Part shown: positions 1-64,000 of the stretch, piece after piece
Numbering within the stretch: position 1 is the first letter of the stretch
Layout of the letters: every line of letters begins with the position of its first letter
NCBI RefSeq assembly: GCF_001625215.2
Contig: NC_030381.2
Coordinates: 1,699,131 to 1,763,130 of the forward strand
Reading direction: 5' to 3'
DNA: 64,000 nucleotides
Origin: Daucus carota subsp. sativus
Lineage: Eukaryota; Streptophyta; Magnoliopsida; Apiales; Apiaceae
The notes under the pieces: generated by a model
Database searches by the model: none
Told to the model about the DNA's origin: nothing
Seen by the model: the letters and a program-made list of their open reading frames with translations, nothing else
Program-made: the position numbers and the translations under genes

Positions 1-127
1 TTTTGACGGGTGATGATAGTGACTGAATTTGAAAATTCTTTGGATAGTAAATGCTGTAATCAAGGATTACTTACAATTAATCAAATTTTACAAGTATCAG
101 CAGTTAAGTTATCTAGTCGATTTCTAG

Positions 128-1048
128 GGCCCTGCGACTCCTGAAAAATCCGAACATGCCATACGTAGGAGTACAAAGCATGAGCAATCAGTTATGATGA
201 AGGTAACTATTGCAATTTAAAGATAATCTGTTCTTATATAAATGTGTGTTGTGTTGTCCCTAATATTTTGCTTTTAAATTTTACAGAGAAATGGATCAAG
301 AACAAATTTCAGGGTTGGACCTGAAAAAGAAAAATACAACTACCACTACAGTATGGATGAAGGATCATGGGACCGAGTTTACTCTACAAGGAGTGGATCA
401 ATGGATGAGGGTAAGAGTGACAAGATACTTGAAATTGATACCGGGAAATATCACGTAACACCCAAAAGGAGAAGCCTGTTCCAATCTTCTCTCTACCCAG
501 CAGCTTCTGATCCGAACAGTCACAGCTTCACCACATCAAAAGACTCAATTTTCCACCAAGCAATACTTAGTCCATCATCAGGGGAAGTTCAGTCTCTAAC
601 CCCGCTTAAGTACACAAATGACGTGGATGAAGACTCCTTCTGCACTGCTGAAACTAGCCCAAGGTTTCTTTCATCAAAAGGTGGTAGTTTCACAAAGAGT
701 GGACCATTTACTCCTTCCAGGAGCGACGCCTCAAGAAGCTGCCTCAGCGGTTACTCTGACTACTACCCTAATTACATGTCATACACAGAATCATCAAAGG
801 CTAAGGTCAGGTCTCTCAGTGCTCCTCGGCAAAGGACTCAGCTAGAAAGATCCAACACAGCAAAAAGGCTCTCTCTTCATAATGTATACGGAGACATGAG
901 ATCATCGAGTACACAAAGGATTCCATCAGCATTGCATTCCAACTTTGCCAGCAAAGCGTACCCTGGATCTGGCAGGCTTGACAGGCTTGGATTGCCCTTG
1001 GGAGGTGATGGAATCGGGTTTAGTGGTGGCCTTCTGAACAAATACTAG
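128..1048 (+). CDS. IQD (IQ67-domain) protein, C-terminal part with DUF4005
   Basis: This is the 3' end of an IQ67-domain gene; the 5' part lies outside the window. Two coding exons are seen, 128-202 and 287-1048, with clean AG and GT borders. The first reads PATPEKSEHAIR, a block typical of IQD proteins after the calmodulin-binding region. The second carries the DUF4005 hallmark near the end: YMSYTESSKAKVRSLSAPRQ, then serine- and arginine-rich sequence and a glycine-rich tail. IQD proteins are calmodulin-binding scaffolds on microtubules, plasma membrane and nucleus. The IQ motifs themselves are not in the window. The TPKRRSLFQ block suggests an IQD13/14-like member, but the subgroup is a guess. 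Confidence 0.88.
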
Positions 1049-2049
1049 GGCTAACGTCGAAATTGTAGGAGCTCAGAGGCTCTTGTGCATCAGCTAACCT
1101 CGCTAATTTTACTAATTGTGTAACGAAATGTCTTATGTTATCTGTCGTAAAGTATTTCTGTTACCAGGGATTTAGGGTTTAGAAACTGTCGTGGACTACA
1201 TGTGATATTTGTGTTCTGATTGAAGCTTCTGTGATGATGCATTTTAAACCAAATATTGCAACTGCTAAAAAGTATGAAAATTGTGTCTTCTAGTTTAACT
1301 TTCGAAGGATCCTGTTAAGGAATCACATAGTACCTTCTGTGTTGTGCATACAACGTTACATATGTGACCAATGCATGATCATCTTTAATAAACCATACCA
1401 GAGAAATGGATGTTAAGCAGTACACATTCTAGGCACATGCAATAGTCTGATTTAATCAACAATGCCAGAGCTGAAATAAGGTCCAGTTTAGTTTATCAGG
1501 CATATCAATAGGTCATCCAAACCGCAAGAATTTCAAGGAATAAGGTTTTTTAAAAGGAATCCTGGACTCCTATACATGCATTATGATTGATGAATGATGA
1601 CAATGAAATAGAAGGGGTGGGATGAAATGTCAAATGTATATATGCATATTTATCTACTGGACTATAATTTTTCATGATTCATGAAATTCAGGTGTATTCG
1701 ATTTAGATTTTAAAAAACATATCAGAAATTTGAGATATTTAATTAGAATTTTAATTTATGCTATAAAATCTGGTGTTATTTAATCAAATTTTAAATTATA
1801 CTTAAAAATATGACGATATTTAATTAAAATTATTTATAATCTGATGATAATCAGATGGATATTTTAAACCTCATAAAATGATGAATTTTGTGAATATATT
1901 TTGTGTATTTTATACTTTTTTGAAATACCGTCATAATTCATATGATCGGGAACATTGTAATTAAAGACATTACATTAGTTGTGTGATATTTTTTCTAAAA
2001 ACACACATTAAATCAAAATCAGAAAAACTCCATTAATATATATGATTAT
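1049..2049. other. 3' UTR and AT-rich spacer
   Basis: Downstream of the IQD stop lies a probable 3' UTR, then AT-rich sequence. I see no coding signal or clear repeat up to the MITE at 2050. Confidence 0.5.
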
Positions 2050-2304
2050 GGGGCCGTTTGGGTGAGCTTAAAATAAGTGTTTTTTGCTTAAAATAAAAAA
2101 GTGAAGTAGAAGTCAAAAACAAGTTAAAACTTATAAGTGATTAAACTGTTTGGGAAATAAGCAGAAGTCCTGAAACAAAAGCTAGTAATCCTAACTTCTT
2201 TTAAGTGCTTCTTGACTTTTTACACAAACGGTACAAATAAGTGCTTATAACTTATAAACTTATAAACCCAGAAGTCGGCTTATAATGGCCTGCCAAACAC
2301 CACC
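2050..2304. mobile_element. GTTTGG-type MITE, copy 1
   Basis: About 255 bp starting GGGGCCGTTTGGGTGAGC and ending GCCAAACACCACC, so the tips are imperfect inverted repeats around GTTTGG/CCAAAC. The interior has the family words AAGTAGAAGT and ACACAAACGGTACAAATAAG. Copies or relatives lie at 10822, 31659, 32691, 48926 and 49505. I see no clear target duplication, so the superfamily is open; hAT-like is a guess. Confidence 0.7.
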
Positions 2305-2368
2305 TATATATAATGCATTAATATCCAATGACATGAAAAAAAAAAGTTACTCAGTAAACTATATGATA

Positions 2369-2606
2369 CTACCTCTGTTTCAAAATAAATGTCCACTTTC
2401 AAAAAATCACACAGTTTAAGAAAAGAGGTTGTTCACAAATTAATTGCATTAAATAATCAAAATATATGGAGTGAGATTGATCTAGGAAATATAAATAAAA
2501 GATATGTGGAGTAGAATTGAATTTGAAAATATGATTTTGCATTAAAAATTGAAGTGAAAAACAATTTTTTTTAAAAAAAAGTGGACATCTAAATTGTAAG
2601 GAGTAG
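2369..2606. mobile_element. Stowaway-like MITE (diverged)
   Basis: Starts CTACCTCTGTTTCAAAATAA after a TA and ends GTAAGGAGTAG before TA. The inner arms AAATGTCCACTTTC and AAAGTGGACATCT are inverted. This fits the CTCCCTC/GAGGGAG class of Tc1/mariner-related MITEs with a TA target. Confidence 0.6.
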
Positions 2607-2894
2607 TACCTTTGGGCTTATCTAAGAAATAAGTCAGCTTTTTTTCAAAAACTCATTTTTCGAGAAAAGAATTTCCACACATTTTTCCAGTATCACATTA
2701 TTTTCCCGGCAAATGCAACCTAATTATTCGGTTCATTCCTATTACTTAATTTGGCGCGCAATGCCCCTTCATCGGCTTCAAAATGGCGCCCAGAAAGATT
2801 TACATCACCAACAACCCTCTCTAATTCATCCTCATCCCCATGATCCCATAACCCCCCACTAATCAACACATCACACAGACACATAACCCAAACA

Positions 2895-4166
2895 ATGGTT
2901 GTTTCAAAACAACCTATGACTTCCACCAGACACCCACCAAGGTTCCACCACACAAACATAACCCACCTCCCTGATCACCTCATCTCCGACATCCTCGCAC
3001 GTTTGCCCACCATCTCACTCTTCACTTCAAAATTTGTCTGCACATTATGGTACCACTTGACCTCAAAAGACCCTCACTTCCCTAAACTCCACTTTTCCAA
3101 GCCTCACTTGGAAATGCTAGCTCAGTCCAAGGAAGAGTCTGCATTAGCTTCTGTCAATTGGGTTCACCCGGAATTCGACGTTTTTCGAGGTTTTGGTAAG
3201 CAAGCTCATCTCAAGCCTAGACTGCAACTTCCTTATACTAATTGTGGTTTGGTTAGTTCTTGTAATGGCATTGTGTTGTGTTTGCATAGACAGAGATATT
3301 GTGATCTGGGTATTATTTGTAATCCTTTAAGTGGTGAGTATGCTTTGTTGCCGAGGTGTTTGAAAGGGGTTGAGAAGTATGAGAGGCTTGAAATTGATGA
3401 GGAGTATGATGATTATGTTATTGATAGTGGATATGTTTCTGATCATTTTAATGTGTATGGGTTTGGTTATTGTGGTGGGAGTAATTGTTTTAAGGTGTTG
3501 AGGATTTTCTCGAGTGTGAGTAGTCCTAAATGGATGGATTCAGGGAGTGCTATGGTGCTTGATGTTGGTTCGGATTCGTGGAGGAGAATTGGGGATTCTC
3601 CATTTTGTCCTAGTGTTGGTTCGGTTCCTGTTTTGGTGAATGGGGTTCTGCATTGGGTGTGTGATGTTAATAATTGTCCGAGGTTCGTGGTTTGGTTTGA
3701 TTTTGAGAGTGAGAGGTTTGGGGAATTTGGACCGCCTTTTGGGATTTTGAAGAAGTTTCAGAAGCGGAAATATAGAATGACTTTGGGGATTCTTGAGGGT
3801 TGTCTTACGCTGTGTGATGTGTTGAGGACTGGGAAGTTTGATATTTGGGTGATGAAGAAATACGGTGATCTGGAATCTTGGAGTAAGGACTTTGCTGTTG
3901 ACACTATGGTTGTGGATATGTTCTTGCAAGGAAGGTATCGGCCTATGCAAGTGCTGAGTACTGGGGAGCTACTATTGTTTTCTTTAGGCAATTCACGAAC
4001 GTATCCTAAGCTTGTATGCTATGATCCAGATGATCATGAGGTTAGAATGCTCAAATTGCTTTGTTTTGCTAGATTCGAATTATACCATCACAGTCCTACC
4101 TTTATATCCCTCAAGGATCTCATACCAGGAGACAATTTGAATGTCCTCAATGTCAAGCAAGGGTAA
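2895..4166 (+). CDS. F-box protein (F-box plus F-box-associated domain)
   Basis: A single-exon gene of 423 residues. Residues about 22-65 form an F-box (ITHLPDHLISDILARLP, then the SKFVCTLWYHL block), which would bind SKP1 in an SCF ubiquitin ligase. The rest resembles the F-box-associated interaction domain of plant F-box/kelch-like proteins (CNGIVLCL, ICNPLSGEYALLPR, VYGFGY, VLVNGVLHWV, VVWFDFESERFGEFGPP), which would recognise an unknown substrate. Another Met at residue 8 could serve as start. The stop codon lies inside GGGTAAGAAT, which also looks like a splice donor, so a downstream alternative end is possible. Part of the 3' end is duplicated about 380 bp downstream. Confidence 0.85.
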   Translation: MVVSKQPMTSTRHPPRFHHTNITHLPDHLISDILARLPTISLFTSKFVCTLWYHLTSKDPHFPKLHFSKPHLEMLAQSKEESALASVNWVHPEFDVFRGFGKQAHLKPRLQLPYTNCGLVSSCNGIVLCLHRQRYCDLGIICNPLSGEYALLPRCLKGVEKYERLEIDEEYDDYVIDSGYVSDHFNVYGFGYCGGSNCFKVLRIFSSVSSPKWMDSGSAMVLDVGSDSWRRIGDSPFCPSVGSVPVLVNGVLHWVCDVNNCPRFVVWFDFESERFGEFGPPFGILKKFQKRKYRMTLGILEGCLTLCDVLRTGKFDIWVMKKYGDLESWSKDFAVDTMVVDMFLQGRYRPMQVLSTGELLLFSLGNSRTYPKLVCYDPDDHEVRMLKLLCFARFELYHHSPTFISLKDLIPGDNLNVLNVKQG

Positions 4167-4477
4167 GAATTTTTCGTACTGCATTATGTACATTGAAACT
4201 ACTTACTGAATTCTGCAGATATGCGTCATAGGATCTCTGTCATAATTTAGCGCTTCTATGTTAAATAGTTTGTGTTCTGTTGGTGGTTTGACAGGAGCTA
4301 ATTAAATCAAATAAGGGTATAAGTTCTATTGTTTTTTCATTTTGTTTATAATAGCCATTATATTGTAGTAGTTTCATGGAGGATATTATTGCGATATTGC
4401 TACCACAAACAGTGTGCAGCACTAATCATTTTATGGTGCTTAGAATTCCTCTGCTCTGCTAACTACAAAACTTGTTC

Positions 4478-4600
4478 ACACTCCGACCTTTCCCTCAAGG
4501 ATGTCAAAGGAAAATATTCTCATGTCCTAAATGTCAGGCAAGCGTAAGAATTTTCAGTACTGCGTTATGAGCATTGAATGGTGCTTAATTATGATACTGT
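4478..4600 (+). repeat. Diverged duplicate of the F-box gene 3' end
   Basis: This stretch repeats 4095-4200. Both copies carry a CCTCAAGGAT block, then GTCCTAAATGTCAGGCAAGC here against GTCCTCAATGTCAAGCAAGG there, then TAAGAATTTT and CAGTACTGCGTTATG here against CGTACTGCATTATG there. Both read into V-(K/R)-Q-(G/A)-stop in the same phase. It looks like a local tandem duplication, or a spare last exon. Confidence 0.65.
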
Positions 4601-5859
4601 ATTGCAGATTTATGTACATGTCTCTAAGATATCTATTTTGTTTTTACTTTTACACTTCTATATAATCAGTTTATCTTCCAGTGTTAATATGAATCAGAAA
4701 ATACCCGAGGTCATGATTTTCAAGGCATTATTATTCTTTGCTTTTGTGGAAGATAACTGATGATATAATAACAGTAGTGTGCAAAAATTGCTACGATACA
4801 ATGTGTACTACATGTTTAGAAATGTCTGTCCAGAACTGGACTCGTAACTTGCAGCGCAGAGGCTTCATTTGGAAACAATAGAGCATGATCAGATATTATG
4901 GATCAATTCAAGTATCTTAATGTGTTATATTAATGATGCAGGCTGGCTACCGATGGGAAATGGAAAAGTGAGGCTCCATATTGGATCGGAAATGGAGGTA
5001 CTTGGCCAGGTCTATTTTTGTTGGAACATTGTGTTGCATCAGTTGACAATTACCGAAGACTTCCTGACTGAGTAGCTCTCTTGGCTCAATTCAGGTGCAG
5101 GTACAGCTAACTGTTTCCGATTTCATGAATTTTGCCAGACCTTTGATCCTAAGTTTCTGAAATGTCAATATACTATAATACAGGGTCCTTTCTCCTTAAC
5201 AGCCATATCCGTTTCATGCAGTTTTGGTCGCACGTTGTTCAGCATCAGATGTTAAAGCTTGCTAGGGTTCATAAGCAAATCAAATTGCCTCACATGTTTT
5301 CTTTAGTAGTTTATAAGTTTCGACTTGGAGTCTGTAATATTGAAGAATTTGCTGCTAGCTACTGCATATGCATATGATTAATATTGATAGACTTGGAGCC
5401 AATATGTTTATTCTTCTTTACTTCAAGGATCCAAGAGGACCAAAGTCCTCAAGTCCTTGAGCTAATAGCTTCCTAGCTACCTGCATAAAACTTTTTTTTT
5501 TTTAATTCTTATACTCATATCTCAAATTCTCAAAATACAAATTTTTAATATATCTTTTATTTTTTCAAAAAAATTAATAATAACAGAAATATATTTATAT
5601 ATATAAATTAATGTTTTTTTGCAAGGTACAGAAATTTATGTTATTAGTAATTGAAAAAACTCAAATTTTTTATATACTATAATTTAATCAATAATAAAAT
5701 AATATTTAAATTAAATAAATCCATTCAGCCACTGCACAAGTGATAAACCCTAACCCAATTTCGGGTTTTACAGAACATCTTGCTCTTTGTCATCCCCAAC
5801 AAGTCATTAATCCTCTCTCAGGTTCCACAAATTTATAATCCAAGAATTTAGATTCGACA
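4601..5859. other. Spacer, no supported gene
   Basis: Probable F-box 3' sequence followed by AT-rich DNA. Short open frames here show no family resemblance. A telo-box-like AAACCCTAA at about 5744 sits upstream of the next gene and may be part of its promoter or leader. Confidence 0.4.
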
Positions 5860-7723
5860 ATGGAGCAGGCTGTGCACAGTCGCCCTGTTTCCGAAGAAGA
5901 CGACGAGGCATTGAGCACCACCAAAAAACTTAAATCAGAGGAGAAGTACAAAGAACACTCTGAAGAAGAGATGCAAAAGCAACATGAATTCGATTCCACG
6001 GAGGAAAAAGCTCTAGAATGTTCCCAGGTTTCTGAAGACACCAATAAATATACTCTTGTCACGGTATGTTTTCTTGATCGTTTTAACAATGTCGATTTTG
6101 CTTTAAATTGAACTGAGACATATAGGCTCATCATACTTTATAAGTATAATGATCCGGGTATGAGACGACAGAGGATAAACCGTTATCACTTCAGTTATCC
6201 TATCAGTGATGTAAATTATTAATTTAAAAGGCTTTTTTCAAAAATATGTAAGTTGAAATTTTTTTATCATAAATAGGGTGCAACCATGTATGTAACTTTG
6301 TTTGGAACTCGATAATTAGCGTTGCAATCTCATTTGCTTAAAAATAAGTTAATAAATACAGGTATTTTTCCGAATTTTCTTAATTTATATCAATTAAGCA
6401 TAAGTTATGACATTTTTATTGCTATTGAGGCTAAAGTGATCATAATGTTGCCAATGTAGGATTGTAGATTCAAATTGCCCCATTATCTCACCGAGTTTGC
6501 TCTAGCGGAGTTTAACGCCAACCAGGTTTGTCTCTGAATCTTGGATTTTAAAACCACCCCTACCCCTAACACATTGATACTTGTTATGAGCTAATTACTT
6601 TACATTATCTGTACATGTACAGAAAGTGATGTATGAGAAAGTGAATGTTCTTGAAACGATGAAATCGTTAAATGTTAATGAGGTTACAACTTATCTTATC
6701 ACTTTTGAAGCCTCCTTGTCTGATGAAACGAGCAATAATGTTCAAACCTTGCAAACAAAAATAATTATGTCTCTACTAGACTACACTACGAAGATAGATG
6801 TTAAGTTTGTTAGGATCAAACTCTCTGAATTTGATGTCAATGAGGAAGAAGACTCCAGAGAAAAGCTTTCTGAATCCAATGAGGAAGAAGACTCCAAAGA
6901 AAAGCTTTCTGCATCCAATGAGGAGGAAGACTCTGAGGTCTCTGAATCCAACACGGAAGACTCTGAGGCCTCTGAATCCGACACGGAAGATTCTGAAGAG
7001 CTATTCGACTCTGACGAGCAAGATACTGAATCTGACAAGAAAGACTCTGAACAAGAAAAGCTCTCTGAATTTGAGGAGGACGACCCTAAAGAAGAAAAGC
7101 TGTCAGACTCCGATGATGATGAGCTCTGCAGTTATGAGATGAAACAATACCTCATTGATGTGGAGAAGAGTGACGTACGTTTCCTTACTCATTTTTAGCT
7201 TAGCTTCACTCTTTTTATCTTATAATTAGATCTAGCAATAATTTATCAATACGATGTTTGTGTATACAATGTAGGGTTTTGAGGTTGGAAACTATCCACA
7301 CGCGAAGATCCCTTGTTGTATGATTCGTAGATATTACGACCCTCCAGGCAGGACTCAATCTACCACCAATCTCAATAGACTAGTTTATCTCTCTCGGTTG
7401 GCTATTTGCATCTATAACATGAAGGAGGTTTGTCTCTGAATCTTTCTTCCACCCAAATCATAACACTTCATTGCTATCATCTAACCATTTTACGCTATAT
7501 TTGCAAGGACACGTACTTTGACAATGTGAAAGTGCTCAAGGCAATGGCTTTTGGCTGTGGGTGTACAAATTACAATATCACTTTTGAAGCCTCCTTGTGT
7601 GATGGAGATCATGTCACCTTCCAAACAAGTATATACAGGTCGGTTCCCCTTCCATATCGAAATATCGAGATTCGTTTTGTTAGGATCAAGCCTAGCATTA
7701 ATCCCAAGGACATCAGTACCTGA
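5860..7723 (+). CDS. Double cystatin-like protein with acidic linker, copy 1
   Basis: Five exons keep one frame: 5860-6063, 6460-6525, 6623-7174, 7275-7427, 7508-7723; 396 residues. An acidic N-terminus (1-68) leads to a first cystatin/monellin-like domain (about 69-156: LPHYLTEFALAEFN, TTYLITFEASL, IDVKFVRIK). A Glu/Asp/Ser-rich linker (about 157-250) repeats ESN/D-EEEDS units. A second domain (about 264-396) has LVYLSRLAICIYN, VLKAMAFGCG, YNITFEASL and IEIRFVRIK. The pattern FAL-EFN then ITFEA matches the helix and strand of phytocystatins (FAV-EHN, LTLEA), but the protease-blocking QxVxG loop is absent from both domains, so papain inhibition is not expected. No signal peptide is seen, so it is probably nuclear or cytosolic. 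The function is unknown. Confidence 0.75.
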
Positions 7724-8413
7724 TAACAGGTAATTCTGTCTGCAGGGTTGTGGTATTTCCAATATAATCACCGAGTAATGAGTTTTGTTCAGCATCTTTT
7801 TTTTATTTCCTCTCAGGTCATGCCAGGAGTCCATACTTGCTGGCTGATGAATATCGATGCTTTGCTTTCAAATTATCAACTTATATGTAACCTGTTTCAA
7901 ATGTTTCGCTTCACCATCCTGTTTTTTAAGCTGTGAAGATGAAAAAATGGGATGCACCAGGCCTTCTGTGGCAGAAAACAGTGACAACTTTAGATTCTTT
8001 CTATTGGTTTTAAGTATTCGTCTGTCTGTCGGGTTCTCAGGTTGTAGCTTAAGATAAATAATGTGAACATTTTGCAATGCATGCGTCCAAGACCAAGACG
8101 GTCTTTCCTGTCCTAAAAATTGTTCTCAATTTTTCTTTTAATCAAATCTTAATTGGTAATGTATGATTGGTTTTACTCATGCTAATTATTCCACTAACAA
8201 TAATATTGGACCTGCATGCATGTAAATCTTCTGATTAAAATTAGTATGATTTGAAAACAGATTTAGAATAATAAATTGATGTTATTTTATTATTTAACTT
8301 TTATCCGAAGATCTTCTATTTTCTTACAAAAACATATATTTAGTTATCAATTAAACAAAATCAAATTTATTCTACCTAGCTAAGAGGACTAGCCAGCCAC
8401 TTTCAACAGAAAT

Positions 8414-8470
8414 GAAAAACCCCACTTATTATTTCTTTTCTTTTTTTGTCAGGGAAAAACCCCACTTATT
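8414..8470 (-). repeat. Tail-only micro-insertion (a) with 17-bp target duplication
   Basis: GAAAAACCCCACTTATT occurs at 8414-8430 and again at 8454-8470. The 23 bp between read on the minus strand as CCTGAC followed by an A-rich run. Layout: duplication, a few bases ending in C, A-rich tail, duplication, as after target-primed reverse transcription. Confidence 0.7.
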
Positions 8471-8520
8471 GATTAAATTTGTTTACTTATAAAGTAATTT
8501 ACATAATTGGATCAGAATGG

Positions 8521-8578
8521 GTCCCTATTAATGTTTTTTTTTTTTTTTTTTTTTGAAAATAGTCCCTATTAATGTTTT
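8521..8578 (-). repeat. Tail-only micro-insertion (b) with 17-bp target duplication
   Basis: GTCCCTATTAATGTTTT occurs at 8521-8537 and 8562-8578. Between them is a T run followed by GAAAATA; on the minus strand this is TATTTTC then about 17 A. It lies only about 50 bp from micro-insertion (a). Confidence 0.7.
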
Positions 8579-8674
8579 AATATATATATCGGTCATAAAT
8601 TTTCTTCCGCCCATAATAATAACTTAATATCCACGACCACAAACAAGCTGAAAATCAAGAATTAGGGTTTGACA

Positions 8675-10533
8675 ATGGATGAGAAGAATGTGCACTCTCC
8701 TCCCGTGCTCGAAGATGAGGAGTCTGTCAGTTGCACCAAGAAGCTTCGATTCGAGGGTTCTCCAGTTTACGAAGACACCGGTTATACTCTCTTCATCGTA
8801 CGTTTCTGTCTTCGTTTTTATGTTACTGTCTTATTATAACATATTAGTTAGATAAATGTTAGTTTAACTAGGTTCAGATAATTCATAGGTTCACACTTTT
8901 TCATGGTTCCAAATTGATTTAATCATATGCTGTCAAAACTTTATATGGTAATAGTGTCGGGACTCGAAAAAATTATTACTATAACGAGATCAATTTTAAA
9001 CAGAGGATATTTTTACGTGGAGCATATAGAGTTGGGATTAATCTTAACAGATTTTATTTTTACACGGAGCATATAAATTAATGTCTGGGCAATGCAGGAT
9101 TCTGGATACAAACTGCCTCTTTATCTCTCCGAGTTTGCTCTTGGGGAGTTTAACTACAGCAAGGTTTGTCTCTGGTCTCTTTACTCATTTACTGTAATGG
9201 CATTTTTTTTAAAATTTTTTAAAGCACTGGAATGTGAATGTTGTCGTTATCATAAGCTAATAAGCTTACACTACAGAAAACAACATTTGAGAATGTGAAT
9301 GTTGTCGAGACGATGAAATTATTGGATATTGTGAAGGGAACTACTTACCTTATTACTTTTGAAGCCTCCTTGCCTGATAATAAGAGTGATTATGCTCAAA
9401 CATTCGAAACAAATATATATATGTGCCCCTTAGACCCAACCGCAAAGATTGAGATTAAGTTTGTTAGGATCAAGCCATCTGACCTGGATTATGATGAGAA
9501 AGAATACTACGGAGAAAAGGCCTCGGAGTCTGACGAAAAAAAGTTTGAAGAAAAGCTCTCTGAGTTTGGCGAGGAAGACACTGAAAGAAAGCTCTCTGAA
9601 TCTGATAAGAAAGGCTCTGATGATAAAGACTCTGCAGAAGAGAAGCACTCTGAATTTGATGGCAAAGACTTTGCAGAAGAAAAGCTCGTTGAATCTGATG
9701 AAAAACACAATAAAGTAAACCTCTTTAAATCTGTTAAGAAAGACACTGAAGAAGAGCTCTCTAAATTTGACGAGAAAGACTCTGCAGAAGAGAATGTCAC
9801 TGAATCTAATATGAAACCCTCTGAAGAAGAAAAACCGAATAAATGTGACAAGGAAGACCATCAACTCTCGCAATCTGATGACAAATATCAGGAAGGCTCT
9901 GAATCTAGTAAAGAGTTAAAACAATATCACATTGACGTGGAGAAAAGTGATGTACGTCCCCTTACTCAATTTTACTGATGACTCTACTCTTGTTATTTTT
10001 CAATTAATTTGATTTATCTGCAAATTCTTGATTGTTCATATACAATACATTTATATTGAAAATACTGCAGGGTTTTGAGGTTGGATACTATCCAAATGTG
10101 AGGGGTTCTTGTTGTATGCTCCATAGATATTACGACCCACCAGCTAAGACCGTCTCTACTACGTGTTTGAATCAATTGGTTTATTTTTCTCAGTTGGCCA
10201 TCTGCCTCTATAACATGAACATGGTACGTCTCTGAATCCACATTTCTATTAATTATGACACCCCTCACCCAAACACGTAGTGGATATCAGTTTAGTCTAA
10301 TCATTTACATATACATCCAGATTACGTGCTATGACAATGTCAGAGTGATGAAGGCAATGGCTTCTGGTTGTGGGGGTACAACTTACCATATCACTTTCGA
10401 GGCCTCCTTGTTTAATGGGAATGCTGTAACCTTCCAAACAAAATTATACGCGTCCCTCCCATCTCCTTATCACGAGATTGAGGTTGAGTTTGTCAGGATT
10501 AAGCCTGTCATTAATTCCAACATTACTAACTGA
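8675..10533 (+). CDS. Double cystatin-like protein with acidic linker, copy 2
   Basis: Tandem paralogue of the gene at 5860 with the same five-exon plan: 8675-8797, 9098-9163, 9277-9951, 10071-10223, 10321-10533; 409 residues. All introns lie at codon boundaries, and exons 2 and 4 match copy 1 exactly in length (66 and 153 bp). The first domain (about 36-130) has LPLYLSEFALGEFN and TTYLITFEASL. The linker (about 131-270) is a run of S-E-S/F-D-E-K units ending ELKQYHIDVEKSD, also conserved in copy 1. The second domain (about 273-409) has GFEVGYYPNV, RYYDPPAKT, AICLYNMN, MASGCGGTTYHITFEASL and EVEFVRIKP. The domains are well conserved between copies, while the N-terminus and linker differ strongly. 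QxVxG is absent. A TTAGGGTTT word lies just before the ATG. Confidence 0.75.
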
Positions 10534-10821
10534 TGACAGAACAGCTGTAGTTTATAAAATGTAGTTCTGGAGTGTTTGTCAATGTCTATGATTTTCATTG
10601 CCTCCCAGAGTTGCAGGTCATATGTCAAGGGACCATTAATATTGTTCAAGAATTATGTCTGAGCTAAGTAAATCAGGCTGTTCGAGCTTTATATTAATGT
10701 AAGTTTTTAGTGTGTGCGAATTAAGTTTAATCTTTGTAGTATAATTTATGAAAAGGATTTTAGTTTTTTGGTTATCGATATGATTCAGTAATTATATTAA
10801 AGTGGTTTGTATATATTATGG

Positions 10822-11038
10822 CCGTTTGGGTTAGCTTAAAAGAAGTGACTTCTTGCTTAAAATAAAGAAGTGGAGTAGAAGTGAGAAGTAAATAAGTTAA
10901 TAAAGTGTTTGGAAAAGAAGTAGAAGCTGTGACACACAAGCTAACATTCTCAGCTTCTTAAAAGTGCTTCTATTTCTTTACACAAACGGGTCAATAGAAG
11001 CAGAAGCCGGAGTGCTTCTGGCTGCCGCGAAACAAACA
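10822..11038. mobile_element. GTTTGG-type MITE, copy 2
   Basis: Begins TGGCCGTTTGGGTTAGC, contains AAGTAGAAGC and ACACAAACGGGTC, and ends CCGCGAAACAAACA. It adjoins the fossil exon that follows, so it probably inserted in or beside it. Confidence 0.65.
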
Positions 11039-11107
11039 GATCCACCAGCTTATTTGAATGAATTGGTTATTCTATTATAGTTGGCCTCTTGCATCTATAA
11101 CGTGATG
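11039..11107 (+). pseudogene. Fossil exon-4 fragment of a third cystatin-like copy
   Basis: The stretch holds CCACCAGCT, TTGAATGAATTGGTTATT, TAGTTGGCCTCTTGCATC and TATAACGTGATGG. These match in order exon 4 of the gene at 8675: CCACCAGCT, TTGAATCAATTGGTTTATT, CAGTTGGCCATCTGCCTC, TATAACATGAACATGG. About 20 bp after CCACCAGCT are missing and the frame contains a TAG, so it is a dead remnant. No other exons of this copy are visible nearby. Confidence 0.65.
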
Positions 11108-11500
11108 GAATCGAATGAAAAGAATTTGATTTTAAATTGAATGAAATTTTTTTATAGCAAAGTAAAGATTTTGCAGATGAAAAATCACAATTATTATAAT
11201 AGTAAGGTGAAATTTTCTATCCATCTTTGGCACAAATATTTAAAAGTTTAATTTATTGTAATAAGTATATACATGATATTTTTATAATTTATCCATAAAG
11301 ATGTGATTTTATCACGAAGAATGATCTTGTAAATATCGAATTATTTGAAATTTAACGTGTTATGATACATATATGATTCATAATATATTTTATTTAATTA
11401 GAAATGGGTGGAATTCGCTTTATTGATTTAATTTGTATATTATAATAGAAAGGATAAAAATTCTGGATATGATAATAATTAGTTAAAAGAAATATTTTTT

Positions 11501-11551
11501 AAGAATGAGTAGATGATTCTTTCAAAAAAAAAAAAAGAATGAGTAGATGAT
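11501..11551 (+). repeat. Tail-only micro-insertion (c) with 17-bp target duplication
   Basis: AAGAATGAGTAGATGAT occurs at 11501-11517 and 11535-11551. The 17 bp between are TCTTTC plus eleven A. Confidence 0.75.
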
Positions 11552-11756
11552 CACGTGTTTGCGTTTTAAGGAAAAAGGTTCTGGATTAAGTAATTTTATA
11601 GAAGTATAGATTAAAAAACAATAAAATTTATATATTACGGATTTACGGTCACTAACCGAATTTGTACGAGTTTTTATTTTGAAATTCCAATTTTTAATGA
11701 ACTTGCTAAATAGACAGAATTATTTAAACAATAAATTCATATTATCCTGTATTCCT

Positions 11757-12527
11757 GTCTCCTGATTTCCTGCCCTGCTGAAAATATCACTCAATTCGTA
11801 ACTGAGTTATTCTCCTGGCAGGAGCTGAGTCAACTCGGCAAACTCGCTCTCACCCAAACGCCGCTTCTGATATTCAAGGTTAAATTTTACTTTTCATTTA
11901 TCTACTATAATGCTGTTGCTATTGGTCTTAGCTTTGATTTGCAGCTCAAGCTTTACAAGGCAGCATAAGTGCTCACCACCTGTTTGATGGAATGCCTGAA
12001 CTATAAGTAATTTGGGAATTTTGCTAATTAGTTTAAGCCGAGATATACCCTTGAAGATTGACGTAATGGGTTGTCATTTTGGGGTATGGGTTTGTATTCG
12101 TGTTCATAAACGCGTCAATTTGTGTTGTTTTAAGGTTTCGGTTGATAAGTATGGTGCCTGACTTTGACAATCATGTGGCTTTGATAATGTACAAACGAAG
12201 AGATGGGTTTTTGGTAATCATAATGATCTAATAGAAGCATAAGGAGTTTGGAGAGGTTAGGATGATATAATGATACAAATGTGTTTATATAAGCCGAATT
12301 TGAGCCAGCCATTACAAGCATATAGAAATTAAATAGTCTCGGATATTACAAGACATTACTCACGTTTGTTGTTGTATGGTCTAATATGGTGTTCTCTTAT
12401 TATTATTGCAAGCACTGAGTTGAAGATGAATTTATAAATTGTTGCTCCCATGATTTATTGTTTTCAGGGTTGCATTTGTATAAGTCCTGTATTGTGGCTT
12501 CTAGTTGCCGAGCAGAGAGCATAGAAG
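11757..12527 (+). promoter_or_regulatory. Probable 5' UTR and leader intron of the helicase gene
   Basis: GC-richer sequence at about 11757-11876 ends ATTCAAG before GTTAAATTTT, a plausible donor. A matching acceptor, TTTTCAG before GGTTGC, lies near 12467, about 60 bp before the ATG. I infer a 5' UTR intron of about 590 bp. No transcript supports it. Confidence 0.4.
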
Positions 12528-14198
12528 ATGACAGCTCTGGTGACAACGCGGTTGCTATTTCTAGTTGGGGATTCTTTATCTGTTAAAAAGTTCTCACGGT
12601 TTCCGAGGGCAGCTCCATTGCCTAAAAATATTCGTCTATTTTCCCGAATTAGTCATGATAATGGGCCTCTCACTCTCACGAGCCTGGGGTTTATGAGTGA
12701 ACATGAAACAACTACGAGGGACGAGAAATATAATCTTCCGCAGATAAGTTCAACAGTAAAAGTACCCAAAAGTAAAGTAAAAGTAGTTAGAAGTGCAGCG
12801 GTCAGGTCAGTCATTGCGAGGAATCCTCTTGAAATAGAAGCTGCCCCATTTTCTGCAAAGTCATTTGCCGAACTTGGTCTTCCATCGTTGTTAATTGAGA
12901 GGCTAGAGAGGGAAGGTTTTGCAGTTCCTACTGATGTTCAGTCGTCTGCGATTCCCACAATACTTAAGAGTCATGATGTAGTAATCCAGTCGTACACGGG
13001 TTCCGGAAAAACATTGGCGTATCTTCTTCCAATACTATCAGGAATAGGTGCACTGAATGAACTTCAAAATACCGTTAAACCTAGGAAGAAAATGGATATA
13101 GAAGCAGTAATCGTGGCCCCTTCTAGGGAGCTTGGAATGCAAATTGTTAGGGAGGTTGAAAAGCTTTTAGGACCTGAAGATAGAAAACTAGTTCAGCAGC
13201 TTGTAGGGGGTGCAAATAGATCAAGACAGGAAGAAGCTCTTAAAAAAAATAAGCCAGCTATCGTAGTTGGGACACCTGGGCGGATTGCAGAGATTAGTGC
13301 ATCTGGAAAGCTTCACACTCATGACTGTCGTTACCTAGTCCTAGATGAAGTTGATGAGCTGCTTTCGTTTAATTTCCGAGAGGATATGCATCGGATACTG
13401 GAGCATGTTGGGAAGAGACCCGGTTCTGGGAAAAGTGATTCAAAAATCCCTACTGCCAGGAAAGCTGGACGTCAAACTATAATGGTGTCTGCAACTGTGC
13501 CCTTTTCTGTTGTAAGGGCAGCTCGGAGCTGGGGCTGTGATCCTCTTCTTGTCCAAGCAAAAAAGGTTCTCACTCTTGATTCTGTCACTCCCTCTGGACC
13601 TGTTAACTTGACTGGGACATCATCTGCTTCTACTACAACCTCGCAAACTCCCTCTGCAGTTCAGAGTCTACCACCAGCTCTGAAGCACTATTACTGTGTC
13701 GCAAGGTTGCAACACAAGATTGATACTCTAAGAAGATGTGTGCATGCACTTGATGCCAAGTCTGTGATAGCTTTCATGAATCACAGTAGACAACTAAAGG
13801 ATGCCGTCTTTAAGCTAGAAGCTCGTGGGATGAATGCTATTGAACTACATGGAGATCTTGGAAAGCTTGCTAGGTCAACAATCCTAAAGAAATTTAAGAG
13901 TGGTCAAGTTAGAGTGCTTGTGACAAATGAGCTCTCAGCTAGAGGTTTGGATATACCAGAATGTGATCTTGTGGTTAATCTTGACTTACCAACAGACTCA
14001 ATTCACTACGCCCATCGAGCAGGTAGAACAGGCCGGCTTGGTAGAAATGGTTCTGTGGTTACCATATGTGAGGAGCGTGAAGTATTTATTATGAAGAAAA
14101 TGCAGAAGCAACTTGCAGTTCCTATTCAATCATGTGATTTTGCTGAAGGCAAGCTTCTTCTGACAGAGAATGAGAAGACATCAGATACCGGAAGGTGA
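12528..14198 (+). CDS. RH47: DEAD-box RNA helicase, RH47 type (mitochondrial)
   Basis: A 556-residue intronless reading frame with the helicase motifs in order: Q-motif region (about 112-145), TGSGKT (157-162), PSREL (198-202), TPGR (249-252), DEVD (273-276), SAT (321-323), ARGLD (471-475) and HRAGRTGR (496-503). Motif II is DEVD instead of DEAD, as I recall for plant RH47. The Arg- and Ser-rich, acid-poor N-terminus (1-60) looks like a mitochondrial targeting peptide. Arabidopsis RH47 (ISE1, EMB1586) is a mitochondrial RNA helicase whose loss changes plasmodesmata. A Ser/Thr-rich insert (about 355-380) separates the two RecA-like lobes. The family is secure; the RH47 assignment rests on motif II, the N-terminus and overall look. 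Confidence 0.88.
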   Translation: MTALVTTRLLFLVGDSLSVKKFSRFPRAAPLPKNIRLFSRISHDNGPLTLTSLGFMSEHETTTRDEKYNLPQISSTVKVPKSKVKVVRSAAVRSVIARNPLEIEAAPFSAKSFAELGLPSLLIERLEREGFAVPTDVQSSAIPTILKSHDVVIQSYTGSGKTLAYLLPILSGIGALNELQNTVKPRKKMDIEAVIVAPSRELGMQIVREVEKLLGPEDRKLVQQLVGGANRSRQEEALKKNKPAIVVGTPGRIAEISASGKLHTHDCRYLVLDEVDELLSFNFREDMHRILEHVGKRPGSGKSDSKIPTARKAGRQTIMVSATVPFSVVRAARSWGCDPLLVQAKKVLTLDSVTPSGPVNLTGTSSASTTTSQTPSAVQSLPPALKHYYCVARLQHKIDTLRRCVHALDAKSVIAFMNHSRQLKDAVFKLEARGMNAIELHGDLGKLARSTILKKFKSGQVRVLVTNELSARGLDIPECDLVVNLDLPTDSIHYAHRAGRTGRLGRNGSVVTICEEREVFIMKKMQKQLAVPIQSCDFAEGKLLLTENEKTSDTGR

Positions 14199-15036
14199 TA
14201 AAATTTTCTAATTACTTGTATTAAATTTTAATTTTATTATTTTATGAATTGGTAATATCACTAGTAGAATACAAATTTAAAACTTGTTATACATGAGATG
14301 TTTGAGACATCTAAATTGTAGCACTTATCCCAGTGCTTGCTAGTTCCCACATTCATGGGTAAAAGGTGAATTTGTTGAAATTATATAATAAGTACAAGAA
14401 TTAGGTACAAGAATGAAACTTGTGTTTGTATAGTTGCCTTCATAAATTACTGGTCTCCTCCATGATTGTCTAGGACTGGTTCATGCAACAACTTAAGAAA
14501 AGTGGCTTCTCTAAAATTCCCGTAAATTTGACATGTTCAATCATATCAACTGTGAAACGATGCATCAAGTAATATTCTGTGCCATGATATCATGCTCCTG
14601 CAGAGAATTTCTATCATCTCTATCCCTAGTATTATTGTTCAAATTTTTTTAGTTATTTCATTTATATTCCGCCCTGCCTTGAATTGTTTATACCGATTGT
14701 CTTGTAAATCAACAGTTTTCAGTTACGTGTTAGTATTTTACCATAGCAATGAGACTCACCACTAGTGGATGGTTGTTAGTCTCATATTACTCTCTTCATC
14801 TGCTAAATCCAAGTGGTTATTGCATAATTGTTTAAAAAGTGAGGATTAGTTTTAATTACTAAACCAAAATATAGACAAGAGCAAAGAAAGGGATGTTCTG
14901 AGTGATTTATGAAGAATTTAGCCAAATAGGAGATCCTTAGCCTTTGTGACTAAAGCGCAAATGATTCTTGTAGTGACTTACAAAGAATTGAGCCAAATAG
15001 GACTTAGGAGATCCACAGCCTTTGTGACGTGAAGCA
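14199..15036. other. Spacer with a small tandem duplication
   Basis: Contains 3' sequence of two convergent genes. Near 14915-15055 an imperfect duplication of about 80 bp repeats the words GAGCCAAATAGG, GAGATCC, GCCTTTGTGAC and ATGATTCTTGTA; the second copy enters the last exon of the CASP-like gene. No other gene is seen. Confidence 0.45.
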
Positions 15037-16464
15037 TCACCATATGATTCTTGTACAGAGCTTGTAGCCTGATAAGAGAGCACAAGTGGCATTGACAACA
15101 AATGCTGCAAAGGACATGCAAACAGAGACAATTGTAGCCCGTTTAAGTGCCGTACTTAGTTCATTCTGTTGAATGGCTGTTACTGCTACTGAAGAGGATG
15201 ATATGAGGAGGTAAGCTGCCAACTGATAAAAGGCATGATTAATCATCTAGTTAGTGGAATTAGTGAAGGATTTTAGTGCCTGAAGTTGCGCACACATATT
15301 GAGTTGTCAACATAAACATTAGTATGTTACCCAGTTCATCTGTCTCAGCTTGTTCAAGTGTTTTCTTATAAGAGAAAATAAAGTAAGTTGAAAGAAGAAA
15401 ACAATCTATGGTGTTTTCCGAATATGAATAGTAATGCCCATGGAAGGAACAAGTTTATTAAAAAGATAGGAAAGACATTTCTGGAATTATCACAATATGA
15501 TGAGCTGCTTTTGCTTTTCTCTCCAAATCTGTTTACTTCGTGTAAATCTGTTCGGAATGAATTTATTTAGATCTTAAATAGAGCAGAAAAAATGAGCATG
15601 GCATTAACACTGCATTGTGATTTATATTGTTTTAGTTTAATTACTATTCCAGGGTTTATTTTATATGCATATTTTCATGTACTTGTATGAATAAAAGTTC
15701 AGCCAGAAGCTTACACATGGATAAGAAATAGTCATTTAGCAGGGTTGAATATCTAATTTTTGAATTTACTGCTTAATCGCACTTCTTGTAAATTTAGTGG
15801 TTAAACTATCGCATGTATCAATTTCACAAAGAAAATTTGGTTACAATATTGCTAATGGTTTTTTGTTCACATGTAGGAATATAGTTGCATGTTCAAACAA
15901 GTTTAGAGTGTTAAGTAATTAATATTACAGAATATATACCTGATCAAGAGGGAAGCTACTGTAATCAGAGACAATGTCTGAGATGAGAACACCTCTGTAA
16001 GTGATATCACTAACACCTTTGAAGAGTTGATAAGCTGAGTAAGTGAAAACCGATACAATCGCTATAAAGCAATACCTGTGTAAACAAAGATCAAATAAAA
16101 TTAATAAGCAAGATTTTGTAGGGACAATTCTGTTCTAGAAACAGCTCAGTGTTACAAGTGTGTGGGTCAAGATTGACTTTTTAAACATATATTGCTTCAA
16201 TCGACTTCCATTTGTAGTCCTTAGTCCTTACAGCAGTTCAGGGCTTTGATAGAAACTAGACTTCTGATTGCTGTTCTTTGTGTTTGATGGGCTAGCTACC
16301 AAGAGAGCAGAAACGGATGAAAGAACGAGGGACAAGGACCGGAGGAAGAGATTTGAAAGGTGAAACGACGGTCTAGAGCTCAACCTTGTAGAAGCAACCG
16401 AGAATGAATATGGTGATGGCGTATGCTGAGAGTAGCCTCCAGGCGTTGCTGAAAGACTAGACAT
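15037..16464 (-). CDS. CASP-like membrane protein (CASPL4-like)
   Basis: Three exons on the minus strand, 16464-16232, 16075-15940 and 15222-15037, join in frame to 184 residues. After a Ser/Pro-rich N-terminus come hydrophobic segments typical of the four-helix CASP/MARVEL fold: LRSLSLVLSSVSALLVAS, CFIAIVSVFTYSAYQLF, LAAYLLISSSSVAV, and the segment running through FAAFVVNATCALLSGY. The conserved Arg opening helix 1 and the aspartates of SDIVSDYSSFPLDQ are kept. CASP-like proteins form membrane scaffolds related to those that set the Casparian strip. The last exon ends CTRIIW-stop, a usual family ending. The subfamily is a guess. Confidence 0.85.
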
Positions 16465-17525
16465 GATATGATCTCAAGCTTTTACTACTAGTAGACCTCA
16501 TTGTATGTCTTTCATTTCGGAACTGTTTATATTCGATTGTTCATAACCTTAAACTTGCTTACGGTTAGGAGGAACCTCTTAAGCTACTGTATTTACAGAA
16601 TATTTTTGTTTAATTAGCAGGGAGACTACATAAACTATATAGTCAATGCTTGTTTTTGCCAGAGTTTCGTTTTCACGCATGCCAAATCTGTTAATAATTG
16701 TTTTAGAAAATAATTAGTTACTAGTTGGACTAAAATTAGGGAAGATGATACTGTACTTGCATGATTACCTAATAATTATTTAATCTCGCAAAGAAAGAGG
16801 CAGGTACAGGAAGAAGATACGGGGAAATATGTCCCCATTTTTTTATTCCGTAAATTATTTGGTAGCGTTCGAAATGCATATGAAATTTCAAGACTGCCCA
16901 TCGATTGAAATTTGATAGGTGACTTCAGATTTTCATCCAATACTGATCTTCTTGGCTCATGGTATCCGGACAATTAAGATACTAAATTTTGTTTGACCCA
17001 ATAGTTTGAAAAATATATTCAAGAGACGACCTTCTGGTAAGATGATTAATTAAGTATTGTCAAAAATAAATTTTGTATAAATGTGTGAGAACTATCTCTC
17101 ATTTTATATATCAAAAAATGAGAATGTAAATATTTTCAAAAAATATAGTTCAAAGACTAATAATTTTGTGGTCAGATGAATATTTTAGTATTGTCAGAAA
17201 TAAGTTTGATATGGTTGTGTGATAACTATCTCGTTTTATTTATATTAAGAGTATAAACATGATCAAAATAAGTATGAGTGTGTGAATATATCTAATTATT
17301 GAGTAAACACTATATATATTACACGACAACTCGACAAGATGCTAATTATAAATATTCGGAATGTACGAGTGTGTTTAGTCATCGAACAAATATCATATAT
17401 GCTACACGAGAATCATCTCATTCGTTTCGTTTATCAAAAGTTAAGGATTACAATATTGTCAAAAACGAACGTGAATGTTTACTGTCGAGATGAGTTCATT
17501 ATAATAATCACCGGGCTGGCATGGG
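16465..17525. other. Spacer, nothing supported
   Basis: Upstream region of the CASP-like gene and AT-rich DNA. An open frame at 16776-16973 (-) has no recognisable family and I do not call it. Loosely repeated words such as ATTGTCAAAAA at about 17055 and 17455 suggest old repeat debris. Confidence 0.35.
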
Positions 17526-18378
17526 TGTTAAGGAGTTGTCCCACATCGGTTGTCGGAGGGGCAAAAACTAGAATACAAGACGTCAGAACAACTCTAATAG
17601 TGCAAGATCTCTTAGGAGGTGCCCAAAAACCAGTGTTCTAAAAATCGGCCTAGACGGTGTCTAGACGCTTGGCGGCCCCGAAACGCCCCGATTCGGTCCT
17701 AGACGGTCAATTAGGCTTTTTTTACAAAAATCGGTCTTAGGCGATCAACATCCCGCCTAGGTGGTCCGGGCGGCCAATAACAAAATTTTTTTTTTAATAA
17801 ATAAAATTTAAAATTATGATTATATTATAAGAAATTAAGTATTCACTTGTACTTAACTTAATATCTTATAAAAAAAAGCAAAACGACTAATATTTTTATT
17901 TAATATTTCTTACATTATTTATAAGAGATTGATTGGTATATATTTATTTAATCAACGATTTTGTATTACATGTATCAAGTATTTATTTTATATATGATAT
18001 TATATTTTTTACCAGTTTGACTCTACTAGTAGTGAAAAGAAGATAAAATTATTAAGTTACATTTAATTATAATAATTTAAAAATAATATATGTCCGATTA
18101 ATGTTCCGATTAATCCCCGATTTCCTGATTAATCGCTAGATTAATCGCTAGAAGGTATCCCGACCACCCTGGGACGTCTAGCGATTTCTGGAACACTGCC
18201 AAAAACACATACGTACGGGATAGACCCAAAGCGGACAATATCGTACTATTATAAAGTTATGCCGTTAACGTCAGAACAACTCTAATAGTGTGAGACCTTT
18301 TAGGAGGTGCCAAAAATAGAGACGTGCGAGCTAGACCAAAAACGGACAATATCATACTATTACGGAGCTGTGTTGTTA
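17526..18378 (+). mobile_element. TRIM-like LTR-element fossil, interrupted by a hAT element
   Basis: Begins TGTTAAGGAGTTGTCCCACA, with the TCCCACATCGG word common in plant TRIM/SMART terminal repeats. A unit of about 120 bp (CGTCAGAACAACTCTAATAG, then TAGGAGGTGCC, then GCGGACAATATCGTACTATT) appears twice, the second at about 18261-18375. It is non-coding and broken, and it is split by the hAT element at 17631-18198. The family call is tentative. Confidence 0.45.
17631..18198. mobile_element. Non-autonomous hAT element with 8-bp target duplication
   Basis: Terminal inverted repeats CAGTGTTCTAAAAATCG and CGATTTCTGGAACACTG bound 568 bp. The 8-bp CCAAAAAC is repeated exactly at 17623-17630 and 18199-18206, as expected for hAT insertion. 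Subterminal words near the left end (GGCCTAGACGG, GTCTAGACGC) and the right end (CTGATTAATCGCTAGATTAA) are repeated. There is no transposase. Confidence 0.85.
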
Positions 18379-18640
18379 CGGCGCAGCACTCATTTAGCTG
18401 GCCCAACATATGATTTCACGTTAAGCTTATCTGCCCAACATAGGAGGGTTCACATTAAGCTTATCTGCATGTGACTTCAGCAATGACACCATCAGACTTC
18501 AGTATCAGTATGAAAGCAATGCTATATAGTAATATATATAATCTTAAAAGTCACAACTCACAAGAAATAAACATATTATAATCATTTGCTCAAAGTACAA
18601 AAATAAGATCAGGTCAAACTATTTTCAGGTGAACAAAGCT

Positions 18641-20408
18641 ATGACAGACAGAAGCAATTTGATGAAGAAAAGGTGAACAATATTTGTGTTTATAGTCTTT
18701 ATTTATGTTTGTGTTGGGAGATATGATCGGGGATGGAATCATGAAACCAGGTCGAGACTAGTCAAGGTTTGAAATTAGTTAGGATTTTTTTTGAATTTTA
18801 TATACTTTTTATTTATGATTTGTTCTCGAAAATTAATATATTTCCATCGTTTGAGCCCCGGTTAATCTTTAATAATTGTTCAAAATTTGCTAAATTAGAT
18901 TTCAGCCCGGATCATATCAATTCCTGGTTCCGCCACCGAGATACTAAAAGTTTGGTTGTAATTTGCTTTTGGGTCACAGGTGTGCTCTGGTGACAGGAGG
19001 GAACAAAGGTATTGGGCTTGAGACATGCAGAAAACTAGCAGCAACTGGAATAACAGTTATTTTAACTGCAAGAAATGAGATTAATGGTACAGAAGCTGTG
19101 GAAAAACTCAAACTTTCTGGTCTTTCTGATGTGGTTTTCCATCAACTAGATATATCAGATCAAGCAAGTATTTCAGCAGTTGCAAAATTTGTCGAAACCA
19201 ATTTTGGAAAACTTGACATTCTGGTAACTATTAATTTCTGGAGCCTGTAGCTTAGTCGAAAACTTTATATGATAGATTATAAGATTGGTTTTGAAATTTT
19301 CTCTTGTATGGAAAATCTTTTTCAGGTGAACAATGCAGCAGCTCCGGGAATAGTTATAGCCAAGCCTGATGAACTAAGATCGTTTAAAGATGGAGCAGCC
19401 TTTGTAAGTAAATTGACAATACCAACTTGTAGCTTAGCCTTGATATAATCTGATAAGCACAAGTACTGTTTTTCTAAAGGTCAATGCTCTTGTTGTTAGG
19501 AAGTCCTGATATGCACGTTCTTAAGTTGTCAGTTATCCTAAAACCTCAAGACGTTGGGGGAAAAACACCTTAAAGTTGTCAATCTGCAAATTTCGCAGAG
19601 TAGTAGTTTTTTTTGCAATGACGATAAAAGAATAAATTTTAAAGTTTCATGTCAACATATTACTATGTTGCAGACTTACCCTTATATGTAATTGGATCAA
19701 GAACTTAAAGCTTGAGCAGCATTTTACAACTGAATGATTGTAAAAAAATCAATTGTCAACCAGGGGGAGGTGGCTGATAAGTATGCCGATTTGTTGGAAG
19801 GAATACTCGTGCAGGACTATAAGTTAGCAGAAGATTGTCTCCGTACAAACTACTATGGAGTAAAAGCTCTTATTGCTGAGCTGCTTCCGCTGCTGCAGCT
19901 CTCCAGTTCTGCCAGAATAGTGAACGTCACATCCAATTATGGCGAACTTCATGTAAGTCTGTACACAAACATACCTATTTTCTGTATCAGCAAAAACTAA
20001 TATTTGATTTTTTTTTTTCTATGATTTTAGTTTATTCCCAATGAGGAGGTGAAAGAAGAGCTGGGAAATGTGGAGCATTTAACCGAAGAAAAAATTGATG
20101 GCATCGTGAAGTGGTTTTTGAAGGATTTCAAGGACAATAAGTTGAAGGCTAATGGCTGGCCTATTACGGTGTCGGCTTATAAAATATCAAAAGCAGCCAT
20201 TGCTGCTTACACAAGATTTTTGGCAAAAACATATCCTCATATGATAATCAATTGTGTGCATCCGGGGTATGTGCAGACGGATATCACAAGTAAAACAGGA
20301 CCCTTAACACCTGAGGAAGGCGCCAGAGCTCCGACAATGGTAGCATTGTTGCCTGATGATGGTCCATCTGGTCTCTACTTTTATGAGATGCAACCTTCAG
20401 CTTTTTAG
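18641..20408 (+). CDS. Short-chain dehydrogenase/reductase, copy A
   Basis: Five exons, 18641-18672, 18980-19223, 19326-19403, 19764-19952 and 20031-20408, give 306 residues. The NADPH-binding TGGNKGIG is at 16-23, VNNAA follows at the start of exon 3, and the active-site Tyr231 and Lys235 are in SAYKISK. The position usually held by the catalytic Ser is Thr (VNVTS, T174-S175). [10 protein letters not shown] and LTPEEGA complete the fold. The family is the CBR1-like plant group that includes neomenthol dehydrogenase and salutaridine reductase, which reduce carbonyls of terpenoids or alkaloids; the substrate here is unknown. The exon plan matches the copy downstream. It is probably cytosolic; no signal peptide is seen. 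Confidence 0.88.
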
Positions 20409-20736
20409 CATCCAAATTATGTTCTCTTTTACCTCAGAGAATTGAATGTCTCTCTGGCCGTGATGCCAAATAGATTCTGCAATGTTGTAAAAACATTTAT
20501 TTGATTTTTATCATTACTTTCAGGTTCATTCTCACTAGTCTAAGCTAAAGTTATGATCCTGCTTATTGCAAAATAAATGTATCCTACTCGTTTCTTTCTC
20601 AAATCTCATCAGTAAAAGTTTATGCCCTACGTTCATTCTTACTGCAGAAAAAGATACCTATAAACAATGTAGTTTTACTTATCTTGTGGGCCTTTAGTAA
20701 TCAATCAATCAATCATAGAAGCTGACGCAGAAACAA

Positions 20737-20743
20737 TATAAGA
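20737..20743 (+). promoter_or_regulatory. TATA-like box of dehydrogenase copy B
   Basis: TATAAGA lies 57 bp before the ATG at 20800, a fitting spacing for a short leader. Confidence 0.4.
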
Positions 20744-20799
20744 CAAAAAGAGCCCTGCAAAGCAATCACAAAAGCTTATTATCATCTACCCAGAGAGCA

Positions 20800-22098
20800 A
20801 TGGCAGAAACCAGCAATCCTTCTGTAAAAAGGTACCATCTTAGTTCATAAAATTAGATTAAAACCCGGTTTTCATCAGAAACAATACGATACTATGTTCT
20901 GTGTTTGTTTATAGGTGTGCCCTTGTAACGGGAGGAAACAAAGGAATCGGTTTTGAGATCTGCAGGAAGCTAGCTGCAAATGGATTAGCAGTCATATCAA
21001 CAGCAAGAAGTGAACTAAAAGGAAGAGAAGCTCTTGAAAAGCTTCAAGCTTCTGGGCTCTCAGATGTGTTTTTCCATCAGCTAGATATAAAAGACTCTGC
21101 AAGTATTGCAGCTTTAGCAAAGTTCGTCGAAATCAACTTCAGAACACTTGACATTCTGGTACTATGCAGTCATGATTTTCCTAGATATTCAGTCTAATGC
21201 ATGCTGAAATCAATATTAAATTTTATATTTGATTGGTCTGTGTGTGCTTAATACTTAATATTATACCGGAAATTTTCTCCAGGTGAATAATGCAGCAATT
21301 CCTGGACTTATTATTGTGAGCCCTGAGAAATTTATAGATGGAGGAGGATTTGTAAGTATCTAGCACTGCTGATTGCTGCATAGCATAACTACTCTGTGTT
21401 ATAGCATACGTGTATTAGCCGTGAACCAAAATGATTTTGTTCCTTCAGTATCAGGTGAATGATGAGAATGCTCAGCTGTTAAAAGGAATCATCGAGGAGG
21501 ACTATGAATTAGCAGAAGACTGTCTGAGAACAAACTACTATGGAGCAAAAGCAGTCACTGCAGAGCTGCTTCCACTACTCAAACTCTCTGATTCAGCAAG
21601 AATAGTGAATATGACAGGAACATTCGGAGAATTAAAAGTACTATAAGAAAAATTGATACTTAACAATCAGAAAATTGTGTACAAGAAACTTACATATCAC
21701 ATTCTTGTTGTTCATGTCAGTGGATTTGCAATGTGAAAGTGAAAGCGGAGCTGGATGATGTGGAGAACTTGACAGAGGAGAAGATTGATGAGATTGCAGA
21801 GTGGTTTTTGAGGGATTTCAAGGAGAACAAACTGAAGGCTAATGGTTGGCCTATTAAAGCATCGGCTTTTAAAATATCAAAAGCAGCCATCAATGCCTAT
21901 ACAAGACTGCTGGCACGAAATCACCCCAATATATCAGTTAACTGTGTTCATCCAGGCTATGTCCAAACAGATATTACAAGTGGAACAGGGCCCTTGACAC
22001 CCGAGGAAGGCGCTAGAGCTCCAACGATGGTGGCACTTTTGCCTAATAACGGTCCTTCTGGTATTTACTTCTCAGAGATGCAGCCATCAGACTTTTAG
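20800..22098 (+). CDS. Short-chain dehydrogenase/reductase, copy B, catalytic Tyr replaced by Phe
   Basis: Five exons, 20800-20831, 20915-21158, 21283-21351, 21449-21637 and 21721-22098, give 303 residues. It is a tandem paralogue of copy A: exons 1, 2, 4 and 5 are equal in length (32, 244, 189, 378 bp), and exon 3 is 9 bp shorter. The cofactor motif TGGNKGIG and VNNAA are intact. The YxxxK motif reads SAFKISK, so the catalytic tyrosine is Phe228, with Lys232 kept. The Ser region reads VNMTGTFG, with Thr171 and then Gly where copy A has Ser. The frame, splice sites and C-terminus are otherwise intact, so the gene looks expressed yet may be catalytically dead or altered. Confidence 0.88.
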
Positions 22099-22387
22099 TA
22101 CTGGTATTATGCCATCTTTGTTATCTTTTTATCAAGTCTCCAGCTGATAGCTCTTTCTATCGAACACATTATGCAGTTTCGTATGAAGAAAAATTAAATA
22201 TGTCATATCAAAACACAATTTCATTGTAACATCAAGAAAGTTTTTTGCTCCCTGTTTTACAGTTTGTAAAAGTAATCCTAAATGTGCACCTTATACAAAG
22301 GTTCTTCAAAATCAAAAATGTAAACAATACAGACAGAAGTCGAAAAATACATAATTTGGGAATCAATGCACCGAATACAGGACAGTA

Positions 22388-23508
22388 TCAAGCTTCTTCC
22401 TCAGTTGCTTCTGCTGCTTCAGCTGGCTTCTCATCACCTGCTGTTGTTTCTTGTGGATCAGTCTCACTTTTCTTCGCAGAACTTTTATTGAGTGTGTTAT
22501 AGCTGCCTTTCTCTTTAAATAACTGCGAAAAGTGGGGCTTGCAGTATACAATTCCATCTAATGCTGCATAATTGGATGGCGTAAGGCTGCAGCCCCCATG
22601 GGCGCACTTAAAGCATTTCTTATGGTAAAAATCTCCCTCCACCGTCACCTGAATATAACAAAATTGATCATATATCCAAACCGATATCTGTTACGTGTAC
22701 AAGGGAGATTTCACAAACCTTCTCCATGGGGTACACTGTCTTCTTACAAACTGTACATTTATCCTGTGTACCAGAGAACATGCCTGCAAGTTTGCTAGGC
22801 GTCTTCGCCTTATCCTGTGTACATTAGTGCAGATTATTTTTCATGACATCCTAGAAGGTTTAGTATGTAAGAAACCTCGAAGAACAAGGCCAATTAGCTA
22901 ACTTGCTTACCCACATGTCTTTTCCAGCTGATGAACCAGTTCAGAATTGGAAAACAAAATTATCAGACCAAAAACCAGAAGGTTAGCTTCAAAGAATAAA
23001 CAGCAATTATGTCTGAGTATTTCATTCAAAACCCGAAAAGATTAAGGTACTCACATTGTGTTATCTTGGGTACAATTCCATTCTCCTTCGTGTGCTGCTC
23101 AAAGTGAGGTTTGCAGAACAGAGTTCCTTCCAAGGAGTGATAGGTGCTTATCTATTTTCACAAAATGGTTCATCACATACACAAGTAGTAATACACATGC
23201 ATAAGGACGGATCTAGTAAGAGGCACGAGGGACACGTGTCCATCCTATTTGTTTTTTTGACATTTTTTCACCATTCTAAATTTTACAAATATATAGAAGC
23301 CTAAGATTTGAATCCTAGATCCGCCCCTGCACGTGCAGGTAGATATATAGCGAAGAAAGTTAAGGATTCATACCGAAAGCTTGCCATTACAGTTGCTGCA
23401 TCGAAAGCAATTCTTATGATAAGGAACTCCATCAGCAGACACCAGCTCGACGAAATAAATAGTTTTGTCACAAGCCTTGCATTTCTGTGTTGATCCAGTA
23501 AAAGCCAT
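22388..23508 (-). CDS. Two-LIM-domain actin-bundling protein (PLIM2-like)
   Basis: Five exons on the minus strand, 23508-23374, 23151-23055, 22927-22911, 22814-22719 and 22648-22388, give 201 residues. LIM1 starts MAFTGSTQKCKAC (Cys10, Cys13) with HKNCFRCSNC (His31 to Cys40) and ends CKPHFEQ. A linker runs to the second domain: CTVCKKTVYP, YHKKCFKCAHGGC, YCKPHFSQLFKEKGSY. The tail is acidic (EAAEATEEEA), as in pollen-type PLIM2, whose tail influences pH and calcium response. Plant LIM proteins bundle actin and also appear in the nucleus. Exon 3 is only 17 nt and encodes the SGKDMW linker. LIM1's last part (HTKENGIVPKITQ) departs from the usual LFKESGNFSKNFQ. Intron 1 holds a hAT-like MITE. 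Confidence 0.88.
23202..23329. mobile_element. Short hAT-like MITE in LIM-gene intron 1
   Basis: Left end TAAGGACGGATCTAG and right end CTAGATCCGCCCCTG are inverted. Flanks CACATGCA (23194-23201) and CACGTGCA (23330-23337) match 7 of 8, an aged 8-bp hAT duplication. It is 128 bp and a relative of the element at 41356. Confidence 0.75.
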
Positions 23509-23972
23509 TCTTCCTAATATGTTACTATCTAATCCTAATCCAAACTGTAAACAGAAGATTATTCTTAACTAATCTTAATTAAAAGAATTAAAAAATTGAA
23601 AGAGTTTTATTTAGTAATGTTAATCGTCCATTGAGGAATGCTGAATGATTTTATCCCCATTGCAGACACCAAAGAATGTTTCATATTTATCAACCATCTC
23701 CAACCTTTCATTTCCAGCAATCCATTAACATTTTTATTACTATTATTGGTCATTCACCTTAAATTAAATCTAAGGCCAAAAATTTAGAGGATGGGAAAAT
23801 CAGTGTTCATGAAATACTATTTCACCTCCAATTTTCTAGGTGGAATTCGTGGCTGTAAAATCTTGATTTTGCGGGTGAAGTAATCGAACAATACGGTTCC
23901 AGGTACTGGCAAATGTGTATATAGATCGATGAACAAGATGCAGTTGCAAGAGACTAAAGATCTTAACTTTAA

Positions 23973-24367
23973 GAGCATCTCCAACCATCTAAAACCCTTG
24001 GCTAAAATATGAGTTGGCATACTTAAAATAAAAAAATTTAGCCAACAACTCCAAAAACTCAACTCCAATCATGCTCACCTGTTGTCTATAAATTTAGCCA
24101 ACCTCCTATGGATGGCTAAATTTGTCGAACCTCTACAGGTCTGTAAGAAAATCTGTAGAAAGATTGTACATCATTTATTACCATATTGAAATGATATATT
24201 CTATTTTAACAATTTAAAATATTAATAACATACTATTTTTAAATTATAGCCAACCAATATAGTCAGTACCATTGAAGCAAAATGTCTTACAGGTTCAGCA
24301 AATTTTAGATAATGTCTTACAGATTTAATTTAGCCAATGATTATAGCCAACGCCGTTGGAGATGCTC
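23973..24367. mobile_element. PIF/Harbinger-like MITE
   Basis: Terminal repeats GAGCATCTCCAACC and GTTGGAGATGCTC bound 395 bp, flanked on both sides by TAA, the 3-bp target of PIF/Harbinger elements. No transposase. Confidence 0.8.
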
Positions 24368-24908
24368 TAAAACCAACAATAAACTCGAATCTATATACTA
24401 ACAGAAGATACAGTATAGACTATAGACTGTGGAGGAAACAGGGAATTAGCTTAAATTTTGTTTCCAGATTCCGGCTGACCTCCGAAAATTAGTAGTTATT
24501 TTGGGTTTTAGCTTGACGAAATTTGATAATGTTAAAAAATACTTATTCGTATTGTAGATATAATTCCAACTTATGAAATCCGATTTGATTAAAATTATGG
24601 TTTCGATATTGATTCTAAACACAGTAATTTTAATGAAAATTACATTAGTCTCGTCCCGTTGACCAAAATATTCAAGATTTGATACAGAATTAACATGTTA
24701 CGTATTGGACGTGATATTAGTCCAATTAACATGTTACGTATTAACAACCCAGATCAAATTCCGAGTCTTTTTCGAAAATCGGGTCAACTCCTGAAATCCG
24801 AATTCGAAAATAAGCCCAAATAAACTGGCCCAACTGTAACAACTTGGGTAATCCACAAGCCCAATACAGGCCCCAAAAAATCATGATTTGTTGGTGTATT
24901 ACTAATAT

Positions 24909-26048
24909 GGCAAGTGCTCAAATGAGAACCCCAACTATTATGAGATCTGAGATCTAATCTCAACCACACATTTTTATCCCTAAATTAAATCACAACCACA
25001 TATTTTAAATGTTTATTTTATACTTCATTTCTTTCATCCACCTCTCTACCATCCATCCACCATCATACCACTCACTACAGCTACGCACCGGCCACTACTT
25101 CACCTTCAACAGCCACCACGTCGGAACACTGCCAGTCTCCCCCTACTTCTCCCCCCTGATTACAGTCCGCCTCCAACCATCAACCTTCTCTGCCAACGTT
25201 GTTCTATTCTACGTCGTCGTCGTCGTTACCACTACCTGAGTTTCTACCATCCCCTTTCCTCACTTCTTCATCACTCTTCATCGATGTTGCGACCTTCGAC
25301 CTGCTAGCCTCGGCTTCTCCGATTTACAACCCAACCACCATAACCCTCCTTCCACCCCTTCAAAATCCAACAAATACGACAACCTCAGTTGTGTCTCTAT
25401 TCCGCGGCAACTCCGCCGCACCGATCACCGGTGGAAGATTTGTAACCTGCTGTAATATGTGCTCAGATCTACAAAAGTCGTCGGTGGTGATTTTTTATTG
25501 CACAGCAGGTGATTTTATGTTGTCTTTTGTTGATTTGTATTGATTTTAGGTCACTTTGAAATCCGCCTGGTGATTATGTGGCGGCGGTAGTGTGCGTATG
25601 GCAGTGGTGGTGGGCCTGGTGGCGGAGGAGGCAAGTGTGATGATTAATGGTGGTTTTGCCGGATTTTTTTGATTGTGGTGATTTTTACTAAGATCTGGTG
25701 ATTTCTGCTTGGATATGGTGATTTTCAGGCAGTGGTTGTCGGTGGTGGGCAGTGTGGTGACCGGAGAAGGTGGTGGTGCGGTGGTTTGCTTTCTGGTGAT
25801 TTTATAAAATTCGATGATTTCTGCTGACAGTGGTGATTTTTGACTTCCGACGGCCGGAGACGGTGGCCGGAGATGGCGGTTGCCGGTGATCGGAGGTGAC
25901 GATCGGAATAGGAAGAAGATGAAGGCAGGTGATGAGGATGTGGGTAAAATTACTGAGTGGTGATGGATGTAGATGGAACTTTTGAATGAGTGGCTAGAAT
26001 TAGATCTCACATCTCACCTTAGTATTGGTTCTCACTAGAGTATGACTC
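24909..26048. mobile_element. Non-autonomous Mutator-like element (possible gene-fragment carrier)
   Basis: TTACTAATAT is repeated exactly at 24899-24908 and 26049-26058, fitting a 9-10 bp MULE target duplication. The inner ends are inverted: TGAGAACC and GAGATCTAAT on the left match the complement of ATTAGATCT and GGTTCTCA on the right, about 45 bp with mismatches. The 1.1-kb interior is GC-richer than its surroundings, Pro/Thr/Ser-rich in one direction and rich in GGTGATTTT words, with no transposase. It could hold captured host sequence, but I recognise no parent gene. Confidence 0.7.
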
Positions 26049-26422
26049 TTACTAATATTATAATTGAACTAAAGTCTCCACGCTCCTCGATGTGATGTGA
26101 GACCGGGTGTTACAAAAAGAGTATACGACATGACCATATTTTTTTTGGACAGTAAACTACGAAAAGATTGATATAAAGACACCAATAATCACAAAAACAA
26201 TAACAATACACGTTGATCTTGTTAGTTACACATTAGTTTCCATCATCAACTTGTCAAGTACAATTAACTACAAGTACAAATGTCATTTGCGACCCAATAG
26301 TTCCACCCAACATGTCGCTAAATTTCTGTTTCTGTTTCTGTTTTATCGTATACATAACTGAAAATAAATGTCCGAGAACCCTAAAATCCAGCGTTCTCCA
26401 ATATACATTCATAACCCTAAAA

Positions 26423-26764
26423 TCAACTCTCTTCTTTCTTTTCAATCCCATCCTCCCCGTCGTCGTCGACGGACACAATGGGCACCAGAAAATCAAAGAT
26501 CTCCGTCGCCACCACCGCCGCAGCCACATCTTCCTTATGCAGAGTCCTCCTCTTGGCCTGCATGGTCATGTTCCACGACCTTTTCGTCAGCTCCTCAATG
26601 AAAAGCTCGCAGGCCTTCGAGAACACGATAGGCGCTTCGCCGGAGATCATCTTGACGTCGTCGTTTGATTTCTTCATGATCTTCTTGATTCTGGCTAGGG
26701 GGAGCAGGTGGGGGCCGGATATGCTGCCGGAGAGGAGGCCGGAATATGCTCCGGGTTTCCTCAT
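26423..26764 (-). CDS. Small NF-YC-like histone-fold protein
   Basis: An intronless 113-residue gene. Residues about 20-97 form an NF-YC histone fold: LLPLARIKKIMKK, VKMISGEAPIVFSKACELF, EELTKRSWNMT, KRRTLHKEDVAAAV, IFDFLVPIV. The tail is acidic. NF-YC pairs with NF-YB and, with NF-YA or CO-like proteins, binds CCAAT-type promoters. Typical NF-YC proteins are over 200 residues with Gln-rich arms; this one is only the core. I chose the Met at 26764 because a TATA box lies about 70 bp upstream and the frame further upstream is not family-like. The core GEAPIVFSKA differs from the common AEAPVVFARA, so it is a divergent member. Confidence 0.82.
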   Translation of the reverse strand: MRKPGAYSGLLSGSISGPHLLPLARIKKIMKKSNDDVKMISGEAPIVFSKACELFIEELTKRSWNMTMQAKRRTLHKEDVAAAVVATEIFDFLVPIVSVDDDGEDGIEKKEES

Positions 26765-26832
26765 TGATGGTTTTGTGAATTGCTTTGCAGAGTAGAAAAT
26801 TGATGAATAGAGAAATGATGAGTAGTATATCA

Positions 26833-26840
26833 ATTTATAT
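26833..26840 (-). promoter_or_regulatory. TATA box of the NF-YC-like gene
   Basis: On the minus strand ATATAAATTG lies about 70 bp before the ATG at 26764. Confidence 0.5.
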
Positions 26841-27342
26841 GCGTGTGGGAGTGGAGTTTGTGTTGGCCGGCAGTCGGCAGGCCGGGTTATGACAAGCTCC
26901 CGATTGTGTGTGTGTTTTGTAGCGACAGCTCTAAACGCTGCTAACGACTTTTCAACTCGGATTTTGTTGACTACCAAATATGTAAATCGAGATCGAATAA
27001 ATGAATATCGAATGTAGTCCGATTTTGTAAGTGTGGAGCGCGCAAGTGAATTTACATGTATATAGGATATACGTGAATATATTGCATGTAGCATGCATGC
27101 TTTTATTGTGCGCATCTTATTAGGGATTATAGTATCTTTTTTATTCTTGAAAAATATTTTTGTGGGAAATTATAAAAAAAGGGACGTGAACAAGTTTTAA
27201 TATTATCCTGATTTCATGTATTTATTTGTATCTTATTTAATTTTCTAAAAAATCAAATAAACACGAAAGAATTAGAAAATATATTTTTCAAATATTTTAT
27301 AACAAATAAACAAAACAGTAAAATATAAAAATCGTAAAGAGA

Positions 27343-27742
27343 AAAGTTCTATGGAGACCACGTTTTCATCGAAAACCTTGAAGACCACTTATATTCTGCA
27401 ATTAAAACACTACCAAATTTATTGTTTTGCGAAGTACATTCGATAAGTATCACTATTTCATTGAAAATGTTGAAAATTATTTATGCTCAACAAGCAGAAC
27501 ATGTATGCTCTGCAAAATCAACAAATGTTCTGCAGACTAAACATGATTTTGTAAAATAATATATTTTTTAATGCTTTATTTGTCAAATGTGTAAAATTTG
27601 CAAGATTGTCAATAAAATAATGACCTTTGTAGAACATGATTCGAAAAATGATACGTTTTGCAATGTTTTTATGGAGTATTTTAGTTGCAGTACATAAGTA
27701 ATCTCCAAGTCTCAAGTGAAAACGTGGTCTCCACAGAACTTA
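27343..27742. mobile_element. Inverted-repeat element, Mutator-like or unclassified MITE
   Basis: Left AAAGTTCTATGGAGACCACG and right CGTGGTCTCCACAGAACTTA are inverted over about 30 bp, with GTTTTCA following on the inner side. It is 400 bp and AT-rich inside. No clear target duplication is seen. Confidence 0.65.
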
Positions 27743-28900
27743 TCCCTATTTTTCAAAGTAGGAAAACTGTTATTGTTGTCAATACGAGGATACTAAAATT
27801 GAATATCCGTGTTTAAAAGACAAAATATTGTTGAAAATCGAACAAAACCTGACTACGGCAAGTTCGGTAAAATTAAAAATTATTATTTAACAAGTATTTG
27901 AGGTTGTATATATCTTGCATACAATTATCACATAATTATGTACGTGTGTATCGTATACTCGTACATGCTAGTACTTTTAAAAAAAATAAAAATAATTTCC
28001 TAACTTATCTAGAAGAAAAATTTAGGAAAAGTAAATATCCTCTCACAACTATTTCTAGAATATATTTAAGAAAAATATTTTTCAAAAAATTATTTTCGAG
28101 AATTTTTTTTATAAATCAAATTCTTCAAGATATTTAAAATAGCGTAGATGCTTCTGCCTTCTAGCTAGTTCGATCCATGGATCACCAATAATTGGACACT
28201 GCACCGACTTGTCCAAACGTCAACTTAATTACAAAAGTGATTATTATATTGTTACGTAACTTGTCACTTAAGATTTGGTATTACGAATCTGTGTGTAATT
28301 GTAAATATATGTATGTACTTATGTGAATTATTGTGGGTCAACCATTTGATTGGTCATCAACGTTGCCAAAAGGTTTGTTTTGTACCGTTACGAATAAAAT
28401 ATGTAAAAGCACGCTCTTCTATTTCTTAATTGGTAATGCAATGCGGTCTAATTAGAATAGTAATTTGAATACTAATTAAGAGGCTGTGACCGTGACTTTT
28501 TTATTTGGGTATTACGATTCTTCACACACGCAAGATACAAGAACATTGGTGATTTTTTGTTTTAACGCCAATATAATAAAAAAAATGTACAGAAATAATC
28601 AAAAATATAATAAAATATTATGATCATCGAGTAGGTACATCTTGACATGCAAATTTTAAAATCTTTCGAAATAATGAGATTTTTACATGTTAGATTTGTC
28701 CAAACACATATTCTTCTGATTCGTTCAAATATATTATAGGCTTTTATTTTGTACAAGAGGAGAAAAAGCAGTCTTTTTGTGTGCAGTTGCAAGTATGATT
28801 GATCTGCCTTGCATGTGAAAATATATGGGCCAGGCCCAATAATATATGTTGGATCCATTCTGTTTGGGGCTTTCGATCCCGATCTAATTACGGGTTTTTA
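27743..28900. other. AT-rich spacer
   Basis: No gene or recognisable element. Open frames here are AT-driven and lack family features. Confidence 0.4.
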
Positions 28901-29608
28901 AGGCCATCTCCGGCAGTTGTGATCCAAAAATCCAAATTTGGATCACCAACTGATCCAAATTCTGATCCAAATTTCTGACCAACTCCAGCAGCGTGGTCCA
29001 AATTCTGATCTAAATCACTTTTTGTATATTATATTGTATAAATTTTATATTAAACTATATACTCTTAAATTTAATTTTTAATCGTTAAAACTACTTATAT
29101 TATATTTAATTGATTAATCTAATTATTTTTTTAACATCGATCAAAGTATCTCAAAATCAAAGAAATGAAGATGAAGTTCAAGGATCTCAAAATGATATGA
29201 ATAGCTATGGACAATATTTTGATTATCTCGGAGGAAACATACATAATTTGTTCGACTGAATCGAAATTTATATTTATCGTACTGTTTTATAGTCATTTCC
29301 CGGTATTGTAATTTTATTTCATGCATTTTATGTACTCTTTTTTTTAATTTCAATGGAATTTACTTTTCTATTATTCTAAGTTTTCACTAAAACATTAATT
29401 TTATTAATTATAAACTATTATTAATTAAATATTAATAATCACAAATTAATTTTAAGTCCGATAAACGAAAAATATAAAAATAACAAAATCATTATTTTAT
29501 AATAAAATAGGTGATCCAAATTTGGATCACTTTTTGGATCACTGCTGGAGGAGAATTTGAGGTAATCTGCCCCAAATTTGGATGTTTGGATCGGTTTGCC
29601 CTAAGAGA
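28901..29608. mobile_element. MITE-like element with GATCCAAA repeats (borders uncertain)
   Basis: Left GGCCATCTCCGGCAG then GTGATCCAAAAATCC; right TTTTTGGATCACTGCTGGAG. Several CCAAATTTGGATC words occur near both ends. It resembles PIF/Harbinger-type MITEs, but the right border could be 29550, 29608 or about 29700 and I see no clean target duplication. Confidence 0.5.
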
Positions 29609-29914
29609 TGGGCAAGCCCTAGCAAAGGGGGCTGCAGGACTAGACTAGTTATTATTACTAGGCTGCCCAGCTCCTTCATTACACAAAGAGTGGAGATGCC
29701 CGTGACTGCTAGGCTAGCGAGCCTATCCGAGGCTATTACGTATGAGAGAGATATGTAACTGTTTTTGAATGTATCTTGGATAAGTCATGAGTTGTTTGAG
29801 AATTAAAGACATGCACTTAAATGGACGCAAAATAAAATCATGGGGCAACTTTCACAAGACCAACTAGGCACCACCCTCCCTGCAGCTTTTTGAAACTTTC
29901 ATTCTTCTAAATAG

Positions 29915-30390
29915 TAATCTCCCCCCTCTCCCTCGAGCTCCCTCTAGCATTCTCTCCCTCCCTCCCTCCATCCATCTTTTTAGCATTCTCTCTCTCCCTC
30001 CATCCATCTTTTTAGCATTCTCTCTCTCCCTCCATCCATCTCTTTAGCAATCTCTCTCTCTCTCTCCCTCTATCTATCTCTCCCTCAGTCCCTCCCCCCT
30101 CTCTCTCCGTCTCTCTCTCATATGAGAAACAAACAAAAGAAACTTCTGAGCAAAAGAGGGCGCGAAAATGCATGGACCACCACGTTATCCCATGCAGTTG
30201 GCCCTAAAAGTGTGCATATAATCTCATGATGGCACCTTCATCATCACTTTATGCCTGGCCTAAACCCTAGCCAATTCCTAAACACACACCCATGCATCTT
30301 TAATTCGTTTCATCTTTCTTTCTTTTCTTTTCTCTCTTTTTTTTCCTTTTCGTTTATTTGTTCTTTCCTCTTTAATTAGTTTCCTTCAAA
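29915..30390 (+). repeat. CT-rich microsatellite block and promoter-like sequence without a gene
   Basis: 29915-30120 is a nearly pure pyrimidine tract of CTCTCTC and CCATCCATCTTTTTAGCATT units, three of them near-identical. 30290-30390 is a second pyrimidine block (TTCTTTCTTTTCTTTTCTC) preceded by CATGCAT words. Such sequence often precedes plant genes, but no reading frame follows. Confidence 0.6.
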
Positions 30391-30734
30391 CACAAGCTAA
30401 CTTACGCAGTAAACTTTTAAGAGCAGTATCACAATTCATGGCATACAAGAAAATTAACTATTTCCGGTGGCTAACATCTCGTGATATGTGATTTAAAAGT
30501 TAAAGTGGTCGTCGGTGACACTAACAAATTATTTTTCACGTGACTGCTGTTTTTTCTGATGATATTTGTTTCAACTTTGAAAAATAAAAAACAATTCCAT
30601 TAACTAGTGTTATCAGAAATCATGTACATAAAGGATTGGTCAATTATTAAATTATAATGATGCTATCTCTGTACCCTCCTATTTTTATTGAAAAACTGTT
30701 ATTAATACATATTTAATTAGATAATGTAATCCCC

Positions 30735-30999
30735 TCGCGGCCCGGCCGCCCGTCATCAATTATTTTCGACTGGAGCTTATCTTCGACCAAACGTATGGGC
30801 GGGAAAAACTGAGGAACGGAGTTGAAAATAAGCTGTCGAAAATAAATTTATTTTCGACCGGCTTTTTTCGACTAGAAATATATTCGACCAGAAACGGTCG
30901 AAATTATTATTTTTGACATTATTTTTGACCGATTTTATTTTCGATCATGTTCGGTCGAAAATAGTGTCCGGTCGAAACTAGCCGTTTTTTCTTGTAGTG
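30735..30999. mobile_element. CACTA transposon end (one terminus only)
   Basis: The right edge on the minus strand reads CACTACAAGAAAAAACGG, the CACTA terminal signature. Inward are many TTCGACCG/CGGTCGAAA words in both directions, typical subterminal transposase-binding repeats. I find no partner CACTA terminus in the window, so this is a truncated end. Confidence 0.75.
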
Positions 31000-31658
31000 A
31001 GATTATCCTGTTATAGGAAAAAAAAGTTTAAAAGAGTTATGAGTAAACTGTTCTAATTAATTATAGATCAACTGTAGCTATATTGATGTCCCATTGTCCC
31101 TACATTCATCTAAATTGCCATAATAATAATAGCTAAAAGATGCACTTTAAAGAGTTAAACCATCTTTTAATTAAGTTGATTATAAATCATCATCACGGGA
31201 GCTTATACAGCAACCAAGATAATTCTTGTCTCTTGCCAGAAGTTGTGATCGCACTAATTATAAAGCAAGAGATTAAATCGATATATTAGGTATGATCATG
31301 ACTTGCTACTATTGGATTAAGGGCCCCTCTTGTTTCTCAAAAATAATTAGAAAGGATGATTAATTAACTTGGGACCATGTTTATGGTTGGATTATCATAT
31401 TCAGTGGATTTTCTAACCTACTTATTTATAGAACAGTGCTAGAGCCTAGAGACATAGGACTTCAAATTGATCACTTTACGGCAATCTTAAAGCGATGATT
31501 ATATACATGACTGGTGCCGACACTAATTATGTCATCAACTTCCTAATCCACACATGTTTCTATAAAGATATAAATTAAATTCCTGATCTAAAATTGTTGT
31601 GAAATAGCAAAGCGAAATCCCTTGATATAAATAATTACAGATAGTAGCTCCAACTACG

Positions 31659-32013
31659 AGCCTGTTTGTTTCCACTAAAAGCTGCTGGGACTTAAAGTTG
31701 TTTTTAACTTTAAATTGAAAAATGTCTGTCTGTTTGAGTAAATTCAAAAATCGGCTCAAAGTCAGTAATAAGTCAAAAGCTGACTTAAAACCAGAGGTTA
31801 GTTTGAGGTATTTTTTTAAGAGATTAATTTTTTTTGATAAAAATTAACCATAAATCATAAATTATTCATAAATCACTTTTATTTTTATTATTATTATTTT
31901 AATAAGCCACAAGTCATTATAAATTAAAATTATCTAGACAGATATTTTAAACTCCAATATTATCAAATAAGTCACATTAAGTCATATGTCATAAGTTCAG
32001 CCAACGGTCTACA
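31659..32013. mobile_element. Relative of the GTTTGG-type MITEs
   Basis: Begins AGCCTGTTTGTTTCCAC and ends CATAAGTTCAGCCAACGG, with AAGTCAAAAGCTGACTT in the middle and AAGTCAC/AAGTCAT words on the right. It belongs to the broader ATAAGTC/AAGTCAG type of plant MITE. Borders are approximate. Confidence 0.4.
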
Positions 32014-32690
32014 TATATATCACAAGTAATGCTAGTTATTGCAAATTATTTTTTAAAAATGTTCACAAGTTAGTAGTATGTTAATCTGAAAGAAGGTGTC
32101 GCGTGACAAGTTTTGGAAAAATATTTGAGATATATCCATCACTTTTCATATATCATTATGTTGACACCGGCATAAATTTTGAAATTAATTCTATTGGAAT
32201 TCTTTACTATATTATAAAGAATTACACTGAATCCTGCTTTTACCATCTTGATTTGGCGGGATAACTGCGTAACACTATGATATTGAAAGGTTAAAATAAA
32301 GATAAAATGTAATAAAAAAATACTAACCTTTTTCGGCTTAGCTAAAACTTCAATAATAATTATTTTATCCCATCTAGTTTTCAAGTGAACGATAGTATTA
32401 TGATAAAAATATTTTTCAAGTGTGGCTCGAAGCTAGCGTTTTGATGAGGCTGGTATATAATATGGTCGCATGTATATATATGGTAGACTGAACGGCTGGT
32501 GAGCTATCGCTCTAATAAGGTGAGAAAAAGAAGGTAGATCATGTACAAAGTTGAACTGTGGATGGTAGAGTACGATGTAAAAGTCGTTTATGCGCGCAGT
32601 TGAAGCTCACGATCAACCCATGTTTAACTTTAAAGCCAAGTTAATTATTTCCAAAATTCTCTACCGTTTAATCAGTTTTTATAAGATATG

Positions 32691-32900
32691 AGGGCGGTTT
32701 GACCAAGTTAGAAAAAAGTGACTTCTTACTTAAACTAAAGAATACGAGGGCCGGTTTGGGCAAGTTGAAAAGAAATGACTTCTTGCTTAAATTAAAGAAT
32801 GCGAGAGAAAAGCTAGCATTCTCAGCTTCTTAATAATGCTTCTACTTCTTTACACAAACGAGTCAAGACAAGCAAGAGCCTTGTCACAAACAAACAAGCC
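32691..32900. mobile_element. GTTTGG-type MITE, copy 3, with duplicated left end
   Basis: The first about 60 bp (GGGCGGTTTGACCAAGTTAG, then GACTTCTTACTTAAACTAAA) are repeated directly as GGGCCGGTTTGGGCAAGTTG at about 32748, after which the element runs to CACAAACAAACAAG. The duplication is either internal or two overlapping insertions. Confidence 0.55.
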
Positions 32901-33963
32901 CATTGTTTTTTATTTGAAACACCTGTTTTCATTCACTTGTAAATAGACGGTGCCACTGGGAGATATGTTTTTAATGATTATATTTAAATATATTTTGATT
33001 ATAGTAAAAAATATTTGTTAAAATATGTTATAAACAAAATGGACTCATAGAAACTTGTCAAAAAAAACTGTAAATAAATAATTTTGGGAGATTTAATTAG
33101 AAACTAATCTGATTCTGAATTATAATTTAAAGTTGATTTATAAATTTTTCACACTAACTAAATAACATCGTACCTATTACATCAAAACCTGCCAACCTGG
33201 GTTTCTAAGCATAGTGAAACATCCCTTGTATGTCATGCACTTTCATTAAAAAAGAAGGAGAAGAAATTAACTAAATATATTGGTTAAGATAGTTAATGAA
33301 TCTTTAACAATACTCACTAATGGCTAAATTGGACCTTATCATCCACATCAAAAAGTTTTCTACATCGGAGTGAAATCTCTGGGTCATGATCAGTAAATTG
33401 TGCAGTTAGTTACCATAAAGCCCATGTTCAGCTCCATGTCGAAATATTAATTAAATTGCGATTACCAATATTTATGGGCAGTGCAGTAAAAAAATAATTA
33501 AAACATGTACACCATTGTCTTAATTTTTATGCAGCACCTTGCACCAGTGCAGCCTACAGGTACTCTCTGATCCCTTTTACCGTTAATAAAGTTTGGTTGT
33601 GCAATTCTATAACAATTTAATGTTCGACAGAACATTGTCTAACTATCAGAGAATAAATCCGTCAACGTATTTTATTCACTATATTGCTTTGAAATTTATA
33701 CAAGAGGACACAGAATTACTTCTTGTCGAAACTATACGTCTGTGTATTAATATTTTTAGCTTACATAATAGAATAAAACAAAAGAATTAGGAAAATATAT
33801 AGTCTTCTTTGAATCAATAATTCTAAATATTCTTTGGCCGAGAAGTATATGGTTAGTGCGTCGCTTTCTACAATTAAAGATAATAAATATACATACAATT
33901 CTAGTTTTTTGGTTTATTCTTTAAAAATTAAAGACTTATTTATTATAAAAGTAGATCAATGTA

Positions 33964-34160
33964 GCCCGCAAGGATTGGTTCAGCTGGTTAAAGAGAGGAC
34001 ATGTATCCTCTTGGTCACACCGAAGGGAGCAGAATTTGTGATTATGCCTCCTGAATCAGAGCCTGTCGCGCTTAGGTGCGGTTTACCGCGTGATCTCGTG
34101 GGTTTACCCGGTGCGCACCCGAAAGGTAGCGGCTGCGGGTTCCTACGTTAAAAAAAAAAA
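33964..34160 (+). mobile_element. tRNA-derived SINE, copy 1
   Basis: Starts GCCCGCAAGG; the head resembles a tRNA, with an A-box-like GGTTCAGCTGGTTAAAG and a decayed B-box region. The body ends GGGTTCCTACGTT and an A tail. ATCAATGTA flanks it at 33955-33963 and 34161-34169. Its body has about 45 bp more than copy 2 at 50351, between GCCTCCTG and GCGGGTTCC. Confidence 0.8.
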
Positions 34161-34169
34161 ATCAATGTA

Positions 34170-35383
34170 TATATAATTTGATATACTTGCTTATTTTTAT
34201 TAAATAATAATATAAGTCATGTTTTTAAATTTTATTTTAAAAGAATACATGAATACATACTTTTTGAATACAAACTATTTTTTGATAAAAATTGTTTTAG
34301 CGAGCAAAGTATTTGATATAGAGAAATTTCATAATTATCTATTCTATCTATATCTCAAATTAACGGTTAGAATGTATCTAAATTTGATGAACATCAATAT
34401 ATTACTAGGTTTAAATATAAATGGCGAAAAGAATCGAGTTCAAAACATTTCATATAGATATGATTGAAAATGTGAATACAAAGCTAAAAATTGAGAAAAA
34501 TGAGAATGTTATTGTTGGTATTACATAAAATGATTAGCTAGCACTTCCCACCTACCCAAGAAACCTCACCCTCTGCCCCTCTTTATCATAGTTTGACATG
34601 TCGTTTGTATAGTGTTGATGAACCATGAAATATTGCAATAGTTAGACATTCCGTATAAATTCGTATATGGTATGATATGTTTAATTGAATTTTTATTATC
34701 ATGCAAATTTTTTTTGTCAAGAAAATATATGAGTTATTATTCAAATTTCTCGAATATAATTAGAAGCTAGCTAGCTGTATATAGTGATCCTAACGTGTGA
34801 AACTTCTTCATTTTCACCTTCGCATCTTTTTTACAACAAACGTGCTAAAATTCTTTGTATTTGACGTGTAAATATAATACTGTGCTCGATATCATGCTAC
34901 CTGTCCTGTTTATTTTACTCAGAATCTTTAAATTTTTTTATGTATCAAAATTATCGTCTAAGGATAAATTAAGTATTAACTATATTAATTTACATTAAAA
35001 ATAATATATATTTTTAATAATTATTAATCTATCTTCTCATTCAATTGTGTACATTACTTTTTGACATAATATTTTTAAAATATAATTGCATAATATTCAA
35101 AAAAATATTATATCAGGACTTTTAAAAATATAGTTGCATAATATTTTTTAAAATTTTTCTTTTTTTAATAAAAATTTGATGTTTAAGTTTTTATTTTAAA
35201 AAAATTTATCGTGATAATAATTTTAAATAATAATTTTAGCAATCTTTTATACGATATAGCGAGATTTCATGAATATGGCAATGATTTAGGCATTTAGCTA
35301 CCTTATTGGAAGCAAATAATTACTTAAAAAAGCCAGCCTTCTCTTTAAAGAGAAGACTGTTAGTGTAATATACTGTAGTATTT
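34170..35383. other. AT-rich spacer
   Basis: Very AT-rich, no recognisable gene. The words ATATTTTTAAAATATAATTG and TATAGTTGCATAATATTTTT near 35068-35145 are loosely repeated. Confidence 0.35.
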
Positions 35384-35771
35384 GTATATAATAATAACAC
35401 ACATACAGGAACACAGAGACAGAGTCACTGAGATTTAACCACCCTCTTGAGATCCGCTCCTACTCTTCTACTGTCTGCTTCTTCCTTTATTTTATTCACA
35501 GACTTGTAATAATCTTAACTCAACTCCCACCTCATTTATTTTCATTTTTATTACATTGTGTGTTAACTGTGAACTCATCACTGTCAAGCTCTACTACATT
35601 GTTTGAATTTTGTTGTTTTTTGGATTTAAGTTTTGAATTTATTGTTGGGTTTTGGTGATTTTTGAGTTTTTGTGATCATGAGGTGGGATTGTGAGTTTCC
35701 GGCGGGGTGGCCGGAGCTCCGGTGAGTAAATGGTGTGTGGAAGTGAAGTTCGTTGATGGTTGGAGAGAAAG
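35384..35771 (+). promoter_or_regulatory. TATA box and 5' leader of the NT-C2/coiled-coil gene
   Basis: TGTATATAATAA at about 35383 fits a TATA box. The following 380 bp up to the ATG at 35772 are less AT-rich than the spacer and would be a long leader. Confidence 0.45.
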
Positions 35772-38700
35772 ATGTTTAAGTCGGCGAAATGGAGGAGTGA
35801 CAAGAGCAAGATCAAAGGTGTTTTCAAGTTACAGTTTCATGCAACTCAGGTGAATTTTATTCGACTTCTTGATTTATTTGTACATTTTATTGAGATCACT
35901 TGTAATTTAATTTTAGAGTGTCTATATTTGGATATTAGATATTCGGTTTAGTAAGGTGATATCATTTTACACGACCCGAAACCTGACTCGATCATCGAGA
36001 CGATTTAGAGACATAAAACCCGAATATGGCACGAACACGAAATTTGAGAATTTATTTTCCTAATGTCGAAAAATCTGTGTACAATTGTTGAAATGTTTTT
36101 TTCGTTTTTTTTTAGATTTTTGGATTTTTATTAGCAATGAAGGTGTTAAGGATGTGGTTTTTCAGGTATCATGGTCAGGAGGGGATACATTGATGATATC
36201 ATTGGTTCCTGCGGATGGTGGAAAGCCAACTTCAGTACTCGAAAAAGCGAAAATTCGAGATGGAAGCTGTTACTGGGAGAAACCAGTGTACGAAACAATG
36301 AAGTTCACTCAGGATCTGAAGACGGGGAAGATTAATGAGAGATCATATCATGTTATCTTCTCAACTGTATGTTGTGTTTTGAAATTTTGAGGTTTTTGAT
36401 ATCGACTTGTTTTGATTTAGCCCGCAGTGTGAAAGGTTGTAACTGATTGGAATGTACTTGAAACCTTGCAGGGATTGTCAAAATTTGGTCTTCTTGGTGA
36501 GGTTTCCATTGATTTTGCAGATTATGCTCTGGCCACAAAGATTTGCAAGCTGTCTCTTCCGCTCAAGAACACGAAATTTGAGGCTGTACTGAATGTTAGT
36601 TCTTACTGCTCTGTATCTGCAATGTAGTGAGGCAATGATACATTAGTACATTACTTGTTTTATTGTGGACAATGAGCAGGACTCATATTTCCGCGAATTT
36701 TTGTTCTGAAACAGGTTATGATCGAAAGGATCCAGGATCAGAGGTAAGAAATATATTTTTTTGAAGAGATTAATTTTGGTTTATTTGTCAAAAAGGGAAT
36801 TTGCTTTGTTGTGATTCGTAACAGTCACGTTTTCTGAGTTGCAGAGAATTTGAAGAAGGTGAAACCTTGAAAGATAACCCCAAGGATCTAAGCTTGAGGG
36901 CACATCTAAGCAATAGCGATACAGATGGAGATATTAATACCACAATTTCTGAAGTAAGAATTTGCCAGATGTAATGTGTTGTTTTAACTTTGATCTTAGT
37001 GTTCCCCTTGCTGGATTAGGAATGTCGTGTTGCATACTTGTAGAGAAGCTGTCAGATTTCATAACGTAATTGTATCTTACTGCATTCCAGGAAGAACGTC
37101 TCAGTGGATCTGAAGTTACTATGTCAAGTTCAGAGACGAGCTCTGAACATAATACAACTCGAGTGCTTGGCATGACAAATGTTAATACCACCAAAGATGG
37201 TAAAAGCTTCCTATCTTCTCTAGCTCAGTCCCCACTGGCTTGGAGGTCAAAACCTGATGCTTCTGCAGAAGTCTATGACGAAAGGCTGGGATCACAATCT
37301 GAATGGTCAGGAGGTTCTCTTCCGGATGCAAGTACAGATGATTCGCTAAACAGCCCACGTGAGGCTCTTCTAGGTGAGAGGCCTCAGGACACTTCAGAGA
37401 TTTTGATTGAGAAACTTAAAGCTGAGCTTGCTGTTTCAGCGAGGCAGGCAGAACTTTCAGAGTTAGAATTACAGACCTTGCGTAAGAGTATTGTGAAGGA
37501 GAGCAAAAGGGCACAGGATCTTTCAAGAGAAGTTTCTAGCCTGAAGGAGGAGCGAGATTCATTCAAAGAAGAGTGTGAAAAAGCTAAACTGCGAAACAAA
37601 TTGGAATATAAAGGAGGTGACCCTCGGGCTCTTCTTGAAGAACTGAGGCAAGAACTGATCCATGAGAAGGATCTCAATGCAAATCTTCGTATACAACTTC
37701 ATAAGACACAAGAATCAAACAGTGAGTTGATTCTTGCTGTGCAAGACCTCGATGAAATGTTGGAAGAGAAGAACAAGGAGATACTGGGCCTTTCAAACAG
37801 ATCAGCAACAACTGAAAATGCACAAAGCATTTGGGAAACAAACTCCAGATCCAGTGTTGATCTTGATGAAGAAAAAAATTCTCTGAAAAAGCTTGTCATG
37901 GAGCACACTGATGCTAGGGACGCGTACATGCAGGAGAAAAAGATCATAGACCTCTGTGGTGAAGTAGAGATCTTCAAGAGAGAAAGAGATGATCTAGAGA
38001 TGCAAATGGAGCAGCTTGCCCTAGATTACGAGATCTTGAAGCAAGAAAATCATAACATCTCGAGTCAATTAAAACAAAGTCAGTTGCAAGATCAACTAAA
38101 GATGCAGGATGAATGTTCTGAGTGTGCAACTTCTTATTCTGCTCTAACTGGCTATAAAACTATGATTGAGAGCTTGGAAATTGAGTTGAAGAAACAATCA
38201 GAAGCATTTTCTGACTCTTTGCTCACCGCAAGTAATCTTGAAAATCATGTTAGAAGCCTAGAGGAAGAGCTAGAGAAGCAGGCACGAGGCTTTGAAGCTG
38301 ATCTAGAAAACCTCACTCGGTCCAGAGTTGAGCAGGAGCAGAGAGCCATACGAGCAGAGGAGAATCTAAGAAAGACACGGTGGCAAAATGCTAAAACAGC
38401 AGTTAGGCTTCAGGAAGAATTTAAAAGGCTCTCTGAGCAGATGGATTCCACATTTTTAGCAAATGAAAAACTAGCTACAAAAGCATTTACTGAAGCTGAA
38501 AAACTGCGTCTAGAGAAAAACTGTCTAGAAGAAAAGCTACGCCAAGCTAAGGAAGAGGCCAAATCAGTTACGGAGCATCATGAAGCAAAGCTGCTTGAAA
38601 TTTCTATGCAGCTAGAATCAAAATTAAATCAAATAGAAAAGATGCAGGCAGAAGTTGAATATAAGTCTGTTGAGTTCAAAAATCAAAGAAAGCATGCAGA

Positions 38701-40274
38701 AGAAACACAGAGAACTCTCTCTCAGGAGATCCAATCTCTTCAATCGGAGATCATAAGGCTGGAAAGAGTGGATGATGTCTCTTCCAAGCAAACAGAGGAA
38801 AATGAAACTTTGAGAGCTGAGCTAGAACAAATGAAGGCAGCAGTAAAGGATACTGAATTGCTATTGGAAAAAGAGGCCACTGAAAGAAAAGACTTAGAAA
38901 GCATGGCAGCATTGCTGAAGATGGAAGCTCAGAGTTTACTTAAAGATCTGAACATAATGAGAAGCGTTAAGGATGAAGCAAAGTCAATGAGTGAAAATCT
39001 GCAGTCAGAGTTGGAAGCCCTTAAAACTCAATATAATGAGTTGAAACACTCTACAGCAGCAGAAGAGTCACAGAAAGAAAAACTTCAGAAGCAGGTTATT
39101 CAGCTGAAAGGTGAGCTGAAAAAGAAGGAAGATGCATTAAGCTTTGTGGAGAAAAAAATTAAAGATGGCAATGGACGAACACCAGTTTCTGAGATGGCTA
39201 AAACAAGAAATAATAAGTCTGTCCCGATTCCTCGTGGCTCTAAAGAGACTGTGAATCTGAAGGAAAAAATAAGATTACTCGAGGTAAAATTTTTAGTGAT
39301 AATTACATTACCACCAGTTATTAGTCATTGCTAAAAAAAAAAAATATGGTCACCTTAGATAACCTTTTCATAATCACTTCAATTCCATGATCTGCAGGGT
39401 CAAATAAAGCTGAAAGAAGCTGCTCTGGAGATGTCATCGAAAACATTTCTTGAGAAGGAACAAGATCTGCAAAGGAAGATCGAAGATCTAGAGAAAAGTT
39501 TGGAAATTCTCAACCAAAAATCTGCAAGTTCCTGCTACTATGTATGCCAAAAGGTAGAAATTTCTGACTCACAGCGTGCTTCAAAATAGGGCATTATAAT
39601 TAATAAAAATAGTAACTTGGATTTTGTTCCAAGGGTGGATTCTAATCAGATATTTAATTTGAGATATCTAATTCACATTTGTGTTAAAACAGTCGATGGA
39701 AAATATTGGGAACCTCAATTCTGCAGCAAGCGAAGAAGCAAAAACTGTTGCAGCTGTTGCTCAAGATTTGAACACCACGAAATGCACAAGTGAGGAAACA
39801 GGATTTTCACCAGGATTGGCTGAAAGGTATGTTTATCAAATTTGCATAATGAGTCCGTACAATTCTATCCAATCTGACACTTGTATTCTTTATAAAATCA
39901 ATCACTAATCTGATAGTAACCTGATTCAAGATAAACACAAAATACTGTTCTTCTGGAAAGCCTTTGCTACACATATTGAGTTTCCTAATTTCCCTCATGT
40001 TTATCTATGCAGAAATAACGACATTTCTTCAGATAATGAGCTAAAGGACCCTGGTACGGATTCAAGAGATAATGCAAATCTAGACAAACTATTAAATGAA
40101 ATGGAATTACTGAAAGAGAGAAATCGATCTATGGAATGTGATTTGAGGGATATGCAACAGAGATATTCCGCAATAAGTCTTAAGTTTGCTGAGGTAGAGG
40201 GTGAACGACAACAACTCGTGATGACACTGCGCAACTTCAAGAATCCTAACAAAAGCTGGTCATTGTTCACCTGA
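35772..40274 (+). CDS. NT-C2 (EEIG1/EHBP1-type) coiled-coil protein, myosin-heavy-chain-like
   Basis: Nine exons, 35772-35849, 36166-36366, 36472-36594, 36715-36743, 36845-36953, 37091-39283, 39398-39553, 39693-39826 and 40013-40274, keep frame to 1094 residues. Residues 1 to about 145 form the NT-C2 domain (FKSAKWRSDKSKIKGVFKLQ, WSGGDTLMISLVP, SYHVIFST, LGEVSIDFADY), a C2-like membrane or partner-binding module. After a Ser-rich spacer, from about residue 280 to the end is nearly continuous Glu/Lys/Leu heptad coiled coil, with breaks near the SVPIPRGS stretch. Plant relatives are annotated 'myosin heavy chain-related' without a motor; their role is thought to be in organelle or vesicle tethering. 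The large exon 6 holds two thirds of the protein. There is no transmembrane segment. Confidence 0.88.
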
Positions 40275-40881
40275 AATTACAATCTGAAGAATATAGGTAG
40301 ACGCGGAAGCCACTCTATTTATTGTGCAGACAATGTAGATGTTACATTTCTGTCAGGAGGTAAAATATCTTGTATATTGGTAATATATATGCATTCTTTT
40401 CGATAAACTTTATCTGTTTGAAGATTGAAAATAATACAAAGTTGCAAGAATCACTCCCTCTGTCAAACTATGGAGCCTCTGTCTCTGAGAGTATTGTGAA
40501 AATCATGTCTTTCTTCACCAACAATTCATTTGATTCTCGAATATAAATAAATAAACATCTGGCTCAATATATTCATACCTACCGAATAAAATAAGTCGAA
40601 TAATTTAATGAAAAGTAATGTGTTCTCAGATCTTCCATGAAGGTCTGAAGTGAAGTTTCCAGCTTTCACACAGAAATGTAGTTCATGAATCATGATCACA
40701 ACAAAACTTTTTATTCTAATCTCTACCCTGTTGCCTTCCTCGGTAACAAGAGATTGATGATTCGAGTCTCAACAAGAGTGGGAAATCATCAAAAAAGGAA
40801 AAAATCACGCTGACAGAGTCTAAGCGTCTCAGAAAATATCAAGGAACTTCTAAGTTTCAAAAGAGACTAAGGACTGAGAAT
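40275..40881. other. Convergent 3' sequences
   Basis: The 3' regions of the coiled-coil gene (+) and the LURP-one-related gene (-) meet here. Nothing else is seen. Confidence 0.4.
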
Positions 40882-41773
40882 TTACATTCTATTATTAAGC
40901 AATCCATACACAGCTACAAGAGCCATTATAAACGACTGATCTACACTAGGCTCAACTCTCAAGCTTAATACATCTTGTCCTAACGTAACTCCACACGCTG
41001 ATAGCTTCTGTTTAACCTCTGCAACAATCAATCCTTGCCCGTTTATTATCTTGAATTCGGACTTTTTGTTAGCCACTTCTCCGATCTTGTAGAAGTTTGT
41101 GCTTAAATTTTTATCACTACCAATAGTAACATGATATTCTGAATCTTTCTTCAAGAAGTTGCAGCAGTTGGTAACTTCAAACCATGGCTTCTCATTCTTC
41201 ACTTTCGGGCCACAGCCCTTGTAGCCATCCCAGACACCGAATCTTAGCAATTTCTGCACAATAAACACACAAATATAAGATCTAGCTGTCTGTCAGAACA
41301 GCCATAAGCGGCTTTGCCTGAGGGCCGGCTCTGCTTGTTAACAAAGTAGCATGAACAGGGGCGGATCTAGGATTATTTTCATGCGGGCACCAAGCATATT
41401 TTGGAAAAACACCTGTATATTTTCAAATTTTTTGGAGATACTTCTATAATTTTGTAAAACTTAAAATGATGAAAACATGTCAAAAAAAGGTTTCGGGGAA
41501 CACGTGTACCCGTGCCTGAACATGAACAAGTCCACGTACCTTTCGCGAAATTGTGCACAGAACATTGCCATGAAGATCCATGAGATAAACCTCATTTCTG
41601 CACTTGATATCGTAATTATCTATCCGATAAACGACTTTGCCATTGGAATCATAGACCGTGTAGCCATTTCCATTGACAACAAGAGATTTCATCCAAATTG
41701 TGTACATGTTTGCACTGCTAATGCTTGCAGTGCAAGCAGATGAAGATGGTTTGCAAGGATAGACCTTTCCCAT
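40882..41773 (-). CDS. LURP-one-related (LOR) protein
   Basis: Two exons on the minus strand, 41773-41540 and 41253-40882, give 201 residues, the usual size. LOR/tubby-like features: TIWMKSLVVNGNGYTVYDSN, VVYRIDNYD, EVYLMDLHGNVLCTISRK, then WDGYKG, and a C-terminal helix (QSFIMALVAVYGLL) that fills the barrel. LURP1 relatives take part in defence against oomycetes, and some may bind phospholipids as tubby does; the role of this copy is unknown. The intron contains a hAT-like MITE, and a TATA box lies about 90 bp before the ATG. Confidence 0.9.
41356..41518. mobile_element. Short hAT-like MITE in the LOR intron
   Basis: CAGGGGCGGATCTAGG on the left and ACACGTGTACCCGTGCCTG on the right, with flanks AGCATGAA (41348-41355) and AACATGAA (41519-41526) matching 7 of 8. 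It is 163 bp and from the same family as the MITE in the LIM-gene intron. Confidence 0.75.
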
Positions 41774-41860
41774 TTGTAGCTCTGAAACTAAGTTTTCTCT
41801 GTGAAATTTTTTCTTCAGAGTTTACTGTAAGGTTTGCTAATCATGAACTCAAGAAGGGTA

Positions 41861-41869
41861 TTTATATAT
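41861..41869 (-). promoter_or_regulatory. TATA box of the LOR gene
   Basis: Minus-strand CATATATAAAT lies about 90 bp upstream of the ATG. Confidence 0.55.
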
Positions 41870-43009
41870 GAGAAGACCAATGAGTAAACTTATTGAAATA
41901 TTCTTCATGTTAAGCTGCCATACTTAATCAGTCATGTTGAACGCATGTATTAAATTCTAGTATATTCAACTGGGGTCTACTTACATACGTCTAGACATAC
42001 GTGTGTATATGGCTCTCTCCGAACCCAGGCCTCTGGTATGAGTCCGGCAAGCTTGCGAGCAATTCGAGAATTATTCGAGCTTGAATTCGTTTAAAATTTG
42101 ACCTGACTCGAGTTTATATACGAGTAGAACTCGAACAATATTTCACATTCGTATAATTAAGTGAACCGGCCAGGACTCATAAAATTAAATGAATCGAGTT
42201 CAAATTACTAGTACTTAATTGTCGAGGAGAAATTGATCCAAAAATTTTGATTTGATAAATTAAAAGAGTCGACTAATCTGACTCGATTAACCTTGTCTCG
42301 ATAAATATTGTTTAGTTTCATGATTTTTGATTAGAAACAATTATCTGCACGATAATCATAACGAATACACCTCATTTCAATAAATCAATCAAAATTTCGG
42401 CCTAAATTAATTTAGAGCTCCTCTAGTACATGCATATAGCGCCGCCCTTATCTCGGATGAGTTGACTCCTCAATCTGATGAATTACCAAGATGAGTTTTT
42501 GTCTCTAGTGTAATAAACGACCCATGTGAATATAATTATTGAAATTATTTTAGATTCGGAAAGTAGTTCGAAATCACAATACAAAATGCATCTTAAATAT
42601 CTGCATGTTGCTAAAAGTAAACAAAAAGTGCAAGAGCCAGAATATACGAAAAGAAATGATGGTGGTTGCGAGAAAGATGTAAAATACCGAAAAGTACAAA
42701 AAGAAATATTGAATTTGATCTCTGTCAAAGTGGACAATAAAGTGCAAAGTAGGTTGTTATGTTGGAACTGGAATTATATATTTTTAATATATTTTAGTGC
42801 CGGCTGTTGTATGTGAAAATTTGATATATTTTTCAGTTTTATTTTAAAATATGTAAAATTTTGATTTGCAGGTATAATATATCGTTTGAATTGTAAACAC
42901 ATGTGAAACGACGAATTTACCGTTCCAAATGATTGATAAATTATTTTAAAATATTTGATAATTTAACACTTTTTCAAAAATTTAATTGGTGGAACTGAGG
43001 GTTAAAACT

Positions 43010-43064
43010 AATTGTTTTTTATAATGTTGCTTATCAAAAAAAATAAATTGTTTTTTATAATGTT
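43010..43064 (+). repeat. Tail-only micro-insertion (d) with 19-bp target duplication
   Basis: AATTGTTTTTTATAATGTT occurs at 43010-43028 and 43046-43064. The 17 bp between read GCTTATC, eight A, then TA. Confidence 0.75.
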
Positions 43065-43251
43065 AAAAAGGCGGGCCGGGGGTGTTGTACGATTTGCGAA
43101 TTCAAAGAGATCATGCTAATATGTTCGATACATTTAAAAATTAGACACGTTTCTTGAAATATGATCTTCGTCCATAGAAATTTTTGTGATGCTTCTTCAA
43201 TAATCAATATTATCACAATCTAAAACGTGCTGCGCACAAATAAATTGTATT

Positions 43252-43297
43252 AAGTTTAATGAATAGTGTATTTCAAAAAAAAAAGTTTAATGAATAG
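43252..43297 (+). repeat. Tail-only micro-insertion (e) with 15-bp target duplication
   Basis: AAGTTTAATGAATAG occurs at 43252-43266 and 43283-43297. The 16 bp between read TGTATTTC plus eight A. It is about 190 bp from micro-insertion (d). Confidence 0.75.
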
Positions 43298-44092
43298 CAG
43301 CTGTATAAAGTAAAATAGAATATGGTACTCTAATTTTTTCTTAGAACCAAAATACTAGTATTTAAAATTAAATTATTAGAGTTTTAAATATATTTATGTT
43401 TTAACATACATTAACTTTTGAAAAATTAAAAAAACTTGGTTGCCTATTTGACCGGACTTTCTATGCTTTACTTGCGACACATATTTTTATTTTAAAATTT
43501 TAATTTTACAAAATATTGTTAATCATTTTAAAGGATAATTTATAATATTTTATTATTATATTAGTAATTGTTTATTTTGCTAAGTTGTAAATATCAAAAT
43601 TTTAGCTAAACACATAATTTAAAATTAATTTTCACTTTTCTATAAGAAAATTCCACCACAAATGAATTCTTTTGAAAATAAATTAAAAATGTATATATAT
43701 AATTAAATCGTCGGAAGAAATTAGACCTATATTTATTTTGTATTTTTGTGTTTCGTATATTTGAAATTGAAAGTCATTGACCCGTTTATGTAGCCCGTTT
43801 AAGATTCCCGTAAAATCACAATTTCATATTCGTTTCGAAATATTTCATATACTTCGATCAGTTCGTGTACGTTTAATATAATTATTATAAAAAATTTGAT
43901 TAAAAATATATCTATACCATGTACTTCTGCGTGTGTAATCCAAATTCTAATTTTTTGTCATTTCTATAGCATACTTCGTTATCAAATTTTCAGGTCCATA
44001 GAAATAATCATACACGTGCCACTGTTCATGATAAGGTTCATCTTTATCTGAAATTTTTTTATCCGGTTTTGATCGACATGGTTAAATTATTA

Positions 44093-44342
44093 CTCCCTCT
44101 GTCCCATTTGATTCTATACGTTTCTTTTTAACTGCTCGACACGCATTTCAATGCTCTTATAAAATATAGTTCCGTAACTTATTTTTGAGATTTTTTTTTC
44201 TGTATAAAAATATAACATCCAAACTTTAATTCAGAAAAGAAAAATTTTAAAAATAAATTACACAACTACATTTTGCAGGAGCATTAAAGTCCGTGCCGCG
44301 TCCCCGTCCCCCAATGTATACAACTCAGGGGGACGGAGGGAG
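44093..44342. mobile_element. Stowaway-like MITE, family S, copy 1
   Basis: CTCCCTCTGTCCC at the left and GGGGGACGGAGGGAG at the right, flanked by TA. The interior contains AACTGCTCGACACGCATTTC and GAGCATTAAAGTCCGTGCCG. It is 250 bp; close copies lie at 46527 and 51911. Confidence 0.85.
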
Positions 44343-45796
44343 TAATTATTAAATACTTATAATTCTCCTATCAAGTATCAAGTCATGTAAGCGAGAGAGA
44401 AGACACGTTTATCTCAATCTCCAAGGACAAGTATAAAATTATTCCGTTAAGCACAACGAATTCAATGTCAAATCATCGATTCAGTTGACTTCTCGATGGT
44501 TTAGTAGAGTACTCGTATCACCTAGTTTCTGGACCTGCATGATTTGTACGGAGTAGTAATTAATCATATCATATTAACCTGTTTATATTTTCACATATTT
44601 CTATAAATTTAATCAAATACATAAAAATATGGAATTTAATTTTTTTCATGAAAAAGTATTAGTGTCTTATTTTTATTTACAAAAAGAAATTTAAACAAAT
44701 TATAATTTAAATATATGATCCTAAGCTTATAGAGAGTGATATGAATTTGTAAAATGGAATTTTACTTATAAAAAAGAAGTAATTCATAAGTGGGAAAAAA
44801 CTTAATTTATCTGTTTTACAATTCAAAATTTTTAGAATAAAAATAGGTTGAATATTCCTATTTTAGTAATATCATCTAAATATCAAACCGACTTAATTTG
44901 GGTACAAACTTATCCAAGTACCAAGTCCATCAAATGGTGATGAATGCTTCTATATATTAATATGTTAATTGTTAACTAAAGAACTTAGTTTAACAATATT
45001 AATCATGTTCTTGGGCATGTCATAGTCATAAACCAACTAAATTAGCAGTTAATCATTTAGTGATTCTTTATTGGAGTTCCTTTGCGCATGCACTTTAGCT
45101 CTTTCAAGACACTTGTTTAACAATGATACTTGTTTAACAATTGATAAATATTAGATTTATCACTCACGGCCTAATGCATTCAAATCGTCCTCGTGTACAC
45201 TCTTATCCTTCACTTTGTTGATGACGTTAATAAATAATAATTACTCGAATATGAATCCCTCCCTCGTGTTAGTTGACAAGTTCTTTTTATCAGATTTAAT
45301 CCCTAACAATTATTATTACATAAGTTTGAATTTATTGAAATAAAAGATGTGGGGTAATTTATTGAAATAAAGAAGCATATGAGTATAATTCATAGGGAAA
45401 AGTTACTTTTTAGATTGATATGTTATCATTTATTTTTATTTAATTTAATTTACAAGTTAGAAAATATCCAATTAAGTATGAGGGGTATTTGACTTGATTT
45501 AAAAGTCTAATTTCCGGCTGTTTAGTGATGTATTTTAATCTTTAGTATTTTATTTTATAAAAATATCGAAATATAATTTTAAAAATAATTGATAATACTT
45601 ATCATTATATTAATTATTTTCATATCTCATAAATTATAAATATCAAATATTTAGGCACCACATAAATTGAATAATCATTTATCACTTATAAGAAAAAAAT
45701 ATATTTTTCTTAAATTAGATCAAATGAACATATTTTATATTCGACACGTGTTGAGCACATCAAGTACGATTCAAGTACTATAGTAGGATAATGCAT

Positions 45797-45949
45797 GAGT
45801 GTTACAGAAATTGGGAATCGAATCTAATCGGCTGAGCTACCGATTCAGGGATTAATCGGAAATTGGGGATTAATCGGATTTCAAATATCGAATCGGTTGC
45901 CGATCTTGCAGGGGATTAATCGGTGAAATCGAGGATTTTTAGAACACGG
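45797..45949. mobile_element. Small hAT MITE with perfect 8-bp target duplication
   Basis: GAGTGTTACAGAAATTG and GGATTTTTAGAACACGG are inverted ends. TAATGCAT is repeated exactly at 45789-45796 and 45950-45957. The interior has GGGATTAATCGGA words, so it belongs with the element at 17631. Confidence 0.8.
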
Positions 45950-46181
45950 TAATGCATGGATGAGTGAGAACATGTTGAATAAATGCTAATAATTATAATT
46001 TTTTATAAATTAGATGGCTGCGAAACTTTTTTAACTAAATCTCTGAAAATTTATGGACTACAAATCAGAAAAGACTTCTCTGCAATTTTGATCCTTCCCA
46101 TCTTCTCTATTATATCCTTATTACTTATGGAAAAAATTCTGAAGATCACCGATTTAATCAAGTAATCACCAGTAATGTTCT

Positions 46182-46220
46182 AAAACTCAGTCGATTTAAT
46201 CAAAAAAATAAAAACTTAGT
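46182..46220 (+). repeat. Possible older tail-only micro-insertion (g)
   Basis: AAAACTCAGTCGATTTAAT is followed by CAAAAAAATA and then AAAACTTAGTCGATTAAT. The two copies differ by one substitution and one indel. It fits the pattern of the cleaner cases but could be a chance repeat in AT-rich element DNA. Confidence 0.4.
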
Positions 46221-46526
46221 CGATTAATCGGTAATCGAACAGATCCCCCTATCAGAATCGTGTCAAAAATTAATAACATTAATACTTGATCACTGATTAA
46301 TTGGTTAAAATATAGATTAAAGAGCCAAAAATCGATCTGAATATTAAAAAAATCTAAAAAATTAGAAACAAATGTAAAAAATTATAATTAATTACATACT
46401 GTTAACACTAAAGGTGTTGTGGCAACAACACTGCAACAGAGTGGGCAACAGTAAGCTGAGGTGGCAGCCAAATCTATAGCAGACATACTAGTCAGTTACT
46501 GTTATCATTACTTTCTCTTGTAAATA

Positions 46527-46771
46527 CTCTCTCTGTCCCATTTAATTCTATACGTTTCTTTTTAACTGCTCGACACGCATTTCAATGCTCTTATAAAATA
46601 TAGAACTTCTTTTTGAGATTTTCTTTTTATGTATAAAAATATAACATCCGAACTTTAATACAGAAAAGAAAAATTTTAAAAACAAATTGCCCAACTACAC
46701 TTTGCAGGAGCATTAAAGTCCGTGCCGCGTCCCCGTCCCCCAATGTATACAACTCAGGGGGACGGAGGGAG
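46527..46771. mobile_element. Stowaway-like MITE, family S, copy 2
   Basis: CTCTCTCTGTCCC to GGGGGACGGAGGGAG, flanked by TA; 245 bp and nearly identical inside to the element at 44093. Confidence 0.85.
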
Positions 46772-46786
46772 TACATTTTAGTGCTA

Positions 46787-47060
46787 CTCCCTCTGTCCCA
46801 ATGAATTGTATACAGTTTTCTTTTTGGGACGTCCCACCATTTGTATACATTCCCAAAATAGCAACTTTTTATAATATAAAACATCATTACACCCACTACT
46901 TTCTTCCACTATCTCTATTTTATAATAATATAAACACTATTACACCCACTCCTTCCCTCCACTAACTCAAATCTATTATTAAATATAAACGGGTCCCACC
47001 ATTATACCCACTTTTCATCCAACTTTACTCATATTTTTCTCTCTGTATGAAGCTTTACTG
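46787..47060. mobile_element. Stowaway-like fragment of another subfamily
   Basis: CTCCCTCTGTCCCAATGAAT starts 15 bp after the previous element, with a different interior (GGGACGTCCCACCATTTG, TTACACCCACT repeats). The right terminus is not found, so it is truncated; the end is approximate. Confidence 0.5.
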
Positions 47061-47774
47061 TGTGTGTTGGTTAAAGTACAAGTAATGAGAATGTTTTCTG
47101 CACAGTGTGAGCTTGTAACACATACTTAATTATATTATTGATAATATTAAAATTCTGATTAATCGTCGATTTTTTATTGATAATTAATCGGACCTCCACT
47201 GATTAGTCCCCATTCTCGTTTTTTAAAACACTGATCACTAGATGAATACTAGTATCTTTCTTGATTAATTTTTAATATTGTGATTAATCGCTACATACTC
47301 ATTAAAAATTAAATTTAATACATCTAATTAATTGAATATTATAATATTTGTATTTATTTACTCGATTAATACTCCAATTACTCACTAATTTTCAGTTAGC
47401 TGATAAATCTTTAGAGTGTCATTAATCCCGGCCGAGTCCGAGAGATTTTGCAGAAAAACAGAGGCTAGGAATGGGCCAATAGAACTATTTTTTGAATCAG
47501 GAGTTGGGCTTCTCTAGGAAGGCCCGGGTGGGTTTTGGTGGAAGGGTGAGGAGCTGGGTAAAACATATTGGGCTAGTAAAATGAGTGGCGCGGGCTTAAA
47601 TTAGTGTGGAGTATGGACCGTAGTACTATTTGTACTGTATTTGATTGATACATTTACACCAACAAGGCAACAATGGCTCGGTATCTCCTTTTAAATGAAA
47701 ATTTTTGGAACATGTCCCTCCTAAATATAGGAAAAAGAGTACTATGATTTTGTGAAAATTGTTAAGATAGTTGT

Positions 47775-48260
47775 ACTATTAATAATCGGTAAATTAATAA
47801 ACTCTCTAAAATAATAAATTTGTCTGGTCCCGACTTGGGCCAATATAAAAAATTGAAAAACTCGATAAAATAATAAGATAATAATTTTTCGGGAGATCCC
47901 TTTATAATTTTCGGTCCCAAGAAAATCATAAATTAATAATTTATAGAAACTTGCTTAAGAATACTCTACATCGAACACATATATTCCTCTTATTTACATT
48001 TACGGTACAATACTTCAAAAGTCATTATTGATTTCCAATACATATGAATACAGTAGTTACTAATTTACGTTGAGTCCCAAGATTCGCTGCAATGTAATTC
48101 TAAAAGTCATAGACTAAGTTGCCATTTTGTTTGATATGTACAGTATATTAAGTTAAAAACTCTTTAAATTAATAATTATTAATTTATCGATAAATTAATA
48201 ACTCTCTAAATTAATAAATTTCTCCGGTCCCGACATTATTAATTTATAGAGTTTTTACTG
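47775..48260. repeat. Dispersed AT repeat with TCCGGTCCCGAC words, two copies
   Basis: AACTCTCTAAAATAATAAAT then TGTCTGGTCCCGAC at about 47800 recurs as AACTCTCTAAATTAATAAAT then TCTCCGGTCCCGAC at about 48200; AATTAATAATTTATAG occurs between. It looks like ends of an unclassified element. Confidence 0.45.
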
Positions 48261-48925
48261 TATTCGGATTGGTGTATTCAAGTTATGAATTTTTTTGATA
48301 CGGTAACGGGCTTGTAAATTATTCAAACTGTATTTGGATCAATATATTTAGATTATTTTTTGATTTTAAATTTAAGACTTGACTCGATATATTAAATATA
48401 ATAAAATAATATGTTATCATTTTAGAAAAAGATTTCGAAATTTGACTCAGATTGTCACGTATGATATTCAAGCCAACTTTAAAGTTTGATTAGTCAAATT
48501 GTTAGAAGGGGGTGTACGAAGGCTGAGATACTATCCCATAATAAAAAAGAGTTCGTAAATGAAATATAAAACTAGTCGGTATTATCCCACCACAATTAGT
48601 GAGAAAGACCATGTAGACGTAGGTATTGTCCATTTCGACATAGAGTTTGTATTAGAGTCTCACAAGAAGTGTGTAGACCTTTGTGGGCATGTGATGAAGT
48701 CATGGAGATTAACGTATTTCAATTTAGATTTCGGAATCGACTTTTAGATAAAGATTTAGAATTTTATTCAAATTATCACATTTTATGATATTTATTTAAT
48801 CAAAATCCAACTCAATTAAAAATTTTCGAATCCAAACACGTCAAGAAAGATGCATAAAACGGCATAGAAGAAGTTTTTATTAAAACTAGTATATGTGTAA
48901 AACCAGGCAGACAATCATGTACATT

Positions 48926-49170
48926 GGGGCCGTTTGGGTGAACTTAAAATAAGTGCTTATTGCTTAAAGTAAAAAATGAAGTAGAAGTCAGAAGCAAGTT
49001 AAGACTTATAAGTGATAAAAGTGTTTGGGAAATAAGTAGAAGCCGTGAGACAAAAGCTAGTAATCGTAGCTTTTTTTAAGTACTTCTTGACTTCTTACAC
49101 AAACGATACAAATAAGTGCTTTTAACTTATAATTCAGAAGCCGGTCTTATAAGCCCGTGCCAAACACACA
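48926..49170. mobile_element. GTTTGG-type MITE, copy 4
   Basis: GGGGCCGTTTGGGTGAAC to GTGCCAAACACACA, about 245 bp and close to copy 1 throughout. Confidence 0.7.
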
Positions 49171-49374
49171 CATTAATCAGCTGTGAGTACAAACAAACTG
49201 AAAGAAAACAACTCAGAGATTGATTACATTGAAATTTACGAAAATTTAAATATATGATAATCTTGAATTTAAAATTTTAGTCGTTACAACAGACATGATT
49301 GACTAAATAGAATAAAATAAAAATAGAACAGGGTTTGAATAAACAATGAGACTGAAAGGTACCAGAATTTCACT

Positions 49375-49487
49375 TTAATACCTTTGCTTGGAAGCATCCT
49401 CAGTAATCCACCACCCACTTCCTGCATAAACAATCTTCATGTCCTTTTCTGTCCTCCGGCCTTTTTGTGCCAGCAATTTTAAAAAAC
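49375..49487 (-). pseudogene. Orphan terminal-exon fragment between two MITEs
   Basis: After a TTTCAG acceptor on the minus strand, 36 codons read FLKLLAQKGRRTEKDMKIVY then AGSGWWITEDASKQRY and stop. The Lys/Arg/Trp make-up and the well-placed acceptor look coding, unlike the surroundings. No upstream exon is seen, and GTTTGG-type MITEs lie within 20 bp on one side and about 200 bp on the other. I do not recognise the family. Confidence 0.35.
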
Positions 49488-49504
49488 CTGAAACTTGAGA
49501 TTAT

Positions 49505-49748
49505 GGGTCGGTTTGGGTGAGATTAAAATAAGTGTTTTTTGCTTAAAATAAAAAACTGGAATAGAAGTTAGAAGCAAGTTAGGACTTATAAGTGATTAAA
49601 GTGTTTGAGAAATAAGCAGAAGCCCTCAAACAAAAGCTAACATTCCTAACTTTTTTTAGGCGCTTCTTGACTTTTTACACAAACGGTACAAATAAATACT
49701 TCTAATTTATAAATCAGAAGCCCGGCTTTTAAGTCGGAAACAAACACC
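49505..49748. mobile_element. GTTTGG-type MITE, copy 5
   Basis: GGGTCGGTTTGGGTGAG to GGAAACAAACACC, with TTGCTTAAAATAAAAAAC and ACACAAACGGTACAAATAAA inside. Confidence 0.7.
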
Positions 49749-50089
49749 TGCTATGTATATATTGAAATAGAGTTACGAAATATCTAAATTCGAGATTCAA
49801 TGAATAATCACATGAATTAAAAAATAATTCAAATCAATACTTAAATATGTGTGTCATACATCTTCTATTATATTATTTGTTAAAAACTGAATCTCGTATA
49901 TACACATACATAACATCAATTAAATTCATGACAATCAAATATATATATTTTAAATTAAATTAAAGAGAATTAAAAAGTAAATTGCAAAAATAATGTATGA
50001 ACTTACTCGCTTTCTTTTTTGATAACCGAGATTTCAATTTTTTAATTTGATGGCCATGTTTTAACTCTTGGAAAAGTGGCTAAGAGCTA

Positions 50090-50524
50090 CTCCTCCATCC
50101 CAAATTAGATGACTTTTTTGAGAAAAGAATTTATCCCAAAATAGTTGAGCCTCTCTTTTTTCGGTGCATATTTATCGACAATCTTTCAACTTTACCTTTT
50201 CTTATTTATCATTTCTAATGTACCCATCTAGCTAAAAATATTGAAAGTCAACATAATAAATATGGGCAGACTTGGAAAAAAGAACAAATCATTTAATACT
50301 TCTTAATATGTGTGAAATGAATAAAAGGCTCGTCTAAATTGGGATGGACGGCCTGCAAGGGTTGGTTCAGCTGGTTAAAGAGAGGACATGTATCCTCAGG
50401 TTCGACTCCCAAAGGGAGCAGAATTTGTGATTATGCCTCCTGGATCACGTAGTTTGCAGGTTATTGCGTGAGTGCGGGTTCCTACGTTAAAAAAATAATA
50501 AAAAAAAAATTGGGATGGACGTAG
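50090..50524. mobile_element. Stowaway-like MITE interrupted by a SINE
   Basis: CTCCTCCATCCCAAATTAGA on the left and AATTGGGATGGACGTAG on the right are inverted and TA-flanked. The SINE at 50351-50506 sits inside the right terminal repeat, so the MITE is the older insertion. Confidence 0.75.
50351..50506 (+). mobile_element. tRNA-derived SINE, copy 2
   Basis: Starts GCCTGCAAGG, has A-box-like GGTTCAGCTGGTTAAAG and an intact B box GGTTCGACTCC, ends GCGGGTTCCTACGTT and an A-rich tail. A perfect 15-bp duplication, AAATTGGGATGGACG, lies at 50336-50350 and 50507-50521. Near-identity of its head to the copy at 33964 shows a common source. Confidence 0.88.
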
Positions 50525-51052
50525 TACTTTTTTAATAACAAAAATTAATTTTTTGGTGAAAAAGGAGTCCTTAGCCACCTTATTAAAATATAAAAATAAT
50601 ATTCGAACACTATATCATAAATTTGAAATTTAGACCATCAAAATATAAAAGTGAATAAAATTTAACTACATCCTATAATTTACACTCACCTGGTATCCGA
50701 GAATTATTAAAATTTATTTCATTGGTGTTTGCGGTGCGGCACTGTGGTTTGCTGTAAGAATTGACAACCAGCGCACACAAATGTGGAGAAATGCAGGGTT
50801 TAACTATAAAAAAAGGAGACAAAAAAACCCTAATGAGCTTAAAAACATCTTAAAGCAGAGGTATCTGAATCACGCTTGGTTTGACTAATCTTTAATTAAT
50901 CTCATTTTTTGAATAATACACATATCCTCACTTATGCATGTTCTTTGCTCAACAGCTAGCTACCCATTGGATTCTAAAGCATCCTGCTTTACCTTTGCTA
51001 CCTTTTCTAAATGCAACATGTATAATTTATTCCGCAACCATTTTAAATAATA

Positions 51053-51446
51053 CTCTTTCCGTCCCTTCCGTTTCTTTAAACTTTTTTTTTTTGTGTTTTT
51101 TATCCAATTCTTTACATTTCAAAACTTACCAAAAATAGTTGATGGATCCCACCAAAATTTATAATTTTAGTGGATTTTGATTGGTGTGGTACTGTGGTTG
51201 ATGAATTTGCAGGGAGGTCCACCATTATAAAGAAGCATGAGCCAATCAAAATCCACCAAACTTATAAAATTTGATGCTTAATGTGTGCGCATGGGCACAC
51301 ACTAGAAAAACCGCTTTTTTTATACATTAAAATTAATGGGTCCCCCACACTTCACCCACTTTTCTTTCTCTTTTCTACTACTTTATACATATTTCTTAAT
51401 ATTCGTGCCCAACCCATTTAATAAGAAATTGGAGGGACGGAGGGAA
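51053..51446. mobile_element. Stowaway-like MITE with internal foldback
   Basis: CTCTTTCCGTCCC on the left and GGAGGGACGGAGGGAA on the right, flanked by TA; 394 bp. At 51150-51275 lies a hairpin with arms GTGGATTTTGATTGG and CCAATCAAAATCCAC extended by similar sequence, probably a second nested foldback element. Confidence 0.65.
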
Positions 51447-51910
51447 TATTATTTATAAGATTATAAAAAATATGAGACAGTTCGATGATAACGTGAATTT
51501 AAACTTTTTTATAAATTATTTTGGAAACACGAAATAATTTAGTGATATATCGTGAATCGGAAAAAATTCAAGAAATCATATTTTGTAAATTGACAAAATT
51601 GGAGTCTTTGGGCATAAGAAAACAAGAAATCTTGATTTTTAGTGATTGTTTCTGTACTGCAAATTGATGTTATAAAATTCTCCCATAAAAAAAGAAGATT
51701 CTTTTCTACTGTTCTGCAAATTTCAACCTTATCAGATTAATTACTTTAAATGATGTTTACATCTATCAAAAAAGTGCATCGAATTTATGTCATTTTTATG
51801 ATATTCGAACACTCGGTTTCAGGTAAGCCGAGAAAGATAAACACAACTGTGTGTTAATGTATGTGTTTTACATGTATTAAGCATTGAACTGTAGTTAACA
51901 TTGGCTGTTA

Positions 51911-52161
51911 TTCCTTCTGTCCCATTTAATTGTATATGTTTCTTTTCAACTGCTCGACACGCATTTCAATACTCTTATAAAATATAGTTCCGTAATGTAT
52001 TTTTGAGATTTTATTTTTCTGAATAAAAATATAACATCCAAACTTTAATTCAGAAAAAAAAAATTTTAAAAATAAATTACACAACTACACTTTACAAGAG
52101 CATTAAAGTCCGTGCCGCGTCCCCGTCCCCCGATGTATACAATTCAGGGGGACGGAGGGAG
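51911..52161. mobile_element. Stowaway-like MITE, family S, copy 3
   Basis: TTCCTTCTGTCCC to GGGGGACGGAGGGAG, TA-flanked, with the same interior as the copies at 44093 and 46527. It lies about 600 bp upstream of the LRR receptor gene. Confidence 0.85.
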
Positions 52162-52768
52162 TACTGTCCACTACACCCACTAATCACCAAAAGAAAGAAT
52201 TACCTATCTTTCAGTGAAAATCAACAAAAAAATTAATCGAAAAAGCCGCCAAATATAATCAAACTGCAACAACATTATTCCATCTCACAACCCCATCATC
52301 TGTATCTCTTTATTTTCAGTTCTAATCATTTGTATCTACATAATTTTATATTTCTTGTACTTGTCTTGTGTCTACTAAACCTCTCTTTGAATCCAAGTTT
52401 CCCTATTACTAGTAAATTTTCACCAGTTTCTCCAGACTCCACTAGTGATTTTCTTTCACAAGTTGTTGAAAATTCATAAATTTGTATTTACTTCTAAGCT
52501 TTTTGCTCAATAAAAAGGGGATCTTTATTGACCATTGTTAATCTATTTTTATTTTTCATTGAAAGATTGCTCTTTATTGTTTGTTTAGCTAGTTTCTTGA
52601 TAGCCCATCACTCTAGTTTTCTTGATTTCTTTCATTTTCTTCACCTTTTTTGGTCTCTGACTTTTTTTAGCAAGAAAGTTATGAGGGTTTGGTTGGAATG
52701 AGCTCTTTGAGTTTTGGGTTTACTATTTTGCTATAGAATTTTTAGAGAAGTTGAAGAGGTGTAAAAAG

Positions 52769-55700
52769 ATGAGTTCTTTAGTTCCACTTCAGTTTTTATG
52801 GGTTGGTCTTGGAATACTTCTTGCTGCTTGTGATGCATTCCCTGAGCATGAAGGTACTGACTTTTGCTAAGTTGGTTTAAATTCTCTGTAGATCTTGATT
52901 TGATTACTGTTTTCAGAAGTGTAAGAATTAAGTCAATGTGGGAATTTTTTTAAATTTTTTGTGAAGACCATGGATGTAATTTTTGATGAATACATTGCTT
53001 ATATGTTATTGATGATATGTGGATATGTATAAATTAATTTGAGTGCAAAGTTTTGATTTTTTTACAGTTGATGCACTGACTGCCTTTAAGGAAGCTATAT
53101 ATGATGACCCTTTATTGGCTTTGTCAAGTTGGAATGCCTTGGATTCAAATCCTTGCAACTGGTCTGGCATATCGTGTTCGATGACTACAGATCATGTTAT
53201 AAAGCTGTAAGAACTGTTCCTTCCATTTGATATGCAACAGTTCATGTTTTATTACTTCAAAGAGTTGAGTTGATGTAAGTTGATTCTGCAGTGTTTAGAC
53301 CTTAATCTGAGGTTTAATTTGTTGTGTAATACTGTGAACAGCAACCTGTCTGGTTCATCTTTGAAGGGATTCCTGGCACCAGAAATTTGTCGACTATCTT
53401 CCTTGCAAGAATTGTAAGAATCCATACCGAGTTTCTTGAATATATTTATGGTTGCCTGCTGCTTTGGCCATTGTTTAATGGAAGTGATAACTTTTTAAAT
53501 GTTTATAGGGTTTTACATGGAAATAAATTCATTGGAATAATACCCAAAGAAATTGGCTTGTTGAAAGACCTCAGGGTGTTGGATTTAGGGGCAAACCAGT
53601 TATCTGGACCGATTCCTCCTGAGATAGGAAACTTGAGCAGTATTATTAAGATGTGAGTAAATATTTGGGTTTAAGCCCTAACTACGATCTCTGTTTACAA
53701 TCCTTATTTTTAATCCTACATGTTTCATCACAGAAACCTTCAGTCCAATGGGTTGAGTGGGAGGTTGCCTTCAGAGCTTGGCAATTTAAAGGACCTTGAG
53801 GAACTTAGGCTGGACAGGAACAAACTCCAAGGAACTGTTCCTGGTAATAATGGTTCGCGAGTTGCATCAAACATGCATGGAATGTGAGTTGAATATGCCA
53901 AGAACATATGAAAAAGTTTTTAGTCCACTTCATTCTTGCAGCAATAGTGAAATTTTCAGTTTCAAGTTTAAATTTTCACTGACCCTGATCTAAGCCTAAG
54001 GTTATTGATTATATGAATTTCTGAACACTGACTTGACTATAAAGAAGAGTGCTGCCATATATCTCCAGTTCTGACACTTTTTTTGTATAAATTGTTACAG
54101 GTATGTCTCCAATGGGAATCCTGCCGGTTTATGTCGCTTTTCTCAATTAAAAGTTGCAGATTTTTCATACAACTTCTTTGTTGGTAGCGTGCCCAAGTGC
54201 TTGGAATATCTTCCAAAGTATCTTTTTTACTCTGTCTAGCTGACTTAATTTCTTTCGTGTATTCTTTGCTCACTCAGTTTTGTTGTGCAGTTCCAGCTTT
54301 CAAGGGAACTGCCTTCTAGACCGAGATCCCAAACAGCGCCCTACACATCAATGTGGTAAATTATCATGCAGATCTTTTTTTTAAATGTATTAGCTGCTAA
54401 ATTATTTTTAAGCAATGCAATTCGTAGAAATTTGAAAAAACAAAGGGTGTCATTAAGCTTAAGGTCGCATCACCAAAATTTAATGTCAACAAATTATGAT
54501 TTCAATTAACAAGGATACAGTCGTTTATTATGGTATACTAGAAGTCTTAAATCTGATTAAAACTGTAATATATTTAAACCATGTTGCAGTGAATTTTGAC
54601 TTCAAAATTTCATTAATCTGAATTGAATTTCAGTATTGTGGTTAAATGACATATATATGTACAGGCAGTAGTTATCCTCCACCTCCTCCTCCTCCTAAGA
54701 GCCAACCTGGAGTCCTAAGTAAACATCGTCCTAGCGAAGACAAATCCAATCATCATGATGATTCAAAGCCTTCTTGGGTTTTAGCTGTTGAAATAGTTAC
54801 AGGAGTACTGTTTGGTTCTCTTTTTCTTGTGGCTCTTGCCATGGGTCTTCGAAGATGCAAAAATCAGACATCAATCGTATTACCCTGGAAAAAATCAACT
54901 ACTGACAGAGACCATATGACTATGTACTTAGGTAGGCAGTATGCTTGAAACTGTTATAATAAATTAAACACTGAATCAAAATACCCTTCCATCTGACAAT
55001 TCAATTGTTTTTGGTCTAGAAACTGGCCTGTTAACGGATGTAGCAAAGTACAGCAGACAGGAACTTGAAGTAGCCTGTGAAGATTTTAGCAACATAATTG
55101 GGTCATCTTCAGATAGTATTGTCTACAAAGGCATCATCAAAAGTGGTCCTGAGATCGCCGTGATATCTCTTTGCATTAAAGAAGAGCACTGGACAGGTTA
55201 TCTTGAGCTTTATTTTCAGAAAGAGGTAGAGTGACTTTCCCTTTGTACGACTTAAGAGTATGCTGTACGCCCAAAACCTAAAATATTAAAAATAATCTAG
55301 TTATTCTGTATATAGGTGGCTGACTTGGCGAGATTAGACCACGAGAATGCAGGAAAACTACTAGGCTATTGTAGAGAGAGCTCCCCATTTACGAGGATGC
55401 TGGTATTTGAATATGCATCAAATGGAACGTTGTATGAGCACCTACATTGTAAGTACAATTTTTTATCTTGGAGAATATTCAATAGCCATTGTGTTTAAAA
55501 TCTTAATCTCATTTAACTACAGATGGTGAAGGGTGTCAATTAAGTTGGACAAGGCGTATGAATATTGTCATAGGCATCGCCAAGGGACTCAAATATCTTC
55601 ACACAGAAATTGAACCGCCGTTTACCATATCCGAATTGAACTCCAGTTCTGTTTATCTTACTGATACTTTTTCTCCAAAGGTATGTCCAAATGGCTCTGC

Positions 55701-56447
55701 TACAACAATTTGGGTTAAAGTTAGTAGTAATCAGAAAATGAAAGGACTCTGTGTATAAACAGATGTTCGTTTAAAGTTTTTCATCAGTCCCTACCATGCA
55801 AACGTGATTCTTGTTATTTGTCAAAAATGGTTCATACCATATTTACGCATTCTAACTTTTGAGAAAATTATCGTCCTGCAGCTAGTTGATTTTGAGAGTT
55901 GGAAAACTATTATATCAAGATCGGAGAAGAATTCTGGTGCAATTAGTTGTGAAGGTGCTGTTTGTGTTCTTCCAAGTTCTCTAGACAGCCGTCACCTGGA
56001 TGTCCAGGGCAATATATATGCCTTTGGAGTACTTCTTCTGGAGCTAATTAGTGGAAGACCTCCATTCTGCAAAAATAAAGGATGCCTAGTAGACTGGGTA
56101 AGTACTAAACTTGCTGACACATATTTCTTTTTAGATCTCGACTACATTGTCTGATGGAAATTTTCCAATGATTCAACAATGCCTGGATATTCCTTCTGCA
56201 GGCCAAAGAATATCTCGATCAGCCAGAAGTAATGTCCAAAGTTGTGGATCCAGAGCTGAAACATTTCCGAGACGATGACCTTAAAGTAATATGTGAGGTA
56301 GCTAGTCTATGCATTAAACCAAATCCACTGGTGCAACTAACAATGCAGGAACTATGCACCGTTTTAGAAAGCAGAATCGACACTTCTGTATCGTCTGAGA
56401 TAAAGGCGTCGTCGTTGGCATGGGCAGAACTGGCGCTTTCTCCATGA
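52769..56447 (+). CDS. LRR receptor-like pseudokinase
   Basis: Thirteen exons give 665 residues: 52769-52853, 53068-53206, 53342-53413, 53509-53652, 53734-53883, 54101-54217, 54291-54355, 54665-54931, 55020-55225, 55316-55448, 55523-55680, 55882-56097, 56202-56447. Order: signal peptide (1 to about 23), LRR cap (DALTAFKEAIYDDP, CNWSGISC), about four LRRs, a juxtamembrane Pro run (262-268), a transmembrane helix (about 295-318) and a kinase-like domain (about 355-640). The domain is probably inactive: the β3 region reads EIAVISLCIKEE, the HRD loop reads FTISELNSSSVYL and DFG reads DFE. DVQGNIYAFGVLLLELISG keeps the lower lobe. It resembles the At1g63430/At5g41180 group, as I recall; such proteins signal through partner kinases. 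The LRR block is short, as in that group. Confidence 0.86.
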
Positions 56448-57258
56448 CCACCAGAGCAATCTAACACAATGTAGATTAGAACAATACCTTCTAAATACTC
56501 TTCTTACTTACTACTAAATACTAATCATTTGTCCAAATAATTAACTTGGACTTGAGATTATGTAAATAACTTTTGAGTGTGAAAATATATACCATTAGGC
56601 TGATTCATTATGTTGTGAATGTAATACCTTTTTTATGTAAAGGTCTTTATTCCATAAATTGCAAGTCATGTAATGGTTCGAAACTTGTCAAAAGACGAGA
56701 TGGCCTTCGAAGTATAAATGTGAACTTTTATTAGCTGGATCACAGGCAACTCAGGACTAGTATGTTCTAACCATGATTGCCACATATTTATTGGTCAAAG
56801 CCGACGATTAACCAGATAATTTCAAAAAGTTGCATTATTGGATAAAATTAGTCAAAGCTATCCTCCACTTTTAATTCTTATCCTTGGGAGTTGGGATCTA
56901 CCTATCAAGAAAAAAAACTTTTATCGTGTGATTGGCAAAAAGCTGTTGCTTTCAATCAAATTCGAATATCTCCAGCCTACAAACTGAGTGATAATAAACA
57001 ATTTTTTATGAAATATTTAGAAAAATGTTGGTCAAACATTACATCCCCTACATATAAAAACCGAGAACTAAAAACAAAACAAAACATCACCTTCAGTCTG
57101 GTACTGAAACACCAATTACAAATATTAATGTCAATATGTCATTGTTGCTGAGCAAGCATTAGGTATCACTATTCCGATAACCACAAACAAGAAAAGCCAA
57201 ACTCCTAATAACAAAATTGTGCAAATTGTAGATGCCATAACTTTGAAAAGGGAATTAT
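56448..57258. other. Convergent 3' sequences
   Basis: 3' regions of the LRR gene (+) and NOB1 (-). Open frames here are short and featureless. Confidence 0.4.
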
Positions 57259-60200
57259 CTAATGCTTGGCACGTGAGTAGTGATTATCATTAGGATTCCT
57301 CCTCCCGCTAAAAACTGCCAGAGCTTTTCTAACAGGGGGTTGCAGCGGAGCTTTCTTATCAGTATGGTGGAGAAAGATGTGATTTGAGGCAAAAATGTCG
57401 TCTTCCTGCAAAATAGTTAGATAGAAACCAGGGTTTAGTTTCCACTTGTCTGTACACAAGATAAACAATGAAAAAGTTGAAAGGAATCTCACATCTTTAT
57501 TCTTCTTTTTTGTCTTCGGGTGAAGAAATTTTTGTGGGAGTTGATCCTCACGTAAAACAGGGTTCTTTGTGATCGCATCCCTCCCACCTTGGGGCATAGG
57601 CAGTGAAAACTGAACATGGACCAAAATCAGAACAAACATTATAAAAAGCGATAATTAAAGCAAAATTCAAGTACCACCAGCACCAGGTATCAAAAATCAA
57701 GGTCAAACATCTGCCAACTAGCATACTTCAAAAACCCATACTGTTATCCTCCTAAAGGTTAGACGACCAATGTTTTACTTCTAGTTCATGATTAAAGTCT
57801 ATGGACAAATAAAAATGCCCATACATGATTAATTACGACCGAGTAAGCAAACTAGCGCCAACATAAGCACATGAGACTGGAAACTCTCAAGAAAACACAG
57901 GTATTATTAAAACTCACAAAATTTGTTTCTTACATATGGGCATTTTGTACTTCTATGTTGTAGCAAAATTTGGGTTATGCTTCTATTAATTGCATGATTA
58001 GAAGAGTGACTAACCTCCATTGACCACAATGACATTTGGGTTACTGACAAGTACAAATTTAGATAAACTACAACCCTAGTCAAATGATTTTCAGTTGGGA
58101 ACGATAACTATTTCCTAGAGTTCTCCGCCACTACTAAATAAAAAAAAAGTTTTTGCATTACTTACTTTTGTACCACGCAAGGACACACGCGGTCGTCGAG
58201 CTGCAACTATAATGCCATTTTCACCAACTGTAACAGCTACCTTGCGCAATGTCCCACCATTACCACACTTGGGACAAAAGATTCTACCAATTTCCGTAGT
58301 CACATTGTAGCAGGCATGGCATTTCAGGATCCATCTGAAGACATTAATATAGGAACTCAGTGAGTTTATATACTCATTCCTTGCTATTATACTAAAAAGC
58401 TTTATGTCTAGAAGAATCCGTGTAATTAACCTAAAAGGAGGACCAAATGTTACAAATTAAATAGTGTGTGTGATAACTGATAGGCTGAAACTCCAGAATG
58501 TCACAATTAAATCCTTGAGAGGAAACAATTGCAACAGAAACCAAACTGTTAGCAGCCAGTATAATGTCACTAACTTACTATTAAGGCCAAATATTATTAT
58601 ACCTATGTAGCTCACGTATCTGCATTCCCCCTGGAGCTACCAATCGTAAACCCATTTGCAGAATAACATTTTGCATAGCAAAGTCACTGGTTATACAAGC
58701 CACACTTGACTCAGATAGAGATCTTAACATCCAGCTCTGTTCGCTACTATTGTCATCTGCAATGGATACATTACCACTTTCACCAGCTTGGTTAGATAAA
58801 TTAAAATGTTCCACCTCATGAGCTTCATCATCAACTCCATCCTCAGAAATATTTTCAACTTCCAGTACTTCCTCGGGCCCTTGAGGGTTGCTTACGTCAT
58901 TACCATCTTCAATTACCTCTGATGAATCTTCTTCCAGCCTCATCTGGGTCAAAATAGTAGAAAGATCTCCATCTGTAACATTACTTTTCTCTATCTCATT
59001 TTCAAGATGTGATTCATTTAAAGACTGATCAGTCACCAGGTCCTGGTAGCTGGCACTGTCTTGTTTATCACTATCCATGGTCTTGGCTGTATCATTTTGG
59101 ATATCTTTCTCCACCGATTCCTCGTATGTTTCACGTCTAGCCTTTCGTCTAAGAAATCTTCTGTGTGTACTTCGACTAACAGCGGGAAGCCAATCATCAG
59201 TATTGTTATCAAGTGCTCCCTGAGACGCATCAACTCCGGCAGCCACCATCTTCCCTTCTATATTAACCTCTTTTTTTTTGGGAAAATACTTCCTCGGTTT
59301 CGTATAACCACCATCAAAGCCCTCTTTGTTTTCCGAATGAGATTCAACTGCATTGCCCACTGAACCATCATCTATACTAGTATTATCTTCTGCAGGTATA
59401 ACATTCATATTCAAATCTTTCAGTGGAAGTATTCTCGATTCAGGCCCGTTTCCATCCCCGACTGCATGTTCTAGCGCTTCCCACTCTTCCAAATTAGGAA
59501 CATTGGAGCCCCACCCAGGCAAGTCCTTCTCAGGTAGCCTCTTCACATTAACCGTGTGCATAGGAGGAGGGCTATCCCTGATATGTTTTGTTCCATGGAT
59601 TTGAGCCTCCAACATATGAGTTAAAGCAATAAGCTTAAGATCGACATCTGACAGCGTCTGCAGATCACCAGTTGCCCTTGCAAAGTTGATGACTACAGAA
59701 CCACATAAACAAACATCAGGAAAAAATATATAAATTTAGCCATCCATTCAAGTGCGTGGACTCCATTGTTATCAAGTCGACGACTCGTCGACTAGTCGAC
59801 GACTAGTCGACAAGTCGTTTTATAGAAAAAGTCAAACAACGACTTATTTTCAACATACCAGTGTCTCCCTAATCTTTGTATCATTTCAACTTCACATTAT
59901 TATTTCCTTGTCACTACTTTTTGGCTTTAGGCTATGTAATATTCGTATCATTTTCACATATAAGTACATCCCTAATCTTTGTATCATTTCAACTTCACAT
60001 TATTATTTCTTTCCTATCACTACTTTTTGACTTCAATTTATATGTGAACTAACAATCTGCTACGTCGTATACATCTCATTGTTGCTTATTATCTTTTACT
60101 TTTGATTCAAACTATAAACTGATGTGTGTTCAACTATATTTTATTTTATATATTAAATCTAGTAAAAATATGTATAAGAATGACTTGTCGACTTTTTACG

Positions 60201-61044
60201 ACTAGTCGGGCGACTTGTCGACTAGTCGATTCCAAGATGTCCGGGCGCCGAGGCTCGACTTGGCGCCGTAATAAGCTTGGTATCAAATAAAAATTACAAA
60301 TTAGAAAAACTGAACCCTGTGTACATATACTGATCAATTCCAAAAACAACACTATCTCGATAAATGCCATATTTAATCTACAAAAAAAAAAAACTTAAAA
60401 TTAACGTCAATCTGTAAATTCCAATCCTTCATTTTAAACAGTAACATTCATCCTACTCAATAAATTCATCATATGCATATAATGTCCATGTACATCTATC
60501 AACAGTTATCTTACAATCCATTAAACAGGTGTACACGCAAAAAATCTCCCTCCCCCCTCCCTCCAAACTAACTCACATTTCAAATATACACACAGACGTA
60601 ACCAAATTAATACTAAAAACTGCGTAAACTATTCCAACACAGTTCCAATTTCACATCGTAATCAACATATTCACATTAACAAACCAACAGCTAATCCAAT
60701 TCAAATAAAAAACAGAGACATATACCTTTCTTAAGAGAATCAGGAGACGGCTCCATGGTATTAACATCAAACGGCAACAAATTGAGGCTATGCCGCGACC
60801 TCGGGTCCCGCACCTCATCGATAACCTCCGCCACCGAAACGAACTTATCCGACATCTTATGCAGCTTCTCTCCGCCTTGAATTATCGCATTTGCGTCCAC
60901 CACCGCCACGGCGATCCCATTCGTCGACTTACAGCTTCCGGCGGCGATGCTCGCCGGAGCTACAATTGGAGGCTTTGTCGCCGGCGGCTTCGGCGGCTGC
61001 TTGACGATGTTGCTCCAGTTGATTGGCGGTGGTTGAGTTTCCAT
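57259..61044 (-). CDS. NOB1: NOB1, 20S pre-rRNA D-site endonuclease
   Basis: Five exons on the minus strand, 61044-60726, 59692-58603, 58334-58166, 57609-57493 and 57405-57259, give 613 residues, close to plant NOB1. A Pro-rich start leads to a PIN nuclease domain (AVAVVDANAIIQGG with Asp50; VAEVIDEVRD; in exon 2 GDLQTLSDVDLKLIALTHML). A long acidic middle region (about 200-430) precedes the conserved WMLRSLSESSVACITSDFAM and MQIRELHRW, then a zinc ribbon (CHAC-Y, FCPKCG; Cys475, 478, 490, 493) and a basic tail. NOB1 cuts 20S pre-rRNA at site D in late cytoplasmic 40S maturation, with PNO1. It is probably single-copy and essential. Intron 1 (1033 bp) carries a repeat. Confidence 0.92.
59765..60275. 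repeat. CGACTAGTCG-rich repeat in NOB1 intron 1
   Basis: Left part GTCGACGACTCGTCGACTAG and right part CGACTTGTCGACTAGTCGAT mirror each other around an AT-rich middle, like subterminal repeats of a hAT-type element. Inside, about 60 bp (CCCTAATCTTTGTATCATTT onward) is duplicated in tandem at about 59868 and 59970. Terminal repeats and a target duplication are not clear. Confidence 0.5.
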
Positions 61045-61441
61045 GGCTGTGGATTAAGAGGGACTATGTGTTAAACCCTAGATAATGTATATGTACGCTT
61101 TTAGTTTCAGAGGCGTGTTAAAACGTCGGGTTCAAAAGCCCTACACCCGGTTGGGTCGGGTTTTGGGCAATATACATGCGTCTTTTCTTTTCCACAGCGG
61201 TAGAAATTGAGAATCGAAATAAATAAGTTGACATATCGATTTAGAATATATTAAATATATTTTTGATAAATTAGAAATTGTTAGTCAAATTAAAATATCA
61301 TCGATAAATTAATAAAATATTTTTCAAAATTTGATCAAAAATTTATCAGAATTTTTTAAATGAATCAGAAATATTTAAAAACCCAATTTATTTCAACTAT
61401 AATTGTATTTGTCACAACTGTAATCTTTGAAAAACAGGTTT

Positions 61442-61483
61442 GTGTTTATGCTTTTTTTTTTGCTAAGGGTGTTTATGCTTTTT
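61442..61483 (-). repeat. Tail-only micro-insertion (f) with 15-bp target duplication
   Basis: GTGTTTATGCTTTTT occurs at 61442-61456 and 61469-61483. The 12 bp between read, on the minus strand, CCTTAGC and five A. Confidence 0.65.
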
Positions 61484-61561
61484 AGGTTCACTTCACTTCA
61501 GTATTCGGTTGAAAGAGTATATATATCGAGTATTATTTATTAAGAGAATATATATGGGTCA

Positions 61562-61615
61562 TGTTCTACAGAGAACCACTAACCATAGAACCATAGAACC
61601 ACAATTTTTTAAAAT
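61562..61615. other. Possible transposon terminus with repeated AACCA words
   Basis: GTTCTACAGAGAACCACTAA then CCATAGAACC twice. It resembles the terminal repeat at 27343 (GTTCTATGGAGACCAC) and precedes the repeat arrays and FAR1 exon below, so it may mark the left edge of a larger Mutator-like element running past the window end. Confidence 0.3.
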
Positions 61616-62019
61616 TAAAAAATATATAATATATTTGTTACATAGTCAAGGGCACTATAGACCCAAAATATTTAAGATAAAAATCAGCGCTCAATTTTGA
61701 TTTGATTGACAACTTTCCAAAATTCACCGGCGCTACTACATCAGCAGCATCGAATCATTCTCGAATCATCAAATCTTCAGCATCTTTAAATCAAGCTTCT
61801 CTGTAGAAGGTGAGAACAATTTTATACATATATATACATACACTCGTCGATGAACTAACGAAACCATTGATTATACTTGCAGTGCACGAAGAACAGTGCA
61901 AACGAAGATTGTGCGATAACAACACAATGGATAAGATTAAGATTAGATTTTTTACCAAAACTTGTTGGTGTTCGATTGAAAGTCTTATCACAAAGCTAAA
62001 GTTACGAGTGGGGATATTA

Positions 62020-62745
62020 AGGTTCACATGCTGAACCTCTGTCTAGAGGAAGTCGTATCCACCATGTTTTCAAGTGTGTTGTCGGAGGTGATTAAAAACA
62101 ATTATCGTGGAATGAGTATTGATGTTGATATGAAAAAGAATGTTGTACAGTAGAGAGCGTTCGAATTGAATTGTTATTACAAATATAAAATTCCACCATA
62201 ACTGAAGTGGCACATAAAGCGGCACATAAAATTCCACCTTAACTGAACCGCTACATAAAGGTTCATATGCAGAACCTCTGTATATGGGAAGTCAAATCCA
62301 ACAAGATTACAATTTGGTTGTTTGAAATGACTGAGAATAGTTATGGTGGAAGGAGTATTTGTGTGAATTGGGGAAAAAGTGGCACAAACACTAAAGTTCA
62401 TAGTACGAACCTCTATCTATTGGAAGTCAACACCAACAAGTTTTGGTGTTGATATGAAAAAGAAGGTTGTAATGTAGAGAGCGTTCAATTTGAAGTGTTA
62501 GTACAATTCTAAAATTCTGAAGCGGCACATAAAGGTTCATATGCTGAACCTCTGTATATAGGAAGTCAAATCCAACAAGATTACAATTTGGTTGTTTGAA
62601 ATGACTGAGCATACTTATGGTAGGATGAGTATATGTGTGGAATTGGAAAAAAAATGGTACAAATATTGAAGTTCATATGCTGAACCTCTGTCTATAAGAA
62701 GTCAAATCCACCAAGTTTGCAATTTGGTTGTTCGAAATAACTAAG
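62020..62745. repeat. Tandem repeats built on GGTTC...GAACC hairpins
   Basis: A block beginning GGTTCATATGCTGAACCTCT, then GGAAGTCAAATCCAACAAGA and TTTGGTTGTTTGAAATGACT, recurs at about 62021, 62262, 62395 (diverged), 62536 and 62670. A second block, GATATGAAAAAGAA then GTAGAGAGCGTTC, recurs at 62128 and 62450, giving a higher-order period of about 270-320 bp. It is non-coding. Confidence 0.7.
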
Positions 62746-63036
62746 CATAGTTATGATGGATTGATTATTTGTGTTCATTGGGAAAAAAGTGGTACATTAC
62801 AGATCATTTGAATGAAATATCATCACCAAAGTTAAATTTCCGATGCGAAACTTACAAGTTTCTATTAGCTACTTTTATTAATTTTTGTATCTTCGATCTT
62901 GTGAATCATAGATATAGTTGGATGATTATGTTTGGAGATTTTTATTTTATTCTTCATTACCTAATCGTGGTACAAGGAGTCATGTTCCTCTTAGAAACCT
63001 TGGTCTAGGAACCTTTAAATCTTCAAGTATTAATAA

Positions 63037-63243
63037 GGGTTCTGTAGCAGAACCTTTGTGTATATTCACTTAAAAAAACGGTTCTGTAGCAGAACTTTTG
63101 TGTATATTCACTTTAAAAAAGGGTTCTGTAGCAGAACCTTTGTCTATATTCACTTTAAAAAAGGGTTCTGTAGCAGAACCTTTGTGTATATTCACTTTAA
63201 AAAAAGGGTTCTGTAGCAGAACCTTTGTGTATATTCACTTGAG
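63037..63243. repeat. Five-copy 42-bp tandem repeat with GGTTCTG...CAGAACC hairpin
   Basis: Five units start near 63037, 63079, 63120, 63163 and 63206, each GGTTCTGTAGCAGAACC then TTTGTGTATATTCACTT and an A run. The first 17 bases are an imperfect inverted repeat. The unit is a multiple of three, so one frame reads a 14-residue repeat by chance. Confidence 0.85.
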
Positions 63244-63307
63244 TTCATTTTGTAAGAATTATAGTACGAGAGGTTATTGTAGTTGAAGGTCCATCAACCG
63301 TTAAAAT

Positions 63308-63833
63308 CTAATGCAGAACCTCAAAGTCCTGATGTATAAAAATATAGTTGTCATGTAGAAAAGTCCCTATATAGTAACCAGTTGGACAATTCTTGAGAAT
63401 TATCTTAGCCTCACATTCATACTTACGAGTATTAGTCCTTCTACGTTTAATCGTTTTCCCCTCAAACCTTCCGGCGCTACTACACTCTACATATTTATGT
63501 GTCATGACTCCACCTTTGTATTTTGCAGAGCTCTTACGTACAACAAGCCCGCATAGTCGCCCATATTCAGTATAAAATTCAAATACAGCTTCAACATCTG
63601 GAAACATCTGATTAACATATGGCTTGGACTTCTTATCACATTTCGGTATCCAATATTCTTCTCCGTCAGGTGATGTGTACTTGTACGAATCCACATAAAT
63701 ATCTTCATTGAGCTCATTAGTCTCCCATGGAATGCTGAGTAGCAGATTGTGATCCGTTATTTTCAACAGATATAATGTAAGATAAACACGTAGATTGTCA
63801 AAATATATAAGAATTGGTGTGCAGCAGCAGAAC
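63308..63833 (-). CDS. FAR1-type zinc-finger domain exon (transposase-derived), partial
   Basis: On the minus strand an exon beginning near 63833 (acceptor ATTTTAG) carries a FAR1 DNA-binding domain of the WRKY-GCM1 fold: MFPDVEAVFEFYTEYGRLCG, LVVRKSS, YVECSSAGRFEG, RRRTNTRKYECEAKIILK. This domain heads FHY3/FAR1 transcription factors and Mutator-like transposases. The usual closing His motif (EHNH) is missing and the frame stops shortly after. No transposase core follows; tandem repeats lie there instead. It is either a domain-only FRF-like gene or a truncated transposon gene. The 5' part is uncertain and may lie beyond the window. Confidence 0.6.
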
Positions 63834-64000
63834 CTAAAATAAAGAGACGTGAGTATACATTCATGTTTCTTCATGAACGCCCTCCATTGAGTACCAAATG
63901 AAAGAACACGGAATGTAGTGTATGGAAAAATATGAAAAACAATCTGAAAGTAATACATACAGCTAAGTTGTAACTGTTGTTTATGATTGATTTTGATTGA

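Follow-up and report, generated by a model that had tools for sequence, protein, structure and literature searches.

Tail-only insertions in the carrot genome and their resemblance to LINE 3′ ends

How can an insertion consist of little more than a poly(A) tail? The question is raised by a 64-kb stretch of Daucus carota subsp. sativus DNA (the window), in which an initial annotation made from the sequence described six sites of one layout: a direct repeat, a short body ending in C, an A run and the same repeat again. The printed sequence agrees with this description at all six sites, including the repeat lengths and bodies given below. Both orientations occur, as had been claimed, with three sites on each strand, and the two pairs said to lie within 200 bp are separated by 50 bases (8414/8521) and 187 bases (43010/43252). 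The six sites, all tail-only insertions, and a weaker seventh candidate are as follows (a slash marks the putative nick in the target).

8414..8470, minus strand: body CCTGAC with an interrupted A tail, flanked by the 17-bp duplication AATAAGTGGGGTTTTTC (sense); target TAATC/AATAAG; shares with the sampled LINE ends only the final C
8521..8578, minus strand: body TATTTTC with 21 As as its tail, flanked by the 17-bp duplication AAAACATTAATAGGGAC; target ATATT/AAAACA; 4-nt match to LINE end L096
11501..11551, plus strand: body TCTTTC with an A tail, flanked by the 17-bp duplication AAGAATGAGTAGATGAT; target TTTTT/AAGAAT; 5-nt match to LINE end L096
43010..43064, plus strand: body GCTTATC with an A tail, flanked by the 19-bp duplication AATTGTTTTTTATAATGTT; target AAACT/AATTG; 5-nt match to LINE end L062
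43252..43297, plus strand: body TGTATTTC with an A tail, flanked by the 15-bp duplication AAGTTTAATGAATAG; target GTATT/AAGTTT; 6-nt match to LINE end L095
61442..61483, minus strand: body CCTTAGC with an A tail, flanked by the 15-bp duplication AAAAAGCATAAACAC; target AACCT/AAAAAGC; 6-nt match to LINE end L038
46182..46225, plus strand: weaker seventh candidate; body TAATC with an interrupted A tail, flanked by a 15-bp duplication with one mismatch (AAAACTCAGTCGATT / AAAACTTAGTCGATT); matches a LINE end over 3 nt

At all six sites the duplications are exact and 15–19 bp long (about 7–20 bp in L1-type target-primed reverse transcription, TPRT), and the A tail lies at the 3′ end of the insert, adjoining the second repeat. 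Scans of the 64-kb window against Rfam (gathering threshold) and for tRNAs found nothing. The region around 46182..46225 has further GATTAATCG-type repeats.

Frequency, length and targets of the insertions

The pattern was counted in 254,000 bases, comprising the window and 19 other stretches (20 of 21 long loci, with the satellite locus L024 excluded); the window, where the pattern was first noticed, makes up 64 kb of this total. The stretches were taken 1.0, 2.5 or 4.0 Mb along the chromosomes and therefore represent mostly arms, and the sample is small. Among 622 A runs of at least six bases, the main scan identified 20 matches, 11 of which are of the tail-only kind; the other nine consist of four from a tandem array at 63035 and five with bodies of 0, 21, 27, 31, and 44 nt. 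The 61442 site, dropped by the composition filter of the main scan and present in another scan, brings the total from 11 to 12 tail-only insertions, two or three of which have a mismatch in the repeat. Against these 12 insertions, permuting the right flanks 60 times gave a mean of 0.17 matches with a body of at most 12 nt (0.38 with any body). A mirror control using 619 T runs yielded nine matches, of which four again belong to the array at 63035 and five have bodies of 0, 1, 3, 5, and 19 nt. Chance does not explain the tail-only insertions.

In the sequence sampled, tail-only products are commoner than long copies. Their bodies measure 5–9 nt, and few scan matches have other lengths, one of those being a clear SINE; within the reach of the scan, 12 of 17 non-array matches fall at 5–9 nt (p of about 5e-7 against a log-uniform spread). 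A stricter score with a reach to 1500 nt returned 19 A-run matches, including 11 of 4–9 nt (three from the array), one of at most 3 nt, and seven longer ones of 21, 27, 31, 48 (array), 68, 135, and 138 nt (SINE), so that eight non-array matches of 4–9 nt stand against six longer. Fourteen LINE 3′ ends searched by blastn against the same 254 kb gave no match.

By eye, 13 of 16 targets read T/AA or C/AA (10 of them T/AA), and the targets of L013, L022, and L098 read differently; the leftward extension of the duplications through tail As favors AA after the nick. The 68- and 135-nt matches of the stricter scan have 29-bp repeats, and some of the matches of 21, 27, 31, and 44 nt resemble local repeats by eye.

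Bodies and LINE 3′ ends

The last base is C in 12 of 12 bodies and also in a 13th insertion met by chance (L098), and the initial annotation had taken this shared C as a hint of a common source. The hint is strengthened by the LINEs of the same genome, for which 74 loci beside matches to zf-RVT (PF13966), the single domain by which LINE sources were picked, were fetched and 73 kept after L098 was set aside. An A run occurs at the expected place in 58 of these 73 loci, and the base before it is C in 49, T in six, and G in three. LINEs with long open frames are present, many of 1200–1391 aa and one of 1768 aa.

The 16 bodies, as a set, match LINE ends better than controls do. Seven of them equal a sampled LINE end over 5–6 nt (e.g., TCTGGC, CTTTC, CTTAGC, TATTTC, and TTATC) and nine over only 1–4 nt. 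For CCTGAC, ACCTTAC, and TCTCTC the matches are so short (1, 1, and 2 nt) that either their family is unsampled or these bodies are not LINE-derived. The longest common suffixes of the 16 bodies with LINE ends sum to 65, a value that 2000 samplings of C-terminated genomic words preceding AAA never reached (mean 37.5) and that was reached in three of 2000 within-body shuffles that kept the C (mean 47.8); the match holds for the bodies as a set, single bodies of 5–9 nt carrying little information.

Genome-wide, 19,883 tracts of at least 12 As are preceded by C in 10,574 cases and followed by C in 5,419. Of 20 places with C before A12 that were fetched, three appear by eye to be tail-only insertions (L099, L107, and L109), and L101 is a possible one that was not counted. 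Identical repeats (L102, L103, L105, and L106) and nearly identical ones (L114–L116) also occur among the 20, and the genome-wide C excess therefore comes partly from other repeats.

The local SINE was rejected as a source. Its end is CGTT, as first annotated and as borne out by the copy at 50336 of the window, and is unlike the ends of the bodies. Plant SINEs that end in poly(A), such as this copy, have the duplication, the A tail, and presumably the enzyme in common with the tail-only sites, but the SINE body is 138 nt long and no tail-only body ends as it does.

Each site is probably the product of LINE TPRT in which copying ended almost immediately. Nearly empty TPRT insertions, arising by extreme 5′ truncation or by a separate priming event, had been put forward at the outset, and the LINE-like ends and the C found before the tail in most LINE loci argue for the former; such truncation of LINE copies would account for the layout together with the terminal C. 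The LINE endonuclease would nick a T-rich site of the bottom strand (T/AA in the sense direction), the exposed T end would pair with the poly(A) tail of the LINE RNA, and reverse transcription would copy the tail and then just the last 5–9 nt of the element, after which the cDNA would be joined to the top-strand end, 15–19 bases away in the six sites, to produce the duplication. The nick, priming, and joining steps at tail-only sites are modeled on what is known of TPRT. Different bodies would derive from different LINE families, and their final C would reflect the C with which most LINEs of the carrot genome terminate before the tail. What the sequence offers in support is the layout, the excess over chance, the match between bodies and LINE ends as a set, the C rule of the LINEs, and, for one satellite insert described below, monomers of nearly the same sequence that lack it.

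Possible causes of the short length

The cause of truncation of most LINE copies is an old question. A near-fixed length across LINE families would indicate a definite step, either the transition from copying the tail to elongating or the boundary of the enzyme footprint on the RNA, and would make LINE truncation testable by counting; tail-only insertions could show where the copying enzyme gives up. Our reading is that reverse transcription stops early, and that the narrow length of 5–9 nt would reflect a discrete early stop (abortive TPRT) rather than a short template. We tentatively extend this to a discrete checkpoint in carrot LINE reverse transcription, at which most TPRT events might stop after the tail and approximately 7 nt and be sealed, so that tail-only scars would outnumber longer LINE copies and seed many long A tracts. 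Rough scaling under the checkpoint reading would put the number of such scars in a genome on the order of ten thousand.

Two candidates for the block itself were rejected. When 47 LINE 3′ ends were folded singly, no common RNA stem immediately upstream of the last 7 nt was seen by eye. A ribosome at the stop codon was dropped because bodies ending in TTAGC are equally short despite the 157–185 nt between stop and tail in the TTAGC-type LINEs L036–L038; nine LINEs with longer ORFs (L025–L031, L033, and L034) stop 18–23 nt before the tail.

TPRT would be retained, with the length set by RNA decay instead of an early stop of the enzyme, if 5′-to-3′ decay by the host trimmed the LINE RNA to the footprint of the tail-bound reverse transcriptase and the enzyme then ran off a template consisting of the tail and about 7 nt. 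This is a real possibility, if somewhat short of an even one, and is consistent with the similar length of bodies that match different LINE families. Run-off products often carry extra terminal bases, and GCTTAGC, CCTTAGC, and TGTATTTC extend past their LINE match by a base or two on the 5′ side, although these could be unsampled LINE variants. A survival or sampling effect, with LINE insertions arising at every length and chiefly the shortest ones surviving close to genes, is an unlikely cause of the narrow length class. The sampled stretches are indeed few and mostly on arms, and selection or deletion may remove long insertions, but selection should hardly separate 7 nt from 15–60 nt, a range with only four matches in the main scan (those of 21, 27, 31, and 44 nt).

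Plant mRNA cleavage sites favor YA, and the template might have been any polyadenylated host mRNA, the C coming from CA cleavage and the sites being extremely 5′-truncated processed pseudogenes. The L1-type machinery of flowering plants is considered able to use poly(A) RNA in trans (PMC3747384). Cleavage at YA, however, would yield T endings too, in contrast to the C of 13 of 13 bodies not selected on C, and the better fit of the bodies to LINE ends than to C-keeping shuffles also makes an mRNA origin improbable to a high degree. Repair of staggered breaks with filler DNA, or A-run slippage, giving tandem duplications that hold an A run by chance, is scarcely credible. Short inserts lacking an A run are also found between direct repeats (e.g., at 24688 and 45329), and four of the five non-array matches in the T mirror have bodies of 0–5 nt, but the A run of the tail-only sites stands on the 3′ side, the last base is C in 12 of 12, most targets look T/AA-like by eye, and non-array bodies of 5–9 nt number 11 (12 with 61442) against one in the T mirror.

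Related insertions and satellite sites

Tail-only sites share with 5′-truncated L1-type LINE insertions the 15–19 bp duplication and the 3′ A tail; by eye most of their targets resemble T/AA, and as a set their bodies resemble LINE ends. They differ in that 5–9 nt remain, in a narrow class with few intermediates in the sample. In humans, a tail-only insertion of a poly(T) stretch of about 120 bp in NF1, one of 18 insertions, has been credited to the L1 endonuclease and interpreted as a possible remnant of an Alu, L1, or processed pseudogene after severe truncation (PMC3219598). Compared with the NF1 case as described there, tail-only insertions are the main class in the carrot sample and their remaining bases point to LINE ends. 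Tailless retropseudogenes, which PMC3747384 mentions, are also unusual products credited to L1-type reverse transcriptase; they lack the A tail, whereas the carrot tail-only insertions have little besides it. In titles and abstract openings of the open-access literature, we recognized no report of a tail-only LINE class in plants. A-rich microsatellites would have a source in such a class, as would small polymorphic indels bordered by clean duplications; the scars would be hardly visible to repeat annotation, and their duplications make them findable in any assembly without a repeat library.

For an empty allele, the genome was searched with the flanks of 8414, 8521, 43010, and 43252 (common words skipped), and no second copy was found. 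The context of 8414/8521 and that of L098 have no second match in the genome, the context of 43010/43252 has only a 36-bp match at its far end, that of L022 has matches in the right flank only, and that of L107 has one match of 75%.

Locus L024 is a centromeric satellite that resembles the published carrot CentDc probe, and it contains 12 copies of TAGC (once TAGG) with an A tail between two CAACTTGTAGCTTCATT-like stretches. This insert is of the same kind as the tail-only sites of the window, and near-identical monomers lack it: 13 L024 monomers outside the filled sites continue directly into ATTGAC, like the second copies of filled sites. The repeat unit is itself tandem, and for some of the 12 the stretches on either side are not identical, with one or two base differences. 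Between joined sequences and unfilled monomers there are 7–10 mismatches of 58 without gaps, most of which, judged by eye, are due to a left-hand shift of one base. The 12 filled copies may represent one or a few events multiplied with the array. The longer LINE copies L048, L064, and L077 have their junction with the satellite at the base where the TAGC inserts have theirs.

Number, layout and body length of tail-only insertions

The six sites listed by the initial annotation (window positions 8414–8470, 8521–8578, 11501–11551, 43010–43064, 43252–43297 and 61442–61483) were printed from the sequence and exist as it described them, all reading on the sense strand as a duplication, a body of 6–8 nt with a final C, an A tail and the duplication again. 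From an assembly of 441,086,747 bases in 11 contigs (C1–C9 of 33–65 Mb each, C10 of 250,368 bases), the window (C1:1699131–1763130) and 19 further 10-kb stretches (254,000 bases) were scanned for A runs of at least 6 whose flanks repeat each other over 11 or more bases, one mismatch being allowed; L024, a satellite locus, was excluded because its array matches itself. The 622 A runs examined yielded 20 matches, comprising 11 of the tail-only kind, four from an array at 63035 and five others with bodies of 0, 21, 27, 31 and 44 nt. Site 61442, removed by a composition filter in this main scan, was kept in another scan, which gives 12 tail-only insertions in 254,000 bases. Seven lie inside the window, including a weak candidate at 46182, and five in the remaining 190 kb (loci L012, L013, L017, L022 and L023; the repeat has one mismatch in L017, and in L013 if extended leftwards). 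The comparison with randomised sequence that the initial annotation had proposed shows an excess in these 254 kb: once the flanks were permuted, matches with bodies of 12 nt or less averaged 0.17 (maximum 1 in 60 rounds), against the 12 seen. In the T-run mirror control, 619 runs gave nine matches, four from the 63035 array and five with bodies of 0, 1, 3, 5 and 19 nt.

The array itself (window 63035–63240) consists of about five tandem 42-bp copies with an A run in each and produces false matches in duplication scans. Two direct repeats without an A tail, of 19 bp around a 17-nt insert (24688–24742) and of 16 bp around an 11-nt insert (45329–45371), are perhaps filler-type duplications forming a class separate from the tail-only sites.

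The 12 bodies measure 5, 5, 6, 6, 6, 6, 7, 7, 7, 7, 8 and 9 nt, so that 12 of the 17 non-array matches within scan reach fall at 5–9 nt (p ~5e-7 against a log-uniform spread). A second scan, scored more strictly and reaching out to 1500 nt, returned eight non-array matches with bodies of 4–9 nt and six longer ones (21, 27, 31, 68, 135 and 138 nt). The 138-nt body is the SINE at 50336; by eye, those of 21, 27, 68 and 135 nt resemble local or long repeats, as does, ambiguously, the 31-nt body in L020, which ends in TTTTC. Searching the 254 kb with 14 LINE 3′ ends (blastn) detected no LINE 3′ segment, and tblastn found one weak stretch; divergent families could escape these searches. With so few longer copies recognised, tail-only products are commoner than recognisable longer LINE copies in this sample. 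Naive scaling from this small sample, mostly of chromosome arms, gives 11,000–36,000 tail-only insertions per genome, or 4,000–27,000 when the window is left out.

LINE 3′ ends as the probable source of the bodies

LINEs were located through the zf-RVT domain (PF13966), with the best 150 of 1372 candidates scored, many of which had open frames of 1200–1391 aa. The 3′ ends next to 74 matches were read, and L098 was dropped because it carries a tail-only insertion of its own. An A run was present where expected in 58 of 73 loci, preceded by C in 49, T in six and G in three. The sampled ends include TTCTGGC, TTTGGC, GTGGC, TTCGTC, TTTGTC, TTTAGC, CTTAGC, TTTATC, TTATTTC and GCTTTC. In nine LINEs (L025–L031, L033 and L034) the long open frame stops 18–23 nt before the A tail, leaving a very short 3′ UTR.

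Sixteen bodies were compared with these ends: the 12 from the sample, that in L098, and three (L099, L107 and L109) recognised by eye among 20 places fetched by a C-before-A12 pattern, several of which are repeats. Shared suffixes total 65 nt (5–6 nt in seven bodies, 1–4 nt in nine), a total reached by 0 of 2000 genomic draws and by 3 of 2000 shuffles in which the final C was kept. CCTGAC, ACCTTAC and TCTCTC had no convincing partner among the sampled ends. The final base is C in 13 of 13 bodies, the three pattern-fetched loci being left out because C was part of the pattern.

Across the genome, 19,883 A tracts of at least 12 (both strands) are preceded by C in 10,574 cases (53%), G in 2,821 and T in 6,488, and followed by C in 5,419, G in 7,479 and T in 6,985 (chi-square 3786), an asymmetry indicating that the tracts have direction. 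G after a tract is thus far commoner than G before it. Tail-only scars, the ends of longer LINE copies and other repeats all add to this asymmetry, and counts alone cannot split them.

Filled and unfilled satellite monomers

L024, C4:4.0 Mb: 40/159-bp satellite

The published 36-nt carrot CentDc probe, as given in PMC8259371, matches L024 exactly at 0 places, at nine with up to one mismatch and at 61 with up to three, which makes carrot or a close Daucus the probable origin of the genome. Twelve monomers contain an insert of TAGC (TAGG in one) followed by an A tail, flanked on both sides by a CAACTTGTAGCTTCATT-like stretch whose two copies differ by 1–2 bases in some cases. Of the 82 places matching this stretch, 12 lead into an insert and 10 form the second repeat of a filled site; of the other 60, 13 continue directly into ATTGAC, the sequence following the second copy at filled sites. 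Ten of the 12 filled sites, with their flanks joined across the insert, give monomer-like sequence with 7–10 ungapped mismatches in 58 to the nearest unfilled monomer, most of which, by eye, come from the left side being displaced by one base. The array has probably multiplied a small number of events into these 12 copies. Three TTAGC-type LINE copies (L048, L064 and L077) meet the satellite at the same base, and since the LINE end ATTTAGC overlaps the target ATT, the insert may hold 7 templated nt.

A LINE group with mostly TTTAGC ends, whose longest open frames run to about 1200 aa, is often found in CentDc-like centromeric satellite and may be satellite-directed; 10 of 16 flanks tested match satellite, against 0 of 34 fragments from other LINEs.

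Satellite-matching LINE 3′ flanks: L036, L037, L038, L047, L048, L062, L064, L066, L075, L077

Mechanism and known systems

The sites are probably insertions of LINEs by target-primed reverse transcription (TPRT) that ended almost at once, an extreme 5′ truncation. What is observed is the duplication, the tail, a match of the bodies to LINE ends when taken together and, in one case, unfilled monomers; reverse transcription would then halt early, 5–9 nt beyond the tail. Our main alternative is a template trimmed beforehand to body length by RNA decay; both routes are TPRT and leave an identical scar. No common RNA stem was seen by eye near the putative stop point in folds of 47 LINE 3′ ends. 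More tentatively, it is conceivable that most TPRT events stop ~7 nt past the tail at a discrete checkpoint, tail-only scars outnumbering longer LINE copies. The narrow length class might instead reflect a survival effect, which we consider unlikely, and break repair with filler DNA is a very improbable origin of the duplications; the satellite counts tell slightly against the main reading and the longer matches in the stricter scan against the checkpoint, and they raise both of these alternatives slightly.

An L1-type endonuclease motif predicts T|AA or C|AA targets, and inspection by eye shows this form on the sense strand at 13 of 16 targets, the others being L013, L022 and L098; extending the duplications leftwards through tail As favours AA. 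L1-endonuclease products with a tail only are already on record: for human NF1, PMC3219598 discusses a poly(T) stretch of about 120 bp as a possible Alu, L1 or pseudogene copy that was severely truncated. No description of a 5–9 nt body class was found in the open-access literature searched (titles and abstract starts). The SINE at window 50336–50521 differs in having CGTT before its tail, with a 15-bp duplication and a tRNA-like appearance by eye, and a second SINE end of the CGTT type lies around window position 34150.
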